Assembly (NCBI RefSeq): GCF_028069655.1
Contig: NZ_JAMCOS010000001.1
Span: forward strand, 3,626,001-3,690,000
Length of the DNA: 64,000 nt
From: Acidovorax sp. NCPPB 4044
Lineage (GTDB): Bacteria > Pseudomonadota > Gammaproteobacteria > Burkholderiales > Burkholderiaceae_C
Direction: 5' to 3'
Part shown: piece by piece, positions 1-64,000 of the stretch
How the letters are laid out: the number at the start of each line of letters is the position of its first letter
Numbering within the stretch: the first letter of the stretch is position 1
The notes under the pieces: model-generated
Database searches by the model: none
Seen by the model: the letters and a program-made list of their open reading frames with translations, nothing else
Told to the model about the DNA's origin: nothing
Made by a program: the position numbers and the translations under genes

Positions 1-1
1 G

Positions 2-763
2 CTCTCCACCTCGACTTTCGGACAGTATTGGCAAAAGACCTTCAGCCCGAATGCAGGCGAGCCCTGGGTCGGCCCTGTGGCGCAGGGCGCCAACGATGCC
101 ATCGCCATCACCAAGACGCTGAACGCCATCGGCATGGCGGGGATCACCAGCTACGTGAAGACCACGGCGACTGGCACCTACATCATCATCAAGGGCTACT
201 CGGCCCAGCGCAGCGGCGCACTCCAGGGCACGCGCTACCTTGCGACGAATCCCAAGATGCTCAAGCTCGGCCTGGGCATGAAGAGCCTGGCGGGCATTGC
301 GAAGGGCGGTTTCACCCTGGGTGTCTTGGTGTCCACGGGGATCGAGTTGATGGACTTCATGTTCAACAACGAGAAGACCATGTACGACCTCGTCGGCGGC
401 ATCGGCGTGGAGGCGGTCAAGGGGGGACTCGGGGCATTGGTAGGTTACGGTGCAGCCTATGTGGCAGGCGCGCTCACCACCGTTGCCATCACTCCGCTGT
501 GCATCATGGCCGTGGTTGCTGTCGTTGCCGGCACGGTGTTGAATTCCATGGATCGCCAATATGGCATCAAGGACAAGGTGATTGCCGCACTCAAGATGCT
601 TCCGGAGCAGACGGCCCAAGGCATGTACTACATCGATACCAAGGCGCAATCCTGGCAGGATGCTTTGCGCAATACCGTCGAGCAAAAGAGCAGGGAGGCG
701 GGACACACCATCCATCAGGGTGTCAAAGACTGGCTCTGCCGCATCAGGTGCGTCCTGTACTAG
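2..763 (+). CDS. C-terminal part of a membrane-acting polymorphic toxin (5' truncated by window edge)
   Basis: The frame is open to the left edge, so the true start lies outside the window; 253 residues are visible. The visible part begins with a soluble region, then a motif around residues 69-86 (QRSGALQGTRYLATNPK), then hydrophobic glycine/alanine-rich segments at about 100-115 and 139-180, and ends with a short polar tail. From memory, this arrangement (KGY..R..L.GTRY..N.K followed by hairpin-like hydrophobic helices) occurs at the C-terminus of many VgrG/PAAR- or Rhs-linked inner-membrane toxins. The next gene, 23 bp downstream, is a small three-helix membrane protein, as expected for an immunity protein. 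The toxin role is inferred; no N-terminal delivery domain is in view. Confidence 0.55.
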   Translation, partial: LSTSTFGQYWQKTFSPNAGEPWVGPVAQGANDAIAITKTLNAIGMAGITSYVKTTATGTYIIIKGYSAQRSGALQGTRYLATNPKMLKLGLGMKSLAGIAKGGFTLGVLVSTGIELMDFMFNNEKTMYDLVGGIGVEAVKGGLGALVGYGAAYVAGALTTVAITPLCIMAVVAVVAGTVLNSMDRQYGIKDKVIAALKMLPEQTAQGMYYIDTKAQSWQDALRNTVEQKSREAGHTIHQGVKDWLCRIRCVLY

Positions 764-786
764 CCACCTCATAGGAGCCCGTTTCG

Positions 787-1284
787 ATGAGCGATATCCA
801 ACACATCCGGAGAACCATGGCCTGGGGCATTCCTCTGTATGCGGCGATCACTGCAGGGTGCATTTTCCTGATAAGGCATGAAGTGTTGCCAACGCTGGAA
901 GCTATCGTGTCGCACGCGCCTGTGGTGCGTGTCGCGCCCACCGCCCAACTGGCGCCATTTGTCGCAATACTTTGCATGCTGGGTATCGTTTTGGGAACCA
1001 TGCGCTCCATTCCCTGCGACGAAAGCATCACGAAGAAATTCGAGCGCGCTTTCAACGTCGCGGTCTTGGTCAGCATGGTTGTTCTGGTGCTGGTTCCGGT
1101 GACCGCTGTCGTCCAGCGCGTCTACATGCCGCGAGGAGGGTATTCGATGTGTGCCGAGCTGAAGGACGCTCCCAGCATGTGGTTCACCGACTGGGTACGC
1201 AATCCGGCTTGGTGCGTCAAGGGCAAAAGCCTGGAATGGGTGAACGAGCAGGCCCGTCTTGCAACTTCCACCGCATCTCCATGA
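787..1284 (+). CDS. Small membrane protein, candidate immunity protein (DUF1240-like)
   Basis: 165 aa, preceded by GGAG nine bases before the ATG. It has three predicted membrane segments (about residues 13-30, 54-70 and 87-107) and a periplasm-like tail holding two cysteines in the pattern GYSMC...WVRNPAWC (about 121-141). That tail pattern resembles the DUF1240 group of small membrane proteins, which is often found directly after membrane-active toxins. Tight spacing to the upstream toxin-like gene suggests a toxin/immunity pair in which this protein blocks the toxin in the inner membrane. The assignment rests on layout and motif memory, not on a search. Confidence 0.5.
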   Translation: MSDIQHIRRTMAWGIPLYAAITAGCIFLIRHEVLPTLEAIVSHAPVVRVAPTAQLAPFVAILCMLGIVLGTMRSIPCDESITKKFERAFNVAVLVSMVVLVLVPVTAVVQRVYMPRGGYSMCAELKDAPSMWFTDWVRNPAWCVKGKSLEWVNEQARLATSTASP

Positions 1285-1978
1285 CGATTTTTCCAATGCA
1301 GGATTTTCGGATCGCGTTGTCGCAGTAGCTTGGAACTCCACGCAGAGCATTTCGTGGCCAGCATATGCTGGTCTTATTTTTGACATCACCCGGCTCATCC
1401 ACTCCATTGCTACCGCCGCGTTTCGGGGCACACCGTTGGAGTGCAAATGTCGGCTGAAAAGACCAAGACCTCGCCCGAGGTGAACCAGCCCCGAGTTCCA
1501 TGACAGCCGCCGAGGCGGCAAACAAACGAGTGCGTCGCACTGGCATCGCGATGGCGAAGTCCAGAAGCACGCCAGCCGCAGTGCGCGACGAGTTGCGTCT
1601 GACGGCCAACAGCAACCACCACCCGGGCGCACGCGGCATCCGACCCAACGCGTGCTGGTTGACTTCAAGGGACGGCTCTACACATTCCTACACCGTCTCG
1701 GATGCCAACACAGTGGCCATTGCTCACGCGTCCGAGGTCGTCACCGATACACGCCAGTGGGCCTGTCGGCTGGCCTCGCAACTCACCGGCCGGGGCATCG
1801 GCTGTGCGTGAGGCAGTAGTTCGGGCTGTGCACAGCATAGCTCTGCGATGCCAAGGGCTGCTCCATTGAAGTCGCGCCGATCATCAGGTCAGGTGCAGGC
1901 CGTTCAACTTACAGACAGCGCCCAGAGCCGCGAGACGATATGCCAGACGGCCGCGCCGTTCTCAAACTGAACTCAGCC
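1285..1978. other. Gene-free stretch
   Basis: About 700 bp without a convincing gene. A short plus-strand frame at 1500-1811 has no domain pattern, no Shine-Dalgarno sequence and odd composition, so it is not called. The stretch may be decayed DNA downstream of the toxin/immunity locus. No inverted repeats marking an insertion sequence were seen. Confidence 0.5.
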
Positions 1979-2009
1979 TTTACATAAATTTAAATAAGAA
2001 TTATTCTTA
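1979..2009 (+). promoter_or_regulatory. Promoter with overlapping Fur-type operator
   Basis: TTTACA at 1979-1984 and TATTCT at 2002-2007 are separated by exactly 17 bp, a sigma70-like promoter in an unusually AT-rich patch. Overlapping it is TAAGAAT-T-ATTCTTA (1995-2009), a perfect 7-1-7 inverted repeat, the classical form of a Fur box. It lies about 80 bp upstream of a TonB-dependent siderophore receptor, so repression by iron-loaded Fur is the natural reading. Confidence 0.7.
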
Positions 2010-2087
2010 ATAAAATTTATTCATTCTTTCGTCGCTTCGCCGCACCGCTGTCCAGCGGGACGGCGGTTTCTTTTCAGTCTTACTTCC

Positions 2088-4283
2088 ATGGTCCACACAC
2101 GTTCCGGCGCGGCGCATTCGCCTGCCCTCGCCACCGCTTTCCTGCGCCCTTTGATGGCCCGGTCCCCGGCCCGCACCCTGCGCCGCAGCGCGCTGACGCC
2201 GCTGGCGCTGTGCCTCTCGCAGGCCGCGTTCGCGCAATCCACCGCCTCGGCGCCCCCGGCCGATCCCGCCGCGCCCACGGTGCAACTGCAGGAAGTGCGC
2301 ATCAACGCCAGCACCGAGAAGGACGTGGGCTTCGCTCCCACGGAGGCGCAGACCGCCGGCAAGGCGCCCATGCGCCGGCTGGAGACGCCGCAGTCGGTGA
2401 GCGTGGTCACGCGCGAGCAGATGGAGTCGCGCCAGATCACCAACCTGCAGCAGGCGCTGCAGACCGTGGCCGGCGTGAGCCCGGTCAACTTCGGCCGCCG
2501 CGGCTTCGACGACATCAACATCCGCGGCTTCCGTTCCACCGAATCCATCCTCATCGACGGCCTGGTGCAAAGCTCCGGCATGTGGACGCGCCTCACGCCC
2601 TACGGCTACGAGCGCTTCGAAGTGCTCAAGGGCGCGGCCTCGGTGCTGTACGGCCAGGTGCAGCCCGGCGGCATCGTCAACGCCGTCAGCAAGCGGCCCA
2701 AGCGCGAGGCGCTGAGCGAAGTGGGCGCCGAGGTGGGCAGCTTCGGCCAACGCACGCTGCAGGCCGACATCAACCGCCCGCTGAACGAGTCGGGCAAGGC
2801 CGCGATCCGCATCAACGCACAGATCTCCAACAGCGACGACCCGACCGATTCCATCTACCGCCGCGACCGCTGGATCGCGCCGTCGCTGTCGCTCGACCTG
2901 GGCGCGCAGACCGACCTGGTGCTGTTCGCCACCTACAGCCAGAGCAACTGGATGCGCCAGCAGGGCATCACCCCCTACGGCACGCTGCTGCCCAACCGCA
3001 ACGGCACGGTGCGACCCACGCTCTACACGGGCGATCCCGCCTTCGGCCACTACGACATCGAGAGCACCTCGGTGGGCTATGCGCTGGAGCACCGCTTCTC
3101 GCCGCAGCTCACGCTGCGCCAGAACGTGCGCTACGAGTCCGAGAAGGGCACGGGCAATTTCGTCTCCAACCAGACGCTGCAGTCCAACCAGCGCCTGCAG
3201 AACCGCCAGGCCACGCGCCAGTACCTGGAAGACGACATCCTCGCCACCGACACCTCGCTGCTGGCGCAGTTCTCCGCGCTGGGAGTGCAGCACCGGCTCG
3301 TGACCGGGCTGGACGCGCGCACCGGGCACTCGTGGCAGGGCCAGCGGCGCTGCACCATCGGCGCGCTCGACCTGTTCAACCCGGTGTACGGCGTGGCCAC
3401 CACCTGCCCGGTGGGCTACACCGCCAACGCCCCGGAGAAGCTCAACGTGATGGGCCTCTACGCGCAGGACCAGATCAAGTTCGATCCGCAGTGGACGGCG
3501 CTGGTCGGCATCCGCCGCGATTGGTCCGACAACAGGATCACCGACCACCTGGCGGGCCAGGCGACGCGGCAGAAGGATTCCGCCACCACGCTGTCGGCCG
3601 GCCTGGTGTACGAGTTCACCCCGGGCTGGGCGGCCTACGCCAGCTACGGCGAATCGTTCCTGCCCGTGTCGGGCACCAGTTTCAGCGGCTCGCCCTTCGC
3701 GCCGGAAACCGGCAAGCAGTGGGAGACCGGCCTGAAATACGAGGCCCCGGGCGGCGGCCTCACGGGCTCGCTCGCGCTGTTCGACCTCAAGCGCCGCAAC
3801 GTGACCACGGCCGACCCGGCCAACACCGGCTTCAGCGTGCAGACCGGCGAGCAGCGTGCGCGCGGCCTGGAACTCGAAATGGGCGCCGAGCTGCAGCGCA
3901 ACCTGAAGCTGACGGGCGCCTACACCTACACCGACACCGAGGTCACGCGCGACAACAACGCCGCCATCGTCGGCAAGCCGCTCAACCTCACGCCGCGCCA
4001 CACGCTGGCCCTGTGGGCCACCTACAAGCTGCCGCAGATGCCGCAACTCACGCTGGGCGCGGGCCTGCGCCGCGTGAGCAAGCAGGTCGGCTCGTACCCG
4101 TTCACCCTGCCGGCGTACACCGTGGCCGATCTCTCCATCGGCTATTCCGGCACCAACTACCGCATCACGGCCGGCGTGAAGAACGTGTTCGACAAGGCCT
4201 ACTACGACGGCGCGATCAACGCCAATGTGGTGTCGCCCGCCCTGCCGCGCAACTTCAGCCTCGGCCTGACCTACTTCTTCTGA
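2088..4283 (+). CDS. TonB-dependent siderophore receptor
   Basis: 731 aa outer-membrane receptor for uptake of a ferric siderophore, energised by TonB-ExbBD. The N-terminus has an arginine-rich, then hydrophobic signal peptide ending at AFA|QS near residue 49; an in-frame ATG at 2154 would give a more typical signal length. A plug domain follows (about 80-190, with ETPQSVSVVTREQ and NIRGF motifs typical of the siderophore-receptor subfamily), then a 22-strand-type barrel ending in the aromatic terminal motif LTYFF. There is no room for an N-terminal signalling (STN) domain, so it is a plain transporter rather than a FecA-type transducer. It is the first gene of a probable iron-uptake operon under the Fur-type promoter. 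The siderophore is unknown. Confidence 0.9.
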   Translation: MVHTRSGAAHSPALATAFLRPLMARSPARTLRRSALTPLALCLSQAAFAQSTASAPPADPAAPTVQLQEVRINASTEKDVGFAPTEAQTAGKAPMRRLETPQSVSVVTREQMESRQITNLQQALQTVAGVSPVNFGRRGFDDINIRGFRSTESILIDGLVQSSGMWTRLTPYGYERFEVLKGAASVLYGQVQPGGIVNAVSKRPKREALSEVGAEVGSFGQRTLQADINRPLNESGKAAIRINAQISNSDDPTDSIYRRDRWIAPSLSLDLGAQTDLVLFATYSQSNWMRQQGITPYGTLLPNRNGTVRPTLYTGDPAFGHYDIESTSVGYALEHRFSPQLTLRQNVRYESEKGTGNFVSNQTLQSNQRLQNRQATRQYLEDDILATDTSLLAQFSALGVQHRLVTGLDARTGHSWQGQRRCTIGALDLFNPVYGVATTCPVGYTANAPEKLNVMGLYAQDQIKFDPQWTALVGIRRDWSDNRITDHLAGQATRQKDSATTLSAGLVYEFTPGWAAYASYGESFLPVSGTSFSGSPFAPETGKQWETGLKYEAPGGGLTGSLALFDLKRRNVTTADPANTGFSVQTGEQRARGLELEMGAELQRNLKLTGAYTYTDTEVTRDNNAAIVGKPLNLTPRHTLALWATYKLPQMPQLTLGAGLRRVSKQVGSYPFTLPAYTVADLSIGYSGTNYRITAGVKNVFDKAYYDGAINANVVSPALPRNFSLGLTYFF

Positions 4284-4332
4284 TGCGCGGGGCGCCGCGC
4301 GCGCCCCGCCGTCGGGAGGGCCTGCCGCCGCC

Positions 4333-5448
4333 ATGACCAGCCAGCGCACGCTCAGCCGCCTGCTCGCCCTGCATTCGTGGGCGGGCATCGTCACGGGCCT
4401 GCTGCTGTGCATCGTGTGCTTCTCGGGCGCGGTGGTGGTGTTCAAGAACGAGATCGACCTGTGGGCGAACCCCTCGCTCGCGCAGCTTCCGCGCCCGCAG
4501 CAGCCCGCGCCGCTGGACACCGTGCTGCAGCAGCTGCTCGCGCGCTATCCCGGCGCCACGGTGGAAGCGATCGCGCTGCCCGACGGCGTCAACCCGGCCT
4601 ACTTCGCCTTCGTGCGCGAAGCGGGCGCGCCCGCCGCGCAGCGCACCAAGATTGCGCTGCGGCCCGACACTGGCGCCGTCGTCGGCCCGGTGGACAGCCA
4701 GCTCGGCCAGTACCTGCGCATGCTGCACGTGTTCCTGTTCTTCGGGCCGCGCTGGATCGTGGGGTTTCTCGGCGTGGCGATGCTGGTGCTGATCGGCACG
4801 GGCATCGTGCTGCACCGCAAGATCCTGGCCGAGCTGTTCACGCAGCGGTGGAGCCGCAGCCTGCGCGTCGTGCTGTCGGACCTGCACAAATCGGCAGGCA
4901 TCTGGGGGCTGGGGTTCCACCTCCTCATCGCCACCACGGGGGCCTGGCTGGGGCTGGCCCCGCTGTTCGTGCAGGGCTGGGCCTACGTGGCCTCGGCGCC
5001 CGCCTCCCAATCCGCGAAGGCCCCACCGCCACCGGCCCCGGCCCCGGCGCAACCCGCGCCCTCGCTCGACGCCCTGCACGCCGCCGCCCGGCAGGCGGTG
5101 CCGGGCCTGCAGACCCGCTACGTCTCGCTGCGCCGCTGGGGCACCGGCGCGGGCGAGGCCGGCTTCACCGGCGGGATCTCCGGGCACCTGGCGAGCAGCG
5201 CGCGGGTCGAGTTCGACGGCGCGGGCCGCCTGCGGCAGGCGTTCGATCCGCGCACGGCGGGGTTCTGGCCGCTGGTGGATGCGCTCATGGAGCCGCTGCA
5301 CTTCGGCGATTTCGGCGGGCTCGCGCTCAAGTGGCTCTACTTCATCCTGGGCATGACGCCGGCCTTCCTCTCGGTCTCGGGCACGCTGATCTGGCTCGAT
5401 GCGCGCCGGCAGCGGCAGCGCGGGGCCGGCCCGGCCGCGCGCTCCTGA
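4333..5448 (+). CDS. PepSY-associated membrane protein (PepSY_TM family)
   Basis: 371 aa. The N-terminus (LLALHSWAGIVTGLLLCIVC) is the typical first helix of PepSY_TM proteins. Further helices lie at about residues 130-160, 195-215 and 335-355, with a periplasmic PepSY-like domain between and a proline/alanine-rich linker near 225-250. Members of this family beside TonB receptors are thought to act in siderophore handling or ferric-siderophore reduction at the inner membrane. It starts 49 bp after the receptor gene and is probably co-transcribed with it. Confidence 0.8.
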   Translation: MTSQRTLSRLLALHSWAGIVTGLLLCIVCFSGAVVVFKNEIDLWANPSLAQLPRPQQPAPLDTVLQQLLARYPGATVEAIALPDGVNPAYFAFVREAGAPAAQRTKIALRPDTGAVVGPVDSQLGQYLRMLHVFLFFGPRWIVGFLGVAMLVLIGTGIVLHRKILAELFTQRWSRSLRVVLSDLHKSAGIWGLGFHLLIATTGAWLGLAPLFVQGWAYVASAPASQSAKAPPPPAPAPAQPAPSLDALHAAARQAVPGLQTRYVSLRRWGTGAGEAGFTGGISGHLASSARVEFDGAGRLRQAFDPRTAGFWPLVDALMEPLHFGDFGGLALKWLYFILGMTPAFLSVSGTLIWLDARRQRQRGAGPAARS

Positions 5449-5480
5449 ACGCACGCACCGACGTCCGACACCCCAACGCC

Positions 5481-6254
5481 ATGGCCCGGTTCTACATCGC
5501 CCTGCATGCCGCCGTGCCCGCCGCCCTGGCGGCGGTGTTGCTGTTGCACCTGTTTCCGCCGGCCGGCCTGGAGCCGCTGGCACGGCGCCCCGCCTGGACC
5601 GTGTGGGCGCTGATCGCGGGCTGGCTGCTGCTGTCGGCGCTGCTGGCGGCCGTAGGCGCCCGTGCCTCCACGCTGTGGCGCTCGGCACTGGCCCTGGCCG
5701 GCGCATTGCTCGCCCTGGCCGGCGCCGCGGGCTGGGCGCTGGGCGCGCCGCTGGCCCCGGCGATGCTCGCGGGACTGGGTGTTTCGGGCCTGGCCTGCGC
5801 GGGCATCGCGGCCTTCATCGGCCCGAAACGGGTGCAGGCAGAGCGCCCCGTGCGCGCCGCCGCGGCGCACCGCACCGCGCCGGACCACAGCCGGCGCGGC
5901 GGCCTGCGCCGGCATGCCGTGCACCTGCCCTTCTGGCTGGCGGGCCTGCTGGCCGTGGAATCGTTCCGGCTGGCCCATGTGGCCGCGGCGGGCCCGGCCC
6001 GCCCGGCGGCCATGCTCGGCCTGCTGCTGGCCTGCCTGATCGCGCTGCCGGCCGCCACGCTGCGCCTGTGGCTGCCGCGCACCAGCACGGCGCTGTGGGT
6101 GCTGGCGGCGCTGTCGTACGCGGCATTGGCCGCCCGGTCGGGGCTGGCCCAGGCAGGGGTGGCCGCGGGCCTGTGCGCCGTCGCCGCAGTGCATGCCGCG
6201 CGGGGGCGCAGGCACGGCGGTGCGCCACAGGCCGCTTCGCGGAGCGCGGGATGA
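5481..6254 (+). CDS. Integral membrane protein of the iron-uptake operon
   Basis: 257 aa, very rich in alanine and leucine, with about seven hydrophobic segments in two halves separated by a basic polar stretch (about residues 117-145). I cannot assign a family firmly. Position after a receptor and a PepSY protein suggests one of the small iron-uptake membrane proteins (DUF3649-like proteins occur in such operons). Its stop overlaps the next start (ATGA at 6251-6254), so the two are translationally coupled. Confidence 0.55.
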   Translation: MARFYIALHAAVPAALAAVLLLHLFPPAGLEPLARRPAWTVWALIAGWLLLSALLAAVGARASTLWRSALALAGALLALAGAAGWALGAPLAPAMLAGLGVSGLACAGIAAFIGPKRVQAERPVRAAAAHRTAPDHSRRGGLRRHAVHLPFWLAGLLAVESFRLAHVAAAGPARPAAMLGLLLACLIALPAATLRLWLPRTSTALWVLAALSYAALAARSGLAQAGVAAGLCAVAAVHAARGRRHGGAPQAASRSAG

Positions 6255-6607
6255 ACGAGTGGCTGAGCGGCTGCGCCGCGCTGGCCTCTCTGGCGGCCCT
6301 CGGCCGGTGGGCCCGTGCCGTGCCCACGCGCGCCTGGGGCGAAGGGGCCGGCACGCCTCGCACGCGCCGGGCCGCGCTGGCCGCCGTCCTGGCGACGCTG
6401 GCCCTGCAGGTCACCGCAGCCGCCATGGCGGCCGGCCCCGCAGCGGCGGCCGCGCTGGTGCCCGCCGCGTGGATGGTGCTCGGCTGGGGCCTGACGCTGG
6501 CGATGAACCAATGGCCGCAGGGCAGCCTGCGCTGGGCGCTGCGGCTGGGCGATGCCGGCCTGCTGGGATGCGCCCTGGGGATCGGCGCGGCGCTGCTGGC
6601 GCACTGA
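6251..6607 (+). CDS. Small membrane protein, DUF3325-like
   Basis: 118 aa with four predicted membrane segments and almost no soluble part. Length, topology and place at the end of a TonB receptor-PepSY operon resemble DUF3325 proteins, whose function is not established. It overlaps the preceding gene by four bases. The family name is a contextual guess; that it is a real coupled gene is well supported. Confidence 0.5.
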   Translation: MNEWLSGCAALASLAALGRWARAVPTRAWGEGAGTPRTRRAALAAVLATLALQVTAAAMAAGPAAAAALVPAAWMVLGWGLTLAMNQWPQGSLRWALRLGDAGLLGCALGIGAALLAH

Positions 6608-6644
6608 ACGGCGGCGCCTGGGCGCCGCGCTGCGCGTGCCGGTG

Positions 6645-7673
6645 TCAGTCCACGCTCGCGCCCGACTCCCGCACCACCTTGCCCCACTTCACGCTTTCCT
6701 TCTGGATGAAGTCGGCAAACTGCGCCGGCGTCTCGCCATAGGCTTCGGCGCCCTGCTCGGCCAGCTTCTTCTTCGTTTCGGGCTGCGCCAGCACCTTGAC
6801 GATGGCGGCGTTGAGCCTGGCCACCACGGGCGCGGGCGTGCCGGCCGGCGCGAACATGCCGAACCACGAAGTGGCCTCGTAGCCGGGCACGCCGGCCTCG
6901 GCGATGGTGGGCACGTCGGGCAGCTCGGGCGAGCGCTTGGCCGTGGTGACGGCCAGCGGGCGCAGCTTGCCCGAGCGCACATGCTGGATGGCCGAGGGCA
7001 TGTTGTCGAACATGATCGCGATCTGGTTGCCCAGCAGGTCGGTCACGGCCGGCGCGCTGCCCTTGTAGGGCACGTGCACCATGTCCACCTTGGCCAGGCT
7101 CTTGAACAGCTCGCCCGACAGGTGGATGGAGCTGCCGCTGCCCGAGGAGCCGAAGTTCACCTGGCCCGGGTTCGCCTTGGCATAGGCGATCAGTTCCTGC
7201 ACGCTCTTGTAGGGCTGCGCGGGGTTGGCGACCAGCAGGTTCGGCACGTTCGCCACGCGCGTGAGCGGCGCGAAGTCCTTGATCGGGTCGAAGGGCATCT
7301 TCTTGTAGAGGGCCGCATTGATCGCGTGCGTGCCCACGGTGCCCATGAAGAGCGTGTAGCCGTCGGCCGGCGCCCGCGCGGCCACCTGGCCGCCGATGTT
7401 GCCGCCCGCGCCGGCGCGGTTGTCCACCACGACCGACTGGCCCAGCTCGGTGCCCAGGCCCTGCGCGATCACGCGCGCCAGGATGTCCGTGGTGCCGCCG
7501 GCCGCGAAGGGCACGATGATCGTGACGGGCTTGCTCGGATAGGCCTGCGCGGCCGCCGTGCGCGGCAGCAGCGCGGTGGCCGTGCCGAGCGTGGCCAGGG
7601 CCAGCGCGCCCAGCGCGAAGGTGCGGCGGCGCGAGGCCGGCAGGGTCGGGGATGCGGCGCGGGATGGCGTCAT
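6645..7673 (-). CDS. Tripartite tricarboxylate transporter substrate-binding protein (Bug family)
   Basis: 342 aa periplasmic solute receptor. I chose the ATG at 7673 because AGGAGA precedes it at good distance; the frame extends further upstream without a site. The N-terminus is an RRRTF signal with a long hydrophobic core ending at AAA-QA, then YPSKPVTIIVPFAAGG, the hallmark start of Bug receptors, and the GGNIGG motif near residue 105. Bug proteins bind small carboxylates or aromatics. It lies about 130 bp downstream of the SDR gene, last in the pca cluster, so its ligand may feed this pathway, but no TctA/TctB membrane genes are nearby. Confidence 0.88.
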   Translation of the reverse strand: MTPSRAASPTLPASRRRTFALGALALATLGTATALLPRTAAAQAYPSKPVTIIVPFAAGGTTDILARVIAQGLGTELGQSVVVDNRAGAGGNIGGQVAARAPADGYTLFMGTVGTHAINAALYKKMPFDPIKDFAPLTRVANVPNLLVANPAQPYKSVQELIAYAKANPGQVNFGSSGSGSSIHLSGELFKSLAKVDMVHVPYKGSAPAVTDLLGNQIAIMFDNMPSAIQHVRSGKLRPLAVTTAKRSPELPDVPTIAEAGVPGYEATSWFGMFAPAGTPAPVVARLNAAIVKVLAQPETKKKLAEQGAEAYGETPAQFADFIQKESVKWGKVVRESGASVD

Positions 7674-7804
7674 GGTGCTTGTCTCCTGGTTTCGTTTCGG
7701 ATTCGGAAAGGGGAAATGCCGTGCTGGCACGCGCGCGTCGGAGCGCGGCACGGCACGCGGGGCCCGGCGCGGGAACGGCGGAGCGGGTGCGCCGCGCAGC
7801 GCGG

Positions 7805-8542
7805 TCAGACGGGCGCCACGCCCAGCGTGGTGCCGCCGCAGACGTACAGCACCTGCCCGGTGACGAAGCCGTTCTCGGGCGCGAGGAAGAACAGCGCGGC
7901 GCGCGCCACGTCCTCCGCCGTGCCCATGCGGCCCACGGCGATGCTCTTCAGGATGCGCTCGGTCTGCGGCGCGCCCTCGGGGTTGCTCTGCCGGAAGAGT
8001 TCGGTGGCGATGGGCCCCGGGCCGATGGCGTTCACGGTGATGCCGTCAGCGCCCAGCTCCATGGCCAGGGTGCGCGTCATGCCGATCATTCCGGCCTTCG
8101 TGGCCGAATACACCACCCGATCGCCCTTGCCCAGCGCCGCCCGCGACGACATGTTCACGATGCGGCCCTGCCCGCAGGCGCGCAGCGTGGGCAGGAAAGC
8201 CTGCACGAGCAGCATCGGCGCCCGCAGGTGCAGGCCCACCACGTCGTCCAGCTGGGCGGTGGTGGCCGTGTCGATGGTGCCCGGGCGCGTGGCGCCCGCG
8301 TTGTTGACCAGCGCCGCCACGCGGTGGCGTGCGGCGATCTCCAGCGCGGCCGAGCGCGTGGCGGCTTCATCGGTCAGATCGGCCTGGAACGAGGTGAGCA
8401 GCGGGTGGCGCCAGTCGGGCAGCACATGGTCGAGGTTGACCACCGCGCGGTCCTGCGCCAGCAACGCTTCGGCAATGGCGCGCCCGATGCCGCTGCTCGC
8501 GCCGGTGACCACGGTCACCGCGGGCGTGGAGGCTGCGCTCAT
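7805..8542 (-). CDS. Short-chain dehydrogenase/reductase (SDR)
   Basis: 245 aa NAD(P)-dependent oxidoreductase of the classical SDR type. The cofactor motif TGASSGIG is at residues 13-20, NNAG at 80-83, and the catalytic set Ser132/133, Tyr145, Lys149 is present (YSATK). The start overlaps the thiolase stop (ATGA, 8539-8542). Its substrate is unknown; the coupling to a thiolase and a CoA transferase suggests it oxidises or reduces an intermediate that enters, or branches from, the beta-ketoadipate route. Confidence 0.85.
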   Translation of the reverse strand: MSAASTPAVTVVTGASSGIGRAIAEALLAQDRAVVNLDHVLPDWRHPLLTSFQADLTDEAATRSAALEIAARHRVAALVNNAGATRPGTIDTATTAQLDDVVGLHLRAPMLLVQAFLPTLRACGQGRIVNMSSRAALGKGDRVVYSATKAGMIGMTRTLAMELGADGITVNAIGPGPIATELFRQSNPEGAPQTERILKSIAVGRMGTAEDVARAALFFLAPENGFVTGQVLYVCGGTTLGVAPV

Positions 8543-9747
8543 ACGCGCTCCAGCACCACGGCGATGCCCTGGCCCACGCCGATGCACATGGTGGCGAGCG
8601 CGTAGCGGCCGCCCGTGGCGTGCAGGCGGTTGACGGCGGTGGTGGCCAGGCGCGCGCCGCTGGCGCCCAGCGGGTGGCCCAGGGCGATGGCGCCGCCCCA
8701 GGCGTTCACGCGCGCATCGTCGTCCGCCAGGCCCAGCTGGCGCAGCACGGCCAAGCCCTGCGCGGCGAAGGCTTCGTTCAGCTCGATCACGTCCAGCTGC
8801 TCCAGCGTGAGGCCGGTGAGCTGCAGCACCTTCTGCGTGGCGGGCGCGGGGCCGATGCCCATCACGCGCGGTGCCACGCCGGCGGTGGCCATGCCGACCA
8901 CGCGCGCCTTCGGGGTGAGGCCGTGCCGCGCGGCGGTGGCTTCGTCCGCCAGCAGCAGCGCGCAGGCGCCGTCGTTCACGCCGCTGGCGTTGCCGGCCGT
9001 CACCGTGCCGCCTTCGCGCACCACGCCCTTGAGCCGGGCCAGCGCCTCGAGGCTGGTCTCGCGCGGGTGCTCGTCCTGGTCGACGACGATGGCGTCGCCC
9101 TTCTTCTGCGCAATGGTCACGGGCGTGATCTCGCGGGCCAGGTGGCCGGCCCGCTGCGCGACCACGGCCTTCTGCTGGCTGGCCAGGGCCATGCGGTCCT
9201 GGGCCTCGCGCTCGATGCCGAAGTCCTGGGCCACGTTCTCGGCGGTCTCGGGCATCGAATCGACGCCGTACTGCGCCTTCATGCGCTGGTTGACGAAGCG
9301 CCAGCCGATGGTGGTGTCGTACACCGCGTTGGCGCGACCGAAGGCGGTCTCTGCCTTCGGCATCACGAAGGGCGCGCGGCTCATGCTCTCCACGCCGCCC
9401 GCGATCATCAGGCCCGCCTCGCCCGCGCGGATGGCGCGCGCCGCCGAACCCACGGCGTCCAGCCCCGAGCCGCACAGCCGGTTGATGGTGGCGCCGGGCA
9501 CCTCGATGGGCAGGCCGGCCAACAGCGCGCTCATGCGCGCCACGTTGCGGTTGTCTTCACCGGCCTGGTTGGCGCAGCCATAGAGCACGTCGGCGACCGC
9601 CGCCCAGTCGACATCCGGGTTGCGCGCCATCAGTGCCCGGATCGGGATCGCGCCCAGGTCGTCGGTGCGCACGCTGGAGAGCGCGCCGCCGTAGCGGCCG
9701 AAGGGGGTGCGGATGGCGTCGCAGATGAAGGCTTGGGGGGAAGTCAT
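8539..9747 (-). CDS. pcaF: 3-oxoadipyl-CoA thiolase
   Basis: 402 aa. Catalyses the last step of the beta-ketoadipate pathway, 3-oxoadipyl-CoA + CoA to succinyl-CoA + acetyl-CoA. The nucleophile Cys92 sits in NRLCGSG; the GHPLG motif with its histidine and the C-terminal CIGVGQG motif with the second catalytic cysteine are intact. The opening FICDAIRTPFGRYGGALSSV and the GCANQAGEDNRNVARM stretch match PcaF/PaaJ closely, better than generic acetyl-CoA acetyltransferases. I used the ATG at 9747; an upstream in-frame start gives an unrelated extension. Neighbours pcaI/pcaJ upstream confirm the pathway. Confidence 0.93.
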   Translation of the reverse strand: MTSPQAFICDAIRTPFGRYGGALSSVRTDDLGAIPIRALMARNPDVDWAAVADVLYGCANQAGEDNRNVARMSALLAGLPIEVPGATINRLCGSGLDAVGSAARAIRAGEAGLMIAGGVESMSRAPFVMPKAETAFGRANAVYDTTIGWRFVNQRMKAQYGVDSMPETAENVAQDFGIEREAQDRMALASQQKAVVAQRAGHLAREITPVTIAQKKGDAIVVDQDEHPRETSLEALARLKGVVREGGTVTAGNASGVNDGACALLLADEATAARHGLTPKARVVGMATAGVAPRVMGIGPAPATQKVLQLTGLTLEQLDVIELNEAFAAQGLAVLRQLGLADDDARVNAWGGAIALGHPLGASGARLATTAVNRLHATGGRYALATMCIGVGQGIAVVLERV

Positions 9748-9790
9748 GGCGGGGTGGTCTCCGGAAGGTTCTTGGAATGGACGGGCCGGG

Positions 9791-10471
9791 TCAGGCCGCG
9801 CGGATGGGCAGGCCGACCAGCCGCTCGAGTTCGTCGGGGGCGAGGCCCGGCACCGCATCGATCAGCACCAGCCCCTCGGGCGTGCACGCGAACGTGGCCA
9901 GGTCGGTGTAGATGCGCTTCACGCAGCCGATGCCCGTGAGCGGATAGGTGCACTGCGCGACGACCTTGGACTGGCCCTGCTTGGTGAGCAGGTCCATCAT
10001 CACCCAGGTCTGCTTGGCGCCGATGGCGAGGTCCATCGCCCCGCCCACGGCCGGAATGGCCCCCGGCTCGCCCGTGCTCCAGTTGGCCAGATCCCCCGTG
10101 GCGGAGACCTGGAAGGCCCCGAGCACGCAGATGTCCAGGTGGCCGCCGCGCATCATCGCGAAGCTGTCGGCATGGTGGAAATAGGCACCGCCCGGCAGCA
10201 GCGTGACGGGCTGCTTGCCCGCGTTGATGAGGTCGTAGTCCTCCCGGCCCGCGGCCGGCGCGGGGCCCATGCCCAGGATGCCGTTCTCGCTTTGCAGGAT
10301 GACCTCGCGGCCCTCGGGAATGTGGTTGGCCACGAGCGTCGGCTGGCCGATGCCCAGGTTCACCGTGGCGCCGTCGTGGATGTCCTGCGCCACCCGGCGG
10401 GCCAATTCTTCCTTGCTACGTTTTTGATAGCTAATCACGCAATGTTCTCCGCGGCATGGAGCCGCTTTCAT
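9791..10471 (-). CDS. pcaJ: 3-oxoadipate CoA-transferase subunit B
   Basis: 226 aa from the ATG at 10471, which overlaps the pcaI stop (ATGA) and has AGGA seven bases upstream. A GTG at 10438 with GGAGA seven bases upstream would give 215 aa, closer to the usual length; both are plausible. The ENGILGMG motif contains the catalytic glutamate of family I CoA transferases, and GAFQVS and GGAMDL motifs follow. With PcaI it moves CoA from succinyl-CoA to 3-oxoadipate. The first codons after the GTG (10413-10435) are made of an AT-rich palindrome that also occurs between genes in this window, an odd extension of the N-terminus. Confidence 0.92.
   Translation of the reverse strand: MKAAPCRGEHCVISYQKRSKEELARRVAQDIHDGATVNLGIGQPTLVANHIPEGREVILQSENGILGMGPAPAAGREDYDLINAGKQPVTLLPGGAYFHHADSFAMMRGGHLDICVLGAFQVSATGDLANWSTGEPGAIPAVGGAMDLAIGAKQTWVMMDLLTKQGQSKVVAQCTYPLTGIGCVKRIYTDLATFACTPEGLVLIDAVPGLAPDELERLVGLPIRAA
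10413..10435. repeat. Interspersed AT-rich palindrome, copy 2 (in the pcaJ 5' end)
   Basis: TTGCTACGTTTTTGATAGC followed by TAAT. The arms GCTA and TAGC pair. It lies within the first codons of pcaJ, just after an alternative GTG start at 10438. Confidence 0.45.
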
Positions 10472-11169
10472 GCCGATTTCCTGAGGCCGCCGGCCTGCGT
10501 GGCCACGCGGTCGATCCGCACCACCCGGCTCACGTGGATGCCCGGTGTGACGATGGCCTCGGGGTCCAGCCCGCCGAGTTCCACCACCTCGTGCACGGTG
10601 GCCACCGTGTGCCGTGCGGCGGTGGCCATCACGGGCCCGAAATTGCGCGCCGACATGCGGTAGGTCAGGTTGCCCCAGCGGTCGCCGCGCTCGGCCTTGA
10701 TGAGCGCCACGTCGCCGTGGATGGGGTACTCCAGCACGTAGTGGCGCCCGCCGATCTCGCGCGTCTCCTTGCCCCGGGCCAGTTCGGTGCCGTAGCCCGT
10801 AGGGCAGAAGAAGGCGCCGATGCCAGCCCCGGCCGCGCGCAGCCGCTCGGCCAGGTTGCCCTGGGGCACGAGTTCCAGCTCCAGCTGGCCGCTGCGGTAG
10901 AGCCCGTCGAAGACGTGGCTGTCCACCTGGCGGGGAAAGCTGCAGATGATCTTGCGCACGCGGCCGGCCTTGAGCAGCGCCGCCAGGCCCGTGTCGCCGT
11001 TGCCGGCGTTGTTGTTCACCACCGTCAGGTCGCGTGCGCCCTGGGCGATGAGCCCGTCGATCAGTTCGCCCGGAATGCCGGCCGTGCCGAATCCGCCGAT
11101 CAGCACCGTGGCACCATCCTGCACACCCGCGAGGGCCTCGGCCACCGAGTCGGCCAGTTTGTCGATCAT
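10468..11169 (-). CDS. pcaI: 3-oxoadipate CoA-transferase subunit A
   Basis: 233 aa. It shows the family I CoA-transferase subunit A pattern: GATVLIGGFGTAGIPGELI near residues 19-37, NNNAGNGDTGLAALL near 47-61, and the FCPTGYGTELARGKE stretch. It is the first gene of the minus-strand operon pcaI-pcaJ-pcaF-SDR-Bug and overlaps pcaJ by four bases. The promoter must lie in the 100-bp gap to the divergent IclR-type regulator, where GTTC/GAAC repeats resemble its operator. Confidence 0.93.
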   Translation of the reverse strand: MIDKLADSVAEALAGVQDGATVLIGGFGTAGIPGELIDGLIAQGARDLTVVNNNAGNGDTGLAALLKAGRVRKIICSFPRQVDSHVFDGLYRSGQLELELVPQGNLAERLRAAGAGIGAFFCPTGYGTELARGKETREIGGRHYVLEYPIHGDVALIKAERGDRWGNLTYRMSARNFGPVMATAARHTVATVHEVVELGGLDPEAIVTPGIHVSRVVRIDRVATQAGGLRKSA

Positions 11170-11220
11170 GGAGAGAGTCCTTTGCCTCGAACGCCCGGTG
11201 CCCCTATTGCGCCGGATTTT

Positions 11221-11243
11221 GTTCGCATATAGAACAATTGTTC
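11221..11243. promoter_or_regulatory. Candidate IclR-type operator between pcaI and its regulator
   Basis: Three GTTC/GAAC half-sites lie in a row: GTTC at 11221-11224, GAAC at 11232-11235 and GTTC at 11240-11243. The right pair forms the perfect palindrome GAACAATTGTTC (11232-11243). PcaU/PcaR-type IclR regulators bind triple repeats in such divergent gaps, so this is the likely operator for both directions. Confidence 0.55.
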
Positions 11244-11269
11244 GCTAAAAGAATCATACGGCCACACCC

Positions 11270-12115
11270 ATGGAAACCGATCCCCCTCTTATGGAAAACC
11301 CCGATGCCGTCGCAGACCCCTCCGGGAGCGATGCCACAGGCGCGCCGCGCCCCGGCGACAGCTACGTCCAGTCGTTCGCGCGCGGGCTGGCGGTGATCCG
11401 CTCGTTCAGCGCCGCCGCGCCGCAGCAGACCCTGAGCGAGGTGGCCGCCGCCGCCGGGCTGACCCGCGCGGGCGCGCGGCGCATCCTGCTCACGCTGCAG
11501 ACGCTGGGGTACGTGGAAAGCGACGGGCGGCTGTTCCGCCTCACGCCGCGCATCCTGGAACTGGGCTTCGCCTACCTGTCGTCCATGCCCCTGTGGGACC
11601 TGGCAGAGCCCGCCATGGAGGCGCTGGTGGACCGGGTGCACGAGTCCTGCTCCGCCGCCGTGCTGGACGGGCACGACATCGTCTACGTGCTGCGCGTGCA
11701 CACCCACAAGATCATGAGCACCAACCTGGGCGTGGGCTCGCGCCTGCCGGCGTTCTGGACCTCGATGGGCCGCGTGCTGCTCGCCGACCTGCCCGAGGAC
11801 GCGCTGGCGGCCCGGCTGCAGGGCCTGCCGCGCAGGCGCTTCACGCCCCACACCCTGCTGGACGACGAGGCGCTGCTGGCCCGCGTGCGCGAGGCCAGAG
11901 CGCAGGGCTGGTGCCTCATCAACCAGGAGCTGGAGGAAGGCCTCATCTCCATCGCCGCCCCGCTGCGCAACCGCGCGGGGCGCACCGTGGCGGCGCTCAA
12001 CATCAGCGGCCAGGCCAACCGCACCAGCGCCGAGATGATGCAGCGCGACCTGCTGCCCGCGCTGCTGCGCACGGCCGAGACCATCTCGCGCATGCTCGGC
12101 ACGCGGCGGGGCTGA
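11270..12115 (+). CDS. IclR-family transcriptional regulator of the pca operon
   Basis: 281 aa. The N-terminal winged helix-turn-helix (about residues 30-90: SFARGLAVIRSF, TLSEVAAAAGLTRAGARRIL) and the C-terminal effector-binding domain (about 105-275) are both typical of the PcaR/PcaU/PobR branch; the opening SFARGLAVI is characteristic. It probably senses beta-ketoadipate or a related intermediate and controls the divergent pca operon and itself. An upstream acidic, proline-rich extension of about 27 residues may not be part of the protein; an internal ATG at 11291 is an alternative start. Confidence 0.88.
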   Translation: METDPPLMENPDAVADPSGSDATGAPRPGDSYVQSFARGLAVIRSFSAAAPQQTLSEVAAAAGLTRAGARRILLTLQTLGYVESDGRLFRLTPRILELGFAYLSSMPLWDLAEPAMEALVDRVHESCSAAVLDGHDIVYVLRVHTHKIMSTNLGVGSRLPAFWTSMGRVLLADLPEDALAARLQGLPRRRFTPHTLLDDEALLARVREARAQGWCLINQELEEGLISIAAPLRNRAGRTVAALNISGQANRTSAEMMQRDLLPALLRTAETISRMLGTRRG

Positions 12116-12186
12116 GCCGCACGGCCCGGCCGCTACACCAGATCCGACGTACGGGAAGCCAGACGCGGGGGCCTCTTCGCAATCAT

Positions 12187-12211
12187 TTCGCTTTTCCACC
12201 ACCTTGCTCGC
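12187..12211 (+). promoter_or_regulatory. Imperfect plant-inducible promoter (PIP) box
   Basis: TTCGC (12187-12191), 15 bp, then CTCGC (12207-12211): the HrpX/HrpB recognition form TTCGB-N15-TTCGB with one mismatch. A second TTCGC lies just upstream at 12176-12180. It sits about 105 bp before a type III chaperone gene, where a PIP box is expected. I see no clearly placed -10 hexamer. Confidence 0.5.
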
Positions 12212-12317
12212 TATTCATGACGGATTCATTAACGAATAGACGGAAATTGCATGAGCTGACTTCGCGGCAGACATGAAGCAGCACTTGGTGTGAACAACAA
12301 CCTATGGGAGAAGAGAA

Positions 12318-12794
12318 ATGACAAAGATCGCTGAGATAAAACCTGTCTTGCGTGCCGTAGCACGCATATTTGCCCTGGACACCACGCCCGACAAACTCCT
12401 GGAAGGCACTCCTTTCCAGGTGAATGGGCAGACTTTCTCGCTTCAGCAACCCCCCGGCGACGGAGCAGCCGGCATGATCGTGGTGCGCAGCGAGCTGGGC
12501 ACCGTTCCCGAGGCCAAGCGGCTTCAGGTGTACGAGATGCTCCTTCGCAGCAATGCGTTGTCATCCGGCGCGTTCAGCCCCGTGGCGGGGATGCAGCTCG
12601 ACGGATCGGCTCTGGTCATGGACATGGCCCTGCCGCTGGCGACGCTCGACGCAGGCATGCTCCATGGCGTGCTCGAACGCATGGCCAGTTCGGCGGAGAT
12701 CTGGAAAGGCACCCAGGGGTTCACGCAAGCACTGGACGGCACCGAGTTGCTGCCTCCTTCCGCAATCCCTGCCACAGGCCAGGCCGTGCATTGA
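12318..12794 (+). CDS. CesT-family type III secretion chaperone
   Basis: 158 aa, acidic, with GGGAGAAGAG just before the ATG. Size, acidity, the alternating hydrophobic pattern with a central FQVNGQTFSLQ-type strand, and the stretch GMIVVRSELGTVPEAKRLQVYEMLLRSN typify CesT/ShcF chaperones, which hold one effector's N-terminus unfolded for delivery to the secretion ATPase. The gene lies 12 bp upstream of a long serine-rich protein that is the obvious client. Regulation by HrpX is suggested by the PIP-like box. Confidence 0.75.
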   Translation: MTKIAEIKPVLRAVARIFALDTTPDKLLEGTPFQVNGQTFSLQQPPGDGAAGMIVVRSELGTVPEAKRLQVYEMLLRSNALSSGAFSPVAGMQLDGSALVMDMALPLATLDAGMLHGVLERMASSAEIWKGTQGFTQALDGTELLPPSAIPATGQAVH

Positions 12795-12806
12795 AGGAGC
12801 ATCGCA

Positions 12807-14573
12807 ATGCCATCGCCACCTCCCTCGCTCAGCCGCACATCCAGCGGCTCGTCCCTCCAATCCTTCTTCTCGGCCATTGATCAGCAAGAAGCCAAAGCCC
12901 CGCAGCGCCGCAGCAGTTCGTCTTCATCGCTGCCAGCCCCGGCCGACCTGCAGACACGCGTCTCCAACACATCGGCCGAAGCATCCGGTAGCAGTCGGCC
13001 CCGCGTCACGTCCGAGGAAATGGCACTGCAACGCAAAAAAAGCCAGGTGCGCCTCGAAAACCAAGCCAGGCTCCAGCAACACAACGAACAGGTCAAGAGC
13101 CAACTGGAGATGTCACAGACCTCCAACACATCGTTGCGCAACCCAGAGCCGGCTGCACCGTCGATCACGGAAGACGAGGACATTTTTTTCGATACGAAGA
13201 CCTCCCAAGAGGACAGCGAAGAATCGTCCATGCTCGGCAGCAGCCACGTGGACTCCAGCCTGGGCGATCCATCGGCGAGCAACATCCCCAGGATGCCTCC
13301 TCGCCGCCCCTCTGTAGGCTCCAATCTCGGCACCGCAGGCATGTCGCAACGGACCGAATCCGCCGACCGCTGGCCGGCCGGTACCAGCGTCTCCACCCGA
13401 TTCGGGAACGGCAATCCACCGGCGCACGGCCTCGGGAATTCGTCCCGCCATATCCTGGGCCTGTCCGGCCCACTCGGGGCATCGGGCCCACTGGAGTTCA
13501 GCGCACCGATGAATGCGCGGACTTTCGACGAGGCCAGCAGGGTCTCCACCGTGGTGTCGGTGAGATCCTCCGTCGTGTCGAACGTGACGCACGCGATCCA
13601 TGCCGACCCGGATCCTGCGGACATCGAAAATCCCGCAACGGACGATGCCCCGCAGGCCGGGCCTCCCACCTGGGGCGACACTCTCGCAGCCCTGGGCGCC
13701 ACGGCTGGCCAGCGGGCCGCGACCTACTTCGGCGCGCATGCCGGCGCCTGGGTCCTGCAAGCGGCCTCCGTGGCCATACTGGCAGGCGCGAGCAAAGAGC
13801 AGCCGTCGCGGGAAGCCATCGCCAATCTGTCCAATATCGTCGGCGCAGCGTCGAGCGCCGTGCTCAAGGAAGCCATCGGCGAAACCATGAAGACCGTGCC
13901 CAGTCTGGGCGCAACGATCTCCCTGCCGGGGGCCACGACCCTGCAGCGCGAAGGGCCCCGCGTGATGGCAGGCTTCAACGACATGTGGACAGCCATCGCC
14001 GCTGCCATGACCAATGTGGCAGTCAACGCCGAGATCCGCCCGATGATCGAAAAGGCGCTCACGGACCGTGGCATCCCCTCCGAAGTGGCCCTGCCGATGT
14101 CCATGATGGCAAGTGCGTTCGTGCAGCGCATGATCAGTGCCTCCGCCGACACCGTGTCGGACCTGACCAGTACCATGGCGAAGTCGTTCCTTCCGGGCGC
14201 CAGAGCCGGCAACGTCGTAAATCCGCAGATCGACAAGCAGACCATGCTGGGCGGCATCACTGCCCGTGGCCTCATCAACTTCGGGCTCACTCTGCCACTG
14301 GGGCCGCTGATCACGCTGCGCAAGATCATGTCGGGCAACGACAATGACTTCCAACGGTCTGCAGCGTCCAACGCCATGGCCTGGGCCGGCCTGAACGGCT
14401 GGATCGTGGCCAAGGCCCACATCTCCAGTTTCTACAAATCGCTCGGCGCCACGGCGACGGAACCGTCGTCGCAGCCGCAGTCGGATGTCCCGATATTCGC
14501 GGGACCAGAAAATCTGGATATCTCCACCATCCTGGAGCAGGACGAAAACCGCAGCGGACAAAGCAGCCCATAG
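12807..14573 (+). CDS. Candidate type III secreted effector, family not recognised
   Basis: 588 aa. The first 50 residues are rich in serine and proline with few acidic residues, a classic type III secretion signal; residues up to about 230 stay serine-rich and probably disordered, with a basic coiled patch near 70-100. From about 280 on the protein is mostly helical and alanine-rich, with amphipathic to hydrophobic segments near 310-325 and 490-510 (GLINFGLTLPLGPLITL). Chaperone-effector gene order and 12-bp spacing support the call. It may insert into or act at host membranes, but I recognise no catalytic motif and cannot name a Xop/Hop family. Confidence 0.65.
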   Translation: MPSPPPSLSRTSSGSSLQSFFSAIDQQEAKAPQRRSSSSSSLPAPADLQTRVSNTSAEASGSSRPRVTSEEMALQRKKSQVRLENQARLQQHNEQVKSQLEMSQTSNTSLRNPEPAAPSITEDEDIFFDTKTSQEDSEESSMLGSSHVDSSLGDPSASNIPRMPPRRPSVGSNLGTAGMSQRTESADRWPAGTSVSTRFGNGNPPAHGLGNSSRHILGLSGPLGASGPLEFSAPMNARTFDEASRVSTVVSVRSSVVSNVTHAIHADPDPADIENPATDDAPQAGPPTWGDTLAALGATAGQRAATYFGAHAGAWVLQAASVAILAGASKEQPSREAIANLSNIVGAASSAVLKEAIGETMKTVPSLGATISLPGATTLQREGPRVMAGFNDMWTAIAAAMTNVAVNAEIRPMIEKALTDRGIPSEVALPMSMMASAFVQRMISASADTVSDLTSTMAKSFLPGARAGNVVNPQIDKQTMLGGITARGLINFGLTLPLGPLITLRKIMSGNDNDFQRSAASNAMAWAGLNGWIVAKAHISSFYKSLGATATEPSSQPQSDVPIFAGPENLDISTILEQDENRSGQSSP

Positions 14574-14589
14574 ATACCGCTGAAGGCCG

Positions 14590-14611
14590 CCCCCGGCATC
14601 CGTGCCGGGGG
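14590..14611 (+). terminator. Hairpin terminator after the effector gene
   Basis: CCCCCGGCA (14590-14598) pairs with TGCCGGGGG (14603-14611) over a 4-base loop. No T-run follows, so it may be Rho-assisted. It sits 16 bp after the effector stop. Confidence 0.5.
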
Positions 14612-14658
14612 TCGCTCGGTCCTGGCGGCCGCATTGCCGTGCTACCCTGCGCGGCATC

Positions 14659-15093
14659 ATGTTCAACCCCTCGCAAGCCGATGTGCGGCGCTTCTTCTGC
14701 GCCGTGCACGCCAAGGCCCAGACAGGCCAGCCGATGGAGGCCATCGAGACGCTCGCCAGCCTCTGGATCGCCGAACATCCCGAATACCACGCCGAGCTTT
14801 CCGACGTGGACGCGGCCCTCGCCCGCAACTACGACGAAACCCCCGGGCGCACCAACCCCTTCCTGCACCTGTCGATGCACCTCTCGATCAGCGAGCAGTG
14901 CAGCATCGACCAGCCGCGCGGCATCCGCCAGGCCGTGGAGCTGCTGGCAGCGCGGCTGGGCTCGCTCATGGACGCGCACCATGCCGCGATGGAATGCCTG
15001 GGCACCATGCTCTGGGAAAGCCAGCGGTCGGGGCGCCCGCCCGACGGCAATGCCTACGTGGCCTGCGTGCAGCGCCGCGCCACCCGGGACTGA
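14659..15093 (+). CDS. DUF1841 family protein
   Basis: 144 aa. The start MFNPSQADVRRFF and the HPEYHAEL, PFLHLSMHL and MLWESQRSG motifs are those of the DUF1841 family, cytoplasmic proteins common in beta- and gammaproteobacteria with no established function. The ATG at 14659 was chosen because family members begin exactly here, although the frame runs 57 bases further upstream. Confidence 0.8.
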   Translation: MFNPSQADVRRFFCAVHAKAQTGQPMEAIETLASLWIAEHPEYHAELSDVDAALARNYDETPGRTNPFLHLSMHLSISEQCSIDQPRGIRQAVELLAARLGSLMDAHHAAMECLGTMLWESQRSGRPPDGNAYVACVQRRATRD

Positions 15094-15115
15094 CGTCCAT
15101 CCAGGCCAGGCACGC

Positions 15116-15140
15116 TAGCTATAATAAAAATAGCAAACTA
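15116..15140. repeat. Interspersed AT-rich palindrome, copy 1
   Basis: TAGCTATAATAAAAATAGC followed by AAACTA. Related elements occur at 10413-10435, 20461-20482 and 28204-28232. They are AT-rich islands in GC-rich DNA. From memory, such elements are scattered through Comamonadaceae genomes. Confidence 0.6.
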
Positions 15141-15202
15141 TCCATTAACAGCAACGGCAGCGCCCCAAATGAACCCACTCCATCTGGCACGCTGGCACCC
15201 CC

Positions 15203-17746
15203 GTGGCACGGGGCGGAACTGACGTGCGGCGCCGCCGCCAGATATCGCTGCGCGCGGCCATCGCCGTGCCCTTCGCGGTGCTGTTCATCGGCACCGTGGC
15301 GCTGCAGGCCGTCACCCAGCACCGCCAGATCGATGCACTGATCGACCAGGAGAGCGTGCGCCTGCTGGATGCGGTCACCCACACCGCCAGCGACCGGCTG
15401 GTGCATTTCCTGGCCACGCCCTTCCAGGTGCAGCGCAGCGTCGCCGACGCGATCGGGCGCCACGGTCTGCACCAGCCCGGCGACCTGCGCGCCGTCCATG
15501 AATACCTGCGCGCCGTGCTGGACGCGCTCTACAGCGAAGAGCGGCAGATCAGCCTGCTGGGTTTCGGCAGCCGCGACGGCGAATACGCGGGCATCCGCCG
15601 CGACGACGACGGCCTGAAACTGGTGCTGCAGGACCGCAGCACCCAGGGCCGGCTGCAGGTGCACGGCGCAGGCGAGGCGCGCGACACGCTGTCCGCTTCC
15701 GTGACCGGCTACGACCCCCGGGTGCGCCCCTGGTACGCCCCCGTGGCGCGGTCGGGCCGCCCGCAGTGGTCGGACATCTACACCACGGCGGGCGAGCGCG
15801 GCGACGTGATCATCGCGGCATCCTCGCCGGTGGTGGCCGATGGCCAACTCGTGGGCGTGGTGCAGGCCGAGGTGCGGCTCGACACCCTGAACCGGTTTTT
15901 GCACCAGGAGCCGCTGCTGGGCCACGGACAGATCTTCGTGCTCGACGCGGAAGACCGGCTCGTCGCCCAGTCGACCCCGGGCAGCGTGGTGCTGCCGGAA
16001 GTGCCGGGCAACCACCAGCGCGACCGCGTGCTCGCCACCCAGAGCCCGAATGCCGCCATCCGGGGCGCCGCGCAGGGCCTGCCCGCGGGCACGCACGACG
16101 GGGACGCCTCCGCGTTCTCGTACCGCACCGAGGGCGAACGCTATTTCGCCCGCGTGACGCCGTTCACCGGCGTGGCCGGCATCCACTGGCGCATCGTCGT
16201 CGCGCTTCCGGAATCGGACCTGCTGGGCGACACGCGCACGGCATCGCGGCAGGTGCTGCTCGCCACGGCACTGATGGCGGCCTTCGGCCTGTTGCTCGGC
16301 CTGTGGGCGGTCCAGCGGATCGCCGCGCCGATTCTCATGACCGCCCGCGCCGCCCAGCGCATGGCCGGCGGCGACTGGGACACCGAACTGCGCATCTCCA
16401 GCCCGCTGCGCGAGACCACCTCGCTGGTCCAGGCCTTCAACGACATGGCGGGGCGGCTGCGCCACTCCTTCCAGCAACTGCGCGAACAGCTCCTGGGCGA
16501 CCCGCTCACGGGCCTGCTCACGCGCCGCGGGCTGCTCGAAAAAGCCGCATGGCCGCAGGCCCGCCGCGCCGTTCTCGCGCTGGCCGGGCTCGATGCCTTC
16601 CGGGCCGTGAACGACAGCATGGGCCTGGACACCGGCGACCGCCTGCTGCAGGCCATCGCCGAGCGCCTGCGCGCCACGCAGCCCGGCACGGTCCTGGCGG
16701 CGCGCCTGGGCGGCGACGAATTCGCGCTGCTGTACCTCGACGCCGACGCGCTGGCACCGCAGGCCATCGGCCGGGCCGTGCAGGAAGTCTTCGCCACGCC
16801 GTTCTCGGTGGGCGAGGACGAGGTGCTGCTGCCCGCTTCCGTGGGGCTGGTGGCGGGCACATTGACCAGCGAGCGCCTGGCGGAATGGCTGCGCAACGCC
16901 AGCATCGCGCTCGGCGAGGCCAAGCGCCTGGGCCGCAGCCAGTGCGTGGCATTCGAGCCGGCCATGATGGAACGCTCGCGGGAACGCGCGCGCCTGGCCA
17001 TCGAGCTGCGGCAAGCCCTGGAGAGGCAGCAGTTCCTGGTGCACTACCAGCCCGTGGTGGACCTGCGTTCCGGCCGCACCATCGGCGCCGAAGCCCTGCT
17101 GCGCTGGAGCAGCCCCGGCCGCGGCCTGGTGCCGCCGGGCGTGTTCATTCCCGTGGCCGAAGAGTCCGACCTCATCCTCGGCCTGGGCGAATGGGTGCTG
17201 CGCACCGCCACGCATGCCATCGCGCACCAGTTGCCGCACCTGCCCGAGGATTTCGACATCCACGTGAACGTCTCCGCGCGGCAGCTCATCCAGTCGGACT
17301 TCCAGGAGACGCTGCACCGCATCCTCCAGGACAGCGGCCTGCCGCCGCGCCACCTCACGCTGGAACTCACCGAATCGGTGCTGCTGGAAGACGACGGCGT
17401 GACAGGTGCCCGGCTCGCGGCGATCCGCGCGCTGGGCGTGAAGATCGCCATCGACGATTTCGGCACCGGCTACTCGTCGCTCGCCTACCTGGGCCGCCTG
17501 CCCTTCGACTGCATCAAGGTGGACCAGCGCTTCGTTCGCAACCTGCTGCACTCGCCGCAGGACGAAGCCATCGTCACGGCCGTGCTCAGCATGGCCAAGG
17601 GCTTCGCCGTCTCCGTGGTGGCGGAAGGCGTGGAGACCGCCGCCGAAGCCGCACGGCTGCGCGCCATGGGCTGCGCGCATGCGCAGGGATACCACTTCGG
17701 GCGGCCCGCGCCGCTCGACCAGATCAGCCTGTCAGAAGGCACCTGA
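15203..17746 (+). CDS. Membrane-bound GGDEF-EAL protein with periplasmic Cache-like sensor
   Basis: 847 aa from the GTG at 15203; a second GTG at 15224 is an alternative. Domain order: membrane helix (about residues 17-37), periplasmic Cache-like sensor (about 40-345), second helix (about 350-370), HAMP (about 370-425), GGDEF (about 435-595) and EAL (about 600-845). The active-site motif GGDEF at 503-507 is intact, as are EAL at 630-632 and the DDFGTGYSS and KVDQRFV metal/loop motifs. Both cyclic-di-GMP synthesis and hydrolysis are therefore possible. It likely responds to a periplasmic small molecule and adjusts c-di-GMP for motility or biofilm. It is a stand-alone gene. Confidence 0.88.
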   Translation: MARGGTDVRRRRQISLRAAIAVPFAVLFIGTVALQAVTQHRQIDALIDQESVRLLDAVTHTASDRLVHFLATPFQVQRSVADAIGRHGLHQPGDLRAVHEYLRAVLDALYSEERQISLLGFGSRDGEYAGIRRDDDGLKLVLQDRSTQGRLQVHGAGEARDTLSASVTGYDPRVRPWYAPVARSGRPQWSDIYTTAGERGDVIIAASSPVVADGQLVGVVQAEVRLDTLNRFLHQEPLLGHGQIFVLDAEDRLVAQSTPGSVVLPEVPGNHQRDRVLATQSPNAAIRGAAQGLPAGTHDGDASAFSYRTEGERYFARVTPFTGVAGIHWRIVVALPESDLLGDTRTASRQVLLATALMAAFGLLLGLWAVQRIAAPILMTARAAQRMAGGDWDTELRISSPLRETTSLVQAFNDMAGRLRHSFQQLREQLLGDPLTGLLTRRGLLEKAAWPQARRAVLALAGLDAFRAVNDSMGLDTGDRLLQAIAERLRATQPGTVLAARLGGDEFALLYLDADALAPQAIGRAVQEVFATPFSVGEDEVLLPASVGLVAGTLTSERLAEWLRNASIALGEAKRLGRSQCVAFEPAMMERSRERARLAIELRQALERQQFLVHYQPVVDLRSGRTIGAEALLRWSSPGRGLVPPGVFIPVAEESDLILGLGEWVLRTATHAIAHQLPHLPEDFDIHVNVSARQLIQSDFQETLHRILQDSGLPPRHLTLELTESVLLEDDGVTGARLAAIRALGVKIAIDDFGTGYSSLAYLGRLPFDCIKVDQRFVRNLLHSPQDEAIVTAVLSMAKGFAVSVVAEGVETAAEAARLRAMGCAHAQGYHFGRPAPLDQISLSEGT

Positions 17747-17966
17747 TGGCTTCGGGCGCAGGGCGTGGCCTCGCCCAAGGCCGCTGCCCGCAGCGACGCC
17801 CTGCTGGCACACCGGGCGCGGCCCCGCGCCATCGGCGCGCCGTGCGTGCGCCTTTGCAGGCCAGGGAGGGCAAGCGACGGGGCGGCTGAAACTGCGCAAT
17901 AACCGCAGCCTCTCGCCGCGGCGGAGTTATTTGCCCCATAGGGATATTGCCTCACCCATGAACGCA

Positions 17967-17994
17967 TATTCACCCATTTGAAAATGGGTGAATA
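17967..17994. repeat. Perfect 13-bp inverted repeat with 2-base loop
   Basis: TATTCACCCATTT (17967-17979), GA, AAATGGGTGAATA (17982-17994). It lies between the convergent ends of the GGDEF-EAL gene and the cytochrome gene, nearer the latter. It has no T-run, so it is either a bidirectional hairpin or a protein-binding palindrome. A further half-match, CACCCATGAA, occurs just upstream at 17953. Confidence 0.6.
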
Positions 17995-18024
17995 CCCTGG
18001 AATATGTCCAGGAAGCGGCGGGAT

Positions 18025-18684
18025 TCAGCGGAAACGCGATTGGGGAACCACCTGCAATTCACCGTCGAGCGAACCCAGATAGCCCGACAGGGCCTTGAGT
18101 TCGGCGTTGGAGAACTGCTTGGCGATGCCCGCCATGATGGCGTTGGAACGGCCGAGGGTCGGGTTCTTCTCGGCCTTGTAGGCCTTGAGCGCGACGAAGA
18201 GGTAATCGGGGTGCTGGCCCGCGATCTTGGGGTACGACGGATCGATGGGCTTGGAGAAGTTTTCTCCGTGGCAGGACACGCAGGCGCCCTTCTGGAGCAG
18301 TTGCGCCACCTGGGCGCTCGGCTCGCGGGCCGGCTTCGCGGGCACGCCGCCGGGGCGCACCTGCGCGGCGTAGTAGGCCGCCACGTCGGCGATGTCCTGG
18401 TCGGAGAGCGAATCGGCGATGCCGCGCATGGTGGGATGCCGGCGGTCGCCCTTGCGGTAGGACTCCAGCGCAGCGGCCAGATAGCGGCCGTTCTGCCCGG
18501 AAATCATGGGCACCTTGTGCACTTCGGGAAAGCTGGCCTGGTAGCCGGGAATGCCATGGCAGCCGATGCACATCGCGATCTTGCCCTCTCCGGCCTTGGC
18601 GTCTCCCTGGGTGCCCTGGGCGTGTGCCGCGGCGGTCACGCAAGCGACAGCGACGGCGAATATCGTGGACAACTTCTTGTTCAT
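18025..18684 (-). CDS. Diheme cytochrome c (c4 type)
   Basis: 219 aa from the ATG at 18684 (MNKKLST). A signal peptide ends at AHA-Q (about residue 22). Two haem-binding motifs, CIGCH at 39-43 and CVSCH at 135-139, sit in two similar halves, each followed by a methionine ligand candidate (HPTMRGIA, AIMAGIA). This is the c4-type plan of a periplasmic electron carrier to terminal oxidases. An upstream ATG would add six residues before the signal peptide and is unlikely. It is divergent from the MoxR gene. Confidence 0.88.
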   Translation of the reverse strand: MNKKLSTIFAVAVACVTAAAHAQGTQGDAKAGEGKIAMCIGCHGIPGYQASFPEVHKVPMISGQNGRYLAAALESYRKGDRRHPTMRGIADSLSDQDIADVAAYYAAQVRPGGVPAKPAREPSAQVAQLLQKGACVSCHGENFSKPIDPSYPKIAGQHPDYLFVALKAYKAEKNPTLGRSNAIMAGIAKQFSNAELKALSGYLGSLDGELQVVPQSRFR

Positions 18685-18796
18685 TTTGCGCGCACAATCC
18701 AATGGAGTTTGTCGGTGCTCGGGGGGCCAAAATGATTATAGCCAGCGCCCGTTCCGGCCATTTATCAACGATTACCCTCACCGCTTCACCAACGCC

Positions 18797-19651
18797 ATGA
18801 AATTCCAAGGCTCCGAGAGTTATGTCGCCACGCCGGATCTGAAGCTCGCCGTGAATGCGGCCATCACGCTGCAACGGCCCCTGCTGGTCAAGGGAGAGCC
18901 CGGCACCGGCAAGACGCTGCTGGCCGAAGAGGTGGCGCGCACGCTGGGCCTGCCGCTGCTGCAGTGGCACATCAAGTCCACCACGAAGGCGCAGCAGGGC
19001 CTCTACGAGTACGACGCCGTGAGCCGCCTGCGCGACAGCCAGCTGGGCGACGCCGAGAGCAGCGAGCGCGTGAAGGACATCCGCAACTACATCGTGCAGG
19101 GCGTGCTCTGGCAGGCGTTCACGGCCGATGCGCCCGTGGCGCTGCTGATCGACGAGATCGACAAGGCCGACATCGAATTCCCCAACGACCTGCTGCGCGA
19201 ACTCGACCGCATGGAGTTCTACTGCTACGAGACGCGCGAACTCATCCGAGCCAGGCACCGGCCGCTGGTCTTCATCACCTCCAACAACGAGAAGGAACTG
19301 CCCGACGCGTTCCTGCGCCGCTGCTTCTTCCACTACATCCGGTTCCCGGAGGCGGAGACCATGCGCCAGATCGTGGCGGTGCACTTCCCCACGCTCAAGA
19401 GCGAGCTGCTCGCCGCGGCGATGAAGACCTTCTACGACGTGCGCAATCTGCCGGGCCTGAAGAAGAAGCCCTCCACGAGCGAGCTGATCGACTGGCTCAA
19501 GCTGCTGGTGGCCGAGGACATCCCGCTCTCCGCGCTGCAGAGCGGGGACGACAAGGTCGCGATCCCGCCGCTGGTGGGCGCCCTGCTCAAGAACGAGCAG
19601 GACGTGTCCCTGTTCGAGAAGCTGGTGTTCATGAACCAGCGCCACCGGTGA
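18797..19651 (+). CDS. MoxR-type AAA+ ATPase
   Basis: 284 aa. The Walker A motif GEPGTGKT is at residues 33-40 and Walker B LLIDEIDKAD at about 115-124; the sensor 1 region VFITSNNEKELP and arginine finger region FLRRCFFHYI follow. MoxR ATPases work as chaperones with VWA-domain partners, and one lies three genes downstream (20539-21726). The start at 18797 fits the family's MKFQGS opening; the frame extends into the divergent promoter region without support. A small membrane-protein gene follows with its ATG on the stop codon. Confidence 0.9.
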   Translation: MKFQGSESYVATPDLKLAVNAAITLQRPLLVKGEPGTGKTLLAEEVARTLGLPLLQWHIKSTTKAQQGLYEYDAVSRLRDSQLGDAESSERVKDIRNYIVQGVLWQAFTADAPVALLIDEIDKADIEFPNDLLRELDRMEFYCYETRELIRARHRPLVFITSNNEKELPDAFLRRCFFHYIRFPEAETMRQIVAVHFPTLKSELLAAAMKTFYDVRNLPGLKKKPSTSELIDWLKLLVAEDIPLSALQSGDDKVAIPPLVGALLKNEQDVSLFEKLVFMNQRHR

Positions 19652-19890
19652 TGCCCATGGCGGCCACCCCTGCAACAAGACTGCTCGCCGAGGGCCTGGC
19701 CGATGCGGCCGGCTTCGTGCTGGGCGCACTCGCCGGCTTCGGCCTGGCGCGCTGGCTGGGCTTCGACGTGTTCGCGCCCGGCTACGGCGCCGCCAGCCTG
19801 ATCGGCATCGCCCTGACCGGGCTGGGCGGCGGCCTGGGGCTGCAACTGGCACGCCGCGCGCTGCGCCGGCGCCGCGCACCTGCGGAGTGA
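19651..19890 (+). CDS. Small two-helix membrane protein
   Basis: 79 aa. The ATG overlaps the MoxR stop (TGATG), so it is translationally coupled. Two hydrophobic segments (about residues 16-34 and 46-66) are followed by a basic arginine-rich tail. No family is recognised. Placement between the MoxR and VWA genes suggests a membrane partner of that chaperone pair. Confidence 0.65.
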   Translation: MPMAATPATRLLAEGLADAAGFVLGALAGFGLARWLGFDVFAPGYGAASLIGIALTGLGGGLGLQLARRALRRRRAPAE

Positions 19891-19893
19891 TGC

Positions 19894-20493
19894 ATGGCCT
19901 CTTTCGTCGAACCCGTCACCTTGTCGGACCGCGGCGTGCGGCTGGAGCCCCTCGCCCTCTCCCATGAGCCCGGCCTCGCCACCGCCGCCGCCGATGGCGC
20001 GCTGTGGACCCTGCGCATCACCTCCGTGCCGGAGCCCGGCGCCACGCGCGCCTACATCGAGGCCGCCCTCGAAGGCCGCGCCCAGGGCCACCGCTTCGCC
20101 TTCGCGGTGGTCGAGGAGGCCACCGGCGACGTGCTGGGCACCACCAGCTTCCACGACATCCTGCCCGCGGTGAAGCGCGTGGAGATCGGCTACACGTGGT
20201 ATGCGAAGCGCGTGCAGCGCACCCACGTCAACACCACGGCCAAGCTGCTCATGATGGGTCACGCGTTCGACACGCTGGGCTGCCACGTCGTAGGCTGGCG
20301 CACCGACAACTTCAACTTCGCATCGCAGCGCGCCATCGAGCGGCTGGGTGCACGCAAGGACGGCGTGATCCGCGGCCACGCACTGCGCCGCGACGGCACC
20401 ATCCGCGACACGGTGATGTACAGCCTCCGGTCCGGCGAATGGCCCGAGACGAAGGCGCAGTTGCTATACCTTTTAGAGCAACACCATCAATAA
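19894..20493 (+). CDS. GNAT N-acetyltransferase (RimJ/RimL-like)
   Basis: 199 aa. The order VRLEPLALSHEPGLATAA..., the central RFAFAVVEEATGDVLGTTSFHDI strands and VEIGYTWYAKRVQRTHVNTTAKLLMMGHAFDTLGC are typical of the RimJ/RimL-type GNAT fold with an acetyl-CoA loop. It could acetylate a protein N-terminus or a small molecule; the substrate is unknown. The last codons (20461-20482) are built from an AT-rich palindrome related to the intergenic repeats of this window. Confidence 0.85.
   Translation: MASFVEPVTLSDRGVRLEPLALSHEPGLATAAADGALWTLRITSVPEPGATRAYIEAALEGRAQGHRFAFAVVEEATGDVLGTTSFHDILPAVKRVEIGYTWYAKRVQRTHVNTTAKLLMMGHAFDTLGCHVVGWRTDNFNFASQRAIERLGARKDGVIRGHALRRDGTIRDTVMYSLRSGEWPETKAQLLYLLEQHHQ
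20461..20482. repeat. Interspersed AT-rich palindrome, copy 3 (in the acetyltransferase 3' end)
   Basis: TTGCTATACC-TTTT-AGAGCAAC. The arms TTGCT and AGCAA pair. It forms the last codons of the GNAT gene. Confidence 0.45.
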
Positions 20494-20538
20494 ATCCGCC
20501 GACATGGAGCCTTTTTTGCCTGAACCGGAGCGCCCTGC

Positions 20539-21726
20539 ATGCTGATCGATTTCTTCTACGCGCTGCGCGCCGGCCAGCTGCCGGTGTCGGTCAAGGAATA
20601 CCTCGCGCTGCTCGAAGCCCTGCAGGCCGGCGTGGTGGGCCCCAAGTCCGATGACGGCTGGAGCATCGACGACTTCTACCACCTCGCGCGCACCGTGCTC
20701 GTGAAGGACGAGAAACACTTCGACAAGTACGACCGCGCGTTCGCCGCCTATTTCAAGGGCGTGGAACTGGTGGCCGACTTCCGCAAGGAGATTCCCGCCG
20801 ACTGGCTGCGCCAGGTGCTCGAGCGCGAACTGACGCCCGAGCAGAAGGCCGCGATCGAGAAGATGGGCTGGGACGAGCTCATGGAAACGCTCAAGAAGCG
20901 CCTCGAGGAGCAGAAGGAGCGGCACGAGGGCGGCAGCAAGTGGATCGGCACCGGCGGCACCAGCCCCTTCGGCCACGGCGGCACCAACCCGCAGGGCGTG
21001 CGCATCGGCGGGCAGGGCCGCAACAAGAGCGCCGTGAAGGTCTGGGACCAGCGCGCCTTCCGCGACTACGACGACACGCAGGAGCTGGGCACGCGCAACA
21101 TCAAGGTGGCGCTGCGCCGCCTGCGCCGCTTCGCGCGCGAAGGCAACGAACTGGAGCTGGATCTGCCGGACACCATCCGCAGCACGGCGGCCAACGCGGG
21201 CTACCTCGATATCCGCATGGTGCCGGAGCGCCACAACAACGTGAAGGTGCTGCTGCTCATGGACGTGGGCGGCACGATGGACGAGCACGTGCAGCGGGTC
21301 GAGGAGCTGTTCTCGGCCGTCAAGAGCGAGTTCAAGCACCTGGAGTTCTATTACTTCCACAACTGCGTGTACGACTACATGTGGAAGAACAACCGGCGCC
21401 GCTTCGCGGAGAAGTTCCCGACCTGGGACATCATCCGGAAGTACAACCGCGACTACAAGCTGATCTTCGTGGGCGACGCGACCATGAGCCCCTACGAGAT
21501 CGTGCAGCCCGGCGGCAGCGTCGAATACAACAACGAGGAGCCCGGCGCGGAGTGGCTGCAGCGGCTCACGCACGCCTTCCCGAAACATGCCTGGATCAAC
21601 CCCGAACCGCAGGGCGTCTGGCAGTACCGGCAAAGTATCGGCCTCATCCTACAGTTGATGGGGGGGCGGATGTACCCGCTGTCCCTCAAAGGGCTCGAAG
21701 AGACCATGCGGCTGCTGTCAAAATAA
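20539..21726 (+). CDS. VWA domain-containing protein (CoxE-like), partner of the MoxR ATPase
   Basis: 395 aa. The N-terminal half is helical; the C-terminal half is a von Willebrand A-like domain beginning near residue 230 (VKVLLLMDVGGTMDEHV). The MIDAS motif reads DVGGT rather than the usual DxSxS, so metal binding may be altered. A glycine-rich linker occurs near 135-155. It forms a probable functional pair with the MoxR gene at 18797-19651, and such pairs remodel or load cofactors into target complexes. The target is not evident here. Confidence 0.85.
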   Translation: MLIDFFYALRAGQLPVSVKEYLALLEALQAGVVGPKSDDGWSIDDFYHLARTVLVKDEKHFDKYDRAFAAYFKGVELVADFRKEIPADWLRQVLERELTPEQKAAIEKMGWDELMETLKKRLEEQKERHEGGSKWIGTGGTSPFGHGGTNPQGVRIGGQGRNKSAVKVWDQRAFRDYDDTQELGTRNIKVALRRLRRFAREGNELELDLPDTIRSTAANAGYLDIRMVPERHNNVKVLLLMDVGGTMDEHVQRVEELFSAVKSEFKHLEFYYFHNCVYDYMWKNNRRRFAEKFPTWDIIRKYNRDYKLIFVGDATMSPYEIVQPGGSVEYNNEEPGAEWLQRLTHAFPKHAWINPEPQGVWQYRQSIGLILQLMGGRMYPLSLKGLEETMRLLSK

Positions 21727-21731
21727 ACCGC

Positions 21732-23621
21732 ATGCCCAGCCTGACCACAGCGCCGGCCCATTGGCCGGCGTTGCTGCTTCTGAGTCTCGTGGCGCTCCAG
21801 GGCTGCAGCTTGCTCCCCGGCGCCCGCGACAAGGCGGACAGCGACGAGAACACCCCCACCCTCACTTCCGATGCCGGCGACGCCGGCACGGGGGCCGAGG
21901 CCTTCACGCTCGAAGTGCGCGGCCCCGACGCCGTGCGCGACCTGCTCACGCGCCACATGGAGCTGCAGCGCTTCCGCAAGCTGCCGGACCTGCAGGCCAG
22001 CGAACTCTCGCGCCTGCTCGGCGCCGCCGAGGCCAATGCCCGCGAACTGCTCGCCACGATGGGCTATTTCAGCCCCACGCTGACCATCGCGCTCAAGGAG
22101 ACGCCCGGCGCCGCCGCGCCGCGCTCCATCACGGTGGACGTGGAGCCCGGCCCGAGGACCACGGTGGCGAGCGCCGAGGTTTCCTTCACCGGCCCCGAGG
22201 CGGAATCGCCGGAGTTCGCCCGGCGCAAGGAACGCATCCAGCGCTCCTGGTCGCTGCAGCCCGGCCAGCCCTTCACGCAGGACGCCTGGGACGGCGCCAA
22301 GGCCGACGGCCTGCGGCAGCTGCAGGCGCGCCGCTATCCCACCGCGCGCATCGACACCAGCCGCGCAGAGATCGACGCCGACCGCAGCGAGGCCCAGCTG
22401 GGCGTTACATACGCTCCCGGCCCGCCCTACCGTTTCGGCGCGCTGCGCGTGCAGGGCAGCGAGCGGTACGACCCCGACGGCGCACGCCGCATCGCGCGGC
22501 TGCCCACCGGCGCGGAGTATTCCGAGAAAGACCTGCTCGACGCGCAGGCGCGACTGGCCAGCAGCGGCTACTACGACGCGGTGTTCCTCGCGCTCGACCC
22601 CGACGTGGCCGACCCGCAGGCCGCGCCCGTCACCGCGCAGGTGCGCGAGTCGCCGCTGCAGAAGGTGATCTTCGGCGTGGGCATCTCCACCGACAGCGGC
22701 GCGCGCCTGAGCCTGGACCACATCCACAACCGCATGCCCGGCCTGGGCTGGCGCGCGGTGAGCAAGATCTCCATCGACCAGAAGAACCGCCTGCTGTCCA
22801 CCGAATGGACCGACCTGCCGAACGAAAACGGCTGGCGCTGGTTCACCGGCGGGCAACTGCAGCGCGAGGAAACCGGCAGCTACGACACCGACAGCGGCCG
22901 GCTGCGCGGCGGGCGCACCAAGAGCGCGGGGCACATCGACCGCAGCTACTTCCTGCAGTACGACACCGCCAAGAGCCGGGGTCCCGAGGCGCCGCCGTCG
23001 AGCAGCGCCATCAGCGCGAACTACGGCTGGACGGGCCGCTACTTCAACAACGACACCTCGCCCACGCGCGGCTACGGCATCGCCGCCGAACTGGGCGTGG
23101 GCACCACGCTGCGGCCCGAGCGCGACCCGTTCGTGCGTGCGCGGCTGCGCTGGCAGTCGTTCGTGCCCATGGGCCGGGTGGACATGGGCGAGGGCATCGC
23201 GCGCAACAGCCGGCTCTCGCTGCGGGCCGAAGGCGGCGCGGTGATCGCGCGCGAAGGCGCCGACATCCCCGTCACCCAGCTTTTCCTCACGGGCGGCGAC
23301 ACCACCGTGCGCGGCTACGGCTACCGCAAGATCGGCGCCCGCACCGACAACGACACGCTCTACGGCGGCCGCTACCTGGCCGTGGGCAGCGTGGAGTGGC
23401 AGCGCCCGATCACGGTGCGCGGCAACCGCACCGATTTCGAGAGCGCCGTCTTCGTGGATGCCGGCGCCGTGGCCGACCGCGTGGGCGACCTGGACCCGCG
23501 CGTGGGCGTGGGTGCGGGCCTGCGCTGGCGCAGCCCCGTCGGCCCCCTGCAGGCCGACATCGCCTATGGCGTCCAGGCCAAGGCGCTGCGGCTGCACCTG
23601 CGCCTGGGCTTCAGCTTCTGA
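21732..23621 (+). CDS. tamA: Autotransporter assembly factor TamA (BamA/Omp85 family)
   Basis: 629 aa, starting 5 bp after the VWA gene. A hydrophobic leader precedes three POTRA-like units (about residues 50-290) and an Omp85 barrel (about 300-629). The barrel has FLTGGDTTVRGYGYR, the conserved VRGY/F motif of the lid loop, and ends in LHLRLGFSF with a terminal aromatic. The leader reads ALQGC at residues 21-25, resembling a lipobox, which is not usual for a barrel protein. TamB follows 39 bp downstream, so the pair forms the trans-envelope TAM complex. Confidence 0.88.
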   Translation: MPSLTTAPAHWPALLLLSLVALQGCSLLPGARDKADSDENTPTLTSDAGDAGTGAEAFTLEVRGPDAVRDLLTRHMELQRFRKLPDLQASELSRLLGAAEANARELLATMGYFSPTLTIALKETPGAAAPRSITVDVEPGPRTTVASAEVSFTGPEAESPEFARRKERIQRSWSLQPGQPFTQDAWDGAKADGLRQLQARRYPTARIDTSRAEIDADRSEAQLGVTYAPGPPYRFGALRVQGSERYDPDGARRIARLPTGAEYSEKDLLDAQARLASSGYYDAVFLALDPDVADPQAAPVTAQVRESPLQKVIFGVGISTDSGARLSLDHIHNRMPGLGWRAVSKISIDQKNRLLSTEWTDLPNENGWRWFTGGQLQREETGSYDTDSGRLRGGRTKSAGHIDRSYFLQYDTAKSRGPEAPPSSSAISANYGWTGRYFNNDTSPTRGYGIAAELGVGTTLRPERDPFVRARLRWQSFVPMGRVDMGEGIARNSRLSLRAEGGAVIAREGADIPVTQLFLTGGDTTVRGYGYRKIGARTDNDTLYGGRYLAVGSVEWQRPITVRGNRTDFESAVFVDAGAVADRVGDLDPRVGVGAGLRWRSPVGPLQADIAYGVQAKALRLHLRLGFSF

Positions 23622-23660
23622 CAGGCACCCGCCGCTCCCCGACCGTTTTCCCGCGCTCCG

Positions 23661-26600
23661 ATGGCCACGCACCAGACACCCAACCCCTACGCCGCCGCCG
23701 CGGCCCCCCGCCCTCCCGCGCGCCGGCGCCGCGCCTGGCGCATCGTGCTCTGGACGCTCTTCGCCCTCGTCATCCTGGTGCTGGCCCTGCTGGGCGCCGC
23801 CTGGTGGTGGAGCGGCACCGGCAACTCGCTGGCCACCGCGCTGGCGCAGGCCACCCGCTACCTGCCCGCCGGCCAGACGCTGGAAACCCGCGACGTGGAA
23901 GGCTCCGTGCGCGCGGGCGGCCGCATCGGCTGGCTGCGCTGGAGCAGCCCCACGCTGACCGTCGAAGTGCAGGACGCACGCATCGGCTGGAGCCTGCCGC
24001 CACTGCTGCAGCGCGAACTCGCGCTCGGCGAAGTCCATGCCGCGCGCGTCATCGCCACGCCGCGCAAGCCTGCCGAGCCGCAGCCCGACGAACCCCTCCA
24101 GCCGCTGGAGCAACTGGTGCTGCCGCTGCGCATCGACGTGCCGCTGCGCGTGGACGAGATCACCTGGGCCGCCGACAACCCCGTCACGGTGCGCAACCTC
24201 GCGGGGCGCTACCGCTTCGACGGAGAGCGGCACCGCGCCACGCTCGACAGCCTCGAGCTCGCGCAGGGCCGCTACACCGCCAGCGCCACGCTGCAGGCGC
24301 TGGCGCCCATGGCGCTGGAGCTGACCGCCGACGGCACCGTGCGCACGCCCTCGCCGGGCGGCGGCGCCGACCTGGAGGCCACCGCCCATGCCGAAGTGCG
24401 CGGCACGCTGGCCACGGCCGCCGCGCGGCTGGATGTCACGGGCCGCCTGCAGGCCGTGGCGGCATCGGCCGCGGCAGCGGCGCCGCAAGCCGGTGCCTCG
24501 GCGCCGGCACCTGCGGCCTCTGCTGCCGCGCGCCGCAACGACGGCGCACCGCGGGCCGCTGCTTCCAACGCCCCCGCGAGTGCCCCATCGGCAGCCAAGG
24601 CGACACCCGCCGCCGAGCCCATGCAGGCCGATGTCCAGGCCCGCATCGCCCCCTGGGCGCCGCAGCCCCTGCTGCAGGCCCAGGCCGAGGTGCGGTCGCT
24701 GGACGTGGCCGCGCTCTGGCCCCAGGCCCCCAAGACGCGGCTGAGCGGCCGCCTGGCCGCCAACCCGGTGCCCGTCACGGCGCCGGCCGCCGCACTGCAG
24801 CCGTCCCTGCCGGCCTCCACGGCCTCCGCTGCCTCTTCGCCCTCCGCTGCGCCATCAGCTCCGCCCGCGGCGCAGCCCGCCACCGGCTGGGCCCTGTCGG
24901 CGCAGCTCGACAACGCGCTGCCCGGCCCCTGGGACCGCGGGCGCCTGCCCATCGAATCCATCGACGCGCGCGCAGATTTCGACGGTGCCCGCTGGACCGT
25001 GCCCCAGGCCACCGCGCGCGTGGGCGGCGGCACCGTCGTGCTCGAAGGCGCGTTCACGCCCGCCACGAAGGCGCTGCAGGGCGACCTGGAACTGCGCGGC
25101 GTACGCCCCGACGCGGTGATGGGCACGCTGGACGCCACCCCGCTCGCCGGCCGGGCGCGCGCGCGCAGCGACGGCTCGGCAGCCACTGCCGCCGCCACCG
25201 GCGCTGCAGCAACGGAGCCCCCGCCCCTCATCCGCTTCTCGGCCGACATCCGCGCGGCCGGCAGCGCGGGCCGGGCGTCCGCCCCCCGCACACCCAAGGC
25301 CGGTGCGGCCGGCGTGCCGCTGCGCATCGACCGCCTGGCCGCCGAGGGCACGTGGCAGGGCACGGTGCTCACCCTCGCCCAGCTGCAGCTCGACGCGCTG
25401 CAGGCGCAGGCCAGCGCGCGGCAGTTGCGCATCGACACCGCCGCGCAGTCGGCCCAGGGCCAATTGCAGGCCTCGGTGCCCGGCGCCACCGTGCAGGCCG
25501 ATGGCCGCATCGCGCCGCGCGCGGGCGCCGGCTCGCTCGACGTGCGCGTGGCGGATGCGCAGCGCGTGCAGCGCTGGATCGAATCCGTGCCCGGCCTGCG
25601 CACCGCGCTCGGCGGGGCCGCGCTGCAGGGCGAGGCCCGGCTCGGCGCGCGCTGGAACGGCGGCTGGCAATCGCTGCAGGGCCAGTTGCAGGCCGCAGGC
25701 CTGCTGGCACGCCCTGCGGGCGCCGCGGCCACCGCGCCGGGGCCGTTCGACCTGAACGCGCAATTCACCACGCCGCGCTGGGAAGTCGCGCTGCCGCCCC
25801 GGCCCGGTACCGGCGCTGGCCCGGCCACCGTGCGGCTCACGGCCGTGCGCGCGGACATCGCCGGCTCCGTCGCCAACGCCACCCTGTCGCTCGACGGCGA
25901 GGCCCGCATGGACGAGCGCCGGCTGGACCTGCGCCTGCGCGGCTCTGCCGGCGCCCCCGCGGCGGGCCAGTGGCGCGCGCAGATCGACGCGTTGCGGCTG
26001 CAGGCGCGCGACGGCCAGCAGCCCGGCCCATGGACCGTGCAGTTCGCGCAGCCGCTCACCGTGACCGCGCGCACCGCGCCCACCCTGCTGGTCGAAACCA
26101 CGGGCGGGCAGGCGCGCGTTTCCGGCCCCGCCCCGGGCGAGGCCACCCTGCGCTGGGAGCCCGTGCGCTTCGCGCGCACCGAGGCCGGCGGCATGCAGCT
26201 GCGCACGCGCGGCCAGCTGCAGGGCCTGCCCATGGCCTGGGCCGAAGCCTTCGCCCAGGGCAGCGACGCGCTGGACCGCATCGGCCTGCAGGGCAACCTG
26301 GTCTTCGACGGCGACTGGGACGTGGACGCCGGCGACACGCTGCGCGCCTCCGCCGGCCTGCGCCGCACCGCGGGCGACATCCGCCTGCTGACCGGCAGCG
26401 CGCCCGCCGCCACCGTGGTGCGCAGCAGCGGCCCCAGCGCCGGCAGCACCTCCGGCACCAGCATGGGCCGCACGCAGGCCGCCAACGCCACGGCCACCGA
26501 CACACGCGAAGGCCCCGGCACCCCGGCCGGCGTGCGCGCCGCCGAACTGCGCCTGCAGACCGAGGGCGAGACCGTGCGTGCGCGCCTGCAGTGGGACAGC

Positions 26601-28094
26601 GAACGCGCGGGCCAGGTGCAGGCCGAGGCCAGCACGCGCCTGGGCCGCGAGGGCGGCGGCTGGCAGTGGCCGGCCGATGCGCCGGTGGCGGCCACCGTGC
26701 GCGCGCGGCTGCCGGACGTCGGCGTGTGGTCCACGCTGGCACCGCCGGGATGGCGCGTGCAGGGCACGCTCGACGCCGACGTGGCGCTCTCGGGCACGCG
26801 CACCGCGCCGCGCTGGAGCGGCACGCTCGCGGCCGACCAGCTCGCCGTGCGCTCGCTGCTGGACGGCGTCGATCTGCAGAACGGCCGCCTGCGCGCCGCG
26901 CTGCGCGGCGACCGGCTCGACATCACCGAATTCCGCCTGAGCGGCGGCCAGGGCAGCAGCGCGCGCATCGCGGGCTTCAGCGGCAACCGCACCTCCGCGC
27001 CCAAGGACGGCGGCACCCTCTCGGGCACCGGTTCCGTTTCGTGGGCCGGGCTGGGCCAGGGCGACGCGGCGGCGGGCGGCTCGGGCATCGCCATGGACTT
27101 CAATGCCGAGGCGCGCGCCCTGCAGGTGCTGGTGCGCTCCGACCGGCAGGTCAGCGTCTCGGGGCAGGTGCGCGCGCAATTGCGCCAGGGCCAGCTCTCG
27201 CTGCGCGGCAAGCTCACTGCCGACCGCGCCACCATCATCCTGCCGGAGGCCGGCGCGCCCAGCCTGGGCAGCGACGTCGTCGTGCGCTCGGCCGCCAAGG
27301 ACCGGGCCACCGCCGAGGCCGCGCAGCGCGAAGGCGCCCGCGCCGGCCGCGTGGAAGCCGCGCGCCCACCCGACATCGCGCTCACGCTCAACCTCGGCGA
27401 CGACTTCGCGCTGCAGGGCCACGGCATCACCACGCGCCTCACGGGCGAGCTGGAGATCCGCGGCGCCACCGTGGCCGGCGGCCCGCCGCGCGTGACGGGC
27501 GAGGTCCGCACCGTCGAAGGCCGCTACCGCGCTTGGGGCCAGTCGCTCAACGTGGAGACCGGCCTTGCGCGCTTCAACGGCCCCTACGACAACCCCGCGC
27601 TCGACGTGCTGGCCATCCGGCCGAACATCAGCGTGCGGGCGGGCGTGCAGGTCACCGGTTCAGCCAAGGCGCCGCGCGTGGCGCTCTACTCCGACCCCGA
27701 ACTGCCCGACGCCGAAAAGCTCTCCTGGGTGGTGCTGGGCCGCAGCGCCGCGGCCGGCGGCGCCGAAGCCGCCCTGCTGCAGCAGGCGGCGCTCGCCCTG
27801 CTGGGCGGGGGCGGCGGCAACAGCGGCGCCGGCAACTTCGCCAACCGCCTGGGCCTCGACGAGATCGGCTTCCGCGGCCCCAACGCCGGCAGCACCGGCG
27901 AAGACGCCTCGGGCGCCGCGCTCACCTTCGGCAAGCGGCTCTCCAAGGACCTGTACGTGACCTACGAGCGCAGCCTCTCGGGCGCCCTGGGCACGCTCTA
28001 CATCTTCTATGACCTCACCCAGCGCCTCACGCTGCGCGGGCAGACGGGCGTGCAGAGCGCGGTGGACCTGATCTACACGCTGCGCTACGACTGA
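23661..28094 (+). CDS. tamB: Translocation/assembly module subunit TamB (AsmA-like bridge protein)
   Basis: 1477 aa. An N-terminal membrane anchor (about residues 28-52, VLWTLFALVILVLALLGAAW) is followed by a very long beta-rich taco-like repeat region and the C-terminal DUF490 domain ending VQSAVDLIYTLRYD. Alanine/proline-rich low-complexity inserts occur near 265-320 and 380-415. TamB spans the periplasm and works with TamA in outer-membrane protein insertion and lipid transport. Length is slightly above the usual 1200-1400. Strong codon bias creates very long shadow frames on both strands here; this frame is the real one by its domain content. Confidence 0.9.
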   Translation: MATHQTPNPYAAAAAPRPPARRRRAWRIVLWTLFALVILVLALLGAAWWWSGTGNSLATALAQATRYLPAGQTLETRDVEGSVRAGGRIGWLRWSSPTLTVEVQDARIGWSLPPLLQRELALGEVHAARVIATPRKPAEPQPDEPLQPLEQLVLPLRIDVPLRVDEITWAADNPVTVRNLAGRYRFDGERHRATLDSLELAQGRYTASATLQALAPMALELTADGTVRTPSPGGGADLEATAHAEVRGTLATAAARLDVTGRLQAVAASAAAAAPQAGASAPAPAASAAARRNDGAPRAAASNAPASAPSAAKATPAAEPMQADVQARIAPWAPQPLLQAQAEVRSLDVAALWPQAPKTRLSGRLAANPVPVTAPAAALQPSLPASTASAASSPSAAPSAPPAAQPATGWALSAQLDNALPGPWDRGRLPIESIDARADFDGARWTVPQATARVGGGTVVLEGAFTPATKALQGDLELRGVRPDAVMGTLDATPLAGRARARSDGSAATAAATGAAATEPPPLIRFSADIRAAGSAGRASAPRTPKAGAAGVPLRIDRLAAEGTWQGTVLTLAQLQLDALQAQASARQLRIDTAAQSAQGQLQASVPGATVQADGRIAPRAGAGSLDVRVADAQRVQRWIESVPGLRTALGGAALQGEARLGARWNGGWQSLQGQLQAAGLLARPAGAAATAPGPFDLNAQFTTPRWEVALPPRPGTGAGPATVRLTAVRADIAGSVANATLSLDGEARMDERRLDLRLRGSAGAPAAGQWRAQIDALRLQARDGQQPGPWTVQFAQPLTVTARTAPTLLVETTGGQARVSGPAPGEATLRWEPVRFARTEAGGMQLRTRGQLQGLPMAWAEAFAQGSDALDRIGLQGNLVFDGDWDVDAGDTLRASAGLRRTAGDIRLLTGSAPAATVVRSSGPSAGSTSGTSMGRTQAANATATDTREGPGTPAGVRAAELRLQTEGETVRARLQWDSERAGQVQAEASTRLGREGGGWQWPADAPVAATVRARLPDVGVWSTLAPPGWRVQGTLDADVALSGTRTAPRWSGTLAADQLAVRSLLDGVDLQNGRLRAALRGDRLDITEFRLSGGQGSSARIAGFSGNRTSAPKDGGTLSGTGSVSWAGLGQGDAAAGGSGIAMDFNAEARALQVLVRSDRQVSVSGQVRAQLRQGQLSLRGKLTADRATIILPEAGAPSLGSDVVVRSAAKDRATAEAAQREGARAGRVEAARPPDIALTLNLGDDFALQGHGITTRLTGELEIRGATVAGGPPRVTGEVRTVEGRYRAWGQSLNVETGLARFNGPYDNPALDVLAIRPNISVRAGVQVTGSAKAPRVALYSDPELPDAEKLSWVVLGRSAAAGGAEAALLQQAALALLGGGGGNSGAGNFANRLGLDEIGFRGPNAGSTGEDASGAALTFGKRLSKDLYVTYERSLSGALGTLYIFYDLTQRLTLRGQTGVQSAVDLIYTLRYD

Positions 28095-28203
28095 CGGCGG
28101 CGGTTGCGGGGCCCCCGGCCCCGCAACCGCCCCGGCAGACCCCTGAAGCCCGAAAGGATGCATTCAGGCATGAAAACACATCCATGCCGCCGGAAACATT
28201 CAA

Positions 28204-28232
28204 TAGTTTGCTATTAAAAATATAGCAAACAG
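28204..28232. repeat. Interspersed AT-rich palindrome, copy 4
   Basis: TAGTTTGCTATTAAAA then ATATAGCAAACAG. GTTTGCTAT and ATAGCAAAC are inverted copies of each other. It matches the reverse complement of the element at 15116-15140 over TAGTTTGCTATT. It lies downstream of tamB. Confidence 0.6.
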
Positions 28233-28289
28233 CCCGCAGGCGATCGTGCCGGGCTGGGGGTGCCTGCCGCCCGCAGGCCGGCCACCCCC

Positions 28290-28580
28290 TCAGTGCCGCG
28301 AGCCCGGCGCGAGCTGGATCGTGCCCACCGACGGCGACACCTCCAGCGCCGCCCGCGACGACAGCCAGTGCACCCAGAACCCGCGCATCCACGCCAGTGC
28401 ATACAGCACCGACACGGCGAACACCCCCCACTGCCCCGTCCGCCAGCTGGCCCAGAACCAGAACGGCTGCCCCAGCAGCCCGAACACGCAGGCCCACCGC
28501 CGCCACCGCACCGTGCGGGCCTGCGAGAGCCACACGGCAAGGGCACCGAAGCAGGCGATGGCGATCTGGTCGAAAGGCAT
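28290..28580 (-). CDS. Small three-helix membrane protein, function unknown
   Basis: 96 aa. Three membrane segments (about residues 5-18, 29-45 and 50-68) with tryptophan-rich turns (FGLLGQPFWFWASWRTGQWG). Very similar small proteins, as I recall them, occur in temperate phages and islands of Burkholderiales, so it may belong to the neighbouring prophage or to an older remnant. Its base composition matches the chromosome rather than the AT-richer DNA that begins near 28690. Confidence 0.55.
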   Translation of the reverse strand: MPFDQIAIACFGALAVWLSQARTVRWRRWACVFGLLGQPFWFWASWRTGQWGVFAVSVLYALAWMRGFWVHWLSSRAALEVSPSVGTIQLAPGSRH

Positions 28581-28676
28581 AGGCGGAGCATACTGGATAT
28601 ATAGACAGTTCTCCAGCCGAATTTCCGCCGGGAGGGCGCGCGCTCCAGGCGCCGCGGAGTCCCTGCCGCCGGGCCT

Positions 28677-28883
28677 TACAATCCGCGGTTCTCCTCGTAG
28701 TTCAACGGGAGATTACAGAAGCTAATAACAAATCTGTATCACTTTCGTATCTTCGGCTTGTGAAGTAAAGCTCTACACGGAACCAGTCGAGGCGTTACCA
28801 GCCTGAAGACGTTGCCCAGAAATAAAGGGTTCCGGATTCCGTAGCGCGGGCCACCTAGGCGGTTCGTTTTTTAAGCTGTTTTA
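28677..28883 (+). other. Non-coding, structured stretch at the prophage left boundary
   Basis: Starts with TACAAT (28677-28682), a -10-like hexamer with a GCGG discriminator as seen before tRNA genes, followed by CTCGTAGTTCAACGG (28692-28706). This resembles the acceptor/D-arm start of a tRNA but is not followed by a complete tRNA. GC content then falls. ACAGA (28715-28719) can pair with TCTGT (28733-28737). This may be an attachment-site relic (truncated tRNA) or a structured leader. No gene is seen. Confidence 0.35.
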
Positions 28884-28903
28884 TATACTGTATAAATGAA
28901 CAG
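28884..28903 (+). promoter_or_regulatory. LexA (SOS) operator with overlapping -10 of umuDC
   Basis: CTGTATAAATGAACAG (28888-28903) fits the CTG-N10-CAG LexA box. TATACT at 28884-28889 makes a good -10, predicting transcription to begin at about 28896, the A of the umuD ATG. The operator therefore covers both promoter and start codon. Confidence 0.7.
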
Positions 28904-29333
28904 CATCGCAAAAATCCCCGCTCCGCTACAGCTCAGCGCGGAGGGGATTCGTCTGCCGATGGCTCACGCCTCTGTGCGTGCCGGCTTTCCGTCTCCCGCA
29001 GCCGACTTTGGAGAGACGCGGATTGACCTGATGGCTGAGCTGGTCACCCATCCGCAAGCCACTTTCTTGTTGCGGGTTCGCGGCCTCTCGATGCAGGAAG
29101 CAGGTCTTGGTGATGGCGACATCATCGTGGTGGACCGAGCCCTAAAACCCGCAAACGGTGACATCGTAGTAGCCGTGATAGATGGAGATTTCACTGTCAA
29201 ATATCTTCAGCTTCGCGCAGGCCACGTCAAGCTGAAAGCCGCCAATCCCACCTACCCGGACATCACGCTCAAGGATGGCCAGATCGTTGAGGTCTGGGGC
29301 GTGGTATCTGCTTGCGTGAAGCAATTTCGTTGA
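28896..29333 (+). CDS. umuD: UmuD-like SOS mutagenesis protein (S24 peptidase)
   Basis: 145 aa subunit of DNA polymerase V that self-cleaves on RecA filaments. The cleavage site Ala29-Gly30 is in [11 protein letters not shown], catalytic Ser65 in GLSMQEAG and Lys102 in FTVKYLQLR, all intact. The start codon sits inside the LexA box and there is no upstream Shine-Dalgarno, suggesting leaderless translation; Met22 is an alternative start but would remove most of the N-terminal arm before the cleavage site. umuC follows 22 bp downstream. As prophage cargo it would raise host mutation rate and damage tolerance under SOS. Confidence 0.88.
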
Positions 29334-29345
29334 GGGCGCCATCAG

Positions 29346-29361
29346 GTGCACACGTATGTAC
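29346..29361. repeat. Dispersed prophage palindrome, site 1 (GTGCACACGTATGTAC)
   Basis: 16 of 16 to the consensus GTRYAYACGYRTGYAC. Spans the umuD-umuC gap and the umuC ATG at 29356. See the other sites at 32072, 36923, 44758, 53722, 60510 and 63391. Confidence 0.75.
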
Positions 29362-30654
29362 GCCCTCGTCGACGGCAACAACTTTTATGTGAGCTGCGAG
29401 CGGGTCTTTCGCCCGAGCCTCCAAGACCGGCCAGTGGTGGTACTGAGCAATAACGATGGGTGCGCAATCGCGCGGTCAAACGAGGCCAAGGCACTAGGCA
29501 TCGCCATGGGAGCGCCGTGGTTCCAGATTCGACATCTTGAAGAGACTGCCGGACTTGTGGCCCTCTCGGCGAATTTCGTGCTTTATGGAGACATGAGCGA
29601 CAGGATGATGAGCCTGGCTGCAGGCATGGGACCGTCGCAAGAAATTTACAGCATCGACGAATCGTTCGTGGGCCTCCACGGCGTGGGTGGCGACTTGGTG
29701 CAGCGTGCTCACGCAGTTCGTGCGCGCATCCTCCAGTGGACGGGCATACCCTGCGGCATCGGTATTGGCAGTACCAAGACCCTTGCGAAGCTGGCCAATC
29801 ATGTCGCTAAGACTGCCGAGCGCAAGCCTGGAAGCTATCCGGCAGATCTGGCACAAGTGTGCAACCTTGCCAGCTTGCCCACCCAGGATCTAGAGGACGT
29901 GCTGCGCTGCACACCGGTAACCGACGTGTGGGGCGTCGGCCGCCGCATAGGTGCTCAGCTGATCGAAGCAGGTGTATGTAATGTGCTGGACCTTGTCCGG
30001 CTGGAGCCGGCCACCGTCCGCCGCCGCTGGAGTGTGGTGTTGGAGCGCACGGTGAGAGAGTTGCAAGGCATGCCATGTGTACAGCTGGAGGATGCCCCCG
30101 AACCCAAAAAACAGATCGCATGCACGCGGTCCTTCGGCAGCGCGGTGACAGACTTAGGGCCGCTGGTGCAAGCCGTAAGCGAGTTCGCAAGCCGCGCGGG
30201 CGAGAAGCTACGCGAGCAGCACAGCTTGGCCGGCCAACTACTCGTATTTGCCCACACGTCACCCTTCCGGCCCGGCCCACGCTTCAGCCGCACGTTGGTA
30301 GTCCCGCTACGTCGGCCCACGGCCGATACTCGCGAACTCGTTCAGGCTGCCATCGCTGGGGTACGGCGGATGTTCCGGCCCGGATACCAACTGAGCAAGG
30401 CCGGGGTGATGCTGCTGGACTTGCAAGCCGACACCGTGCACCAGCACGAACTAGAACTGGAGGAGGGAGCAGGACGCGACCGTGCTCGGTTGATGCACGC
30501 GCTCGATGCAATCAACGCGCGCTACGGCAAGGGCACCCTACACGTCGGCGCTACGGGCGCAACGGACCCGTCGCGCGATTGGGGCATGAAGCAGGCTCGA
30601 CGCACGCCCCGGTATACGACGCATTGGGCAGAAATGCCGATTGCCCGGGCATAG
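29356..30654 (+). CDS. umuC: UmuC-like Y-family DNA polymerase (catalytic subunit of Pol V)
   Basis: 432 aa. [20 protein letters not shown] holds the first catalytic aspartate (Asp6), and SIDESF near residue 101 the acidic pair of the second site. The [18 protein letters not shown] palm segment and the C-terminal little-finger and UmuC-type tail are all present, so the enzyme should be active in error-prone lesion bypass. It follows umuD in one SOS operon. One copy of the 16-bp prophage palindrome (29346-29361) covers its start region. Confidence 0.92.
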
Positions 30655-30679
30655 CGGGCATGGCCAATGCATCAAGGGG

Positions 30680-30886
30680 CTACGGTTGCCTGCCCTCGGG
30701 TGGGCCGGAATCGTCCAAGCCTCCTGCTATCGCCTGAGCATGTGCAGAGCGCTCCTCGAGCAGACGCTTGATGTCGTCCCACACCCCTGGCGGGATGCTC
30801 CGCGTACCAGCCAGCCATTCCCGGACGCGCCGCGCATCAGAGAGGCCCAGCGCCTGCCGCGCTCCTGAGAATCGAATGAAGTTTTG
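30680..30886 (-). pseudogene. Reading frame with HTH-like content but no standard start codon
   Basis: 68 open codons before the stop at 30680-30682, reading SGARQALGLSDARRVREWLA followed by IPPGVWDDIKRLLEERS. Composition and codon use are those of a real small DNA-binding phage protein. Upstream, the frame is closed by a TGA at 30887-30889, and no ATG, GTG or TTG is available before the conserved-looking part; only ATT or CTG could start it. It overlaps the 3' end of the gene at 30837-31043 in another frame. A frameshift or decay is the likely cause. Confidence 0.35.
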
Positions 30887-31043
30887 TCACGGCCTGGGGC
30901 GCAGCCCACCGGCAAGGGCCGTTGCCGGCGCAGGCTTCCTGCTCCCAACGGGCCAGGATTTGGACGTCGGTCCACCCCTTAGCGGTCAGGTAGGCGTAGT
31001 CGTCTGCGTCGTATTGAAGGTGGTTTTGAATTGCGGTGCTCAT
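30837..31043 (-). CDS. Small phage protein of unknown function
   Basis: 68 aa from the ATG at 31043 (MSTAIQNHLQYDADDYAYL). The stretch LTAKGWTDVQILARWEQEA looks like a helix-turn-helix or small helical fold, with two cysteines in ACAGNGPC. The last 20 residues overlap the HTH-like frame at 30680-30886 and may be out of frame relative to an ancestral protein. An in-frame ATG at 31070 would add nine residues. Function unknown. Confidence 0.5.
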   Translation of the reverse strand: MSTAIQNHLQYDADDYAYLTAKGWTDVQILARWEQEACAGNGPCRWAAPQAVTKLHSILRSAAGAGPL

Positions 31044-31136
31044 GGCTTGATTGACGCTCTGAAACGCCACATTTCCTAGCGATCAGCGAGTGCCCGACGG
31101 CAGCGTCGGCCACTCGCTATGGCTTGACTGCGCGCG

Positions 31137-31946
31137 TCAGAACAGGCCAGCGGGCTCGGAATCGCGGTCCCAGCTGTAGATGATCAACTCCGTCCGCTCT
31201 ACTCCCTTGCCGCCGCCAGCTACGTGGTAGGTAATAGGAAACGTCTCCATCTGCAGGCCTGTGAAGACCCTGCGGACGTCCGGATGGTCGTTGATGCTGA
31301 GTATGGCCTTACCCTTGAGTTGACGCATGGTGGCGGCCATGGCCTCGTACTGCGACCACTCAAAGGGGACGCCATAGCCCTCGGTCTGCCAGTACGGCGG
31401 GTCCAAATAAAACAGCGTGTGCGGCCGGTCATAGCGGCGCATGCACTCCTGCCAGTCGAGCCGCTCGATGTAGGCACCGTGTAGACGCATGTGAGCTGCG
31501 CTGAGCGATTCCTCCAGGCGCAGCAAATTGACCGTGGGTGCCGGCGCAGTGGTCGCGGTCCCCCACGTCTGTCCCTGCACCTTGCCGCCGAACGCCTGAT
31601 GTTGCAGATAGTAGAACCGCGCTGCGCGCTCGATGTCGGTAAGAGTCTCGGGCTTCGTTTCCTGCGCCCACTTGAACACCTGCCGCGAGGACAGCGCCCA
31701 CTTGAACTGACGTACGAATTCCTCAAGGTGGCGCTGCACGACACGGTACAGGTTGATCAGCTCGCCGTTGACGTCGTTGATGATTTCAACTTCCGCCGGT
31801 GGCCGCAAGAAGTACAGCGCGGCGCCGCCCGCAAAAACCTCTACGTAGCATTTGTGTGCTGGAAAACGCGGGATGATGATGTCGGCCAGACGGCGCTTGC
31901 CGCCCAGCCAGGGGATGATGGGGGTTGCCAATTGTGGGCTCCACAA
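31137..31946 (-). CDS. Phage DNA adenine methylase (D12 class)
   Basis: 269 aa N6-adenine methyltransferase of the Dam/D12 (alpha) type. The N-terminal SAM motif IIPWLGGKRRLADII (about residues 10-24), FAGGAALYF (motif I) and the catalytic DPPY in FYLDPPYWQTEGYG (near residue 180) are all present. No cognate nuclease is adjacent, so it is an orphan methylase, likely protecting phage DNA from host restriction or marking GATC-like sites. It sits between the lysis cassette and umuDC. Confidence 0.9.
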   Translation of the reverse strand: MWSPQLATPIIPWLGGKRRLADIIIPRFPAHKCYVEVFAGGAALYFLRPPAEVEIINDVNGELINLYRVVQRHLEEFVRQFKWALSSRQVFKWAQETKPETLTDIERAARFYYLQHQAFGGKVQGQTWGTATTAPAPTVNLLRLEESLSAAHMRLHGAYIERLDWQECMRRYDRPHTLFYLDPPYWQTEGYGVPFEWSQYEAMAATMRQLKGKAILSINDHPDVRRVFTGLQMETFPITYHVAGGGKGVERTELIIYSWDRDSEPAGLF

Positions 31947-32071
31947 GTTGATACACTCCGCCGGCCTGTACAGGTAGGCGGGGCCTTGGTTGGGCTCACA
32001 GGCATGCTCTGTGGGGTCGATGGCTTAGCCGGTGTTCGTAGCACCGACTGGGTCGCCTCGTTCTTTTTGCT

Positions 32072-32087
32072 GTGCACACGCGTGCAC
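32072..32087. repeat. Dispersed prophage palindrome, site 2 (GTGCACACGCGTGCAC)
   Basis: 16 of 16 to the consensus. Lies in non-coding DNA five bases beyond the stop of the 53-aa gene at 32092-32253. Confidence 0.75.
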
Positions 32088-32091
32088 AGGC

Positions 32092-32253
32092 TCAGTCGAT
32101 TCGTGGCAGCGGCTCCATGTCGTTGCGAGGCCCTGCTTCGCGGTCGACGCGCGCTTGAATCTCCTGCAGTTGCAGGCGCTCATCACGCCGCAGCCGTTGC
32201 TTCAGCCGGCGCGCCAGGCGCCGGCCTTCGCGTTTAGTTGGCGCGCCGGGCAT
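32092..32253 (-). CDS. Small basic phage protein overlapping Rz (53 aa)
   Basis: 53 aa found by direct translation. ATG at 32253 with GAGGA eight bases upstream; it overlaps the end of Rz by 20 bases. The sequence is strongly basic and helical (TKREGRRLARRLKQRLRRDE) with an acidic tail (EPLPRID). No membrane segment and no known family. Good ribosome site and lysis-cassette coupling support a real gene, possibly nucleic-acid binding. Confidence 0.55.
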   Translation of the reverse strand: MPGAPTKREGRRLARRLKQRLRRDERLQLQEIQARVDREAGPRNDMEPLPRID

Positions 32254-32773
32254 CGCGCCGGTCCTCAATGTCCAAAATCTGATTGACTTGGCTGGCCAGT
32301 TCGGCGTGCTGCGCGCGGCACGTCGCTATCTGGTCGGCTGTGCTTCGCTCGCTGGCATAGCCGGTTGCGTCAGCTCCAGATCCGGCAGCGGCCGAGGCCG
32401 CACCCGCAGGTTGGCCGGTAGCGGCTCGCAGGCCCAGACCGCCGGCGGGCTTGCCGATGTTGTTGAGCACGCGGACAGTGTCACCATCGAGGCACTGGCG
32501 ATCAGAAGAGAGCAGAGCGATTTGTGCACGGGCTTTTCCCAGTTGAGTGTTGAGGCCGGCCAGCTCGGCGGCATGCGTGCCGGCTGCGCGGTCGTTGAAG
32601 GCGCGCTGCTGGCGCGCGTCGGTTTCGCGCGCCTCGGTGGCCATGCGCTCGTCCTGCAAGCGCTTCGCCTCGATGGCGCCGTGGCGCCATTCCTGCGTGC
32701 GCCAGGCTGCCGAGCCGCCCAGGGCAGCGGCCGCGACCGCCACGGCCGCGTATGCGTAAAGACCGGTGAGCAC
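32234..32773 (-). CDS. Rz-like inner-membrane spanin subunit
   Basis: 179 aa from a GTG at 32773 that overlaps the endolysin stop (TAGTG). One N-terminal membrane segment (about residues 6-24) is followed by a long charged periplasmic coiled coil (EAKRLQDERMATEARETDAR...). The C-terminal half is interrupted by an alanine/glycine-rich linker and ends in a helical domain (RAQHAELASQVNQILDIEDRR). This is the i-spanin plan that, with Rz1, fuses inner and outer membranes in the last step of lysis. The Rz1 frame is nested inside. Confidence 0.8.
   Translation of the reverse strand: MLTGLYAYAAVAVAAAALGGSAAWRTQEWRHGAIEAKRLQDERMATEARETDARQQRAFNDRAAGTHAAELAGLNTQLGKARAQIALLSSDRQCLDGDTVRVLNNIGKPAGGLGLRAATGQPAGAASAAAGSGADATGYASERSTADQIATCRAQHAELASQVNQILDIEDRRDARRAN
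32326..32529 (-). CDS. Rz1-like outer-membrane lipoprotein spanin, nested in Rz
   Basis: 67 aa from a GTG at 32529, entirely inside Rz in another frame. VHKSLCSLLIASASMVTLSAC is a lipoprotein signal with lipobox LSAC, and the mature part is proline-rich (ANLRVRPRPLPDLELTQP), as in Rz1 o-spanins. An ATG at 32574 would add 15 polar residues. The nesting is the lambda Rz/Rz1 arrangement. Confidence 0.75.
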   Translation of the reverse strand: MHKSLCSLLIASASMVTLSACSTTSASPPAVWACEPLPANLRVRPRPLPDLELTQPAMPASEAQPTR

Positions 32774-33231
32774 TACTCGCCCTCCTGCACGCCCAGTTGC
32801 GTGCCCTTGCCCGTGATCGTGATCACGCGGTTTGACGGCTTAATCGGGATGCGCGTGGACACGTGCACCCAGGCCTTGCCGCCAATGTGCTCATAGATCA
32901 GCTGACCAATCCCTAGCACCGACACAACCGGCGCCAGCGAACGCGCGACCTGCGCCGGCTTGCCGAAGCTAGGCGCAATGAAGTCCGCCGCCATACCGGC
33001 CTGATGATCGCTGGTGCTGACACCACCCACCGCTTTGTTGACGGCTGGCGCGCGGTAGCCACTGGTGATGATCATCGGCACGCACAGGTGCTCGCGAATG
33101 CGTTGCAGCATGTCCGCCAGCTGCTGCAGCCGAACAACGGTTTCCGCCGGCGGCGTGTTGTCTAGGCCGAGGCGGGCCGCCGTGGTGCTGGCTGTCAGCT
33201 CCTCCAGCGTGAAATGGGTAGTGAGTTGCAT
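32773..33231 (-). CDS. Endolysin, peptidase M15 family (D-Ala-D-Ala carboxypeptidase type)
   Basis: 152 aa from the ATG at 33231. Zinc-site motifs are seen: SDHQAGMAADF (His and Asp ligands) and the late AWVHVS histidine. The N-terminus MQLTTHFTLEELTAS is typical of phage M15_3 enzymes, which cleave peptide cross-links of peptidoglycan. No signal peptide, so release depends on the holins just upstream. The gene overlaps Rz by one base. Confidence 0.85.
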   Translation of the reverse strand: MQLTTHFTLEELTASTTAARLGLDNTPPAETVVRLQQLADMLQRIREHLCVPMIITSGYRAPAVNKAVGGVSTSDHQAGMAADFIAPSFGKPAQVARSLAPVVSVLGIGQLIYEHIGGKAWVHVSTRIPIKPSNRVITITGKGTQLGVQEGE

Positions 33232-33235
33232 AGGT

Positions 33236-33517
33236 CTATCCCTCCTTGATACGGGTGCGAACAATCAAAGCGGCGAAGCCCAGCGCTATGCAGGCGTCGC
33301 CAAGGTCGGGCAATGGAAGGCCCAGGACGGGCCGCGCGACAGCACAGCCAGCGCCCAGCGCCAGCAGCAGCCAGGCAAGGGCCTTGAGCCATTCAGTGGT
33401 GCGCTCGCGCGGCCCAAGGCCACGCCGGCATGGCGCCGTGCGCTCCAATTTGTTAAGGGACTCTGCGAGCACGACAACGCCGCAGGCCCAATGGATGACC
33501 AGGAGTGCGGCTGTCAT
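33236..33517 (-). CDS. Holin-like small membrane protein
   Basis: 93 aa. Hydrophobic segments at about 3-20, 43-62 and 73-87, a charged loop (CRRGLGPRERTTEW) and a basic C-terminus (RTRIKEG), as in class I holins or their partners. It overlaps the upstream holin-like gene by four bases (ATGA at 33514-33517) and lies just before the endolysin. Confidence 0.65.
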   Translation of the reverse strand: MTAALLVIHWACGVVVLAESLNKLERTAPCRRGLGPRERTTEWLKALAWLLLALGAGCAVARPVLGLPLPDLGDACIALGFAALIVRTRIKEG

Positions 33518-33936
33518 GGCGTACCTCCCATGGATGGCGGCGCTGGTGGCGCCGCTGCCTGGCCGCTGAAGCGGCGAATGGCAGATGACAGGATCTGCTG
33601 CGCGCCGCCGCCCACCGCAAAGGCGCTCCCGAGCAGCAAAGACTCAGGCACGGCCGCGATCAGCATGGCGAGGGGCGTGAGGTAGCCCGCCGTCAAACTG
33701 CTGGCGAATGCCACAGCGATACGGCGGACGGTTGTTCGTGCCAGCTCGCGCCAGGTGTCGCTCGATCCAGGCACGCTGTCGAGCAGGATGATCGCCACCA
33801 GCGCCCCCGCGAAACCAGCGATAAGCAGATCCACGCGCAACCCGAGTGGGACGCCAAAGACGGTCAACGCCGACGTGGAGACGGCAGCAGTGGCCACCGT
33901 GATGATGCCTGCAGCGCTGGAGGTGGGCTCAGGCAT
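33514..33936 (-). CDS. Putative phage holin or holin-associated membrane protein
   Basis: 140 aa with an N-terminal hydrophobic segment (about residues 8-28), a second at 36-54 and a third at about 85-108, and a proline-rich tail (AAAPPAPPSMGGTP). First gene of the lysis cassette after a strong terminator. Size and place fit a holin, but no diagnostic motif is visible; either this or the next gene may be the actual hole former. Confidence 0.55.
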   Translation of the reverse strand: MPEPTSSAAGIITVATAAVSTSALTVFGVPLGLRVDLLIAGFAGALVAIILLDSVPGSSDTWRELARTTVRRIAVAFASSLTAGYLTPLAMLIAAVPESLLLGSAFAVGGGAQQILSSAIRRFSGQAAAPPAPPSMGGTP

Positions 33937-33953
33937 AGGGAGGCCCTCCAGGC

Positions 33954-33978
33954 GTAAAAAAACCCGCAGGAGCGGGCT
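33954..33978 (-). terminator. Rho-independent terminator before the lysis cassette
   Basis: On the minus strand AGCCCGC (33978 down) pairs with GCGGGTT over a short loop and is followed by a run of seven T. It lies between the SGNH gene and the holin gene, so the lysis genes need readthrough or their own promoter. Confidence 0.75.
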
Positions 33979-33999
33979 CAGAAATGCAAGTGCGCATGG

Positions 34000-34683
34000 T
34001 CATGGACAAGCCCTCTCAATCGCGGCGACAAGCAGCAGCGCAAGGCGGTCGCTGGCCTCCTGCGTACGGTGAACGTTGTCACGCACGTCGGTCGGGCCGC
34101 GGTAGTCCTGGCCCCACCCTGCATGCTGCAGGCCCAGCTCGGCGGCCACGGCCCGCGTCACGGCATCGAGCTGCCGGCGGCGCTCGATGCGCTCGAGCGT
34201 GAACAAGTCCGCCACGGGCAGGTCCACCAGACCCGTCAGCACGGGCAGCCGGCCCTCTGCCTGGATCACCTGGATGACCTGGCGCAGATCGGCTTCGAAG
34301 CGCTTGGGCGTGCGCATCTCCAGTGCATCGTTGACGCCCAGCCCGAGCACCACCACGCGCCCCTGCCGGCGCACGTCCGCAAAGCGCGGCTGCGGGCCCA
34401 GTGGAAACGCATCGGCCGGCGCCCCTGGCCAGGGCTCCCGATAGCCGACCACCAGCGCGTCAAGATCCAGCCCGGTCGCGGAGTGGTCCTGCACGGTCCA
34501 GCCAGGCCGCGCGGCCTGCAGCGACTGCACCAGGGAGACGGGCAAGCCCGGCGAGCGCGCGATGCTGTCCGCGAAGATGTCCACGCTGACCGGCTCGGGG
34601 GGCTGCGCCTGGCTCGCGCCGTCGCTCCCGCCACCGCAGCCAGTGAGCAGGATGACCAGGGCGAAGATCAAGGCCAGCGTCAT
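34000..34683 (-). CDS. SGNH/GDSL-type lipoprotein hydrolase in the tail module
   Basis: 227 aa. The N-terminus is a lipoprotein signal with lipobox LLTGC (residues 12-16) followed by a glycine/serine linker. The hydrolase block has FADSIA (nucleophile serine), LGLGVNDAL (Gly-Asn) and a final DNVHRT with the Asp-X-X-His pair. So a complete Ser-His-Asp esterase triad is likely. Its place next to tail fibre genes suggests surface-polysaccharide deacetylation, either in the virion or, as a lipoprotein, on the lysogen surface to change phage receptors. It overlaps the next upstream gene by four bases. Confidence 0.75.
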   Translation of the reverse strand: MTLALIFALVILLTGCGGGSDGASQAQPPEPVSVDIFADSIARSPGLPVSLVQSLQAARPGWTVQDHSATGLDLDALVVGYREPWPGAPADAFPLGPQPRFADVRRQGRVVVLGLGVNDALEMRTPKRFEADLRQVIQVIQAEGRLPVLTGLVDLPVADLFTLERIERRRQLDAVTRAVAAELGLQHAGWGQDYRGPTDVRDNVHRTQEASDRLALLLVAAIERACP

Positions 34684-35102
34684 GGGCGTTCCTCTGCCGC
34701 GACCGGCTGGCCCACGATGGCCTGCGCATCAATGTCATGCCCCGCATCGTGCAGGATGGCCAAGCCGGCCGGGAGGTCTGGGTTGTCCAGATCGATCCAC
34801 TTGCGCACGCTCGCATCGCGCACCACGGCCCGCACCGTGGGGGTCTCGTCGGCGAGGATCGCCCACTTCGCCGCGCCGAACCTGTCATAGAACGCGCCCA
34901 CGCTGATGCGCCGGCCGAGGTCCGGCGAGGGCACAGGCCCGAGCATGGGCATACCCGCACCGTTGAGGCCCAGGTAAGGGCGGCCGATGCCGTCCGTGCC
35001 CGGGTCTTCGGGCACCTGGACATAGCCCTCGGCATCGATCACGCCCGTCGTACGTTGCACCCCTGCGAGCACACCGTTTTGCACAAAGATGTAGATGGTC
35101 AT
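34680..35102 (-). CDS. Tail-associated protein of unknown function
   Basis: 140 aa from the ATG at 35102 (MTIYIFVQNGVLAGVQRTTG); the frame continues upstream without a start signal. Coupled by ATGA to the SGNH gene. It begins with a beta-rich part and ends with a helical part (DLDNPDLPAGLAILHDAGHD). Position after the fibre gene suggests a fibre tip or fibre assembly protein. Confidence 0.5.
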   Translation of the reverse strand: MTIYIFVQNGVLAGVQRTTGVIDAEGYVQVPEDPGTDGIGRPYLGLNGAGMPMLGPVPSPDLGRRISVGAFYDRFGAAKWAILADETPTVRAVVRDASVRKWIDLDNPDLPAGLAILHDAGHDIDAQAIVGQPVAAEERP

Positions 35103-35107
35103 GTAGG

Positions 35108-35392
35108 TCACCAGAGTTCGATAACGATCCAAGAAATTTCCACGTTGCCGCCCGTAGCGCTGCCCGAGAACGTGAGCTGCGATGCACTGAGCGACACCTG
35201 GAACGTGCCGTAGGTCTGGGTGGAACTTGAAGACTCCTGCCCGTTCGCGGGCGTCCATCCGCAGATCAAGACGCTGCTCTTGGCAGGGTCGACGGTGGAG
35301 ATCGCGACAGTGAGCGAGCCCGCTGCGTTGCCCACCGCCACCCCGGCCTGCCAGCTCTTGACACCGGCTGGCGTTGCGATTGCCGTAGCCAT
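35108..35392 (-). CDS. Small beta-rich tail protein
   Basis: 94 aa from the ATG at 35392. Serine/threonine-rich beta pattern (SLTVAISTVDPAKSSVLICG, SQLTFSGSATGGNVEISW) like a receptor-binding or fibre tip domain. It resembles the next gene (35392-35691) in size and layout (SSVLICGW versus CRLVLLGI), so the two may be duplicated tip modules. Function inferred from position only. Confidence 0.5.
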   Translation of the reverse strand: MATAIATPAGVKSWQAGVAVGNAAGSLTVAISTVDPAKSSVLICGWTPANGQESSSSTQTYGTFQVSLSASQLTFSGSATGGNVEISWIVIELW

Positions 35393-35691
35393 CAGTACAC
35401 CTCCTCGATCTGCCACGACACCGTGCAACCCGGATTGGCCCCGGGCACGGCGGTGCGCGTCACCTCAAGCGTCGTTGCGTTGAGAAACCGGATGCGGCCA
35501 GCGCCGACGTACTCCCCGGTGTAAGCATTGGTATCGCGAATGCCAAGCAGCACGAGGCGGCACTTGGAGATGTCCACCGATGAAATCGTGATGGACCAAA
35601 CGCGCGTGCTGTTGGCGCCGCTGCTGTTGGTGCCGCGCTGGACCACCTTGACGCCCGAGCCGCGAAGCGCGGTGTAGCTTTGCTGGGCCAT
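35392..35691 (-). CDS. Small beta-rich tail protein, paralogue-like neighbour
   Basis: 99 aa. ATG at 35691 overlaps the stop of the large fibre gene. Beta pattern WSITISSVDISKCRLVLLGI, then RIRFLNATTLEVTRT, ending SWQIEEVY, parallel to the ending SWIVIELW of the following gene. Probably another fibre tip or decoration protein. Confidence 0.5.
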   Translation of the reverse strand: MAQQSYTALRGSGVKVVQRGTNSSGANSTRVWSITISSVDISKCRLVLLGIRDTNAYTGEYVGAGRIRFLNATTLEVTRTAVPGANPGCTVSWQIEEVY

Positions 35692-37070
35692 CAGACGACC
35701 CCCCAGGTGTTGGTGGAAGCGTTGAAAAAGAAGTCGTAGCGCGTGTTGGCCCGGTTGAGCAGCACCGTGTCCCCAGCGGTGCCGAGCGAGAAGCCATTGC
35801 CCGCCACGGCGATGTCGCTGACGGCCACCGTGTTGTCGGCCCGGGCATTGGTGACGACCGCGAACGTGTCGCCGTCCTGCGGCGTGGTCGGGATGCTCCA
35901 CGAGGCGGCCGAGCCGCTGAGCGCCGCGGCGATGACGTTGAGACGGTTGAGGCCGCGTGTGCTGTCCCCGTACATGTGGCCGCCGCTGACAGTGAGCGTG
36001 GACGTAGGCAGGACGCGCGCAGGCTTCCAGCGGCCCCAGGTGGCCCCGGTCTTGCGCCGTACGAAGTGCAGGCCGGACGCGGCGCCACTCGCGGCGCCTG
36101 GTGTTGCGGTCTGCGCCGCCCGCGCGGCAGCGCCGGCGCCGAAGCCCAGTGTCTCCACCACCCAATCGATGGTGTCGCCCCAGCCGGCGCTCGCGCTGTT
36201 GGCGGTCACGCACGGGAGGTGCGCGGCAGCGAAGGCGCTGTTGGCCGCACTGATGATGGTCACGGTGTTGAGCGGAGCGAGGTCCGCGTCGGCATAGGTG
36301 CCGGCCGCGATGGTCTGCACCCCTGCTGCCGCGCCGCTGGCCGCCAGGCCGAGCTGCCAGCTCGCCAGCGTGCCCGCGCCGCTGGTGGCGTTGATGGCAA
36401 GCGTCAGCTGGCCCGCAGCCCTGTCATGGGCCGTCACCGGGCCGGCCATCGAGATGGACGGATCGGCCGTGCTGGCCGCGCTGACGTACTGCCCGATGAC
36501 GAAGGATTTACCGGCCTCGATGGCAAAGGTCCGCGCGCCCAGGCCAATGGTCAGCGAGGTCGCGCTTGTCGCCGTGAAGCCGAACGCGGCCACGCTCACG
36601 GCGGTGTCGCGCGCGGCCTCCGCGCCGCTGCGTGCGTTGTTGGCAAGCGTGACCTGCTGGCCGGCCGCAGACAGTGCCGCCTCGGCGCCGATGCGGGCAG
36701 TGTTTGCCAGCCCGGCTTGCGTGGTGGCCGTGCCGGCCGCGCTCTCCGCGCCCTGGCGCGCGTTAGTGGCAAGCCCCGCTTGCGTGGTTGCCGTAGTGGC
36801 CGAGTTTCCGGCGGTGTTGCGGTAGCCCAGCGCCAAGACCGCCTCGTCGTATGCCCGATCACGGGCGGCCTCTGCATCGGCCGCACGCTCGTTTGCGAAC
36901 GATGCGTTGGAATAGGTGATCTGTGCATACGCATGCAATTCCGGGGCGACCGTGGATCGCCACCGGCTTGCCCAGTCGTAGGCCATGGTGTTGTAAGTGC
37001 CCAGTGCTCGATAGGACAGGGCTGGGAATTCCGGTATCGCGGATTGCGCGGGTACGGGTACTAATGGCAT
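35691..37070 (-). CDS. Tail fibre protein
   Basis: 459 aa. A short N-terminal attachment part, then an alanine-rich repeat region (about residues 60-150) with recurring units of the form TATTQAGLATNARQGAESA, typical of trimeric coiled fibre shafts, then beta-rich blocks and a C-terminal domain with GTAGDTVLLNRANTRYDFFF and NTWGVV at the end, as in phage side or central fibres. It should carry host recognition. One copy of the 16-bp palindrome (36923-36938) lies in the N-terminal coding region. Confidence 0.7.
   Translation of the reverse strand: MPLVPVPAQSAIPEFPALSYRALGTYNTMAYDWASRWRSTVAPELHAYAQITYSNASFANERAADAEAARDRAYDEAVLALGYRNTAGNSATTATTQAGLATNARQGAESAAGTATTQAGLANTARIGAEAALSAAGQQVTLANNARSGAEAARDTAVSVAAFGFTATSATSLTIGLGARTFAIEAGKSFVIGQYVSAASTADPSISMAGPVTAHDRAAGQLTLAINATSGAGTLASWQLGLAASGAAAGVQTIAAGTYADADLAPLNTVTIISAANSAFAAAHLPCVTANSASAGWGDTIDWVVETLGFGAGAAARAAQTATPGAASGAASGLHFVRRKTGATWGRWKPARVLPTSTLTVSGGHMYGDSTRGLNRLNVIAAALSGSAASWSIPTTPQDGDTFAVVTNARADNTVAVSDIAVAGNGFSLGTAGDTVLLNRANTRYDFFFNASTNTWGVV
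36923..36938. repeat. Dispersed prophage palindrome, site 3 (GTGCATACGCATGCAA)
   Basis: 15 of 16 to the consensus. Inside the tail fibre gene; on the minus strand it encodes LHAYAQ. Confidence 0.6.
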
Positions 37071-37071
37071 A

Positions 37072-38007
37072 TCAAACGGCCCCTCTCACTTTGACTGTCA
37101 ACCTTGCTTCTTTGGCGTTCTCCGCCCGAACCTTGCCCGTAACCAAACCGACCCCCGACAGGTATTCATAGCCAGGGGTATCGGTGGCAGACACGGACAC
37201 AGGCACATCCAAAATCCGCTTAAGTACGGCTGTTGCATAGACCGCTTGGGACGCGTTGATCACGCAGCTGAACGACAGGTCGATAGCGGCATAGCGCTTC
37301 TGGATGCGCCACGTACCATCGGGGAACGACTCGATGTAGCTATAGCTCTTGGGCTCAGCCTCGGCGCCATACTCCGTCCCTCCGCTACCCGTCCCCGCCA
37401 GGTCAAGCCACTCCCCGATGTGAATGGTTCCCACCCCGACGGTTGTTGTCGCGGCGCCGGTGAGCGTCACAGTCACTTCCGCAGTGGGGGACAAAGGGAT
37501 GTCGCGAAGCTCCAACTGATCGCGCTTGCCCAATGGCTCGAACAGCAATTCCCACAAGCCCAGGGCTTGCTCCCACAGTTCGACATCGACTGCCTTGGTG
37601 ATCGCCCCACCAGGTGCATCGCGCACCGTGATGGCGGCCCGATCGGACTGCAGACCATCCAGGCGCACGTCACGGAAAAATCCGGGCTGCATCACATAGG
37701 TAAGCGCTCCGGTTGCCTGCGCAGGCGTCGACGAATAGTCGTCAAAGGGCGCAAATCGATTGCTCGGAGCCTTGTACTTCCAATATTCCGGATCGCGCTC
37801 GGGCGGAATATTGCGGCCGTTGGCCACCTGTACACACGTGTAGATCGCGTGATTGCTCACGCGCTCCGCCTGAAGTACATAGTTGCCCCCGGCCACCCAA
37901 GCCGCTTCGCCACGCGCAGGATCTGGCTCAGGCACGGTAGTGCCTGGCTTGACCATGTCGGCGGTGATCTGGAGCGGCACCAGCACGCTCACGCTTGCGT
38001 ATCTCAT
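37072..38007 (-). CDS. Phage tail/baseplate protein
   Basis: 311 aa, first gene after the tape measure in transcription order. N-terminal VSNHAIYTCVQVANGRNIPP and DPEYWKY are patterns I associate with the carbohydrate-binding-like segment of phage distal tail proteins. The rest is beta-rich (AVYATAVLKRILDVPVSVS). Lambda order would place distal tail, tip or hub proteins here. A specific role is not assignable. Confidence 0.6.
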   Translation of the reverse strand: MRYASVSVLVPLQITADMVKPGTTVPEPDPARGEAAWVAGGNYVLQAERVSNHAIYTCVQVANGRNIPPERDPEYWKYKAPSNRFAPFDDYSSTPAQATGALTYVMQPGFFRDVRLDGLQSDRAAITVRDAPGGAITKAVDVELWEQALGLWELLFEPLGKRDQLELRDIPLSPTAEVTVTLTGAATTTVGVGTIHIGEWLDLAGTGSGGTEYGAEAEPKSYSYIESFPDGTWRIQKRYAAIDLSFSCVINASQAVYATAVLKRILDVPVSVSATDTPGYEYLSGVGLVTGKVRAENAKEARLTVKVRGAV

Positions 38008-38016
38008 AGCATCCCC

Positions 38017-41000
38017 TCAAGTCGTTGACACCGGACGCATGCGAAACGCGTAGCCCTCAAAGCTGCGCTCCAGCATTTCCGCGATGTCTGCCCGGCTGGT
38101 GTTTCCGCCGTCGATTTTTTCGCCCAGCTGGCTGATGCCCAGAGCAATCCTCTGGAGCACCTCTGCCACGTCCGGACCTGCGATCTGACCTCCGGTGCGC
38201 AGCATGCTGCGCGTGTCGCTGGCGGTATAGATCCGCGCTGGAGGCATGTAGGCCAGTTCTGGCCCTTGCTCCCCGACCACTGCCCACCCTCCAAGGTGGT
38301 CACCTCCAGCGGCAAACGCGGGGATACCCACGCTGGCCGCAGCCTTGACCCAATCAGATTCGAAGTAGCCGCTCAACAAATGGAGGTCGTTGAGGGTGCC
38401 GCCCGCAGCCTGAACGGCAGCGAGCAGACCCCGCAGATCCCCAGTCCCGTCGAACGCGTGGTACACGGGCGCCAAGCCATCCAGGCGGTCAATCACCGCT
38501 TGGTCTATGACAGGCTCATACCCCACCCCCGCCGTGCCGTAGCTGACGACCCGGTTGTATCGAGCCGGCTGCGCCACCTGCGCGCCGCCAGTGCCTCCAC
38601 CCCACGAGGCGCCACCATCGGCAGGTGCGTCCAATCGCACTGGCGCCTTGGTGTTGTCACCTATGGGGGCGACCATCGCATCGCGCAGATCACGTAGGGC
38701 TTGAGCAACCGACAACGTCGCTTCGATCTCGCCACGGGACAAAGCAATTTGCTCCTTCCAATAGTCGAGTTGGTCGTCCAGCAGTTGGATCTGCTGTTCA
38801 AGCGCCTGCTGCTGCTGTTGCGCAGCCGTCAGCTGCTTACCGCCCGCTGCCTCCAGCGTTGCCAGTTGCCCGGCGAGAATGAGCCGATCCCGATCCAGTT
38901 CGTACTGGGTGGCATAGTTGTTGGCGTTGAGCCCACCCCGCGCCGCCGCTATGGCCTCGGTCAGGGAACCGCTGTCTGGCCCCTGGCCACCCGCCAGCAC
39001 GCGCTGCACCGCGTCCTCGATGAAGACCCAGCCTTGAGCAGCTTGCATTGCCGCCGTGCTGGTCACCTCGCCACGCAGCGCAACCACCGCGCCGTGCGCA
39101 ATGTCCACTACGCGGTCCCACATCGAGACCGCCTCTGCGGCAGCGGTTCGCGACACCTCAAGCACCTTGCGTTGGGCTTCGGTCGCGCGCTCCAGTGCCG
39201 CATAGGCCTTGTCCACCTTGCCGCGGGCTGCAGCCTCAGCTTCCTCATGCTTGCGCTCCGCCTCCGCCTGCGCCTCCTGGCGTTGTCGCTCGGCTTCAGC
39301 GGCAGCTTTGGCAGCATCCTCTGCCGCCCAGGTAGTGGTAGCCAGGAGAGCCATGGCTGGGTCCAGGGCCTGCAACGCGTAATACTCCTTCCAGCGCCGC
39401 AGCTCTAGTGCCTCTTGCTCCTTGCCTTGCGCGATAAGAAGCCTTTGCTCCAAGTCCCAGCGCGTATCTGCAATCTCTTGCTTGCGCCGGGCCGCATCCT
39501 CTTCCGCAGCTGCGCTGTCTGCTGCCTCTTTGGTCAGGCCTGCAAAGGCACCGCTGAGTTGCAGCAGCATGGCAATGGCTTTGCGCCCTTCCTCCGTGTT
39601 TTCGTCCTGCGCGTCAATGAGGGCCCGGTACTGCGCGCGCGCATCGCTGGCGTCGATGTCAGGTAGCTCGATGTCGATGGTCGCGAGCTGTTTGCGCAGC
39701 TGCTCCTGCAGGTTGGCTTTTTGCTCCTCTTCGCTGAAAAAGTTTTGGTAGTAGCTGCTCAGGTTGCTCTGCAACTGCGTGAACCCGCCGGATAGCTCAG
39801 CGATACCCGCGGCAGCATCGAACGACATGGCCGCCAAACCATCGAGTCCCATGGACTTGAGCGACGCCTTGAATTGAGTCACCCCTGTGATCTGTGCGTT
39901 GATAGCCAGCAGCAATGCATCGACCGCTTCGCCGGTCAGCGCCTCAGCATCCACGTCGATCATCTTTTTGATCGTGTCAGGGATGTCGGTGACAGACTGC
40001 AGCGCCTGAATGGTCCCCTGCTTCAGATCCAGAGCGAAATTGCCAAGTGCCGTCTCCAGATCGGGCGAGTTCGTGCTGAATTTTTCATACAGGGTGCCAG
40101 CGTAGTTGTCCCCCTGGCCCGACTCACCGAATCGCGCGCCGTTGCTGAGCAAGCCTCCTGCGAACACGCCGCCACGGCCTTTTTCGCTGGTTTCCAGGCC
40201 GGCCCAAAAGCCGGCCACAGTGACCTGCGAGCCCAAAGCCTTGAGCATGTCGCCAATGCTCTGAGCGGTGCCCGAGACCGCCTTGCGGATTGCATCCTCC
40301 TGCGCAACGGGATCGCCTTCCATTCGGTAGGCCTGGCCGTCGGTCAGCGCAACACGCTGGCCGTTCGAGAAGTCGCGGTCGTACTGCTGCCCCTCGTAGG
40401 TATAGGTCTGGCCGCGACGCTGGTTCGTGACTTCGCCGTTGTATGACACGCCGAACTGACCACCGACCCGCGTTTCCCCTTTGAACGATCCGGCCAACGA
40501 CACCAATGCGCCAATGCCCAAGGCAATGGGGCCAAGAGCGCCCGCAATGGTTCCGAGGCCGCCCAAGATGTTGCCAGCGCCCATCGCGATACTGCCGGCA
40601 TCCAGCGCCCCGAACAGACCGGCCTCTCCGAAGAGCGCGCCGAATCCTGCGTTCAGACCCATTCCGAACGATCCACCACCGATGCCCAGCAGCGAGGAAA
40701 CATTGCCAAGACCGCCGGTCAGCGATGTGCCACCGCTCACCGCGCCAGCAACACCACCAACACCCCCGGTCAGGCCCAGCAGCTGGCCCACGATGCGCAC
40801 GACAAAGGGCTGTGCAAAGGCTTTGTACAGCGTGTCCGCCACGGTCGTTTTGAACGTGGTGGCCAGAGACTTCGTGAACGACTTCCAGCTGCTACCGCCG
40901 CTGTTGAGCATGTCTGCAAAGCCCTGCCGGAAAATGTCGTCGTACTGTTTGACGGCATCCTTCCAAGCACCGGCTTGCTCCTCTACCGCCTTTGCAATGG

Positions 41001-42762
41001 CCGTGCGGTCGAACTTGATACCCAACAGATCGTTGCGCTCTTTCAGCAGCACGATCTCGGCCTGCAACGCGATCTGCTCGCGCGTCATCGTGCCGCTGAT
41101 GGCCGCCTGACGCTCCAGCTCGGCCAGCGTCGCCTCCTTTGTAGCGATGGTCGAAGCATTACGGGCCCGGATGATGGCGAGCTGGCCGGCTTCGGTGAGA
41201 CCGATCAATTCGATTTCATCGCGCAGGGTTTTGTTCTGCTCGGTCAATGGGCTCAGCGCCTGCTCCAGGGTCTGCGCCATCTTGAGGCGCTCGACCCGGG
41301 CCGCCTCCAACTGCTTTTGCTCCTCCCTATGCGCGATCACTTGCTTTTCGGACGCGTACATTTCTTGAAGCCGCACACCGATCAGAGCGGCCTCGTCCGC
41401 CTTGAGTTTGACCTTTCCGGTGCGCAGCTGTTCCAGGACTTCCAATGCCGTCTTGTCGGCCTCCGTCAGCTTCTCACCCGATGCCAATTCCAGTTGATTG
41501 GCAGAGGTGCGTTTGTTGATGGAGTCCAGCAGCGCGTCAATAGGCTCCTTCGCTTCCTTGCTGGCCTTCGTGTTTTGCTCCAGCACATTGGTGAAGTCGA
41601 GTTTTCCCCTAGCCTTCTCCGCGACGCTCCCCGTGGACTCGATTTCCCCCATACGCGCGCGGATGCGGCTCCCCAACGTTTCCTCGTTGAAAGCCGCAGC
41701 CACCGAGTCGCCAAGATCCTTGACGATGGCCCCAGCCTGCGACGCGCCGGCCCTGAGACTGTCCAGCGCGCCGCCAAAGTCGCCGCGAAGCACCTTGCCT
41801 ACCGCCTCCCCTACCCCACCGAAATAAGCGGCCCCAGCGGCCGCGTAAGCACCAAGGCTCTCGGCCATCAGCTTGACGCCCCGGATCACGTAGGTGGCTG
41901 CATCCGCCACGTAGGTCAGACCCGTTATGGCATCCTTGGTCCAGCGCGCAATGCTGCCGTCCGCAGCCAGGCGCCGCACTTCGTCGCGCATGCCCCCGGC
42001 CCCATTCATCACATCCAGCAGCGCCTGCGCGCCCAGGTCCAGCGCGGGAATCATGCCGTTGGCCAATTCCTTTTTCCAGGCATCGCCGCTGGTGGACAAA
42101 CGTGTGAGGTTGTCGTCCAGGTTTGCCGCAGCAGCAGCCTGCTCGGTGGTGACCTTGGCCTGCAGCTCGCCAACGCTGGCCAAGTCGGTCAAGAAGGGCA
42201 GCATTGCAGCGCCTTGCTTGCCATACAACGCCATGGCGACGGCCGATTTACCGGTGCCATCCTCAAATTCAGACATGGCCTTCGCCACGGCTTGCATCTG
42301 GTCTTCCGGCCGCATCGACTTGAATTTGTCGAAGTCGAGGCCCAATGCCTCGATGGCTTTGCCAGTGCCTTTGCTTTCCTCCGTGGCTCCCGCCAGGTTG
42401 CTGGCCAACTTGTTCATGGCCGAGCCGATCTGCTCAGGCCCCATGTTGTTGAATTTGCCGACTGCCATCAGCGCCGAGAGCGACTCCACCGTCGCGCCCG
42501 TCTGCATGCGCAGATCATCGAGTGCGGCACCGGTCTCTATGGCACCGGTCAAAATGCCCTTGAATGCCGCAATGGTGAAGCCCGCAGCCAAGCCGCCAGC
42601 GATGGCGCCGGCAGTTGTTGCCAAGCCAGTCTTGAGCCCATCCATCGTGTCCTGGATGCGCTTGCTGGCGGCAAGCGCGGCCTGCTCGCTCTTGTCCATG
42701 CCTCCCGTGAATTGGGCGTAGTCAAGCCCAAGGCTGACGACAAGCGAGCCGAGTGCGGACAT
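38017..42762 (-). CDS. Tape measure protein
   Basis: 1581 aa from the ATG at 42762 (MSALGSLVVSLGLDYAQFTG). Early helical/hydrophobic region (TTAGAIAGGLAAGFTIAAFKG), long coiled-coil stretches (about residues 400-560 and 1080-1290), and a central glycine-rich hydrophobic part (about 670-770), as in lambda-type tape measures. The LDYAQFTGGMDKSEQAA opening is common in siphophage tape measures. Length sets tail length; at roughly 0.15 nm per residue a tail of about 230-240 nm is expected. It follows the frameshifted G/GT chaperones. Confidence 0.9.
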   Translation of the reverse strand: MSALGSLVVSLGLDYAQFTGGMDKSEQAALAASKRIQDTMDGLKTGLATTAGAIAGGLAAGFTIAAFKGILTGAIETGAALDDLRMQTGATVESLSALMAVGKFNNMGPEQIGSAMNKLASNLAGATEESKGTGKAIEALGLDFDKFKSMRPEDQMQAVAKAMSEFEDGTGKSAVAMALYGKQGAAMLPFLTDLASVGELQAKVTTEQAAAAANLDDNLTRLSTSGDAWKKELANGMIPALDLGAQALLDVMNGAGGMRDEVRRLAADGSIARWTKDAITGLTYVADAATYVIRGVKLMAESLGAYAAAGAAYFGGVGEAVGKVLRGDFGGALDSLRAGASQAGAIVKDLGDSVAAAFNEETLGSRIRARMGEIESTGSVAEKARGKLDFTNVLEQNTKASKEAKEPIDALLDSINKRTSANQLELASGEKLTEADKTALEVLEQLRTGKVKLKADEAALIGVRLQEMYASEKQVIAHREEQKQLEAARVERLKMAQTLEQALSPLTEQNKTLRDEIELIGLTEAGQLAIIRARNASTIATKEATLAELERQAAISGTMTREQIALQAEIVLLKERNDLLGIKFDRTAIAKAVEEQAGAWKDAVKQYDDIFRQGFADMLNSGGSSWKSFTKSLATTFKTTVADTLYKAFAQPFVVRIVGQLLGLTGGVGGVAGAVSGGTSLTGGLGNVSSLLGIGGGSFGMGLNAGFGALFGEAGLFGALDAGSIAMGAGNILGGLGTIAGALGPIALGIGALVSLAGSFKGETRVGGQFGVSYNGEVTNQRRGQTYTYEGQQYDRDFSNGQRVALTDGQAYRMEGDPVAQEDAIRKAVSGTAQSIGDMLKALGSQVTVAGFWAGLETSEKGRGGVFAGGLLSNGARFGESGQGDNYAGTLYEKFSTNSPDLETALGNFALDLKQGTIQALQSVTDIPDTIKKMIDVDAEALTGEAVDALLLAINAQITGVTQFKASLKSMGLDGLAAMSFDAAAGIAELSGGFTQLQSNLSSYYQNFFSEEEQKANLQEQLRKQLATIDIELPDIDASDARAQYRALIDAQDENTEEGRKAIAMLLQLSGAFAGLTKEAADSAAAEEDAARRKQEIADTRWDLEQRLLIAQGKEQEALELRRWKEYYALQALDPAMALLATTTWAAEDAAKAAAEAERQRQEAQAEAERKHEEAEAAARGKVDKAYAALERATEAQRKVLEVSRTAAAEAVSMWDRVVDIAHGAVVALRGEVTSTAAMQAAQGWVFIEDAVQRVLAGGQGPDSGSLTEAIAAARGGLNANNYATQYELDRDRLILAGQLATLEAAGGKQLTAAQQQQQALEQQIQLLDDQLDYWKEQIALSRGEIEATLSVAQALRDLRDAMVAPIGDNTKAPVRLDAPADGGASWGGGTGGAQVAQPARYNRVVSYGTAGVGYEPVIDQAVIDRLDGLAPVYHAFDGTGDLRGLLAAVQAAGGTLNDLHLLSGYFESDWVKAAASVGIPAFAAGGDHLGGWAVVGEQGPELAYMPPARIYTASDTRSMLRTGGQIAGPDVAEVLQRIALGISQLGEKIDGGNTSRADIAEMLERSFEGYAFRMRPVSTT

Positions 42763-42766
42763 AGTT

Positions 42767-43521
42767 CTATTCCTTCTCTGTTCTTTTCTCTTGGTCCGCG
42801 ATGAGCACTGCGGTTTCCATGACGCGCAAGTCGGCAATCAACGCGCGCCGCCGCCGGGGCCGCGCATGCTGCTGTACCCACGCGATCAATGCGGCATAGT
42901 TGATGCCCACACGGTGCGAGACCGGCAAGAAGCCGCCACCCGGAACTGCGGTAAACGATGTGACGTAGGTCCACTGCGTTCGCAAGGCAGTGAAGGCTTC
43001 AATGACTGGCGCGTTATCCGCATGCACCGCAAAGGTTTCATCCAATGGCTGCGCATCAGGGTCAGGCAATTGCGCGCGGACTTTCTCGATGTCTTCGGGC
43101 GGAGCGCCCCAAGCCTGCATTGCTTCGACGATGGACTCGTCCACATCGAACGCCCCCGAATCACAGGGGCGGATGCCGGCCCACCAGCGCGCCGCCTCGA
43201 TCAGTTTTTTTGCTTGGCGCCGGTGTTGTGCTGCCAATAGGCCTTGGCTGCTTCACGGCATGCGCCGATAAGCCGCAGGAAGGCGGCGAAGTTCTGTTCG
43301 TTGAATTCCACGGGCTTGCGCTCTTCATCGACCATCTCCCAGCCAACTAGCACGCGCTTGAGCAGCTCGGTGTTCTTCAACTCCAGCAGTTCTTCGCGTT
43401 GCTCTTCGTCGCTGCGCCTGAAGATGGCAGTAAACGATTCTTCGCGCCAGGCGCCGGATGGCGTAGCCACGTTGACCTTGACGAGGGCCTTGAAGGTTTC
43501 AGAAGGTGTGAGGATGAACAT
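42767..43521 (-). CDS. Tail assembly chaperone GT, made by -1 frameshift from G
   Basis: G is read from 43521; at the heptamer A AAA AAC (43210-43204) a -1 shift continues into the frame that ends at 42767, giving about 251 aa. The T part reads LIEAARWWAGIRPCDSGAFD and fits DUF1799-type minor tail chaperones. In lambda, the G and GT proteins coat the tape measure while tail-tube subunits are recruited. Position between tail tube and tape measure is exactly as in lambda. The T frame has no good start of its own near the junction. Confidence 0.75.
43201..43521 (-). CDS. Tail assembly chaperone G
   Basis: 106 aa from the ATG at 43521 (MFILTPSETFKALVKVNVAT). Small acidic helical protein with EEQREELLELKNTELLKRVL and FNEQNFAAFLRLIG, typical of phage tail chaperone G proteins. 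It ends GAKQKN-stop, with the slippery heptamer in the last codons, so most ribosomes make G and a minority make GT. Confidence 0.8.
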   Translation of the reverse strand: MFILTPSETFKALVKVNVATPSGAWREESFTAIFRRSDEEQREELLELKNTELLKRVLVGWEMVDEERKPVEFNEQNFAAFLRLIGACREAAKAYWQHNTGAKQKN

Positions 43522-43552
43522 GGTGAGTACCTTGAATGCAGATTGCGGAAAC

Positions 43553-43578
43553 GAAAAAGCCACCGCGATGGGTGGCTC
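43553..43578 (-). terminator. Rho-independent terminator after the tail-tube gene
   Basis: On the minus strand AGCCACC, loop, GGTGGCT, then TTTTT. It lies between the major tail protein and chaperone G. The flank GAAACGAAAAAGCCA is shared with the terminator at 46868. Confidence 0.75.
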
Positions 43579-43618
43579 CGAAGAAAGTGAACGGGCCGCC
43601 GCGCGGGCGGCCCAAAGG

Positions 43619-44551
43619 TCAACGAACGATGATGCTCAGTTCGTCGTCGCCCAGGTCGGGCATCAGGTCGAAGGGCAAGGTCAGCATGGCATCACCGCCA
43701 TCGTCTTGGATGGAAAACGGACCGCACTGGATCTGCGGCAGCTGCAACTCCACGATGTTTCCGGGCACGGTGCCGTGCACGAGAATGGCTTCGCCCAGCG
43801 TGCCCTCGCGTACCACTTCGCCCCAGTCCTTCGTGGTGGCCTTGGGCATTTCCAAAGTCACACTGCCAGTAGGTTGCCTGTCAGGGCTGCTAGCTCCGGC
43901 GCAGTTGATCCGTTCCTTCCACTCCAGCTGGTTGGCCATGGCGATCGAGAACGCACTGGTGCAGGCCTGCAGGCCGTAGAACGTGAAAGTGGGAGTGTTC
44001 TTCTTGCCTACGGTCTTGGGCTGCATGAAGGCGCTGTAGTCCACGCCAGTGGGCATCGCACCTTCCGTCAGCGGTGCATAGGTGCCGATGAATTCGAACT
44101 TCATCACCGGAATGCCCTTGGCGTTGAGTTCGAACGAGACGTTGCCTTTGGCGTCCTCGATGACGTACTTCGTGCCGTCGATGTATCCCCACAGCGTCAG
44201 CACCGGCTCGCCCTCGCTGACGGGCATGTACACCACGTCTTGGCCCACGGTGATGGTTTCCGAGAAACCGCAGGCCCGCAGCACGGGCCCCCAGGCCGGG
44301 GCCTTGCCAGCCACGCCGCTGCCTGCCAGCTCGACCTCGAAAGTCAGCTTGCGGTGCTCGCCCGCAAACAGCTTGCCGCTGTTGCCCTTGAAGGGGCGGA
44401 TCAGCTGGCGAGGAACTTGGTCGCCGGCGATCAGTTCAGGGCTTTGCGCCCGGCACATGATGGCGTTCGCCGCTGCCGTGGGTACTGCCGGTGTGCCAAC
44501 TGCGGTCTGCACCGCAGCGAGCAGCAGCATCTTTTTCATGGATTTTCCCAT
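43619..44551 (-). CDS. Major tail tube protein
   Basis: 310 aa. Pattern of a siphophage tail tube: KLTFEVELAGSGVAG, then the two-sheet core (VLTLWGYIDGTKYVIEDAKG, VSFELNAKGIPVMKFEFIGTY) and FTFYGLQACTSAFSIAMAN. Place two genes before the tape measure is as in lambda V. It is followed by a terminator, which should favour high yield of this structural protein over downstream genes. Confidence 0.82.
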   Translation of the reverse strand: MGKSMKKMLLLAAVQTAVGTPAVPTAAANAIMCRAQSPELIAGDQVPRQLIRPFKGNSGKLFAGEHRKLTFEVELAGSGVAGKAPAWGPVLRACGFSETITVGQDVVYMPVSEGEPVLTLWGYIDGTKYVIEDAKGNVSFELNAKGIPVMKFEFIGTYAPLTEGAMPTGVDYSAFMQPKTVGKKNTPTFTFYGLQACTSAFSIAMANQLEWKERINCAGASSPDRQPTGSVTLEMPKATTKDWGEVVREGTLGEAILVHGTVPGNIVELQLPQIQCGPFSIQDDGGDAMLTLPFDLMPDLGDDELSIIVR

Positions 44552-44590
44552 GGTCGTCCTTTCAAGGTGAACATTGAGATTGCCAGCGCA

Positions 44591-44830
44591 CTACGCAACT
44601 GGCTCGGCTGCAGGCATGGCAACGGGTGGTGCCAGGGTCCGCTTTCCGGTTTCCGGATCGCGCAAGTAGGTGCCACCGATGCCCGCGAACTCATCGCGAG
44701 GCCGCCGCAGCGTGGGCAGGTGGTGGGCCGGCTTGGTCGGCCTCGTTGCAGCGGTTTGTGCATACGTGTGCACAGACTCGTCGGCCGCAACTGCGGCCGC
44801 CTCCGCAGGATCTGCGGTGCGTTTGTTCAT
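44591..44830 (-). CDS. Small phage protein of unknown function
   Basis: 79 aa from the ATG at 44830. Polar, alanine- and threonine-rich, no hydrophobic core apart from the segment FAGIGGTYLRDPETGKRTL. It lies between tail terminator-like and tail tube genes. A full-score 16-bp palindrome (44758-44773) makes up codons SVHTYA in its N-terminal part, so part of the sequence may be shaped by DNA-level selection. Confidence 0.5.
   Translation of the reverse strand: MNKRTADPAEAAAVAADESVHTYAQTAATRPTKPAHHLPTLRRPRDEFAGIGGTYLRDPETGKRTLAPPVAMPAAEPVA
44758..44773. repeat. Dispersed prophage palindrome, site 4 (GTGCATACGTGTGCAC)
   Basis: 16 of 16 to the consensus. Inside the small gene at 44591-44830; on the minus strand it encodes VHTYA. 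Confidence 0.75.
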
Positions 44831-44845
44831 GTCGATCTCCAAAGG

Positions 44846-45208
44846 TTAGTAGCGGGGAGTGCGCAGGCGCACGGTGAGATAGCGGGCGTAGATTTCGGGG
44901 TCGGATTCGTAGTCCCCATCGCCCGCGTCTTCTTCGTACTGGAAGACTTCCAGACTCTCCAGCACATCGCGGAAAGGGCCGCCGCCATCGAGCGGCAGCA
45001 GCGCATCAAGCTCTTCGATGGTGCGAGCCATCACCAGCAGATTTACGTCATGCCTTGAGTAACCACCCGCCATGCACCATGCCTCTTCCGGCGCGCTGTC
45101 TACGTCAAACACCGCCGCCGGCCACACGGGCGCGGGCGGTAATTCGACAGCCCACGTATTGGCAAGTACAGGGCTCAGTGCCGCATTCAGGAGTTCGTGG
45201 ATGGTCAT
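44846..45208 (-). CDS. Tail terminator/completion-like protein
   Basis: 120 aa. Opens MTIHELLNAALSPVLANTWAVELPP, with DVNLLVMARTIEELDALLPLDGGGPFRDVLESLEVFQYEED, the layout of small tail completion proteins (lambda U / DUF3168 position). It overlaps the gp10-like gene by four bases and precedes the tail tube genes. It is probably the ring that ends tail-tube growth; the family is inferred from order. Confidence 0.6.
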   Translation of the reverse strand: MTIHELLNAALSPVLANTWAVELPPAPVWPAAVFDVDSAPEEAWCMAGGYSRHDVNLLVMARTIEELDALLPLDGGGPFRDVLESLEVFQYEEDAGDGDYESDPEIYARYLTVRLRTPRY

Positions 45209-45690
45209 TCCTTGCCTGCCTTCTCCAACTCCTGCTGCAGGCGCTTTTCCATAGCGTCGATGGCTTCTTTCTTGCCCTGCTCCAGGGCTGGACCAAGGAA
45301 AGGCGTCGCTTCGCGGTAACGGGTACGAAGCTCCTGAAAACGCCAGTAGTACGGGTCGTCTTCATACCGCTTGACAATACGACCGCCGCGACCTACAGCC
45401 AGCTTGGCGGTCGACTTTTGCTTTTTGGTGAGGTTGCGCCCGTGGCGTACACCCAGGTTGTATTGCACCGTGTCTGGTGGCGACCGAGACTCGCGCTTGA
45501 TGACGATGTTCTTGATCATCGAGCCAGTGCGCTTGAGGCCGAGGGCCTGCGCATTGGCTTTCGCTTTGCGCTTGAGAACACCCCCTGCGGCTACCACCAT
45601 GGCGCGGCCGGTGCGGGTTTGCATGCCGGTCTTGAGCGCGCGAAAGTTGCGGCTCAAGCTGCCGATGCCCAGGACTTCCTTTCTAGCCAT
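45205..45690 (-). CDS. HK97 gp10-like head-tail joining protein
   Basis: 161 aa, basic. Pattern NFRALKTGMQTRTGRAMVVAAGGVLKRKAKANAQALGLKRTGSMIKNI matches the HK97 gp10 family (putative tail-component/neck protein). YWRFQELRTRYREATPFLGPALEQ at the end is the typical C-terminal motif. It overlaps its neighbours by 8 and 4 bases in a tight morphogenesis operon. Confidence 0.8.
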   Translation of the reverse strand: MARKEVLGIGSLSRNFRALKTGMQTRTGRAMVVAAGGVLKRKAKANAQALGLKRTGSMIKNIVIKRESRSPPDTVQYNLGVRHGRNLTKKQKSTAKLAVGRGGRIVKRYEDDPYYWRFQELRTRYREATPFLGPALEQGKKEAIDAMEKRLQQELEKAGKE

Positions 45691-46018
45691 CGTTCACCCC
45701 CGTGTCGGTGGTCAGCACCATCCAGCCGGGATAGTCAGCCAATGGCTTGACGTGCTGGATATTGTGATAACGCGCCTTGTGGAGGACGCGCATTTTTTCG
45801 GTGATGCCGTCGCGCAATCGCACCACGAACTCGACCCGCGCGACGGCGACCACGCCGCCTGCGGCGGTGGCCGCTCTCTCGGCCCCCCCATGGTCCCGCC
45901 GCTGCGCCCAGCAACTGAGATGCTCTGCCCAGGTGGTCTTCATGCCGCCTGAGTTCCCCTTTGTTATGGTGGGCGCCTCGATGCGGATGCGCGCGTCCAG
46001 CTGCAGAGAGTGCATCAC
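45683..46018 (-). CDS. Phage head closure / head-tail adaptor protein
   Basis: 111 aa. The beta-barrel-like pattern RIRIEAPTITKGNSGGMKTTW...SCWAQRRDHGGAE...VEFVVRLRDGITEKMRVLHKARYHNIQHV is that of the SPP1 gp16-like head-tail adaptor family. It closes the connector below the portal. It overlaps the gp6-like gene (ATGA at 46015-46018). Confidence 0.8.
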   Translation of the reverse strand: MMHSLQLDARIRIEAPTITKGNSGGMKTTWAEHLSCWAQRRDHGGAERAATAAGGVVAVARVEFVVRLRDGITEKMRVLHKARYHNIQHVKPLADYPGWMVLTTDTGVNDG

Positions 46019-46329
46019 GCCCCCATATTTCGGTGGCGCCGCAGCATGCTGAACGCAGTGCTGCGCTTGCTTTCTCGGTCCTGCATGGCGTTGTTGCCCA
46101 AGGCCGCATCAAGCAGCAGGAGCTGCGCTGCAATGATGTCCGGGGTGACCACAATGCCCCGGACGTCTGCGGCCTGGATCATCGCGGCCTCATCGCCATA
46201 AAGATTGCCGTCCAGGTATGCCACTGCCTCGGCATTGGCCTGCTCAATGGCGTCAGGTAGATCGGGTGTCAGGTCTGCATCCAAACGCAGCCGCATCAGT
46301 GCCTGCTCAGAGGTGGGTTTTGTTTCCAT
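46015..46329 (-). CDS. HK97 gp6-like head-tail connector protein
   Basis: 104 aa helical protein: EQALMRLRLDADLTPDLPDAIEQANAEAVAYLDG, then TPDIIAAQLLLLDAAL, the usual gp6-like (phage_connect_1) pattern of a connector ring under the portal. It sits between the capsid region and the head closure gene, in canonical order. Confidence 0.8.
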   Translation of the reverse strand: METKPTSEQALMRLRLDADLTPDLPDAIEQANAEAVAYLDGNLYGDEAAMIQAADVRGIVVTPDIIAAQLLLLDAALGNNAMQDRESKRSTAFSMLRRHRNMGA

Positions 46330-46393
46330 GATGCTCTCTCGGGTCGCCTTGCGATGCGCCCAGCGTGGCGGGGCACATCACATGGCGCGCTGG

Positions 46394-46849
46394 TTACGGG
46401 TTGAGGTCCGTGCCGTTGGTCTGCGGATCGGGTCGGCCTTCACCGTCTGCAGGCTTGTCGCCAGCTGCCTTGGCGCCGGGGTCGCTTGAGTCACCGGCTT
46501 CGGAGCCTGCGATGTCGGTCTGCGCGTCTTTCGTCGTCGTGGGTGTCAACGTCACCGCGATGGATGGCCCCGCCAGTTGGGTCGAGGTCGGCCCAGCCTG
46601 TTGGGCAGGAGCCGGTGCCGCTTGCTGCGCGGAGGTCGGCTTCGGCGCCCGAGTGCCTGCAGGCTGACTCGGAGTCCTCGCGCTGCGGCCCGATTGATGC
46701 GGCGCAGGTGTGGCGGTCTGGTCGTGGGACCGGGCCACCATGCCGTGGCGCAGGTAGTGCTTGACGGTCTCGTCATCGAGGCCGGTGGGCAGGGGATCAC
46801 CTGGCTGCAGGACGACACCGTCGCGCAGGAAGGGCTTTGCGATCTTCAT
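46394..46849 (-). CDS. Disordered phage protein next to the capsid gene
   Basis: 151 aa from the ATG at 46849 (MKIAKPFLRDGVVLQPGD). A short folded N-terminal part (about 45 residues) is followed by a long proline/alanine/threonine-rich, low-complexity tail. The N-terminal pattern resembles small head-decoration or fibre-like proteins found beside HK97 capsid genes. It lies just after the terminator that follows the capsid gene. Function unproven. Confidence 0.5.
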   Translation of the reverse strand: MKIAKPFLRDGVVLQPGDPLPTGLDDETVKHYLRHGMVARSHDQTATPAPHQSGRSARTPSQPAGTRAPKPTSAQQAAPAPAQQAGPTSTQLAGPSIAVTLTPTTTKDAQTDIAGSEAGDSSDPGAKAAGDKPADGEGRPDPQTNGTDLNP

Positions 46850-46867
46850 GTTGGATCTCCAGAAACG

Positions 46868-46893
46868 AAAAAGCCAGCCCGCAATAGGCTGGC
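46868..46893 (-). terminator. Rho-independent terminator after the major capsid gene
   Basis: On the minus strand GCCAGCC, 7-base loop, GGCTGGC, then TTTTT. It lies between the capsid stop (46940) and the next gene. It shares the flank GAAACGAAAAAGCCA with the terminator at 43553. Confidence 0.75.
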
Positions 46894-46939
46894 ATGGGTC
46901 AGGCATGCGCTTGGCGGTTAACCGAGCGATGTTGTTACG

Positions 46940-48343
46940 TCAGGCAGGAAACACGCCTGCCACCATGGCCTGGGGGCGCTCCACTGTGAGCGCCAGGCGC
47001 TCCTCGCACAACATGGCGACCATGTTCTTGATGAAGAAATCGGCGTGCTGTTCGGCCACGCGCACCGACACCTCTTCGCGGTCATAGACCGTCGCAGCGA
47101 ACGCCGAGCCGGCCAGGAAGTTGTTGGCCGCCAGGTTGTGGCTTTCGACCACCGTCTTGCCCCAGATACGGGGTGCGGCGCCGTCGGTCGGCGTGCCGAA
47201 GATGTAGGCCCCTTCGGAGGTCTTCATCATCTGGATCACTGCCCAGTCTTCGAGGCTCAGCACCGAAAAGGTCGCCGGGTATTGCGCCCTGGCGACCTGC
47301 AGGAAAGCCCAGCGCATGTGGTCAATCTTCGTGTAGCCGGGCATCCCGTTCGCCACAGCCGGCATGCCGGCAGAGCTGTACACCGTGGACTGCGGGATCA
47401 GGCCCAGCAGGTTGCCGTTGGTGCCGTCACCCAGCAGCAACTGCAGGTCTTCCTTCATCTTGAGGCCCTGGCGCAGGCGGCCATCGACCAAGCCCTGCAG
47501 CTGAGGCACGTCGGCCAGTACCTGGCGCGAGATGGGAATCCAGTGCGCGATGGTTTCCACCGGCGTGCTCTTCTTTTCGAAGGTAATGGCCGACTCAGGC
47601 TTCGCCGCGCCTTCGCCGTTCTGCGGGCCGGCATTGTTGGTGAAAAGCTTCTCGCGCACCCACTCGATGGAGCCGCTAGCCACAGACACCGACATGAACA
47701 GGTCACGCACCGTAGGCGGCGTGTCCGGTGCGGTGATCAGGCCTGGCAGGCGCTCGGGCTGGATGAAGGCGCCGGCACTGGCCGCGCCGCTGGTGAGGGC
47801 GGCCTTAGCGAACAGGGGGCCGGCCATGGTGCACAGCTCGACGGTGCCGCCCTTGTAGTTGCGAGCGGCATCCGACGCGGCCGCCAGCTGGCCGAGGCTC
47901 TTGCGCTGGTTGCCAGCATCGCCCAGCAGGCCGGTGGCTTTCTTCGCCAGCTCGGCCACTTCGGCGTTGATCTTGTCCAGCGACTTCTCGACCTTGTCGA
48001 CCTTCTGCACCGCGTCCTGGTACGCGGCCTTGGTGACGGCATCGGTGCCGCCGGTCTTCAGCTCGTCGTGCAGCTTGCTGACACGTGCGTCGAGTTCGGT
48101 GTGTGCCTTGCGCACTTGCTCCACCGTCTCCTTCGCGGCCTTGGCGGTGTCCGTCAGCTGATCGAACATCTTGCGGATGTCGCCGCCGGTCTCGCCCGTC
48201 ACGGCCACGGGCATGGCGCCGACGGCCGCCAGCGCTGCCCAGGTTTCAGGGGAAATCAACGGCGAACCGGCGGCAGCGAAAACGACTGCGACAGCCAGGA
48301 CGGCCAGGAAGGCCCAGTTCAAATACTTGCGGGTGTTTTGCAT
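46940..48343 (-). CDS. Major capsid protein, HK97 family, with hydrophobic N-terminus
   Basis: 467 aa from the ATG at 48343. An N-terminal hydrophobic stretch (about residues 8-45, WAFLAVLAVAVVFAAAGSPL) is unusual for a capsid protein. It is followed by a coiled-coil delta domain (about 58-130) and the HK97 core (from about 165: AGAFIQPERLPGLITAPDTP, IPISRQVLADVPQL, LLLGDGTNGNLLGL), ending with RPQAMVAGVFPA. The prohead protease just upstream should remove the delta domain, and with it the hydrophobic part, during maturation. Confidence 0.85.
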   Translation of the reverse strand: MQNTRKYLNWAFLAVLAVAVVFAAAGSPLISPETWAALAAVGAMPVAVTGETGGDIRKMFDQLTDTAKAAKETVEQVRKAHTELDARVSKLHDELKTGGTDAVTKAAYQDAVQKVDKVEKSLDKINAEVAELAKKATGLLGDAGNQRKSLGQLAAASDAARNYKGGTVELCTMAGPLFAKAALTSGAASAGAFIQPERLPGLITAPDTPPTVRDLFMSVSVASGSIEWVREKLFTNNAGPQNGEGAAKPESAITFEKKSTPVETIAHWIPISRQVLADVPQLQGLVDGRLRQGLKMKEDLQLLLGDGTNGNLLGLIPQSTVYSSAGMPAVANGMPGYTKIDHMRWAFLQVARAQYPATFSVLSLEDWAVIQMMKTSEGAYIFGTPTDGAAPRIWGKTVVESHNLAANNFLAGSAFAATVYDREEVSVRVAEQHADFFIKNMVAMLCEERLALTVERPQAMVAGVFPA

Positions 48344-48345
48344 GT

Positions 48346-48984
48346 TCAGTTCCAGTTGAATGCGTGCGTGAGGTTCTTGAGTTCGTCTGCCAGCGTCTCG
48401 CTGTCCAGGCCACCGTCCCGGTGGCCCAGCGACTTGAAGCCGCCAGACGCCAAGGCCTTCGCCTCGCGCTGGCTGTATCCGAGGCCACGCAGCTGCGCCT
48501 CGAAATCTCGGGTGGTTGCGGCCTTGACGCTGTCGATCAAGGCCTCCGGGTTCATGCCGAAGGGCACCAGGGAGAATTCCCACAGCTCCGCGGAGTTGAT
48601 GATTCGCACGTAGTCGCCGCCGCGCTCTTCCCAATCCGCTCCGTCCGGCAGGATGTCGAAGCCCACAGAGAGGCCATCCAGCACGCCAGCCTTCATCAGC
48701 TCGTAGGCGTCCTTGACGTAGCCCACGCCCAGCGTGAGCTGGCCCTCGACGCGCAACCCGTGAGCGTCCTGCGAGTAGGTGGCCTTGCCTGCCAGCTTGC
48801 GCAGGTCGTGGTTCATGGCGATTCGCACCTGGCCGTCTCGGGTGGTCTTCACCTGGCGGAAGGCGCCCGGCATGATCACGTCGCGCCCCAGGTCCACGTT
48901 GTTGAACACGGCCGCGTAGCCGGTGAAACTGCCGTCCGGCTTCGTTTCCTTGATCTCTATCGGTGCAACGATGCGGTCCATCAT
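48346..48984 (-). CDS. HK97-family prohead protease
   Basis: 212 aa. FTGYAAVFNNVDLGRDVIMPGAF is the signature start of the family. Catalytic His is in AMNHD and Ser in GLSVGFD, with LWEFSLVPFGMNPEA as the third conserved block. It cleaves the scaffolding (delta) part of the capsid protein. It overlaps the portal gene by four bases and lies two bases from the capsid gene. Confidence 0.9.
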   Translation of the reverse strand: MMDRIVAPIEIKETKPDGSFTGYAAVFNNVDLGRDVIMPGAFRQVKTTRDGQVRIAMNHDLRKLAGKATYSQDAHGLRVEGQLTLGVGYVKDAYELMKAGVLDGLSVGFDILPDGADWEERGGDYVRIINSAELWEFSLVPFGMNPEALIDSVKAATTRDFEAQLRGLGYSQREAKALASGGFKSLGHRDGGLDSETLADELKNLTHAFNWN

Positions 48985-50249
48985 TGGCCTCCAGTCTTGT
49001 TGCGGGTCAGGATCTCGCCCAGCAGGTCGCTGGGCGCCATGTTGAGCGGCACGTGAAGGTCATCGGCACCCTCGCGCGTGTCCATGTTTTCGCGCTGCCG
49101 GATCTCGTTCTGAGACATCGCGCCGGCCTGGCGCATCTTTAAGTAGTAGTCAGCGCGCTGGCTGCTGTCGCCACGCAGCAGGCCGTTCACGTCGAACTCG
49201 AAATACATGCCGCTGGCACGCTCGCCAGCAGTCAGCAAGCAACTGTTCAGGGCCGATTCGATCCGCACCAGATAGGCCAGCAGCGTGTAGTCCAGAAAAT
49301 GCTTGTTGGCCTGCTCGGTGTTCGCATAGCTGGCCTTGTCCATCTCCATCAGCATGTGCAGCGGCACGCGGTAGATCCGCGCCATCTCTGCGATCTGCAA
49401 CTTCCTCGCTTCGATAAACTGCGCTTCGTTGTTGGGCGTGCTCACTGGCGTGTAGGTGGTCTCACCATCCAGCACCGGCAACTCGCCCTTCTCACGCGAG
49501 TCGTTCAGGTATTTCGCAAAGCCGGCCCGGATCTGATCGCGGCTTTTCTCCCCGAACTCGGTTTTGGTCGTCAGGATGCCTTGCGGACGCCCTCCGCTGC
49601 CGAAAAACTCAGCGGCGTATTTCTCCAGCGCGACCGACAGAGCAAGACTGTTGTTATGCAGCCGATGGGGTGCATAGCCTTCCAGTTCGCCCACGCCACC
49701 AAACCCACGCACCGGCATGACGTCCTCGCGCCGTTTTGCTACCCGCCCACCATGGCGATCAGACAGCCAGTAGATGATGGAGCCATCGCGCTGTATCTCA
49801 GGCTGCACGCGGCTCTTGTGCACGGGCTGGATGCTGATGATCCGGCCCGTGGATTCGAAGCGAGTCACCGGGTTGTACGCCTGGCCCATCGTGGCGATGG
49901 ACACCACCATGCTTTCTTTCCATTCCGGCGCGGTAAGGTAATCACAGGGCTGGTCGTGCACCAGGGTGTAGCGCGGATCATCTTTCGCCCGCTCGCGCCC
50001 CTTGCTGGTGGTGCGGTAGAGATGGAGTGGAAGGGTGCCCACCGTCTCTGCGATCAGCCGGATGGCTGACCAAGCGGTGGTGATCTGCAATGCTGTGCTG
50101 TCGCCCACGTTGACGCGCGCCCAGGTCGGGCCGCCTCCTATGCTCACCGTCTTCCATCCGTTCGGATTGGTAAGGGTGAGGTCGGTGGCGTCCGCGCCCT
50201 TCAGCACCCACTCGGCACCGCGCAGCAGGGATCGGCGTATCAGGTTCAT
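48981..50249 (-). CDS. HK97-family portal protein
   Basis: 422 aa from the ATG at 50249. Typical blocks: LQITTAWSAIRLIAETVGTLPLHLYR, DPRYTLVHDQPCDYLTAPEW, EKYAAEFFGSGGRPQGILT, YRVPLHMLMEMDKASYANTEQ. Forms the dodecameric DNA gate of the head. It overlaps TerL by four bases (ATGA at 50246-50249) and the protease by four. Confidence 0.92.
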   Translation of the reverse strand: MNLIRRSLLRGAEWVLKGADATDLTLTNPNGWKTVSIGGGPTWARVNVGDSTALQITTAWSAIRLIAETVGTLPLHLYRTTSKGRERAKDDPRYTLVHDQPCDYLTAPEWKESMVVSIATMGQAYNPVTRFESTGRIISIQPVHKSRVQPEIQRDGSIIYWLSDRHGGRVAKRREDVMPVRGFGGVGELEGYAPHRLHNNSLALSVALEKYAAEFFGSGGRPQGILTTKTEFGEKSRDQIRAGFAKYLNDSREKGELPVLDGETTYTPVSTPNNEAQFIEARKLQIAEMARIYRVPLHMLMEMDKASYANTEQANKHFLDYTLLAYLVRIESALNSCLLTAGERASGMYFEFDVNGLLRGDSSQRADYYLKMRQAGAMSQNEIRQRENMDTREGADDLHVPLNMAPSDLLGEILTRNKTGGQ

Positions 50250-51991
50250 GTCGTCGTCGCCTCTTCTGCGGCAAAGGAGTCCCAATAAGCCTTGGCCTTT
50301 TGGGCTGCGGTGTCAGGCTCTGCAAGAGCCATGGCGCGACCGAGTGCCATCAGCATTGCAATGGCACCGTCGATCTTGTCTTCTTCGCGATTCTTAGTCG
50401 GGCTCTTCAGCTCGTTGTATTTCGATGTCAGCACCACCAGGTTGCTCACCATCCACGACATGACGGGGTTGCCGTCGTGACGCAGCTTGCCAGCGAGCAC
50501 CAGGGCGTGCACCTCTTGCAGCGGCTCAGTGAAAAACGAGGTCCGTTGCGTGATCTCCACCATGGGGAGGTTGTCATCCAGCAGCTTGCGAGCCCAGTAG
50601 CTGGATAGTCGCGGGTCATAAGGAGCCTCCCGCAAATCATGCAGATCGCGGTCAGCCTTCAGGTCTTTCGCGATCTCATCGAAATCGGTCAAGTTGCCCG
50701 GACACACCTTGACGTGCCCCTCCTCAATCCAACCTGACAACTGCGCCGTTTTGCTCTCCCGGGCCGCCACTTCGTTGAAATAGAAAGTGGGGATCACGTA
50801 CCAAATGCCGTCCCGATGGAACACCTTCACCTTGGCCGCGAAGTCGTGCTTCTCGGCCAAGTCGGTGGCGGCGTAGCACTCTTCGTCGCGGAACTGCTCG
50901 GCCCTCAATGTCGGATCGGCGCAGGCGTGCCACCCCTCCATATCCATCCAATTAGTGCCAGCGTTGGTCCACACATTCAAGTGCTTCGTCAAGAAGTTTC
51001 CACGGCTGCTGGGGGTCGCCAGTGCCTTCGTTCGAGTGGCCTCCAGCTTGTCCAGCTTCGCGCTGATCCCCAGATTGGGGTTGGCCTTGCGCCAAACCTT
51101 CGGATCTTTCCAGTCGTCGCCCTCGTCGATGGTGTAGATCACCCCGAACCATGTCTCATCGCTGTGCGTTCCCTCCAGCACCTTGATGGTGTAGCTGCGC
51201 AATTCGAAGCAGATCCCGCCGGTGTCTTTCCCCGCCGTGGTGATCGCGCTGATCAGCGGCTGGCTGCGTGCGCCGTCCGCTGACTCGATCACGTCCCACA
51301 AGTCGCGCTTCTTGTGCGCATGCACCTCATCAACGGCCGCGCCATGCACGTTAAGGCCGTCCTGCGTGCTGGCCTCGGCGTTCAGGATCTTGAAGCTGCT
51401 GGCCGTGCTGGGGCAGGTGATGTCGTGGCGCCCTACGGTCACCCCGAAGCGCTCACGAAACTCGCTGTCGCGCAGCACCATCTCGCGCGCTGTGTCGAAC
51501 ACCTCCCGCGCCTGCTCCCCCGTTGTTGCGGCGCTGTACACCTGTGCGCCGGGCTCGTCGTCCGCGAACGCCAGGTAGAGGCATCGCCCAGCAGCGCGGG
51601 TTGACTTCGCATTCTTGCGGGCAACCTCCTCATATGACCGGCGGAACCGGCGCAGCCTGGTCGTCGCATGCACCCAGCCGAACAGCTGGAACTCGCAGAA
51701 GATCTGCCAGTCTTCCAGGCGGATCTTGGCGTACCGCACCATGCCGTCTTCGTAGATCGGCTTGGCCCACTCGCCCTTGATGTGGCAGAGCAGTTCTTGG
51801 AACTGGCAAGCCCGCCCGCCCTTCCGGACGTCGATCACGTACGGAAAATCGGGCGTGTTCTGACGCGCCAGGTCGTTCAAAAACCGGCGGCAGGCCAGGC
51901 GCTCAAACTTCCCCGCCACCTCCTCCCCATCCACCACCCGCTTTGCGTACGCTTTCGCGCGCTGTGCGTATTCGAGGTGGGGTCGGGACAT
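50246..51991 (-). CDS. Terminase large subunit
   Basis: 581 aa packaging ATPase/nuclease. The Walker A-like motif is ARKNAKST (near residue 100), Walker B-like motif HGAAVDEVHAH, and the nuclease part has CYAATDLAEKHDF and a late DGAIAMLMALGRA segment, as in HK97-type TerL. Start at 51991 (MSRPHLEYAQRAKAYAKRVVDGE) is normal for the family. It lies 9 bp after TerS. Confidence 0.92.
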   Translation of the reverse strand: MSRPHLEYAQRAKAYAKRVVDGEEVAGKFERLACRRFLNDLARQNTPDFPYVIDVRKGGRACQFQELLCHIKGEWAKPIYEDGMVRYAKIRLEDWQIFCEFQLFGWVHATTRLRRFRRSYEEVARKNAKSTRAAGRCLYLAFADDEPGAQVYSAATTGEQAREVFDTAREMVLRDSEFRERFGVTVGRHDITCPSTASSFKILNAEASTQDGLNVHGAAVDEVHAHKKRDLWDVIESADGARSQPLISAITTAGKDTGGICFELRSYTIKVLEGTHSDETWFGVIYTIDEGDDWKDPKVWRKANPNLGISAKLDKLEATRTKALATPSSRGNFLTKHLNVWTNAGTNWMDMEGWHACADPTLRAEQFRDEECYAATDLAEKHDFAAKVKVFHRDGIWYVIPTFYFNEVAARESKTAQLSGWIEEGHVKVCPGNLTDFDEIAKDLKADRDLHDLREAPYDPRLSSYWARKLLDDNLPMVEITQRTSFFTEPLQEVHALVLAGKLRHDGNPVMSWMVSNLVVLTSKYNELKSPTKNREEDKIDGAIAMLMALGRAMALAEPDTAAQKAKAYWDSFAAEEATTT

Positions 51992-52000
51992 GGTGGTGGA

Positions 52001-52594
52001 TCAGGAGAATTCTGCGAAGCCTCGTGGTTGGCTGGCGGCCGTGGATTCAGGTGCGCCAGCTGCAGGCGCGTCTCCTTCCGGGGTCTTCCCCGGATCGCCG
52101 CCCTCGAAGAGCTGCAGCTGGGCGCGGATGGCCGTGGTGACGTTGGCCTGCTCGGCCGGACTGAGCCCGAACTTGGCGAGCAGCGACAGCATCATCTGTC
52201 GCTCGCTCTTGAGGATCTGGTACAGAGGGTGCTGCTGCGGCATGCCGTTCGGCGTCATCACGGTGAACGCGCCCATGGGGTCTTCGTTCTTGTCGCGCAG
52301 CAGGTTCTGCTTGGCACGCATCGAGTGGCGCAGCGCCTTCACGTCCGCCACCGTCTCGCACAGCTCCTCGAAGATGTCGCTGTACACCACCGAGATCAGG
52401 TTGTACCGAAGCAGCTCGGCGCCCAGGCGCTTCCAGACCTTGCGAGCGCCGACGCTCAGATCCTTCGGCACAGTGGGCATCCCGGCTTCAGGCCGGAATG
52501 TGCTGTCCAGATTCACGGCCAGCGAGCGCTTGCCGCGATTGCCCTCCAGCACTTTCAGCTCTGTCGGCTTCGCTGCCGGTCCACGTTTTCCCAT
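52001..52594 (-). CDS. Terminase small subunit, P27 family
   Basis: 197 aa. GKRGPAAKPTELKVLEGNRG at the N-terminus is the P27-family signature, followed by WKRLGAELLRYNLISVVYSDI. Recognises phage DNA and loads TerL. P27 terminases go with HK97-like cos phages, and the HNH gene just upstream fits that pattern. Confidence 0.9.
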   Translation of the reverse strand: MGKRGPAAKPTELKVLEGNRGKRSLAVNLDSTFRPEAGMPTVPKDLSVGARKVWKRLGAELLRYNLISVVYSDIFEELCETVADVKALRHSMRAKQNLLRDKNEDPMGAFTVMTPNGMPQQHPLYQILKSERQMMLSLLAKFGLSPAEQANVTTAIRAQLQLFEGGDPGKTPEGDAPAAGAPESTAASQPRGFAEFS

Positions 52595-52677
52595 GGTTCA
52601 CCTCCTACCTGGTCACCCCCCCCACCCCCTGAAACCTGCGCGCGCAAAAAATTGGGGGAGCGGTCGGTTTCCGGCGT

Positions 52678-53112
52678 CTACCTGCCAGACTTTTTCGACC
52701 CCCCTCCCCCCTGGTCGGGCTCGGGCTCGCCCTCGGCGTGCGCCTCTCGATAACCCGACCAGGCGCGGCGCACGCCCCGGGCACGCTCGGCCTTGCTCTT
52801 CGCCTCGTGGCAGTCCCTGCAGAGCCCCTGCACGTTCGTGTCGTCGTCCGGCCCACCCTCCTCCAAACACACGATGTGATCGCGCTCGGTCGCCAGGGTC
52901 AGCACGCCCTGCCGCTCGCACTCCGCGCAGAACGGCTTCGCATCGAACAGGGCCGCCCTCATGCGCTGAAGCGGCCGGCCGGTGATCCGCTTCGTGGCGG
53001 TGGGCTTCTTCGCCCAGGTCGCCTTCGGATGCTTCGGGCAGCGGCCAGAGCCATCGCGCACCAGCACTCCGCATCCGGCATGCGAGCAAGGGCGTGGCGC
53101 GGCAATGGGCAT
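52678..53112 (-). CDS. HNH endonuclease
   Basis: 144 aa from the ATG at 53112. Zinc cysteine pairs are seen (CSHAGC...CPKH; CAEC...CRDCH) and the HNH core ATERDHIVCLEEGGPDDDTNVQGLC. HNH nucleases beside P27/TerL terminases are needed for cos cleavage in HK97-like phages. The C-terminus is a disordered glycine/proline-rich tail. Confidence 0.88.
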   Translation of the reverse strand: MPIAAPRPCSHAGCGVLVRDGSGRCPKHPKATWAKKPTATKRITGRPLQRMRAALFDAKPFCAECERQGVLTLATERDHIVCLEEGGPDDDTNVQGLCRDCHEAKSKAERARGVRRAWSGYREAHAEGEPEPDQGGGGSKKSGR

Positions 53113-53123
53113 GACAGGCTCCA

Positions 53124-53160
53124 AAAACAAAACCCCGGCGAGCGCTAGCCTGCCGGGGTT
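53124..53160 (-). terminator. Terminator between the Q-like gene and the late operon
   Basis: On the minus strand AACCCCGGC (53160 down) pairs with GCCGGGGTT and is followed by TTGTTTTT. It is placed where a Q-type antiterminator would act, upstream of the HNH and all head and tail genes. Confidence 0.7.
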
Positions 53161-53233
53161 CTGACCTGTTGACGTGATCGCTACGTGGTGGGCGCGTACC
53201 AATCACAAGGTGCCTGAAATGTACTCAAAAGCT

Positions 53234-53656
53234 CTAGCCTGTAAAACTCCCACGTGCCGCTTCGCGCTTCCTCAATAGCTCCGCCGCACGATCCTCTAAC
53301 CACATCGCAATGGCTTGGTCAGCTTGACCAAGCCTCGCGTGCATCGTCGATTCAGCCACACCCACCCGATACGCAGCTTCGACCACACCAAAGTCGAAGA
53401 CATAGACCAGAACAAGAGCCTTAGCCAGCGAGGGGCGCGTGTTCTTGAACGATGTAATAGCGCGGTCCGTCTCCAACGCCTCCGATTCAGAAACCGGGAT
53501 GACCGATCCACCGCATCGGTTGCGCGCCCAAGCATCAGACTCGACCCAGCCGGCCAACACCGATTGCGATGCAAAGCCACCGCTTCCGTGTCCACCACGT
53601 GACGCCCACATCCCCCAGTTTTCGAGCCGCTGCTGCACCCACTTAATTCGCGCCAT
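53234..53656 (-). CDS. Q-like late antiterminator (DUF1133-type)
   Basis: 140 aa from the ATG at 53656 (MARIKWVQQRLENWGMWASRGG). This opening and the late helix-turn-helix part (VYVFDFGVVEAAYRVGVAESTMHARLGQADQAIAMWL) are those of small phage antitermination proteins. Position just before a terminator and the late operon supports control of late transcription. It overlaps the upstream gene by 14 bases. Confidence 0.65.
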   Translation of the reverse strand: MARIKWVQQRLENWGMWASRGGHGSGGFASQSVLAGWVESDAWARNRCGGSVIPVSESEALETDRAITSFKNTRPSLAKALVLVYVFDFGVVEAAYRVGVAESTMHARLGQADQAIAMWLEDRAAELLRKREAARGSFTG

Positions 53657-53984
53657 CGTCACCCCCAGCTGCGGCGGGCGCGCTACCGGCATCCCGCGAC
53701 CGCCAAGCGCTCGCAGGCCAGATGCATACGTGTGCACAGCCCATGATCACCATAAAGTTGGCCAGCTCCTGCAAGGTGTCCTGCGGTAGACCCGCCGGCG
53801 TGCCCACCACGTGCCCCGCCTCGATGGCATAAAAGCAACCGCGTTCACCGCGCAGGCCACGGCGCACATAGGCATATGCGTCGTTACCAATGTGCTTCGC
53901 CCGATCCTCGATGAGCGCCCACGTGTATGGCATGCGGGTCTTGATGACATCGATCTGCCGCGCCACTTCCTCTTTGCTCGCCAT
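53643..53984 (-). CDS. Small phage protein of unknown function
   Basis: 113 aa from the ATG at 53984, with AGGAG seven bases upstream. MASKEEVARQIDVIKTRMPYTWALIEDRAKHIGNDAYAYVRRGLRGE is a helical N-terminal part, followed by a small mixed domain with GTPAGLPQDTLQELANFMVI. A copy of the prophage palindrome (53722-53737) encodes AHVCI in it. No known family. Confidence 0.55.
   Translation of the reverse strand: MASKEEVARQIDVIKTRMPYTWALIEDRAKHIGNDAYAYVRRGLRGERGCFYAIEAGHVVGTPAGLPQDTLQELANFMVIMGCAHVCIWPASAWRSRDAGSAPAAAGGDDGAN
53722..53737. repeat. Dispersed prophage palindrome, site 5 (ATGCATACGTGTGCAC)
   Basis: 15 of 16 to the consensus. Inside the gene at 53643-53984; on the minus strand its codons read AHVCI. 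A weaker related sequence, CACACGCGTGC, lies at 54210-54220. Confidence 0.7.
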
Positions 53985-54389
53985 TTGCCGCTCCTTTCCC
54001 GGGCCGTCCACCCGTCCACTCTTTTCTACTGACACCACACACACAGCAGGAGAGTCGCGCCCGCGCGCGCCCACACACGCACCTGCCCGCCTGCGCCCAC
54101 ACCTGGGCACAGACATACGTTCAGACAATGCAGCGGCTCCAACTGTTGGTATGGCCCCATCACCACAGCCGCTGGCTCCATGGCGGACGCTGGACGCATG
54201 GACGGATCGCACACGCGTGCGTCCAGGCGCCGGCCCGCTGAAAGGTGGCGTTACGTCATAGGCCCGTGCAAGGACATCCCCGCAACGGCACCACAGCGCA
54301 GGCCGCGAATCGCGCCTCCCGCATGCGTGGCAGTGCCGTGCGTTTCAAGCACCCGAGGCTTTTCCGGCGACGTGCGCGCCGATCCCTGC
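53985..54389. other. Gene-poor stretch between replication gene and late region
   Basis: About 400 bp with only short frames of poor quality on both strands. It holds the weak palindrome match at 54206-54221 and a purine/pyrimidine-alternating tract (CACACACAGCAGG, CGCGCGCG) near 54030-54075. It may carry a late promoter or RNA control site, but no clear element was found. Confidence 0.4.
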
Positions 54390-57071
54390 CTACAGAGGTG
54401 CATAGTCCTCGTCCTCACCCCAGGGCGCCGCATCGGGCGTCGCAGGGCCTTGCGGTGATGGGGCCGGATCAGCCGGTCCCTGTTCACCATCTGGATCGTC
54501 CACGATGATCGGCGGCCACACACCAGGGCGCTTGTATCCGCGCCTGCGCTGCCCGCCCCCTTCGCGGCCATACTCCCAGCCGTTTTCATTCAGCCAGTCC
54601 CGCACCTGGCCCTCCAGCATCGGGCTGCTCTTGCCAGGATCGGCGCCCAGCGCCTGCACCAAATCAGGAATCGTCACGAAGGTGGTGTGCAGCGTGAAGC
54701 TCTTCTGCGCCGTACCCTCGGCACCTGGCACCCCCTCGCGCGTCAGCAGTGCCCACAGGCGACCCTGCACGCCGGTTTCCACCAAACGCAGTTCTTGCTC
54801 CGGTACGCAATAGGCCGCTTCATCCTCCGGGCTCGGGTAGTACTGCTCGCCGGCCTCGTAGAGCGCCAACGCCTCCGCAAACAGCTGCCCCCGGAACTTC
54901 TGCAGCCAGGTCAGGTTGGTGCGGCCCGGCACCAGCACCGGCCAGAAGCGACGGTTGCCGGTGATGTCGAACAGATACTGCTTCTTGTTGGTGGTGCACC
55001 AGATGACCACCTGGCGCGGATGGTCCTGCACATACCGGCCATAGGCGCCCCGATACCGATCTTTCTCACTGGAGAAAAACGCCTTCACGGCCTCGGCGTC
55101 CGCCCGGCGAAACGCCGTCATCTCGGACAGCTCATAGGCCACGATGCCCGCGATCTGCTCATAGGCATCCTTGCCGGTGCCGATGTCGAAGTGCGTGTCG
55201 CTGAAAAACTCTTTGCCCACCAGCGTCTTGACCAGCGTGGACTTGCCGATGCCGCCAGTGCCCTCCAGCACGATGGAATAGTCGAACTTGCAGCCCGGGT
55301 CCATCACACGCGCCACATGGCCCATCACGATGTACTTCCCCACCAGCTGCAGATAGCGTTGCCGCCGCGGCTTGTGGTCCTCGGGCTTCGTGCCCAGCAC
55401 GTGGATCAGCCACTTCTCCAGGCGTGGCACCTCATCCCACACCTGCGCCTTCACCCAATCCCGGAACGGGTGCACGCGGTTCTCGTCGGCCGCCACGTTG
55501 ATGGCCTGCTCAGTGGTCTGCGCGCTGGCCTCGCCCGTGCCGTAGGTCTTCTCGATGTAGTTGGCCAGCCGCAGCACGTCGGCATCCGCCAGCGGGCCGG
55601 GCGCGCTGCGCCATGGGAATGCGCGCACCGTCACGGGCTGCTCGCGCAGCTCATCGAACGCGACACACCCTGCCAGCTCGGGCGCCACTCGCAGCGCCTC
55701 GATCAGCGCACTGCGCCGAGGTTTAAGCAGCCAGCGCCCCCGCAGGCGCAGGCGGGCCACCTCGTCATCAAGGTACGCGCCGAACGGGTCTTCGCCATCG
55801 TCCGGCCCATCGCCACCGCCGCCGCCTGGGGTCGGGTTGGCGCCAGCCGAGGGAACGTTTTTTTTCGGGGGCTCGCCACCCTTGCCGCCGCCCGCCGGTG
55901 CAGGCGTCGACACGTCCGCGAGCAGCGCCCTGGCCGTGCCGAAATACGCCTGAACGCGTGCAAAGTCCCAGCCGTCCACTTCGATGGCGTCGCGGCAATC
56001 CCAGCCAGAAGGTTTGACACCAGGGCCATCGATGGGCAGCAGCTGCACGGTGCAGCCATGCGTGTCGCGCAGCTGCGCGCCGATGCCGGCCATCGCCTTC
56101 GCGCCTGGCTGCTGATCCGCCGGCAGGTATGGCTTCGAGGCCTTCAGCGCCTCCTGTGCCAGGGCGTCCGGCGTCGCCTTCATTTCGGCGCGGGTCAACT
56201 TCTCCCGGTGCGAATCGCAGTCCGGCCACAACACCACCGTGCTGCCGGCCAGCCACGACCAATCCGCCTTCGCCCAGCCATTGCTGCCGCCTGGCCAGCT
56301 CGCCGCGCAATACACGCCCGGCGCGCCCGCCTCCAGCAGCTGGTGCAGACAGTCAGCTTTTCGCTCGCCCTCCACCAGCACCACAGTGCGGCCCCTCGGC
56401 GACGTCCCGCCAGGGTAGTACAGAGGCCGGGGCTCATCCCAACCACGCCATTTCCAGGCTTCGGAGCCATCGCGCAGGCTGCGGCTGTACACATAGGGCA
56501 GCGTCAGCTTGTCGCCATCGCTCTTCAAAAAGCGGATGACGAACCCCCACAGCACCCCGTCCACCTCATAGCGCCCGGTGTGCTCGATCTTGTCCGGCTC
56601 GCGCCCCTTGGGCGCTGGATGCCAGAACGTGGGCTGCACCGCGTGGGCCGGCACCGGCTGGATCGTCTCCCAGCACTCTTTCTCAGGCACTGCTTTCGGT
56701 GATGGCGCAGGCCGTGGCGGTTTCGGCGGCGGCGCACCTGCAGGCGCGCCAGTCACGATGCCCGCCACGCTCTCCAGCCCTTCTTCTCGGGCCACCTGCG
56801 CAGCAGCCTTGGACATGCTCAGGTCGTGGATGGCGGCATACAGCGCGAGCAGATCGCGTCCAGATTCGCCGGTAGAAAAGTCACTCCACTTGCCGTCCAC
56901 CATGTTGATGGAGCAGCTGCGGCCACTGCCGCCGCCAAGTGACCCGCATTTGTACTCGTGCCCCTCACGTACGCCGCCAGGCAACCACTCTGGCACGAGC
57001 TCATTCACCCGTTGCAGCAGCGCATCGGCCAGGTCGGAAAATTTGATTGGCGGAAGCGGCTCACGCGACAT
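54390..57071 (-). CDS. TOPRIM primase / VapE-type helicase replication protein
   Basis: 893 aa. An N-terminal zinc/primase-like part (HEYKCGSLGGGSGRSCSINM) is followed by a TOPRIM domain (VVLVEGERKADCLHQL near residue 230 and VVLWPDCDSH near 285). After a glycine/proline linker (about 395-425) comes a virulence-associated E type P-loop ATPase with Walker A EGTGGIGKST (Lys610), YELSEMTAFRRADAEAVKAFFS and VIWCTTNKKQYLFDITGNRRFW. Such fusions prime and unwind phage DNA at replication. It is the main early gene transcribed leftward from the Cro side. Confidence 0.88.
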   Translation of the reverse strand: MSREPLPPIKFSDLADALLQRVNELVPEWLPGGVREGHEYKCGSLGGGSGRSCSINMVDGKWSDFSTGESGRDLLALYAAIHDLSMSKAAAQVAREEGLESVAGIVTGAPAGAPPPKPPRPAPSPKAVPEKECWETIQPVPAHAVQPTFWHPAPKGREPDKIEHTGRYEVDGVLWGFVIRFLKSDGDKLTLPYVYSRSLRDGSEAWKWRGWDEPRPLYYPGGTSPRGRTVVLVEGERKADCLHQLLEAGAPGVYCAASWPGGSNGWAKADWSWLAGSTVVLWPDCDSHREKLTRAEMKATPDALAQEALKASKPYLPADQQPGAKAMAGIGAQLRDTHGCTVQLLPIDGPGVKPSGWDCRDAIEVDGWDFARVQAYFGTARALLADVSTPAPAGGGKGGEPPKKNVPSAGANPTPGGGGGDGPDDGEDPFGAYLDDEVARLRLRGRWLLKPRRSALIEALRVAPELAGCVAFDELREQPVTVRAFPWRSAPGPLADADVLRLANYIEKTYGTGEASAQTTEQAINVAADENRVHPFRDWVKAQVWDEVPRLEKWLIHVLGTKPEDHKPRRQRYLQLVGKYIVMGHVARVMDPGCKFDYSIVLEGTGGIGKSTLVKTLVGKEFFSDTHFDIGTGKDAYEQIAGIVAYELSEMTAFRRADAEAVKAFFSSEKDRYRGAYGRYVQDHPRQVVIWCTTNKKQYLFDITGNRRFWPVLVPGRTNLTWLQKFRGQLFAEALALYEAGEQYYPSPEDEAAYCVPEQELRLVETGVQGRLWALLTREGVPGAEGTAQKSFTLHTTFVTIPDLVQALGADPGKSSPMLEGQVRDWLNENGWEYGREGGGQRRRGYKRPGVWPPIIVDDPDGEQGPADPAPSPQGPATPDAAPWGEDEDYAPL

Positions 57072-57151
57072 GGGCCACCTCCGCCGCGCGCAGCACTACA
57101 CAAGCCAGCGTCCCACCGCCGGCGGACTTGCATACAGATGACATCGGTGGC

Positions 57152-57421
57152 CTACCCCACCCAATGCGTTAAGACGCGCGCCAGGCCCTGCAGTGGACAA
57201 TCCTGGGCCGGCATCCAGCCAGCCGGCACGTATTCAGCTACGGGCCGATTTCGGTACTCCACGCGCCGCTGCCGGATCACACACACCACGCCCGCTCGGC
57301 GCATGTTGGTCAGCGTCGCCTCAGCGGCCTGCAGGCCTACCTGGGCCCGTGCCGCTATCTCCCGCAGGGTCGGCGCCCGGTCAGGCGTGGCTAGGGCCTC
57401 GCAGGCCTGAAGCAGGGCCAT
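57152..57421 (-). CDS. Small winged-helix DNA-binding protein
   Basis: 89 aa from the ATG at 57421 (GAGG five bases upstream); a TTG at 57445 overlapping the CII stop would add eight residues. LLQACEALATPDRAPTLREIAARAQVGLQAAEATLTNMRRAGVVCVI is a clear winged helix-turn-helix with a following beta wing (QRRVEYRNRPVAEYVP). Probably an early regulatory protein, coupled to the CII-like gene. Confidence 0.65.
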   Translation of the reverse strand: MALLQACEALATPDRAPTLREIAARAQVGLQAAEATLTNMRRAGVVCVIRQRRVEYRNRPVAEYVPAGWMPAQDCPLQGLARVLTHWVG

Positions 57422-57441
57422 GCGCACCTCTCCCGCGGGCC

Positions 57442-57921
57442 TCAAGATGCCACCTCGGGAAAGTCGGTGCCGTCAGGCAAGCCCTTGCGGCGCATTTGGT
57501 CCACCGCCTTGAGCAGTTGGGTCGCGGTCGATATCAATTCGCTCACCTCGCGCCGGATCCGCGTGTGCTCGTTGCCGGAAATGTGGCTGTCGGCCAGGCT
57601 CTCCGTCACTTCACGCACCACGTGGCTCTGCTCCCGCAGCATGTCGCCCAAGCGCGCGAGGACGGTGGAATCGCCTTCCTGCAGCACTTCCGGCAGCGGG
57701 AGCGTCATGCGCCCGCACTGTGCCGCAAAGGCCTCAAGGATGCGCATGTCCTGCGATAGGACGGACATAGCCACGGCGGTCTCCACGCCCAGTTTGGCCG
57801 TGCCCGTGCGATTGACTTCGTGCGCCAAAGTAGTGGCGGCCTTGCCCACCCGTGGTGCGAGCGACGCGGCGCCGCCCGGGTAGGCGGCCACCAAGTTGTA
57901 GGCGGCGTCCATGACGTTCAT
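57442..57921 (-). CDS. CII-family phage regulatory protein
   Basis: 159 aa. MNVMDAAYNLVAAYPGGAASLAPRVGKAATTLAHEVN is the signature N-terminus of the phage regulatory CII family, a lambda-type helix-turn-helix activator fold. The middle and end are helical, for tetramer formation. Expected to influence the lysis-lysogeny decision. First of the leftward early genes after Cro and the P-loop gene. Confidence 0.8.
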   Translation of the reverse strand: MNVMDAAYNLVAAYPGGAASLAPRVGKAATTLAHEVNRTGTAKLGVETAVAMSVLSQDMRILEAFAAQCGRMTLPLPEVLQEGDSTVLARLGDMLREQSHVVREVTESLADSHISGNEHTRIRREVSELISTATQLLKAVDQMRRKGLPDGTDFPEVAS

Positions 57922-58176
57922 AGCAGATACCCCCTCGCGTTGTTACTGACAGCCGACGGGCACGCTGCGAGACTGCGGCCCACATGAAAAAAAAGCACCC
58001 CACACGCCACCATGCGAAGAGTCGCGCGCCTGCACGCGCGCGACACACCATCAGGGAGGAGTCCACGAAAACGCCCGGCGGCATGGCTGCGGGCGTGTGG
58101 GGATGCGAAAAAGAAGCGTGCATCCCTCTGACATACGATGAGAGTCCTGACACAACCATCGAGAGGGAAGGCAACA

Positions 58177-58428
58177 ATGAAAGACAACGACGAATTACCA
58201 CTGGCACCTGTGGCTGGCTGGCAACTCAAATCCATCCCTGCATACGGAGCGCTGGTCATTTGCTTCGACTACCTGAGCCACGAAACGCAGACACCAGAAG
58301 AAGCTCAACAGTCTCAAAACTTCGTTTTGAACACTGCCCAAGCTCGCGAACTGGCACAGCGAATACTTGTGCAATGCGACAAGCTGGAATCCGGACCTCC
58401 TCAAGGCACCGGCCTCCCGAAGCACTGA
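58177..58428 (+). CDS. BssS-like biofilm regulator family protein
   Basis: 83 aa from the ATG at 58177 with GGGAAGG upstream. The pattern PVAGWQLKSIPAYGALVICFDY..., LNTAQARELAQRILVQCDKLESG parallels E. coli BssS (84 aa: GW, YxALM, LTT.AR, KIESG) over its whole length. BssS affects biofilm and indole signalling in E. coli, though its mechanism is unclear. Plus-strand orientation amid leftward early genes suggests its own promoter and possible expression in the lysogen. Confidence 0.65.
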   Translation: MKDNDELPLAPVAGWQLKSIPAYGALVICFDYLSHETQTPEEAQQSQNFVLNTAQARELAQRILVQCDKLESGPPQGTGLPKH

Positions 58429-58436
58429 GCCGGACA

Positions 58437-58739
58437 TCAGCCATTGGCCTGCACCTCACGCAATTGCAAAGTGCCTGCCGCAGGGAGAATCTGGGCGCTT
58501 CTGGACATCTGAATCACCATTTCACCGGGCAACTGATCCACGGTGCGCATGTCGCAGTGCTCGATGAAGTACACGTCCGCGCCCGGCTGCTCCCGCAATG
58601 CGTCGGCGCGGTTGTGGAAGATGAAGGGGTCTTGTCCCGCGCACCGCTTACCCTTCCGCTCAAAATATTCCGCGTAGGCAAGAATGAGCGTGGACTTGCC
58701 GCTACCGCCACGGCCAACAACATGAAAGAACATTGCCAT
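58437..58739 (-). CDS. Small P-loop protein of the early region
   Basis: 100 aa from the ATG at 58739, with GGAGG eight bases upstream. FFHVVGRGGSGKSTLILAYA carries an intact Walker A (GRGGSGKST, about residues 8-16), then DPFIFHNRADALREQPGADVYFIEHCD with a Walker B-like hydrophobic-acidic stretch. It is too short for a full ATPase; perhaps a minimal kinase-like or partition-type protein. Its start codon overlaps that of the divergent gene by two bases. Confidence 0.6.
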   Translation of the reverse strand: MAMFFHVVGRGGSGKSTLILAYAEYFERKGKRCAGQDPFIFHNRADALREQPGADVYFIEHCDMRTVDQLPGEMVIQMSRSAQILPAAGTLQLREVQANG

Positions 58740-59055
58740 GGGAAAACCCTCCATCGAAGAACTAAGGGATGCCAAACTAGACATCGAGGAAATCAAGCGT
58801 TATTGCGAGCGGTTGAGAGCCGACCTCTCAGCCACCAACGCAGCGCTGTTTTCAGTCTTTGGCTCAATCCCCGAGGTGTATCGGGATCGGGTCTTGAAGC
58901 AGTTCGCGAAGCAGTCTGTGGAGCGAGAAGAATTCTTCGCCCGACGACAAGACCCACTGGAAGAACAAGCGCTAGAGCTGATGCAGGCAGCGGAGCGGCG
59001 GATCTACGAAGCCCTCCAAGGGACGGACGCCGCACGACGCGCCGAGGGGCTCTGA
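58738..59055 (+). CDS. Helical phage protein of unknown function
   Basis: 105 aa, highly charged and helical (IEELRDAKLDIEEIKRYCER, EEQALELMQAAERRIYEAL), probably a coiled coil. ATG at 58738-58740 lies in CCATGG and overlaps the start codon of the divergent P-loop gene. The Shine-Dalgarno sequence is weak. No family recognised. Confidence 0.55.
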   Translation: MGKPSIEELRDAKLDIEEIKRYCERLRADLSATNAALFSVFGSIPEVYRDRVLKQFAKQSVEREEFFARRQDPLEEQALELMQAAERRIYEALQGTDAARRAEGL

Positions 59056-59096
59056 GCGCCAGCAGTTCGCCCATCTCGTATTGCCAGAGGAGCGCG

Positions 59097-59363
59097 TCAG
59101 CCATGGGGCGCCTCCGTGACAGGACCAGACGTGCCCGAGGTTTGGGCTGCAAGCTCGGGCCAGATGAGATGCCAGTCGTCTGGCCGCAGGTCTCGGCGCG
59201 TGACGAGTCCGCCGGTTGCCCGCTCAATAGCTGAGCAGTCCTCAGCCTTTGGAGTCGTTCCTCGTTTTCGCCAGTTGCTGATGAGCGGCTGAGACACGCC
59301 TATAGCTTTGGCCAGCTTGCCAACACCGCCCATCCGAGAGATTGCCGTATCAAGTGCAGTCAT
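59097..59363 (-). CDS. Cro-like repressor (YdaS-type helix-turn-helix)
   Basis: 88 aa. MTALDTAISRMGGVGKLAKAIGVSQPLISNWRKRGTTPKAEDCSAIE is a compact Cro/YdaS-type helix-turn-helix. It is divergent from the CI-like gene, 50 bp apart, with two operators between, so it is the lytic repressor of the switch and the first gene of the leftward early unit. Confidence 0.82.
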   Translation of the reverse strand: MTALDTAISRMGGVGKLAKAIGVSQPLISNWRKRGTTPKAEDCSAIERATGGLVTRRDLRPDDWHLIWPELAAQTSGTSGPVTEAPHG

Positions 59364-59372
59364 GCCTCAATC

Positions 59373-59421
59373 ATCACTCAAGTGATTAATAAAAGCAACC
59401 CAAAGTTATTCACATGAGTGA
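59373..59421. promoter_or_regulatory. Cro/CI operator pair
   Basis: Two TCAC-N4-GTGA sites: TCACTCAAGTGA (59374-59385, within the 14-bp near-palindrome 59373-59386) and TCACATGAGTGA (59410-59421). The second covers the CI start codon (59414). Their 36-bp centre spacing suits cooperative repressor binding. The sequence between is AT-rich and should hold both promoters. Confidence 0.65.
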
Positions 59422-60121
59422 TGCAATCCCCGGCATGGAAACGCAAGGTGAACGGTTAGCTCGACTGAGGATGCAGAAGGGCCTTAGTCAGGCTAAGCTC
59501 GCCTCTCTTGTTGGGTTCAGTGGTCAAGGCGCCATTGGCAACATAGAGCGGGGTACACGGGGCTACGGTGCCAGCATCATTGACATTGCGAAAGTGCTCG
59601 GGACCACTCCTGAGTACCTCCGGATGGAGGAGCCTGCCGTTGGGGCAGTTCCAGCTGATGCTGCAGCGGCGCCGAACATAGCGCCCGGACCAAACATCAA
59701 AGGAAGAGGCCGCTATCCACTCATTTCCTGGGTGCAGGCGGGGGAGTGGACTGACATTTGCGATAGCTTCCAACCAGGGGACGCCGAAGAGTGGCCGACC
59801 TCGCATCACAATCTTGGGGAATGCGGCTTCATGCTCCGTGTTCAGGGGGACTCCATGACCGCGCCCCCAGGGTCACCGTTCAGTTTTCCGCCTGGCGTTC
59901 TGCTCCATGTGAACCCCGAGAAAGACCCGACGCCTGGGCAGTTCGTGATCGTCCGGAGGAGCGGCGAGAACGTGGCGACCTTCAAGAGGCTCGCCATGGT
60001 CGATGGAGAACTGTTCCTCGAAGCCATTAACCCCGATTGGCCCCGGCGCTACCTACCACTGAAAGAGGGAGACGCCTTCTGCGGGGTTGTCGTGGACGCG
60101 TCCTTTGGAAACTTGCCGTAG
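59414..60121 (+). CDS. CI-like lysogeny repressor (HTH plus S24 peptidase)
   Basis: 235 aa. The N-terminal helix-turn-helix (about residues 10-70: GERLARLRMQKGLSQAKLASLVG) is followed by a linker and the S24/LexA-like domain with cleavage site Ala-Gly in WVQAGEW (about 107-108), catalytic Ser in VQGDSM and Lys in VATFKRL. So it is cleavable upon SOS, linking prophage induction to the same signal that turns on the prophage umuDC. A terminator follows. Confidence 0.9.
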   Translation: MSDAIPGMETQGERLARLRMQKGLSQAKLASLVGFSGQGAIGNIERGTRGYGASIIDIAKVLGTTPEYLRMEEPAVGAVPADAAAAPNIAPGPNIKGRGRYPLISWVQAGEWTDICDSFQPGDAEEWPTSHHNLGECGFMLRVQGDSMTAPPGSPFSFPPGVLLHVNPEKDPTPGQFVIVRRSGENVATFKRLAMVDGELFLEAINPDWPRRYLPLKEGDAFCGVVVDASFGNLP

Positions 60122-60140
60122 CTTAGAGAACGGCAGCAGC

Positions 60141-60166
60141 AGCCCGCCCCTGCGGCGGGCTTTTTT
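60141..60166 (+). terminator. Rho-independent terminator of the CI gene
   Basis: GCCCGCC (60142-60148), 5-base loop, GGCGGGC (60154-60160), then TTTTTT. Located 20 bp after the CI stop. Confidence 0.85.
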
Positions 60167-60287
60167 GTGGACGCACCGCAGGCAGAAGGCAAAGGCCCGC
60201 GAGCGAAATCAATAACTTTAGTGTTGATTTAGAAAATAACTTATGTGATGATTTGCCCACGCGCCATCCTGGCGTGCAGGAGCAAAC

Positions 60288-60488
60288 ATGCCGTTCACCC
60301 AGCGCCAGTACCGCGCAACTCTCATCCCTGACCACGTCGAGCCCGAGGACGTCGAAGACCTCGCCTACGCCGGGCACCTCCCCACAAAGCACCTGACTGC
60401 GCCCAGCGCCGAGCAGGCCATGCGCATGGCCGCACAGCAATCCGGGCTGCGCGTGCTCAAGACCGAACGTATCGGCGAGGTGGCTTGA
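60288..60488 (+). CDS. Small early phage protein
   Basis: 66 aa with AGGAG six bases before the ATG at 60288. MPFTQRQYRATLIPDHVEPEDVEDLAYAGHLPTKHLTAPSAEQAMRMAAQQSGLRVL is a compact alpha/beta pattern with no known family. The AT-rich stretch upstream (60205-60255, with two AATAACTT repeats) probably holds its promoter. It starts the rightward early operon. Confidence 0.55.
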   Translation: MPFTQRQYRATLIPDHVEPEDVEDLAYAGHLPTKHLTAPSAEQAMRMAAQQSGLRVLKTERIGEVA

Positions 60489-60509
60489 TGTTGGCCGCCG
60501 CAACACCCA

Positions 60510-60525
60510 GTGCACACGTGTGCAC
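60510..60525. repeat. Dispersed prophage palindrome, site 6 (GTGCACACGTGTGCAC)
   Basis: 16 of 16 and a perfect palindrome, the best copy. It lies in non-coding DNA between the converging genes 60288-60488 and 60545-60949. Confidence 0.8.
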
Positions 60526-60544
60526 ACCGCAGGCAACCGCACGC

Positions 60545-60949
60545 CTACTGCGAACGCACGTTCGCGGACGAGTAATCGATGCCCAGGCAGTCGATGGCGG
60601 CGTCGTACACCTTACTGTTTGCGCAGAGCAGCAGCACGGCGGCACCTGGCGGCGCCTTCGACAGCACCTGGCGAACGCGCTCTTTCGCGCCGGCGACGTT
60701 TGCCACCCCGGCCAGGATCACCGGGCTATCGGGGTAGTTGAGCTGCTTGTGCCGCCCAAGGCGGTCAACCACCAACTGCCCGACCTTGCCCACGCGGACG
60801 CTCGCCACATCGCTCCCTTGCGCGACGCCTTCGGCAATGCCCACTATCACCCCCTTGTCATCCACGAGCGTATCGAACACCGGGACCAAGGCATCGGCGC
60901 CAAGCTCTGCAACTGGCTCGGGCTTCAAAAACGTGCTGATGACTCGCAT
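60545..60949 (-). CDS. Minus-strand phage protein inside the rightward early region
   Basis: 134 aa. ATG at 60949 with GGAGG eight bases upstream. Codon use is normal for this genome and the protein has alternating hydrophobic strands and helices (FDTLVDDKGVIVGIAEGVAQG, PGAAVLLLCANSKVYDAAID), unlike the histidine-rich frame opposite. No family recognised. It runs against the surrounding plus-strand genes, so it may act or be expressed in a different phase. Confidence 0.55.
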   Translation of the reverse strand: MRVISTFLKPEPVAELGADALVPVFDTLVDDKGVIVGIAEGVAQGSDVASVRVGKVGQLVVDRLGRHKQLNYPDSPVILAGVANVAGAKERVRQVLSKAPPGAAVLLLCANSKVYDAAIDCLGIDYSSANVRSQ

Positions 60950-61023
60950 GCTGCGCCCCTCCAGGCGGCTGATTTGTCAGGGTTGAAGAACGTCATTGTC
61001 ATGCCGCAAGAAGGCGGTGCAGC

Positions 61024-61479
61024 ATGAACGCCACGACCACTATCACCTTCAAGGTGGACGAGGGCAATCTGCCCAACTACACCGACGAGTACCTGGCAGC
61101 GCTCTGGCACATCGCCCAAGCCAACCCCGCGCCCTTCGGTGATAGCGCAGCCTGCGCGTTTGCAGAGCATGTGGGGCGCGAGATCATCAGCCGCTGGCTT
61201 GGCAGCGTGCCACCTGAACTGTGGTTGCACCAGGGTCGTCATGCCGCCAAGGCGAGCGATGCGGCTAGGACACTGCGTGACGATCTGCTGCGCGACACCG
61301 TTGCGCCCGGGCAATTCATCACCCTTGCGGAAGCAATGCTGCGCCTTGGCTTTGAAGAAGGTGGAGCAGTGCAGGAGTCAACCACTCGCGATGCGCTGAT
61401 TCGCCTAGGCTTTACTGCCGGTCGGGAGCCGCACGGCCTTCGTCGTCGCGGTTGGATCGCGCCAGGGGGTGCAGCATGA
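61024..61479 (+). CDS. Early phage protein of unknown function
   Basis: 151 aa. MNATTTITFKVDEGNLPNYTDEYLAALWHIAQANPAPFGD, then EHVGREIISRWLGSVPPELW, with a C-terminal helix-turn-helix-like part (ITLAEAMLRLGFEEGGAVQEST, RDALIRLGFTAGREPHG). Perhaps DNA-binding. It overlaps the next gene by four bases (ATGA at 61476-61479). Confidence 0.6.
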   Translation: MNATTTITFKVDEGNLPNYTDEYLAALWHIAQANPAPFGDSAACAFAEHVGREIISRWLGSVPPELWLHQGRHAAKASDAARTLRDDLLRDTVAPGQFITLAEAMLRLGFEEGGAVQESTTRDALIRLGFTAGREPHGLRRRGWIAPGGAA

Positions 61480-61859
61480 ACCGCGCCGCCCACGAGGCGC
61501 AAACGCGCCTGCTGGAGGTGCTCGGCCTCTCGGACCTGACAGCCATCACTGCGGTGGACATTGCACTCAGACCCGGCACCGCACCGACAGTGCGCATCGA
61601 GCAACTGCTGCTTCGCACTTTTGGAACCACCGAACGGATCTTCCGCCTGGAACCAAAAGCGACAACGCCAGCCCCGCAGGTTGCCTACGACCTTGATGCA
61701 GCGTGCGCCGCCGCCCTGGAGCGCGTAAGAGCCGGCATCCGTCGCGACTGCGATGCAGCGCATCAGGCTGTGCGCGACGGCTTTTCAGCCATCCGCCGCC
61801 AGCGCGCTGCTGCTCGCCATTCCGATTGCCGCCTTCGCGCCATGCGCGGCTTCTTGTGA
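61476..61859 (+). CDS. Early phage protein of unknown function
   Basis: 127 aa from the ATG at 61476, coupled to the preceding gene. The N-terminal part MNRAAHEAQTRLLEVLGLSDLTAITAVDIALRPG suggests a beta-strand after two helices; the C-terminal half is basic and helical (ALERVRAGIRRDCDAAHQ). No known family. Confidence 0.55.
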   Translation: MNRAAHEAQTRLLEVLGLSDLTAITAVDIALRPGTAPTVRIEQLLLRTFGTTERIFRLEPKATTPAPQVAYDLDAACAAALERVRAGIRRDCDAAHQAVRDGFSAIRRQRAAARHSDCRLRAMRGFL

Positions 61860-61868
61860 GGACCAACG

Positions 61869-62033
61869 ATGCACCTCCATCACAGCACGCCTTCACAGCG
61901 CCACTCGCTCTACCTTGTCAAGGTGCCGGGCCACAAGCCTTACACCGGGATCTACGCCGGTTCAGCGGCGGCCATTGCCCACGCCATCGAAATCTTCGGC
62001 GCCATGGGCGCCACTGCGAGGCCCATCAAATGA
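61869..62033 (+). CDS. Small phage protein (54 aa)
   Basis: 54 aa found by translation of the third frame; ATG at 61869, nine bases after the previous stop. Reads SLYLVKVPGHKPYTGIYAGS then AAAIAHAIEIFGAMG, a compact beta-beta-alpha pattern that looks like a real small protein. Its stop overlaps the next ATG (ATGA at 62030-62033). Function unknown. Confidence 0.5.
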   Translation: MHLHHSTPSQRHSLYLVKVPGHKPYTGIYAGSAAAIAHAIEIFGAMGATARPIK

Positions 62034-62203
62034 GCGCGCCCATCCAAATATTCGGCCCATACCGCGCCCCTCGCCTGCGCCGTGCACGGCGCGCCCTGCT
62101 GCGCGCGTTGCCCGTCCTGGGCTGGCTGCTGGCCCTGATCGTGGCCTACGCGCTGCCCCCCTTCCTTGCCGGCGTGCTGCTGGCGCATGGCCTCGTGCCT
62201 TAA
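62030..62203 (+). CDS. Small single-pass membrane protein (57 aa)
   Basis: 57 aa. A basic N-terminal part (PYRAPRLRRARRALLRAL) is followed by one long hydrophobic segment (about residues 27-54, GWLLALIVAYALPPFLAGVLL). Coupled to the previous gene by ATGA. It may be a superinfection-exclusion or membrane-anchoring peptide; no family known. Confidence 0.5.
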   Translation: MSAPIQIFGPYRAPRLRRARRALLRALPVLGWLLALIVAYALPPFLAGVLLAHGLVP

Positions 62204-62219
62204 CCCGAGTCCCCACACC

Positions 62220-62525
62220 ATGGCAACCATCACCATCCACCTCACCGACACGCCCGGCGGCGGCGTCACGGTGCACACCACCGCCGGCCAGCCCATCCCT
62301 GGCGCCAGGCTCACGCCAGCGCAGGCGCTGGCCACCGACCTGCTCAACGAGTGCGGCCACCGTGCGAGCGATATGCGCTACTGGCAGGGCCAGGACCAGG
62401 CCATGGCCCTGATGCATGAGCTGATCGACCCCGAGGGGTTCGGCCACTCGGTCACCCACGAAGTCCGCCGGCGCGCTTCGCAAGTGCTGGGCCGGCACGC
62501 TCAACGCAACGCGGTGGAGGGCTGA
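62220..62525 (+). CDS. Early phage protein of unknown function
   Basis: 101 aa from the ATG at 62220. MATITIHLTDTPGGGVTVHTTAGQPIPGARLTPAQALATDLLNECG: beta-hairpin N-terminus, then helices (QAMALMHELIDPEGFGHSV). Proteins of this type often precede ParB-like genes in phages of this group, as I recall. It lies 3 bp before the ParB-like gene. Confidence 0.55.
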   Translation: MATITIHLTDTPGGGVTVHTTAGQPIPGARLTPAQALATDLLNECGHRASDMRYWQGQDQAMALMHELIDPEGFGHSVTHEVRRRASQVLGRHAQRNAVEG

Positions 62526-62528
62526 GCC

Positions 62529-64000
62529 ATGGCAACCGATCAGCACGACCAAGTTACCGCGCAGATCGCCACCCTGCCGCCGCGCATGGGCATGGTGCGC
62601 GTCGATCTCATCGAGGAGAGTCTGACCAATCCTCGAAAGCACTTCGACTCGGCGAAGCTGCAGGAGCTGGCGGACAGCATCGCCGCCACTGGTGTGCACC
62701 AGCCCATCCTGCTGCGGCCGCTGCCCGGCAGTCGCGTGGCCGAGACTAGCCTGGAGCCGCTTCCCCCCACAGCAGCCTGGCCGTTGACGCGGAGCAAGCG
62801 CGAACTGCGGCCGGTTTACGAACTGGTGGCTGGCGCCCGACGCCTGCGTGCGTGCCGCATGGCCAAAGTGGCCGAGGTGCCAGCCATGATCCGTGACATG
62901 ACAGACGCCGAAGCACTGGAGGTTCAGGTTATCGAGAACCTGCAGCGCGAAGACGTCACACCGCTGGAAGAAGCTGAAGGCTACGACGTGCTGATGCGCT
63001 CGGGCGATCTCAACGCCGACCAAGTAGCCGCCAAGATCGGCAAGAGCCGCAGTTACGTGTACGGACGGCTCAAGGTGCTGGACCTGTGCACAACTGGCCG
63101 GCAAGCGTTGCGCGAGGGCAAGATTGACTTCAGCAAAGCGCTGTTAGCCGCTCGCATCCCGCACGAGAAGCTGCAAATTGAGGCCGTCAAATGGATGACG
63201 CGCGAGGGTTGGGACGGTGAACCGCGCAGCTATCGCGAATGCGCGCGGCACGTCCAATCGGAATACATGCTGGAACTCAAGGGCGCGCAATTTCCCATCA
63301 AGGACGCCACCCTGGTACCGGCTGCTGGCGCCTGTACGGAGTGCCGCAAGCGCACCGGCGCCGACCGCGACCTGTTCAGCGACGTTCCGAGTGCAGACGT
63401 GTGTACAGACACCAAATGCTTCCACGCAAAAGCCCAGGCGCACACCGACCGCCTGACGGCTCAGGCCCGAGAGAAAGGGCAAACCGTCATCGCCGGCAAG
63501 GAGGCCGAAGAACTGTTCGGCGGCAACAGCTGGAACGCCAAGATCAAGGGCTATCGCCGCTTGGACGTGGTGGATGACAGCCCGACCAATGAGCCCCTCC
63601 GCAAGATCATCGGCAAGCAGATGAAGGCCGAGGGCATCGTGCCCACCAAGGTGGAAAACCCTCGCAAGCGCGGCGAGCTGATCGATGCACTGCCGAACGA
63701 AGTTGCGCTGCGCCTGCTCAAGGCCGTGGAGGGCCAGGCCCAGGCCGCGCAGCAGGTGACAAAGGAAGCCAAGGCCTTCGCGGACGAGAAGAAAGCCAAG
63801 GCGGAAGCAAAGGCAAAAGCCCAGTATGAACAGGGCTGGCGCACCGAGCTGATGCACAGCGCGTGGGTACGCCTGAGCACTTCGATGGACCGGCCGGGCG
63901 ACTATATCCACGCGTTTGACCTCGATGTTCACCGCTACGTGGCGTTGCGCCAGGTCAAGAGCCTGAGTAGTGACGATGCTCTGGCCGTTGCTGGTGCGCT
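62529..64000 (+). CDS. ParB/RepB/Spo0J-family protein (3' end beyond window)
   Basis: 490 residues visible, open at the window edge. The N-terminal ParB domain has NPRKHFDSAKLQELADSI (about residues 34-51), GVHQPILLRPL and the GARRLRA box, then EVQVIENLQREDVTPLEEAEGY. The helix-turn-helix follows (ADQVAAKIGKSRSYVYGRLK, about 163-182), then a cysteine-rich segment (CTECRKR...VCTDTKC, about 270-299) and a lysine/alanine-rich helical linker (about 405-435). The fold is that of a CTPase DNA clamp. No ParA gene is in view. It may organise or segregate phage DNA; the dispersed palindromes in this prophage are candidate sites. Confidence 0.85.
   Translation, partial: MATDQHDQVTAQIATLPPRMGMVRVDLIEESLTNPRKHFDSAKLQELADSIAATGVHQPILLRPLPGSRVAETSLEPLPPTAAWPLTRSKRELRPVYELVAGARRLRACRMAKVAEVPAMIRDMTDAEALEVQVIENLQREDVTPLEEAEGYDVLMRSGDLNADQVAAKIGKSRSYVYGRLKVLDLCTTGRQALREGKIDFSKALLAARIPHEKLQIEAVKWMTREGWDGEPRSYRECARHVQSEYMLELKGAQFPIKDATLVPAAGACTECRKRTGADRDLFSDVPSADVCTDTKCFHAKAQAHTDRLTAQAREKGQTVIAGKEAEELFGGNSWNAKIKGYRRLDVVDDSPTNEPLRKIIGKQMKAEGIVPTKVENPRKRGELIDALPNEVALRLLKAVEGQAQAAQQVTKEAKAFADEKKAKAEAKAKAQYEQGWRTELMHSAWVRLSTSMDRPGDYIHAFDLDVHRYVALRQVKSLSSDDALAVAGA
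63391..63406. repeat. Dispersed prophage palindrome, site 7 (GTGCAGACGTGTGTAC)
   Basis: 15 of 16 to the consensus. Inside the ParB-like gene, encoding ADVCTD of its cysteine-rich segment. Confidence 0.6.

Follow-up and report, generated by a model that had tools for sequence, protein, structure and literature searches.

The 16-bp palindromes dispersed over a prophage in the window (the whole 64,000-nucleotide stretch of DNA analyzed) are probably parS-like sites at which an apparently ParA-less, orphan ParB-type clamp encoded by the prophage itself is loaded. In the sequence we see that the sites are conserved and linked to ParB, that this protein has a ParB fold and keeps the nucleotide-binding motifs, and that its HTH covaries with the site.

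The prophage and its dispersed sites

The prophage is integrated, encodes an integrase and has its attachment site at a tRNA gene. Its ends are an 18-bp attL-like repeat (28691..28708) and a 94% identical partner at the start of tRNA-Arg(CCU) (L009:8395-8412), about 38.7 kb in all. The partner lies beyond the window, and the prophage therefore extends past the window end.

Seven copies of the palindrome were found in the prophage when up to 1 mismatch on the better strand was allowed. Four have 0 mismatches: GTGCACACGTATGTAC (29346..29361) between a UmuD-like gene and a UmuC-type polymerase gene, over the start codon of the latter; GTGCACACGCGTGCAC (32072..32087) at the 5' end of a Dam-type methylase match; GTGCATACGTGTGCAC (44758..44773) among the tail genes, flanked by the tape measure match and the gp28 match; and the perfect palindrome GTGCACACGTGTGCAC (60510..60525) near the 5' end of ORF 60485-61027, which probably comes second in the parB operon. 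Three have 1 mismatch: GTGCATACGCATGCAA (36923..36938) within ORF 35691-37070 (minus strand) in the late region; ATGCATACGTGTGCAC (53722..53737) over the 3' end of a gp18/p49 homologue and the start of a Q-like ORF, a station reused in several relatives; and GTGCAGACGTGTGTAC (63391..63406) within parB, in the codons of a conserved S-A-D-V-C-T in the four-cysteine region. The scan thereby reproduced all seven positions and mismatch counts of the original prediction, while of three weaker matches it had named, 37830 lies within 2 mismatches and 31479 and 54206 fall outside that limit. With up to 2 mismatches, the window gave 15 strand-matches against a mean of 1.2 (maximum 5) in 100 dinucleotide shuffles, and with up to 1 mismatch, the 5.28 Mb outside the prophage (total genome 5,319,379 bases) held a single site, at C1:4428516. 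The density of the motif is thus far lower in the host chromosome than in the prophage (1 vs 7 sites). The reversed pattern had 1 match in the whole genome at the same limit.

Conservation of the motif in related phages

The motif, refined to GTGCANACGTNTGCAC with N mostly C or G, is shared by Acidovorax phage Aval, Variovorax phage VarioGold and virus contigs in which a relative of the prophage ParB-like protein is encoded. The consensus of the wider family, (G/a)TGCA[C/G/t]ACGT[G/C/a]TGCA(C/t), is tighter than the one first proposed. In 50 virus contigs, the motif has 278 sites vs 35 for the reversed pattern. A site within 1 mismatch is missing at 17 of the 108 ParB loci, a tally that, like the other locus counts, includes some near-duplicates. 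Of the stations that recur, several fall within genes (parB, terL) or just 3' of the major capsid gene, and one is located at or close to the 5' end of a gene in the early operon. Across 23 whole phages, the sites were not spaced significantly more evenly than expected by chance (p about 0.1).

When palindromes were scored de novo, others ranked first in VarioGold and in the contigs G087 and G097, and the motif was outside the top five in G097. A separate search missed the motif in 67 of 107 loci, including Aval and VarioGold. De novo scoring of one phage with another ParB, Gordonia phage Nyceirae, returned GC-rich palindromes only.

Linkage of the sites to ParB

ParB is encoded in 33 of 50 motif contigs and in 3 of 49 control contigs. 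In four contigs, ParB is the sole queried gene in common with Aval or VarioGold, in a comparison that covered the first 40 kb of longer contigs; G087 also shows a weak CII match at a looser cut-off. Sites recur in relatives, and the one inside parB is held at the codon level, with AGT, GGT or CGT as the first codon and GT constant, in an analysis of 95 of the 108 parB genes, the remainder not fitting the pattern. A protein-coding artefact was rejected for this site, since the first codon varies while GT is kept.

Residue 201 of ParB, which adjoins a known parS-specificity residue, covaries with the variable base of the motif. Column 201 explains 0.571 of the variance and column 154 slightly more (0.589); other columns correlate too, as relatedness would give. 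The covariation set held phages with at least 4 half-sites outside parB and was reduced from 70 to 52 by removal of near-duplicates; 9 of the 23 whole contigs, in which the ORF filter found no ParB, were left out, as were two ParBs with other residues in the aromatic/small test at residue 201. The pattern suggests a residue-to-base rule in which F201 would go with the C-type site GTGCACACGTGTGCAC and A201 with the G-type site GTGCAGACGTCTGCAC. L029 and L032 are exceptions to the rule at residue 201, and the close pairs across classes rest mostly on L027, which agrees, and L032, which disagrees. We tie the sites to ParB because of the contig linkage, the sole shared gene, the codon-level conservation and the covariation at residue 201. 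That the dispersed sites probably serve a ParB-like protein and are selected as DNA, the core of the original prediction, is well supported by sequence linkage, codons and covariation.

The palindrome could instead be bound by another phage or host protein, with ParB merely a frequent neighbor. In 17 of the 50 motif contigs no ParB was detectable: PF02195 and PF17762 gave no match in the 17, and our own ParB and HTH models gave none in the 6 of them that were searched. G051 (11 sites) and G060 (6 sites) belong here; both are strongly enriched in the motif, which is a top palindrome de novo in each, and in G051 6 of the 11 sites precede the start of a minus-strand ORF by 10-160 bases, by our reading of mechanically called ORFs. 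Pfam searches with 6 ORFs of G051 and 4 of G060 gave RecA, a helicase and a dUTPase, and PHROGs named no sequence-specific DNA binder among 10 ORFs of G060. Two of the 17 contigs clearly need another explanation. G068, a backbone relative with an integrase and no detectable ParB, has 5 sites. In a terminase-based backbone control, 15 of 41 contigs were tested, the others being short or part of the ParB set already. ParB is encoded in five of the 15, which have 7, 2, 1, 1 and 3 sites. Among the 10 with no ParB, 5, 3, 5 and 2 sites occur in G150, G151, G154 and G161, which at 20-32 kb may be fragments, and the more distant G156-G159 (30-37 kb) and G162-G163 (17 kb) have 0. This control is suggestive only. 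Against another binder stand the covariation with residue 201 and ParB as the sole queried gene shared in four contigs, and a host factor is unlikely because sites are nearly absent from the host chromosome. On balance, we consider binding by a protein other than ParB unlikely for the dispersed sites.

The ParB-like protein and the absence of ParA

The parB-like gene (plus strand; 62529..64000 in the window, ending at 65009, i.e., L009:6009) encodes 826 aa with ParB_N and HTH_ParB domains (PF02195, E 2.2e-21; PF17762, E 8.5e-15), four invariant cysteines and an SH3/KOW-like C-terminus. The predicted fold matches solved ParB-parS complexes. Within the nucleotide-binding boxes (GxRR, ENxxR), G102, R105, E136, N137 and R140 are invariant in 83 of 83 ParBs. 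Residue 103, the E of GERR, is E in 68 of these, A in 14 including the window protein, and V in 1. This A speaks against the window protein acting as a clamp; in M. xanthus ParB, the E93A exchange is described as hydrolysis-defective (PMC9178275).

As in chromosomal ParB-parS of Caulobacter and Bacillus, a ParB_N and HTH_ParB fold with conserved ENxxR and GxxR is combined with a 16-bp palindrome that has a central ACGT (CACGTG in the C-type motif). The present system differs from these in that no ParA or ParA-binding motif was found, the sites are dispersed over the replicon, the outer half-site is another one, and a four-cysteine region is added, followed in some members by an SH3/KOW-like tail. 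Compared with Caulobacter ParB, R173 is retained in the window protein, and T179, A184 and G201 are replaced by R, D and S. In Noc-NBS of Bacillus, too, a ParB paralogue that is an orphan, lacking ParA, is paired with dispersed 16-bp sites; unlike the sites here, which are on a phage genome, Noc works on the host chromosome and membrane.

The ParA family PF13614 had no match in the prophage and none in 42 ParB-positive contigs (possibly fragments), in line with the original description of a ParB-like protein with no visible ParA. The ParA-binding motif (L/F/I)G(K/R)G(L/F/I) is found in 0 of 83 aligned ParBs. ParA-based partition was rejected on these negatives, and the partition system first put forward also sits poorly with an integrase and a tRNA att site. 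Classical partition in an extrachromosomal phase could still use the host's ParA: ParA-like and ParB-like genes lie side by side near C1:4.75 Mb, and the sites share the length and central ACGT of canonical parS, TGTTTCACGTGAAACA. With the integrase, the tRNA attachment sites and the 0/42 and 0/83 counts against it, we regard this as very unlikely. The linear plasmid prophage N15, which has SopA, likewise combines a ParB-type protein, SopB, with sites dispersed in the phage genome; unlike N15, the prophage here is integrated at tRNA-Arg between att-like repeats with an integrase and has no PF13614 ParA.

The immunity region and CI repression

The immunity region holds a CI-type repressor gene (HTH and S24 peptidase; 59414..60121, plus strand) and, divergent from cI, an 88-aa ORF that by its position is probably Cro (59097..59363, minus strand). 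CI-operator-like repeats of the AATMACTTNNGTGWTGATT class occur at three places, all in this region: one putative operator upstream of cI (59369..59387, minus strand) and two upstream of the parB operon (60211..60253, plus strand). A terminator-like hairpin with a T tail lies behind cI (60141..60161, plus strand). The position of the putative operators supports expression of the parB operon early in lytic growth only weakly, because no sigma-70-like promoter turned up in the promoter scan and the terminator-like sites were not above shuffles (3 vs a mean of 2.7).

Dispersed sites in a temperate phage are a hallmark of stoperators, and mycobacteriophage L5 has many such short sites bound by its repressor. 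The palindromes might accordingly be operators of CI, which would fit the phage silencing named in the original prediction. We find this extremely unlikely, because the CI-operator-like repeats have another sequence and are confined to the immunity region; CI operators were rejected as the identity of the palindromes on these grounds. In addition, the window, Aval and VarioGold share the motif yet have dissimilar CIs, and CI relatives of Aval or VarioGold occur in 4 of 23 motif contigs.

A possible clamp on phage DNA

Loading of a ParB clamp, also among the original proposals, is the reading we prefer from the sequence. ParB dimers would bind the site and close as CTP-loaded clamps, as we infer from the biology of ParB, Noc, KorB and VirB, and the clamps would then slide off the site and accumulate on neighboring phage DNA. 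Some 4-8 sites spread over about 39 kb could allow coating of a large part of the phage genome, and host DNA, almost without sites, would stay uncoated. Loading may take place early in lytic growth, given the putative CI operators in front of the parB operon. With no PF13614 ParA found, the complex would not be a usual segregation motor. Its purpose would most likely be a phage-specific nucleoprotein coat that organizes, marks or protects replicating phage DNA. Some members have a KOW-like tail, which suggests that they contact nucleic acid or the transcription machinery.

The same binding step could serve another purpose. The clamp may be mainly a transcription regulator acting from dispersed sites, by KorB-like long-range repression or VirB-like anti-silencing, which we consider possible but doubtful. 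The sequence and structure matches include KorB and Noc, the C-terminus of the window protein resembles the KOW domains of DSIF and NusG, and one recurrent station is at or near an early-operon gene start. Several other stations, however, fall within parB or terL or directly follow the major capsid gene, and the KOW-like tail could be aligned in just 24 of 83 members. KorB-OB of RK2 offers a parallel, in that a CTP clamp of the ParB family has sites spread over a mobile replicon; unlike the prophage, RK2 is a plasmid with IncC (ParA) and KorA as partners.

Returning to the coat, we offer as a speculation that a motor-less partition-type complex may extend over the whole phage genome in the lytic cycle, with self-encoded CTP clamps that load at the dispersed sites and coat only phage DNA as a physical self-mark that organizes or protects replicating genomes. 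If so, G051 and G060 might have different binders that converged on one phage-wide address code.

A text search of papers mostly from outside subscription journals found neither 16-mer, and word searches listed nothing on dispersed binding sites for ParB in a phage. The palindrome is unmentioned in the accessible parts of the VarioGold paper (PMC9658991). Orphan, multidomain proteins with the ParB-CTPase fold are described as common in phages and prophages, with their role open, in the accessible text of PMC12704722, which gives no DNA sites for them; here, probable sites are identified. One orphan phage ParB family thereby gains probable DNA sites, and its HTH/site pairs form a natural series for specificity studies. 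The residue-to-base rule can be tested by a single exchange, and there is a tentative prediction of when ParB acts. The role of ParB for a phage without ParA thus becomes experimentally testable.

Dispersed sites in the prophage

All seven copies of the 16-bp palindrome described in the original prediction are present, with the mismatch counts it gave, at 29346, 32072, 36923, 44758, 53722, 60510 and 63391. The predicted confinement to the prophage stood with one exception, as a scan of the complete 5.32 Mb genome at the same stringency added a single site (C1:4428516, host coordinates). Within this genome, the sites are all but limited to the prophage.

The element is an HK97-type siphovirus prophage of about 38.7 kb, bounded by an 18-bp repeat. 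The repeat lies at 28691-28708, with its partner at L009:8395-8412 (L009 being the stretch that continues past the window end) at the start of tRNA-Arg(CCU), beside a phage integrase, and the prophage therefore extends past the window end. It carries genes for terminase, portal, major head protein, tape measure, endolysin, a Dam-type methylase, primase/helicase, CII and CI. The UmuD-like and UmuC-type genes are found directly inside the left end (28896-30654), and one of the dispersed sites lies where they meet. The parB gene (62529-65009 in window coordinates; L009:3529-6009) also runs past the window end. In the collection compared, Acidovorax phage Aval and Variovorax phage VarioGold come closest; along the main aligned stretch, their ParBs share 71% and 47% identity with the window ParB. 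Between their CIs and the window CI only a weak alignment is seen. Both contain the palindrome, Aval with C and VarioGold mostly with G at the variable motif base 6, at places that correspond partly with those in the window.

Conservation and selection on DNA

The sites are real and conserved. ParB relatives came from IMG/VR, where 80 of 235 were retained, and from GTDB species genomes, where 80 of 160 were retained and 25 of these used as large-ParB relatives. When the largest palindrome cluster was searched for without supplying the motif, the motif came up in 40 of 107 loci. Across 108 loci (1.85 Mb, some near-duplicates), 120, 113 and 56 sites had 0, 1 and 2 mismatches, against 0, 2 and 30 for the reversed pattern; 17 of the 108 had no site at ≤1 mismatch. 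In 50 ParB-positive contigs searched whole, 278 sites were found against 35 reversed (≤2 mismatches), with at least one in every contig and exactly one in two.

The site within parB appears to be under selection as DNA, judging from codon usage in 95 parB genes fitting the pattern. It spans codons for S/G/R-A-D-V-C-T, and in the first codon (AGT, GGT or CGT) the amino acid varies and GT is kept. Alanine is encoded by GCA in 68/82 genes (53/65 without near-duplicates; background in the same genes 15.6%), serine by AGT in 46/55 (background 8%) and glycine by GGT in 24/31 (background 9.9%). Conservation of place in relatives, which the prediction had set as a check, applied to many sites and failed for others: among 23 phages, recurrent stations are found inside parB, close to an early-operon gene start, around gp18/p49, in the terminase gene at two positions or immediately behind the capsid gene, and towards the right end; the remaining sites are peculiar to single phages. 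Evenness of site spacing was not significant.

Linkage of the sites to ParB

An exact-motif scan of IMG/VR gave at least 120 stretches, and the reversed control 49 in all. Leaving out contigs already known to be ParB-positive, we tested 50 of the 66 new motif contigs among the matches listed, and 33 encoded this ParB; 3 of 49 control contigs had a match, one of them the large ParB (groups compared by Fisher test). When 23 ParB-positive motif contigs (first 40 kb of longer ones) were compared with 77 Aval and VarioGold proteins, ParB was the only one shared by the contigs G073, G081, G087 and G097; the 40 kb examined held 2, 1, 7 and 4 sites, respectively. The sites in G073 and G081 could be chance, and this argument rests mainly on G087 and G097.

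ParB was undetected in 17 of the 50 motif contigs, many of which are short and may be fragments. These 17 include G051 (L381-L384; 76.8 kb, 50% GC, 11 sites at ≤1 mismatch) and G060 (L385-L386; 36.7 kb, 39.5% GC, 6 such sites), where the top de novo palindrome is of the motif class, and G068 (L387-L388), a same-backbone phage with an integrase and 5 sites. There are two explanations: G051 and G060 use another protein to read the motif, with ParB lost or placed elsewhere in the case of G068, or else the motif has readers besides ParB. In G051, 6 of the 11 sites precede an ORF start by ≤160 bases.

Probable residue-to-base specificity

As described in PMC7383237, Caulobacter ParB contacts parS via R173 and neighbouring residues, and positions 173, 179, 184 and 201 set the preference for parS or NBS. 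Aligned to 6t1f, the window ParB retains R173 and carries R, D and S at the positions of Caulobacter T179, A184 and G201; its F201 sits one residue before the G201 equivalent. Residue 201 tends to be aromatic where motif base 6 is C and small where it is G: the 21 ParBs with an aromatic residue average 0.70 C and 0.15 G, and the 29 with a small one 0.16 C and 0.68 G (p 2e-7, uncorrected for descent). The contrast holds at matched identity, with loci L029 and L032 as exceptions. Over columns 20-299 of 52 ParBs <85% identical, residue 201 ranks first by F statistic, and column 154 explains slightly more variance (0.589 against 0.571). One subclade (L017, L021, L023, L024, L047, L048) differs in its recognition helix, which is GKSRTYVFNVMK or close to it, and frequently has asymmetric sites in which a C half is paired with a G half (GTGCACACGTCTGCAC).

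Timing and role of ParB

A terminator-like hairpin (60141-60161) lies behind cI, followed by two operator-like repeats (60211 and 60235; consensus AATMACTTNNGTGWTGATT) before the ORF starting at 60288, the presumed first gene of the parB operon. The third copy is found upstream of cI (59369), and there was no other match at ≤3 mismatches in the prophage or the host part of the window. CI might repress the parB operon through these putative operators, and ParB would then be active after induction. Two results count against this timing: a simple scan of the cI-parB operon region found no sigma-70-like promoter, and its three terminator-like sites were no more than expected from shuffles.

The prediction had considered a partition system, but by the tests made the prophage system is not a member of ParABS. 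GARR replaces GERR in the window ParB (L009:3529-6009) and in 13 of 82 aligned relatives, and CTP hydrolysis by these ParBs is possibly slow or absent. The host genome encodes another ParB_N protein (G000:C1:1550748-1550981, open frame 699 aa). The sites are most likely the places where an orphan ParB clamp is loaded, and the prophage ParB would resemble Noc and KorB in combining a clamp with dispersed sites.
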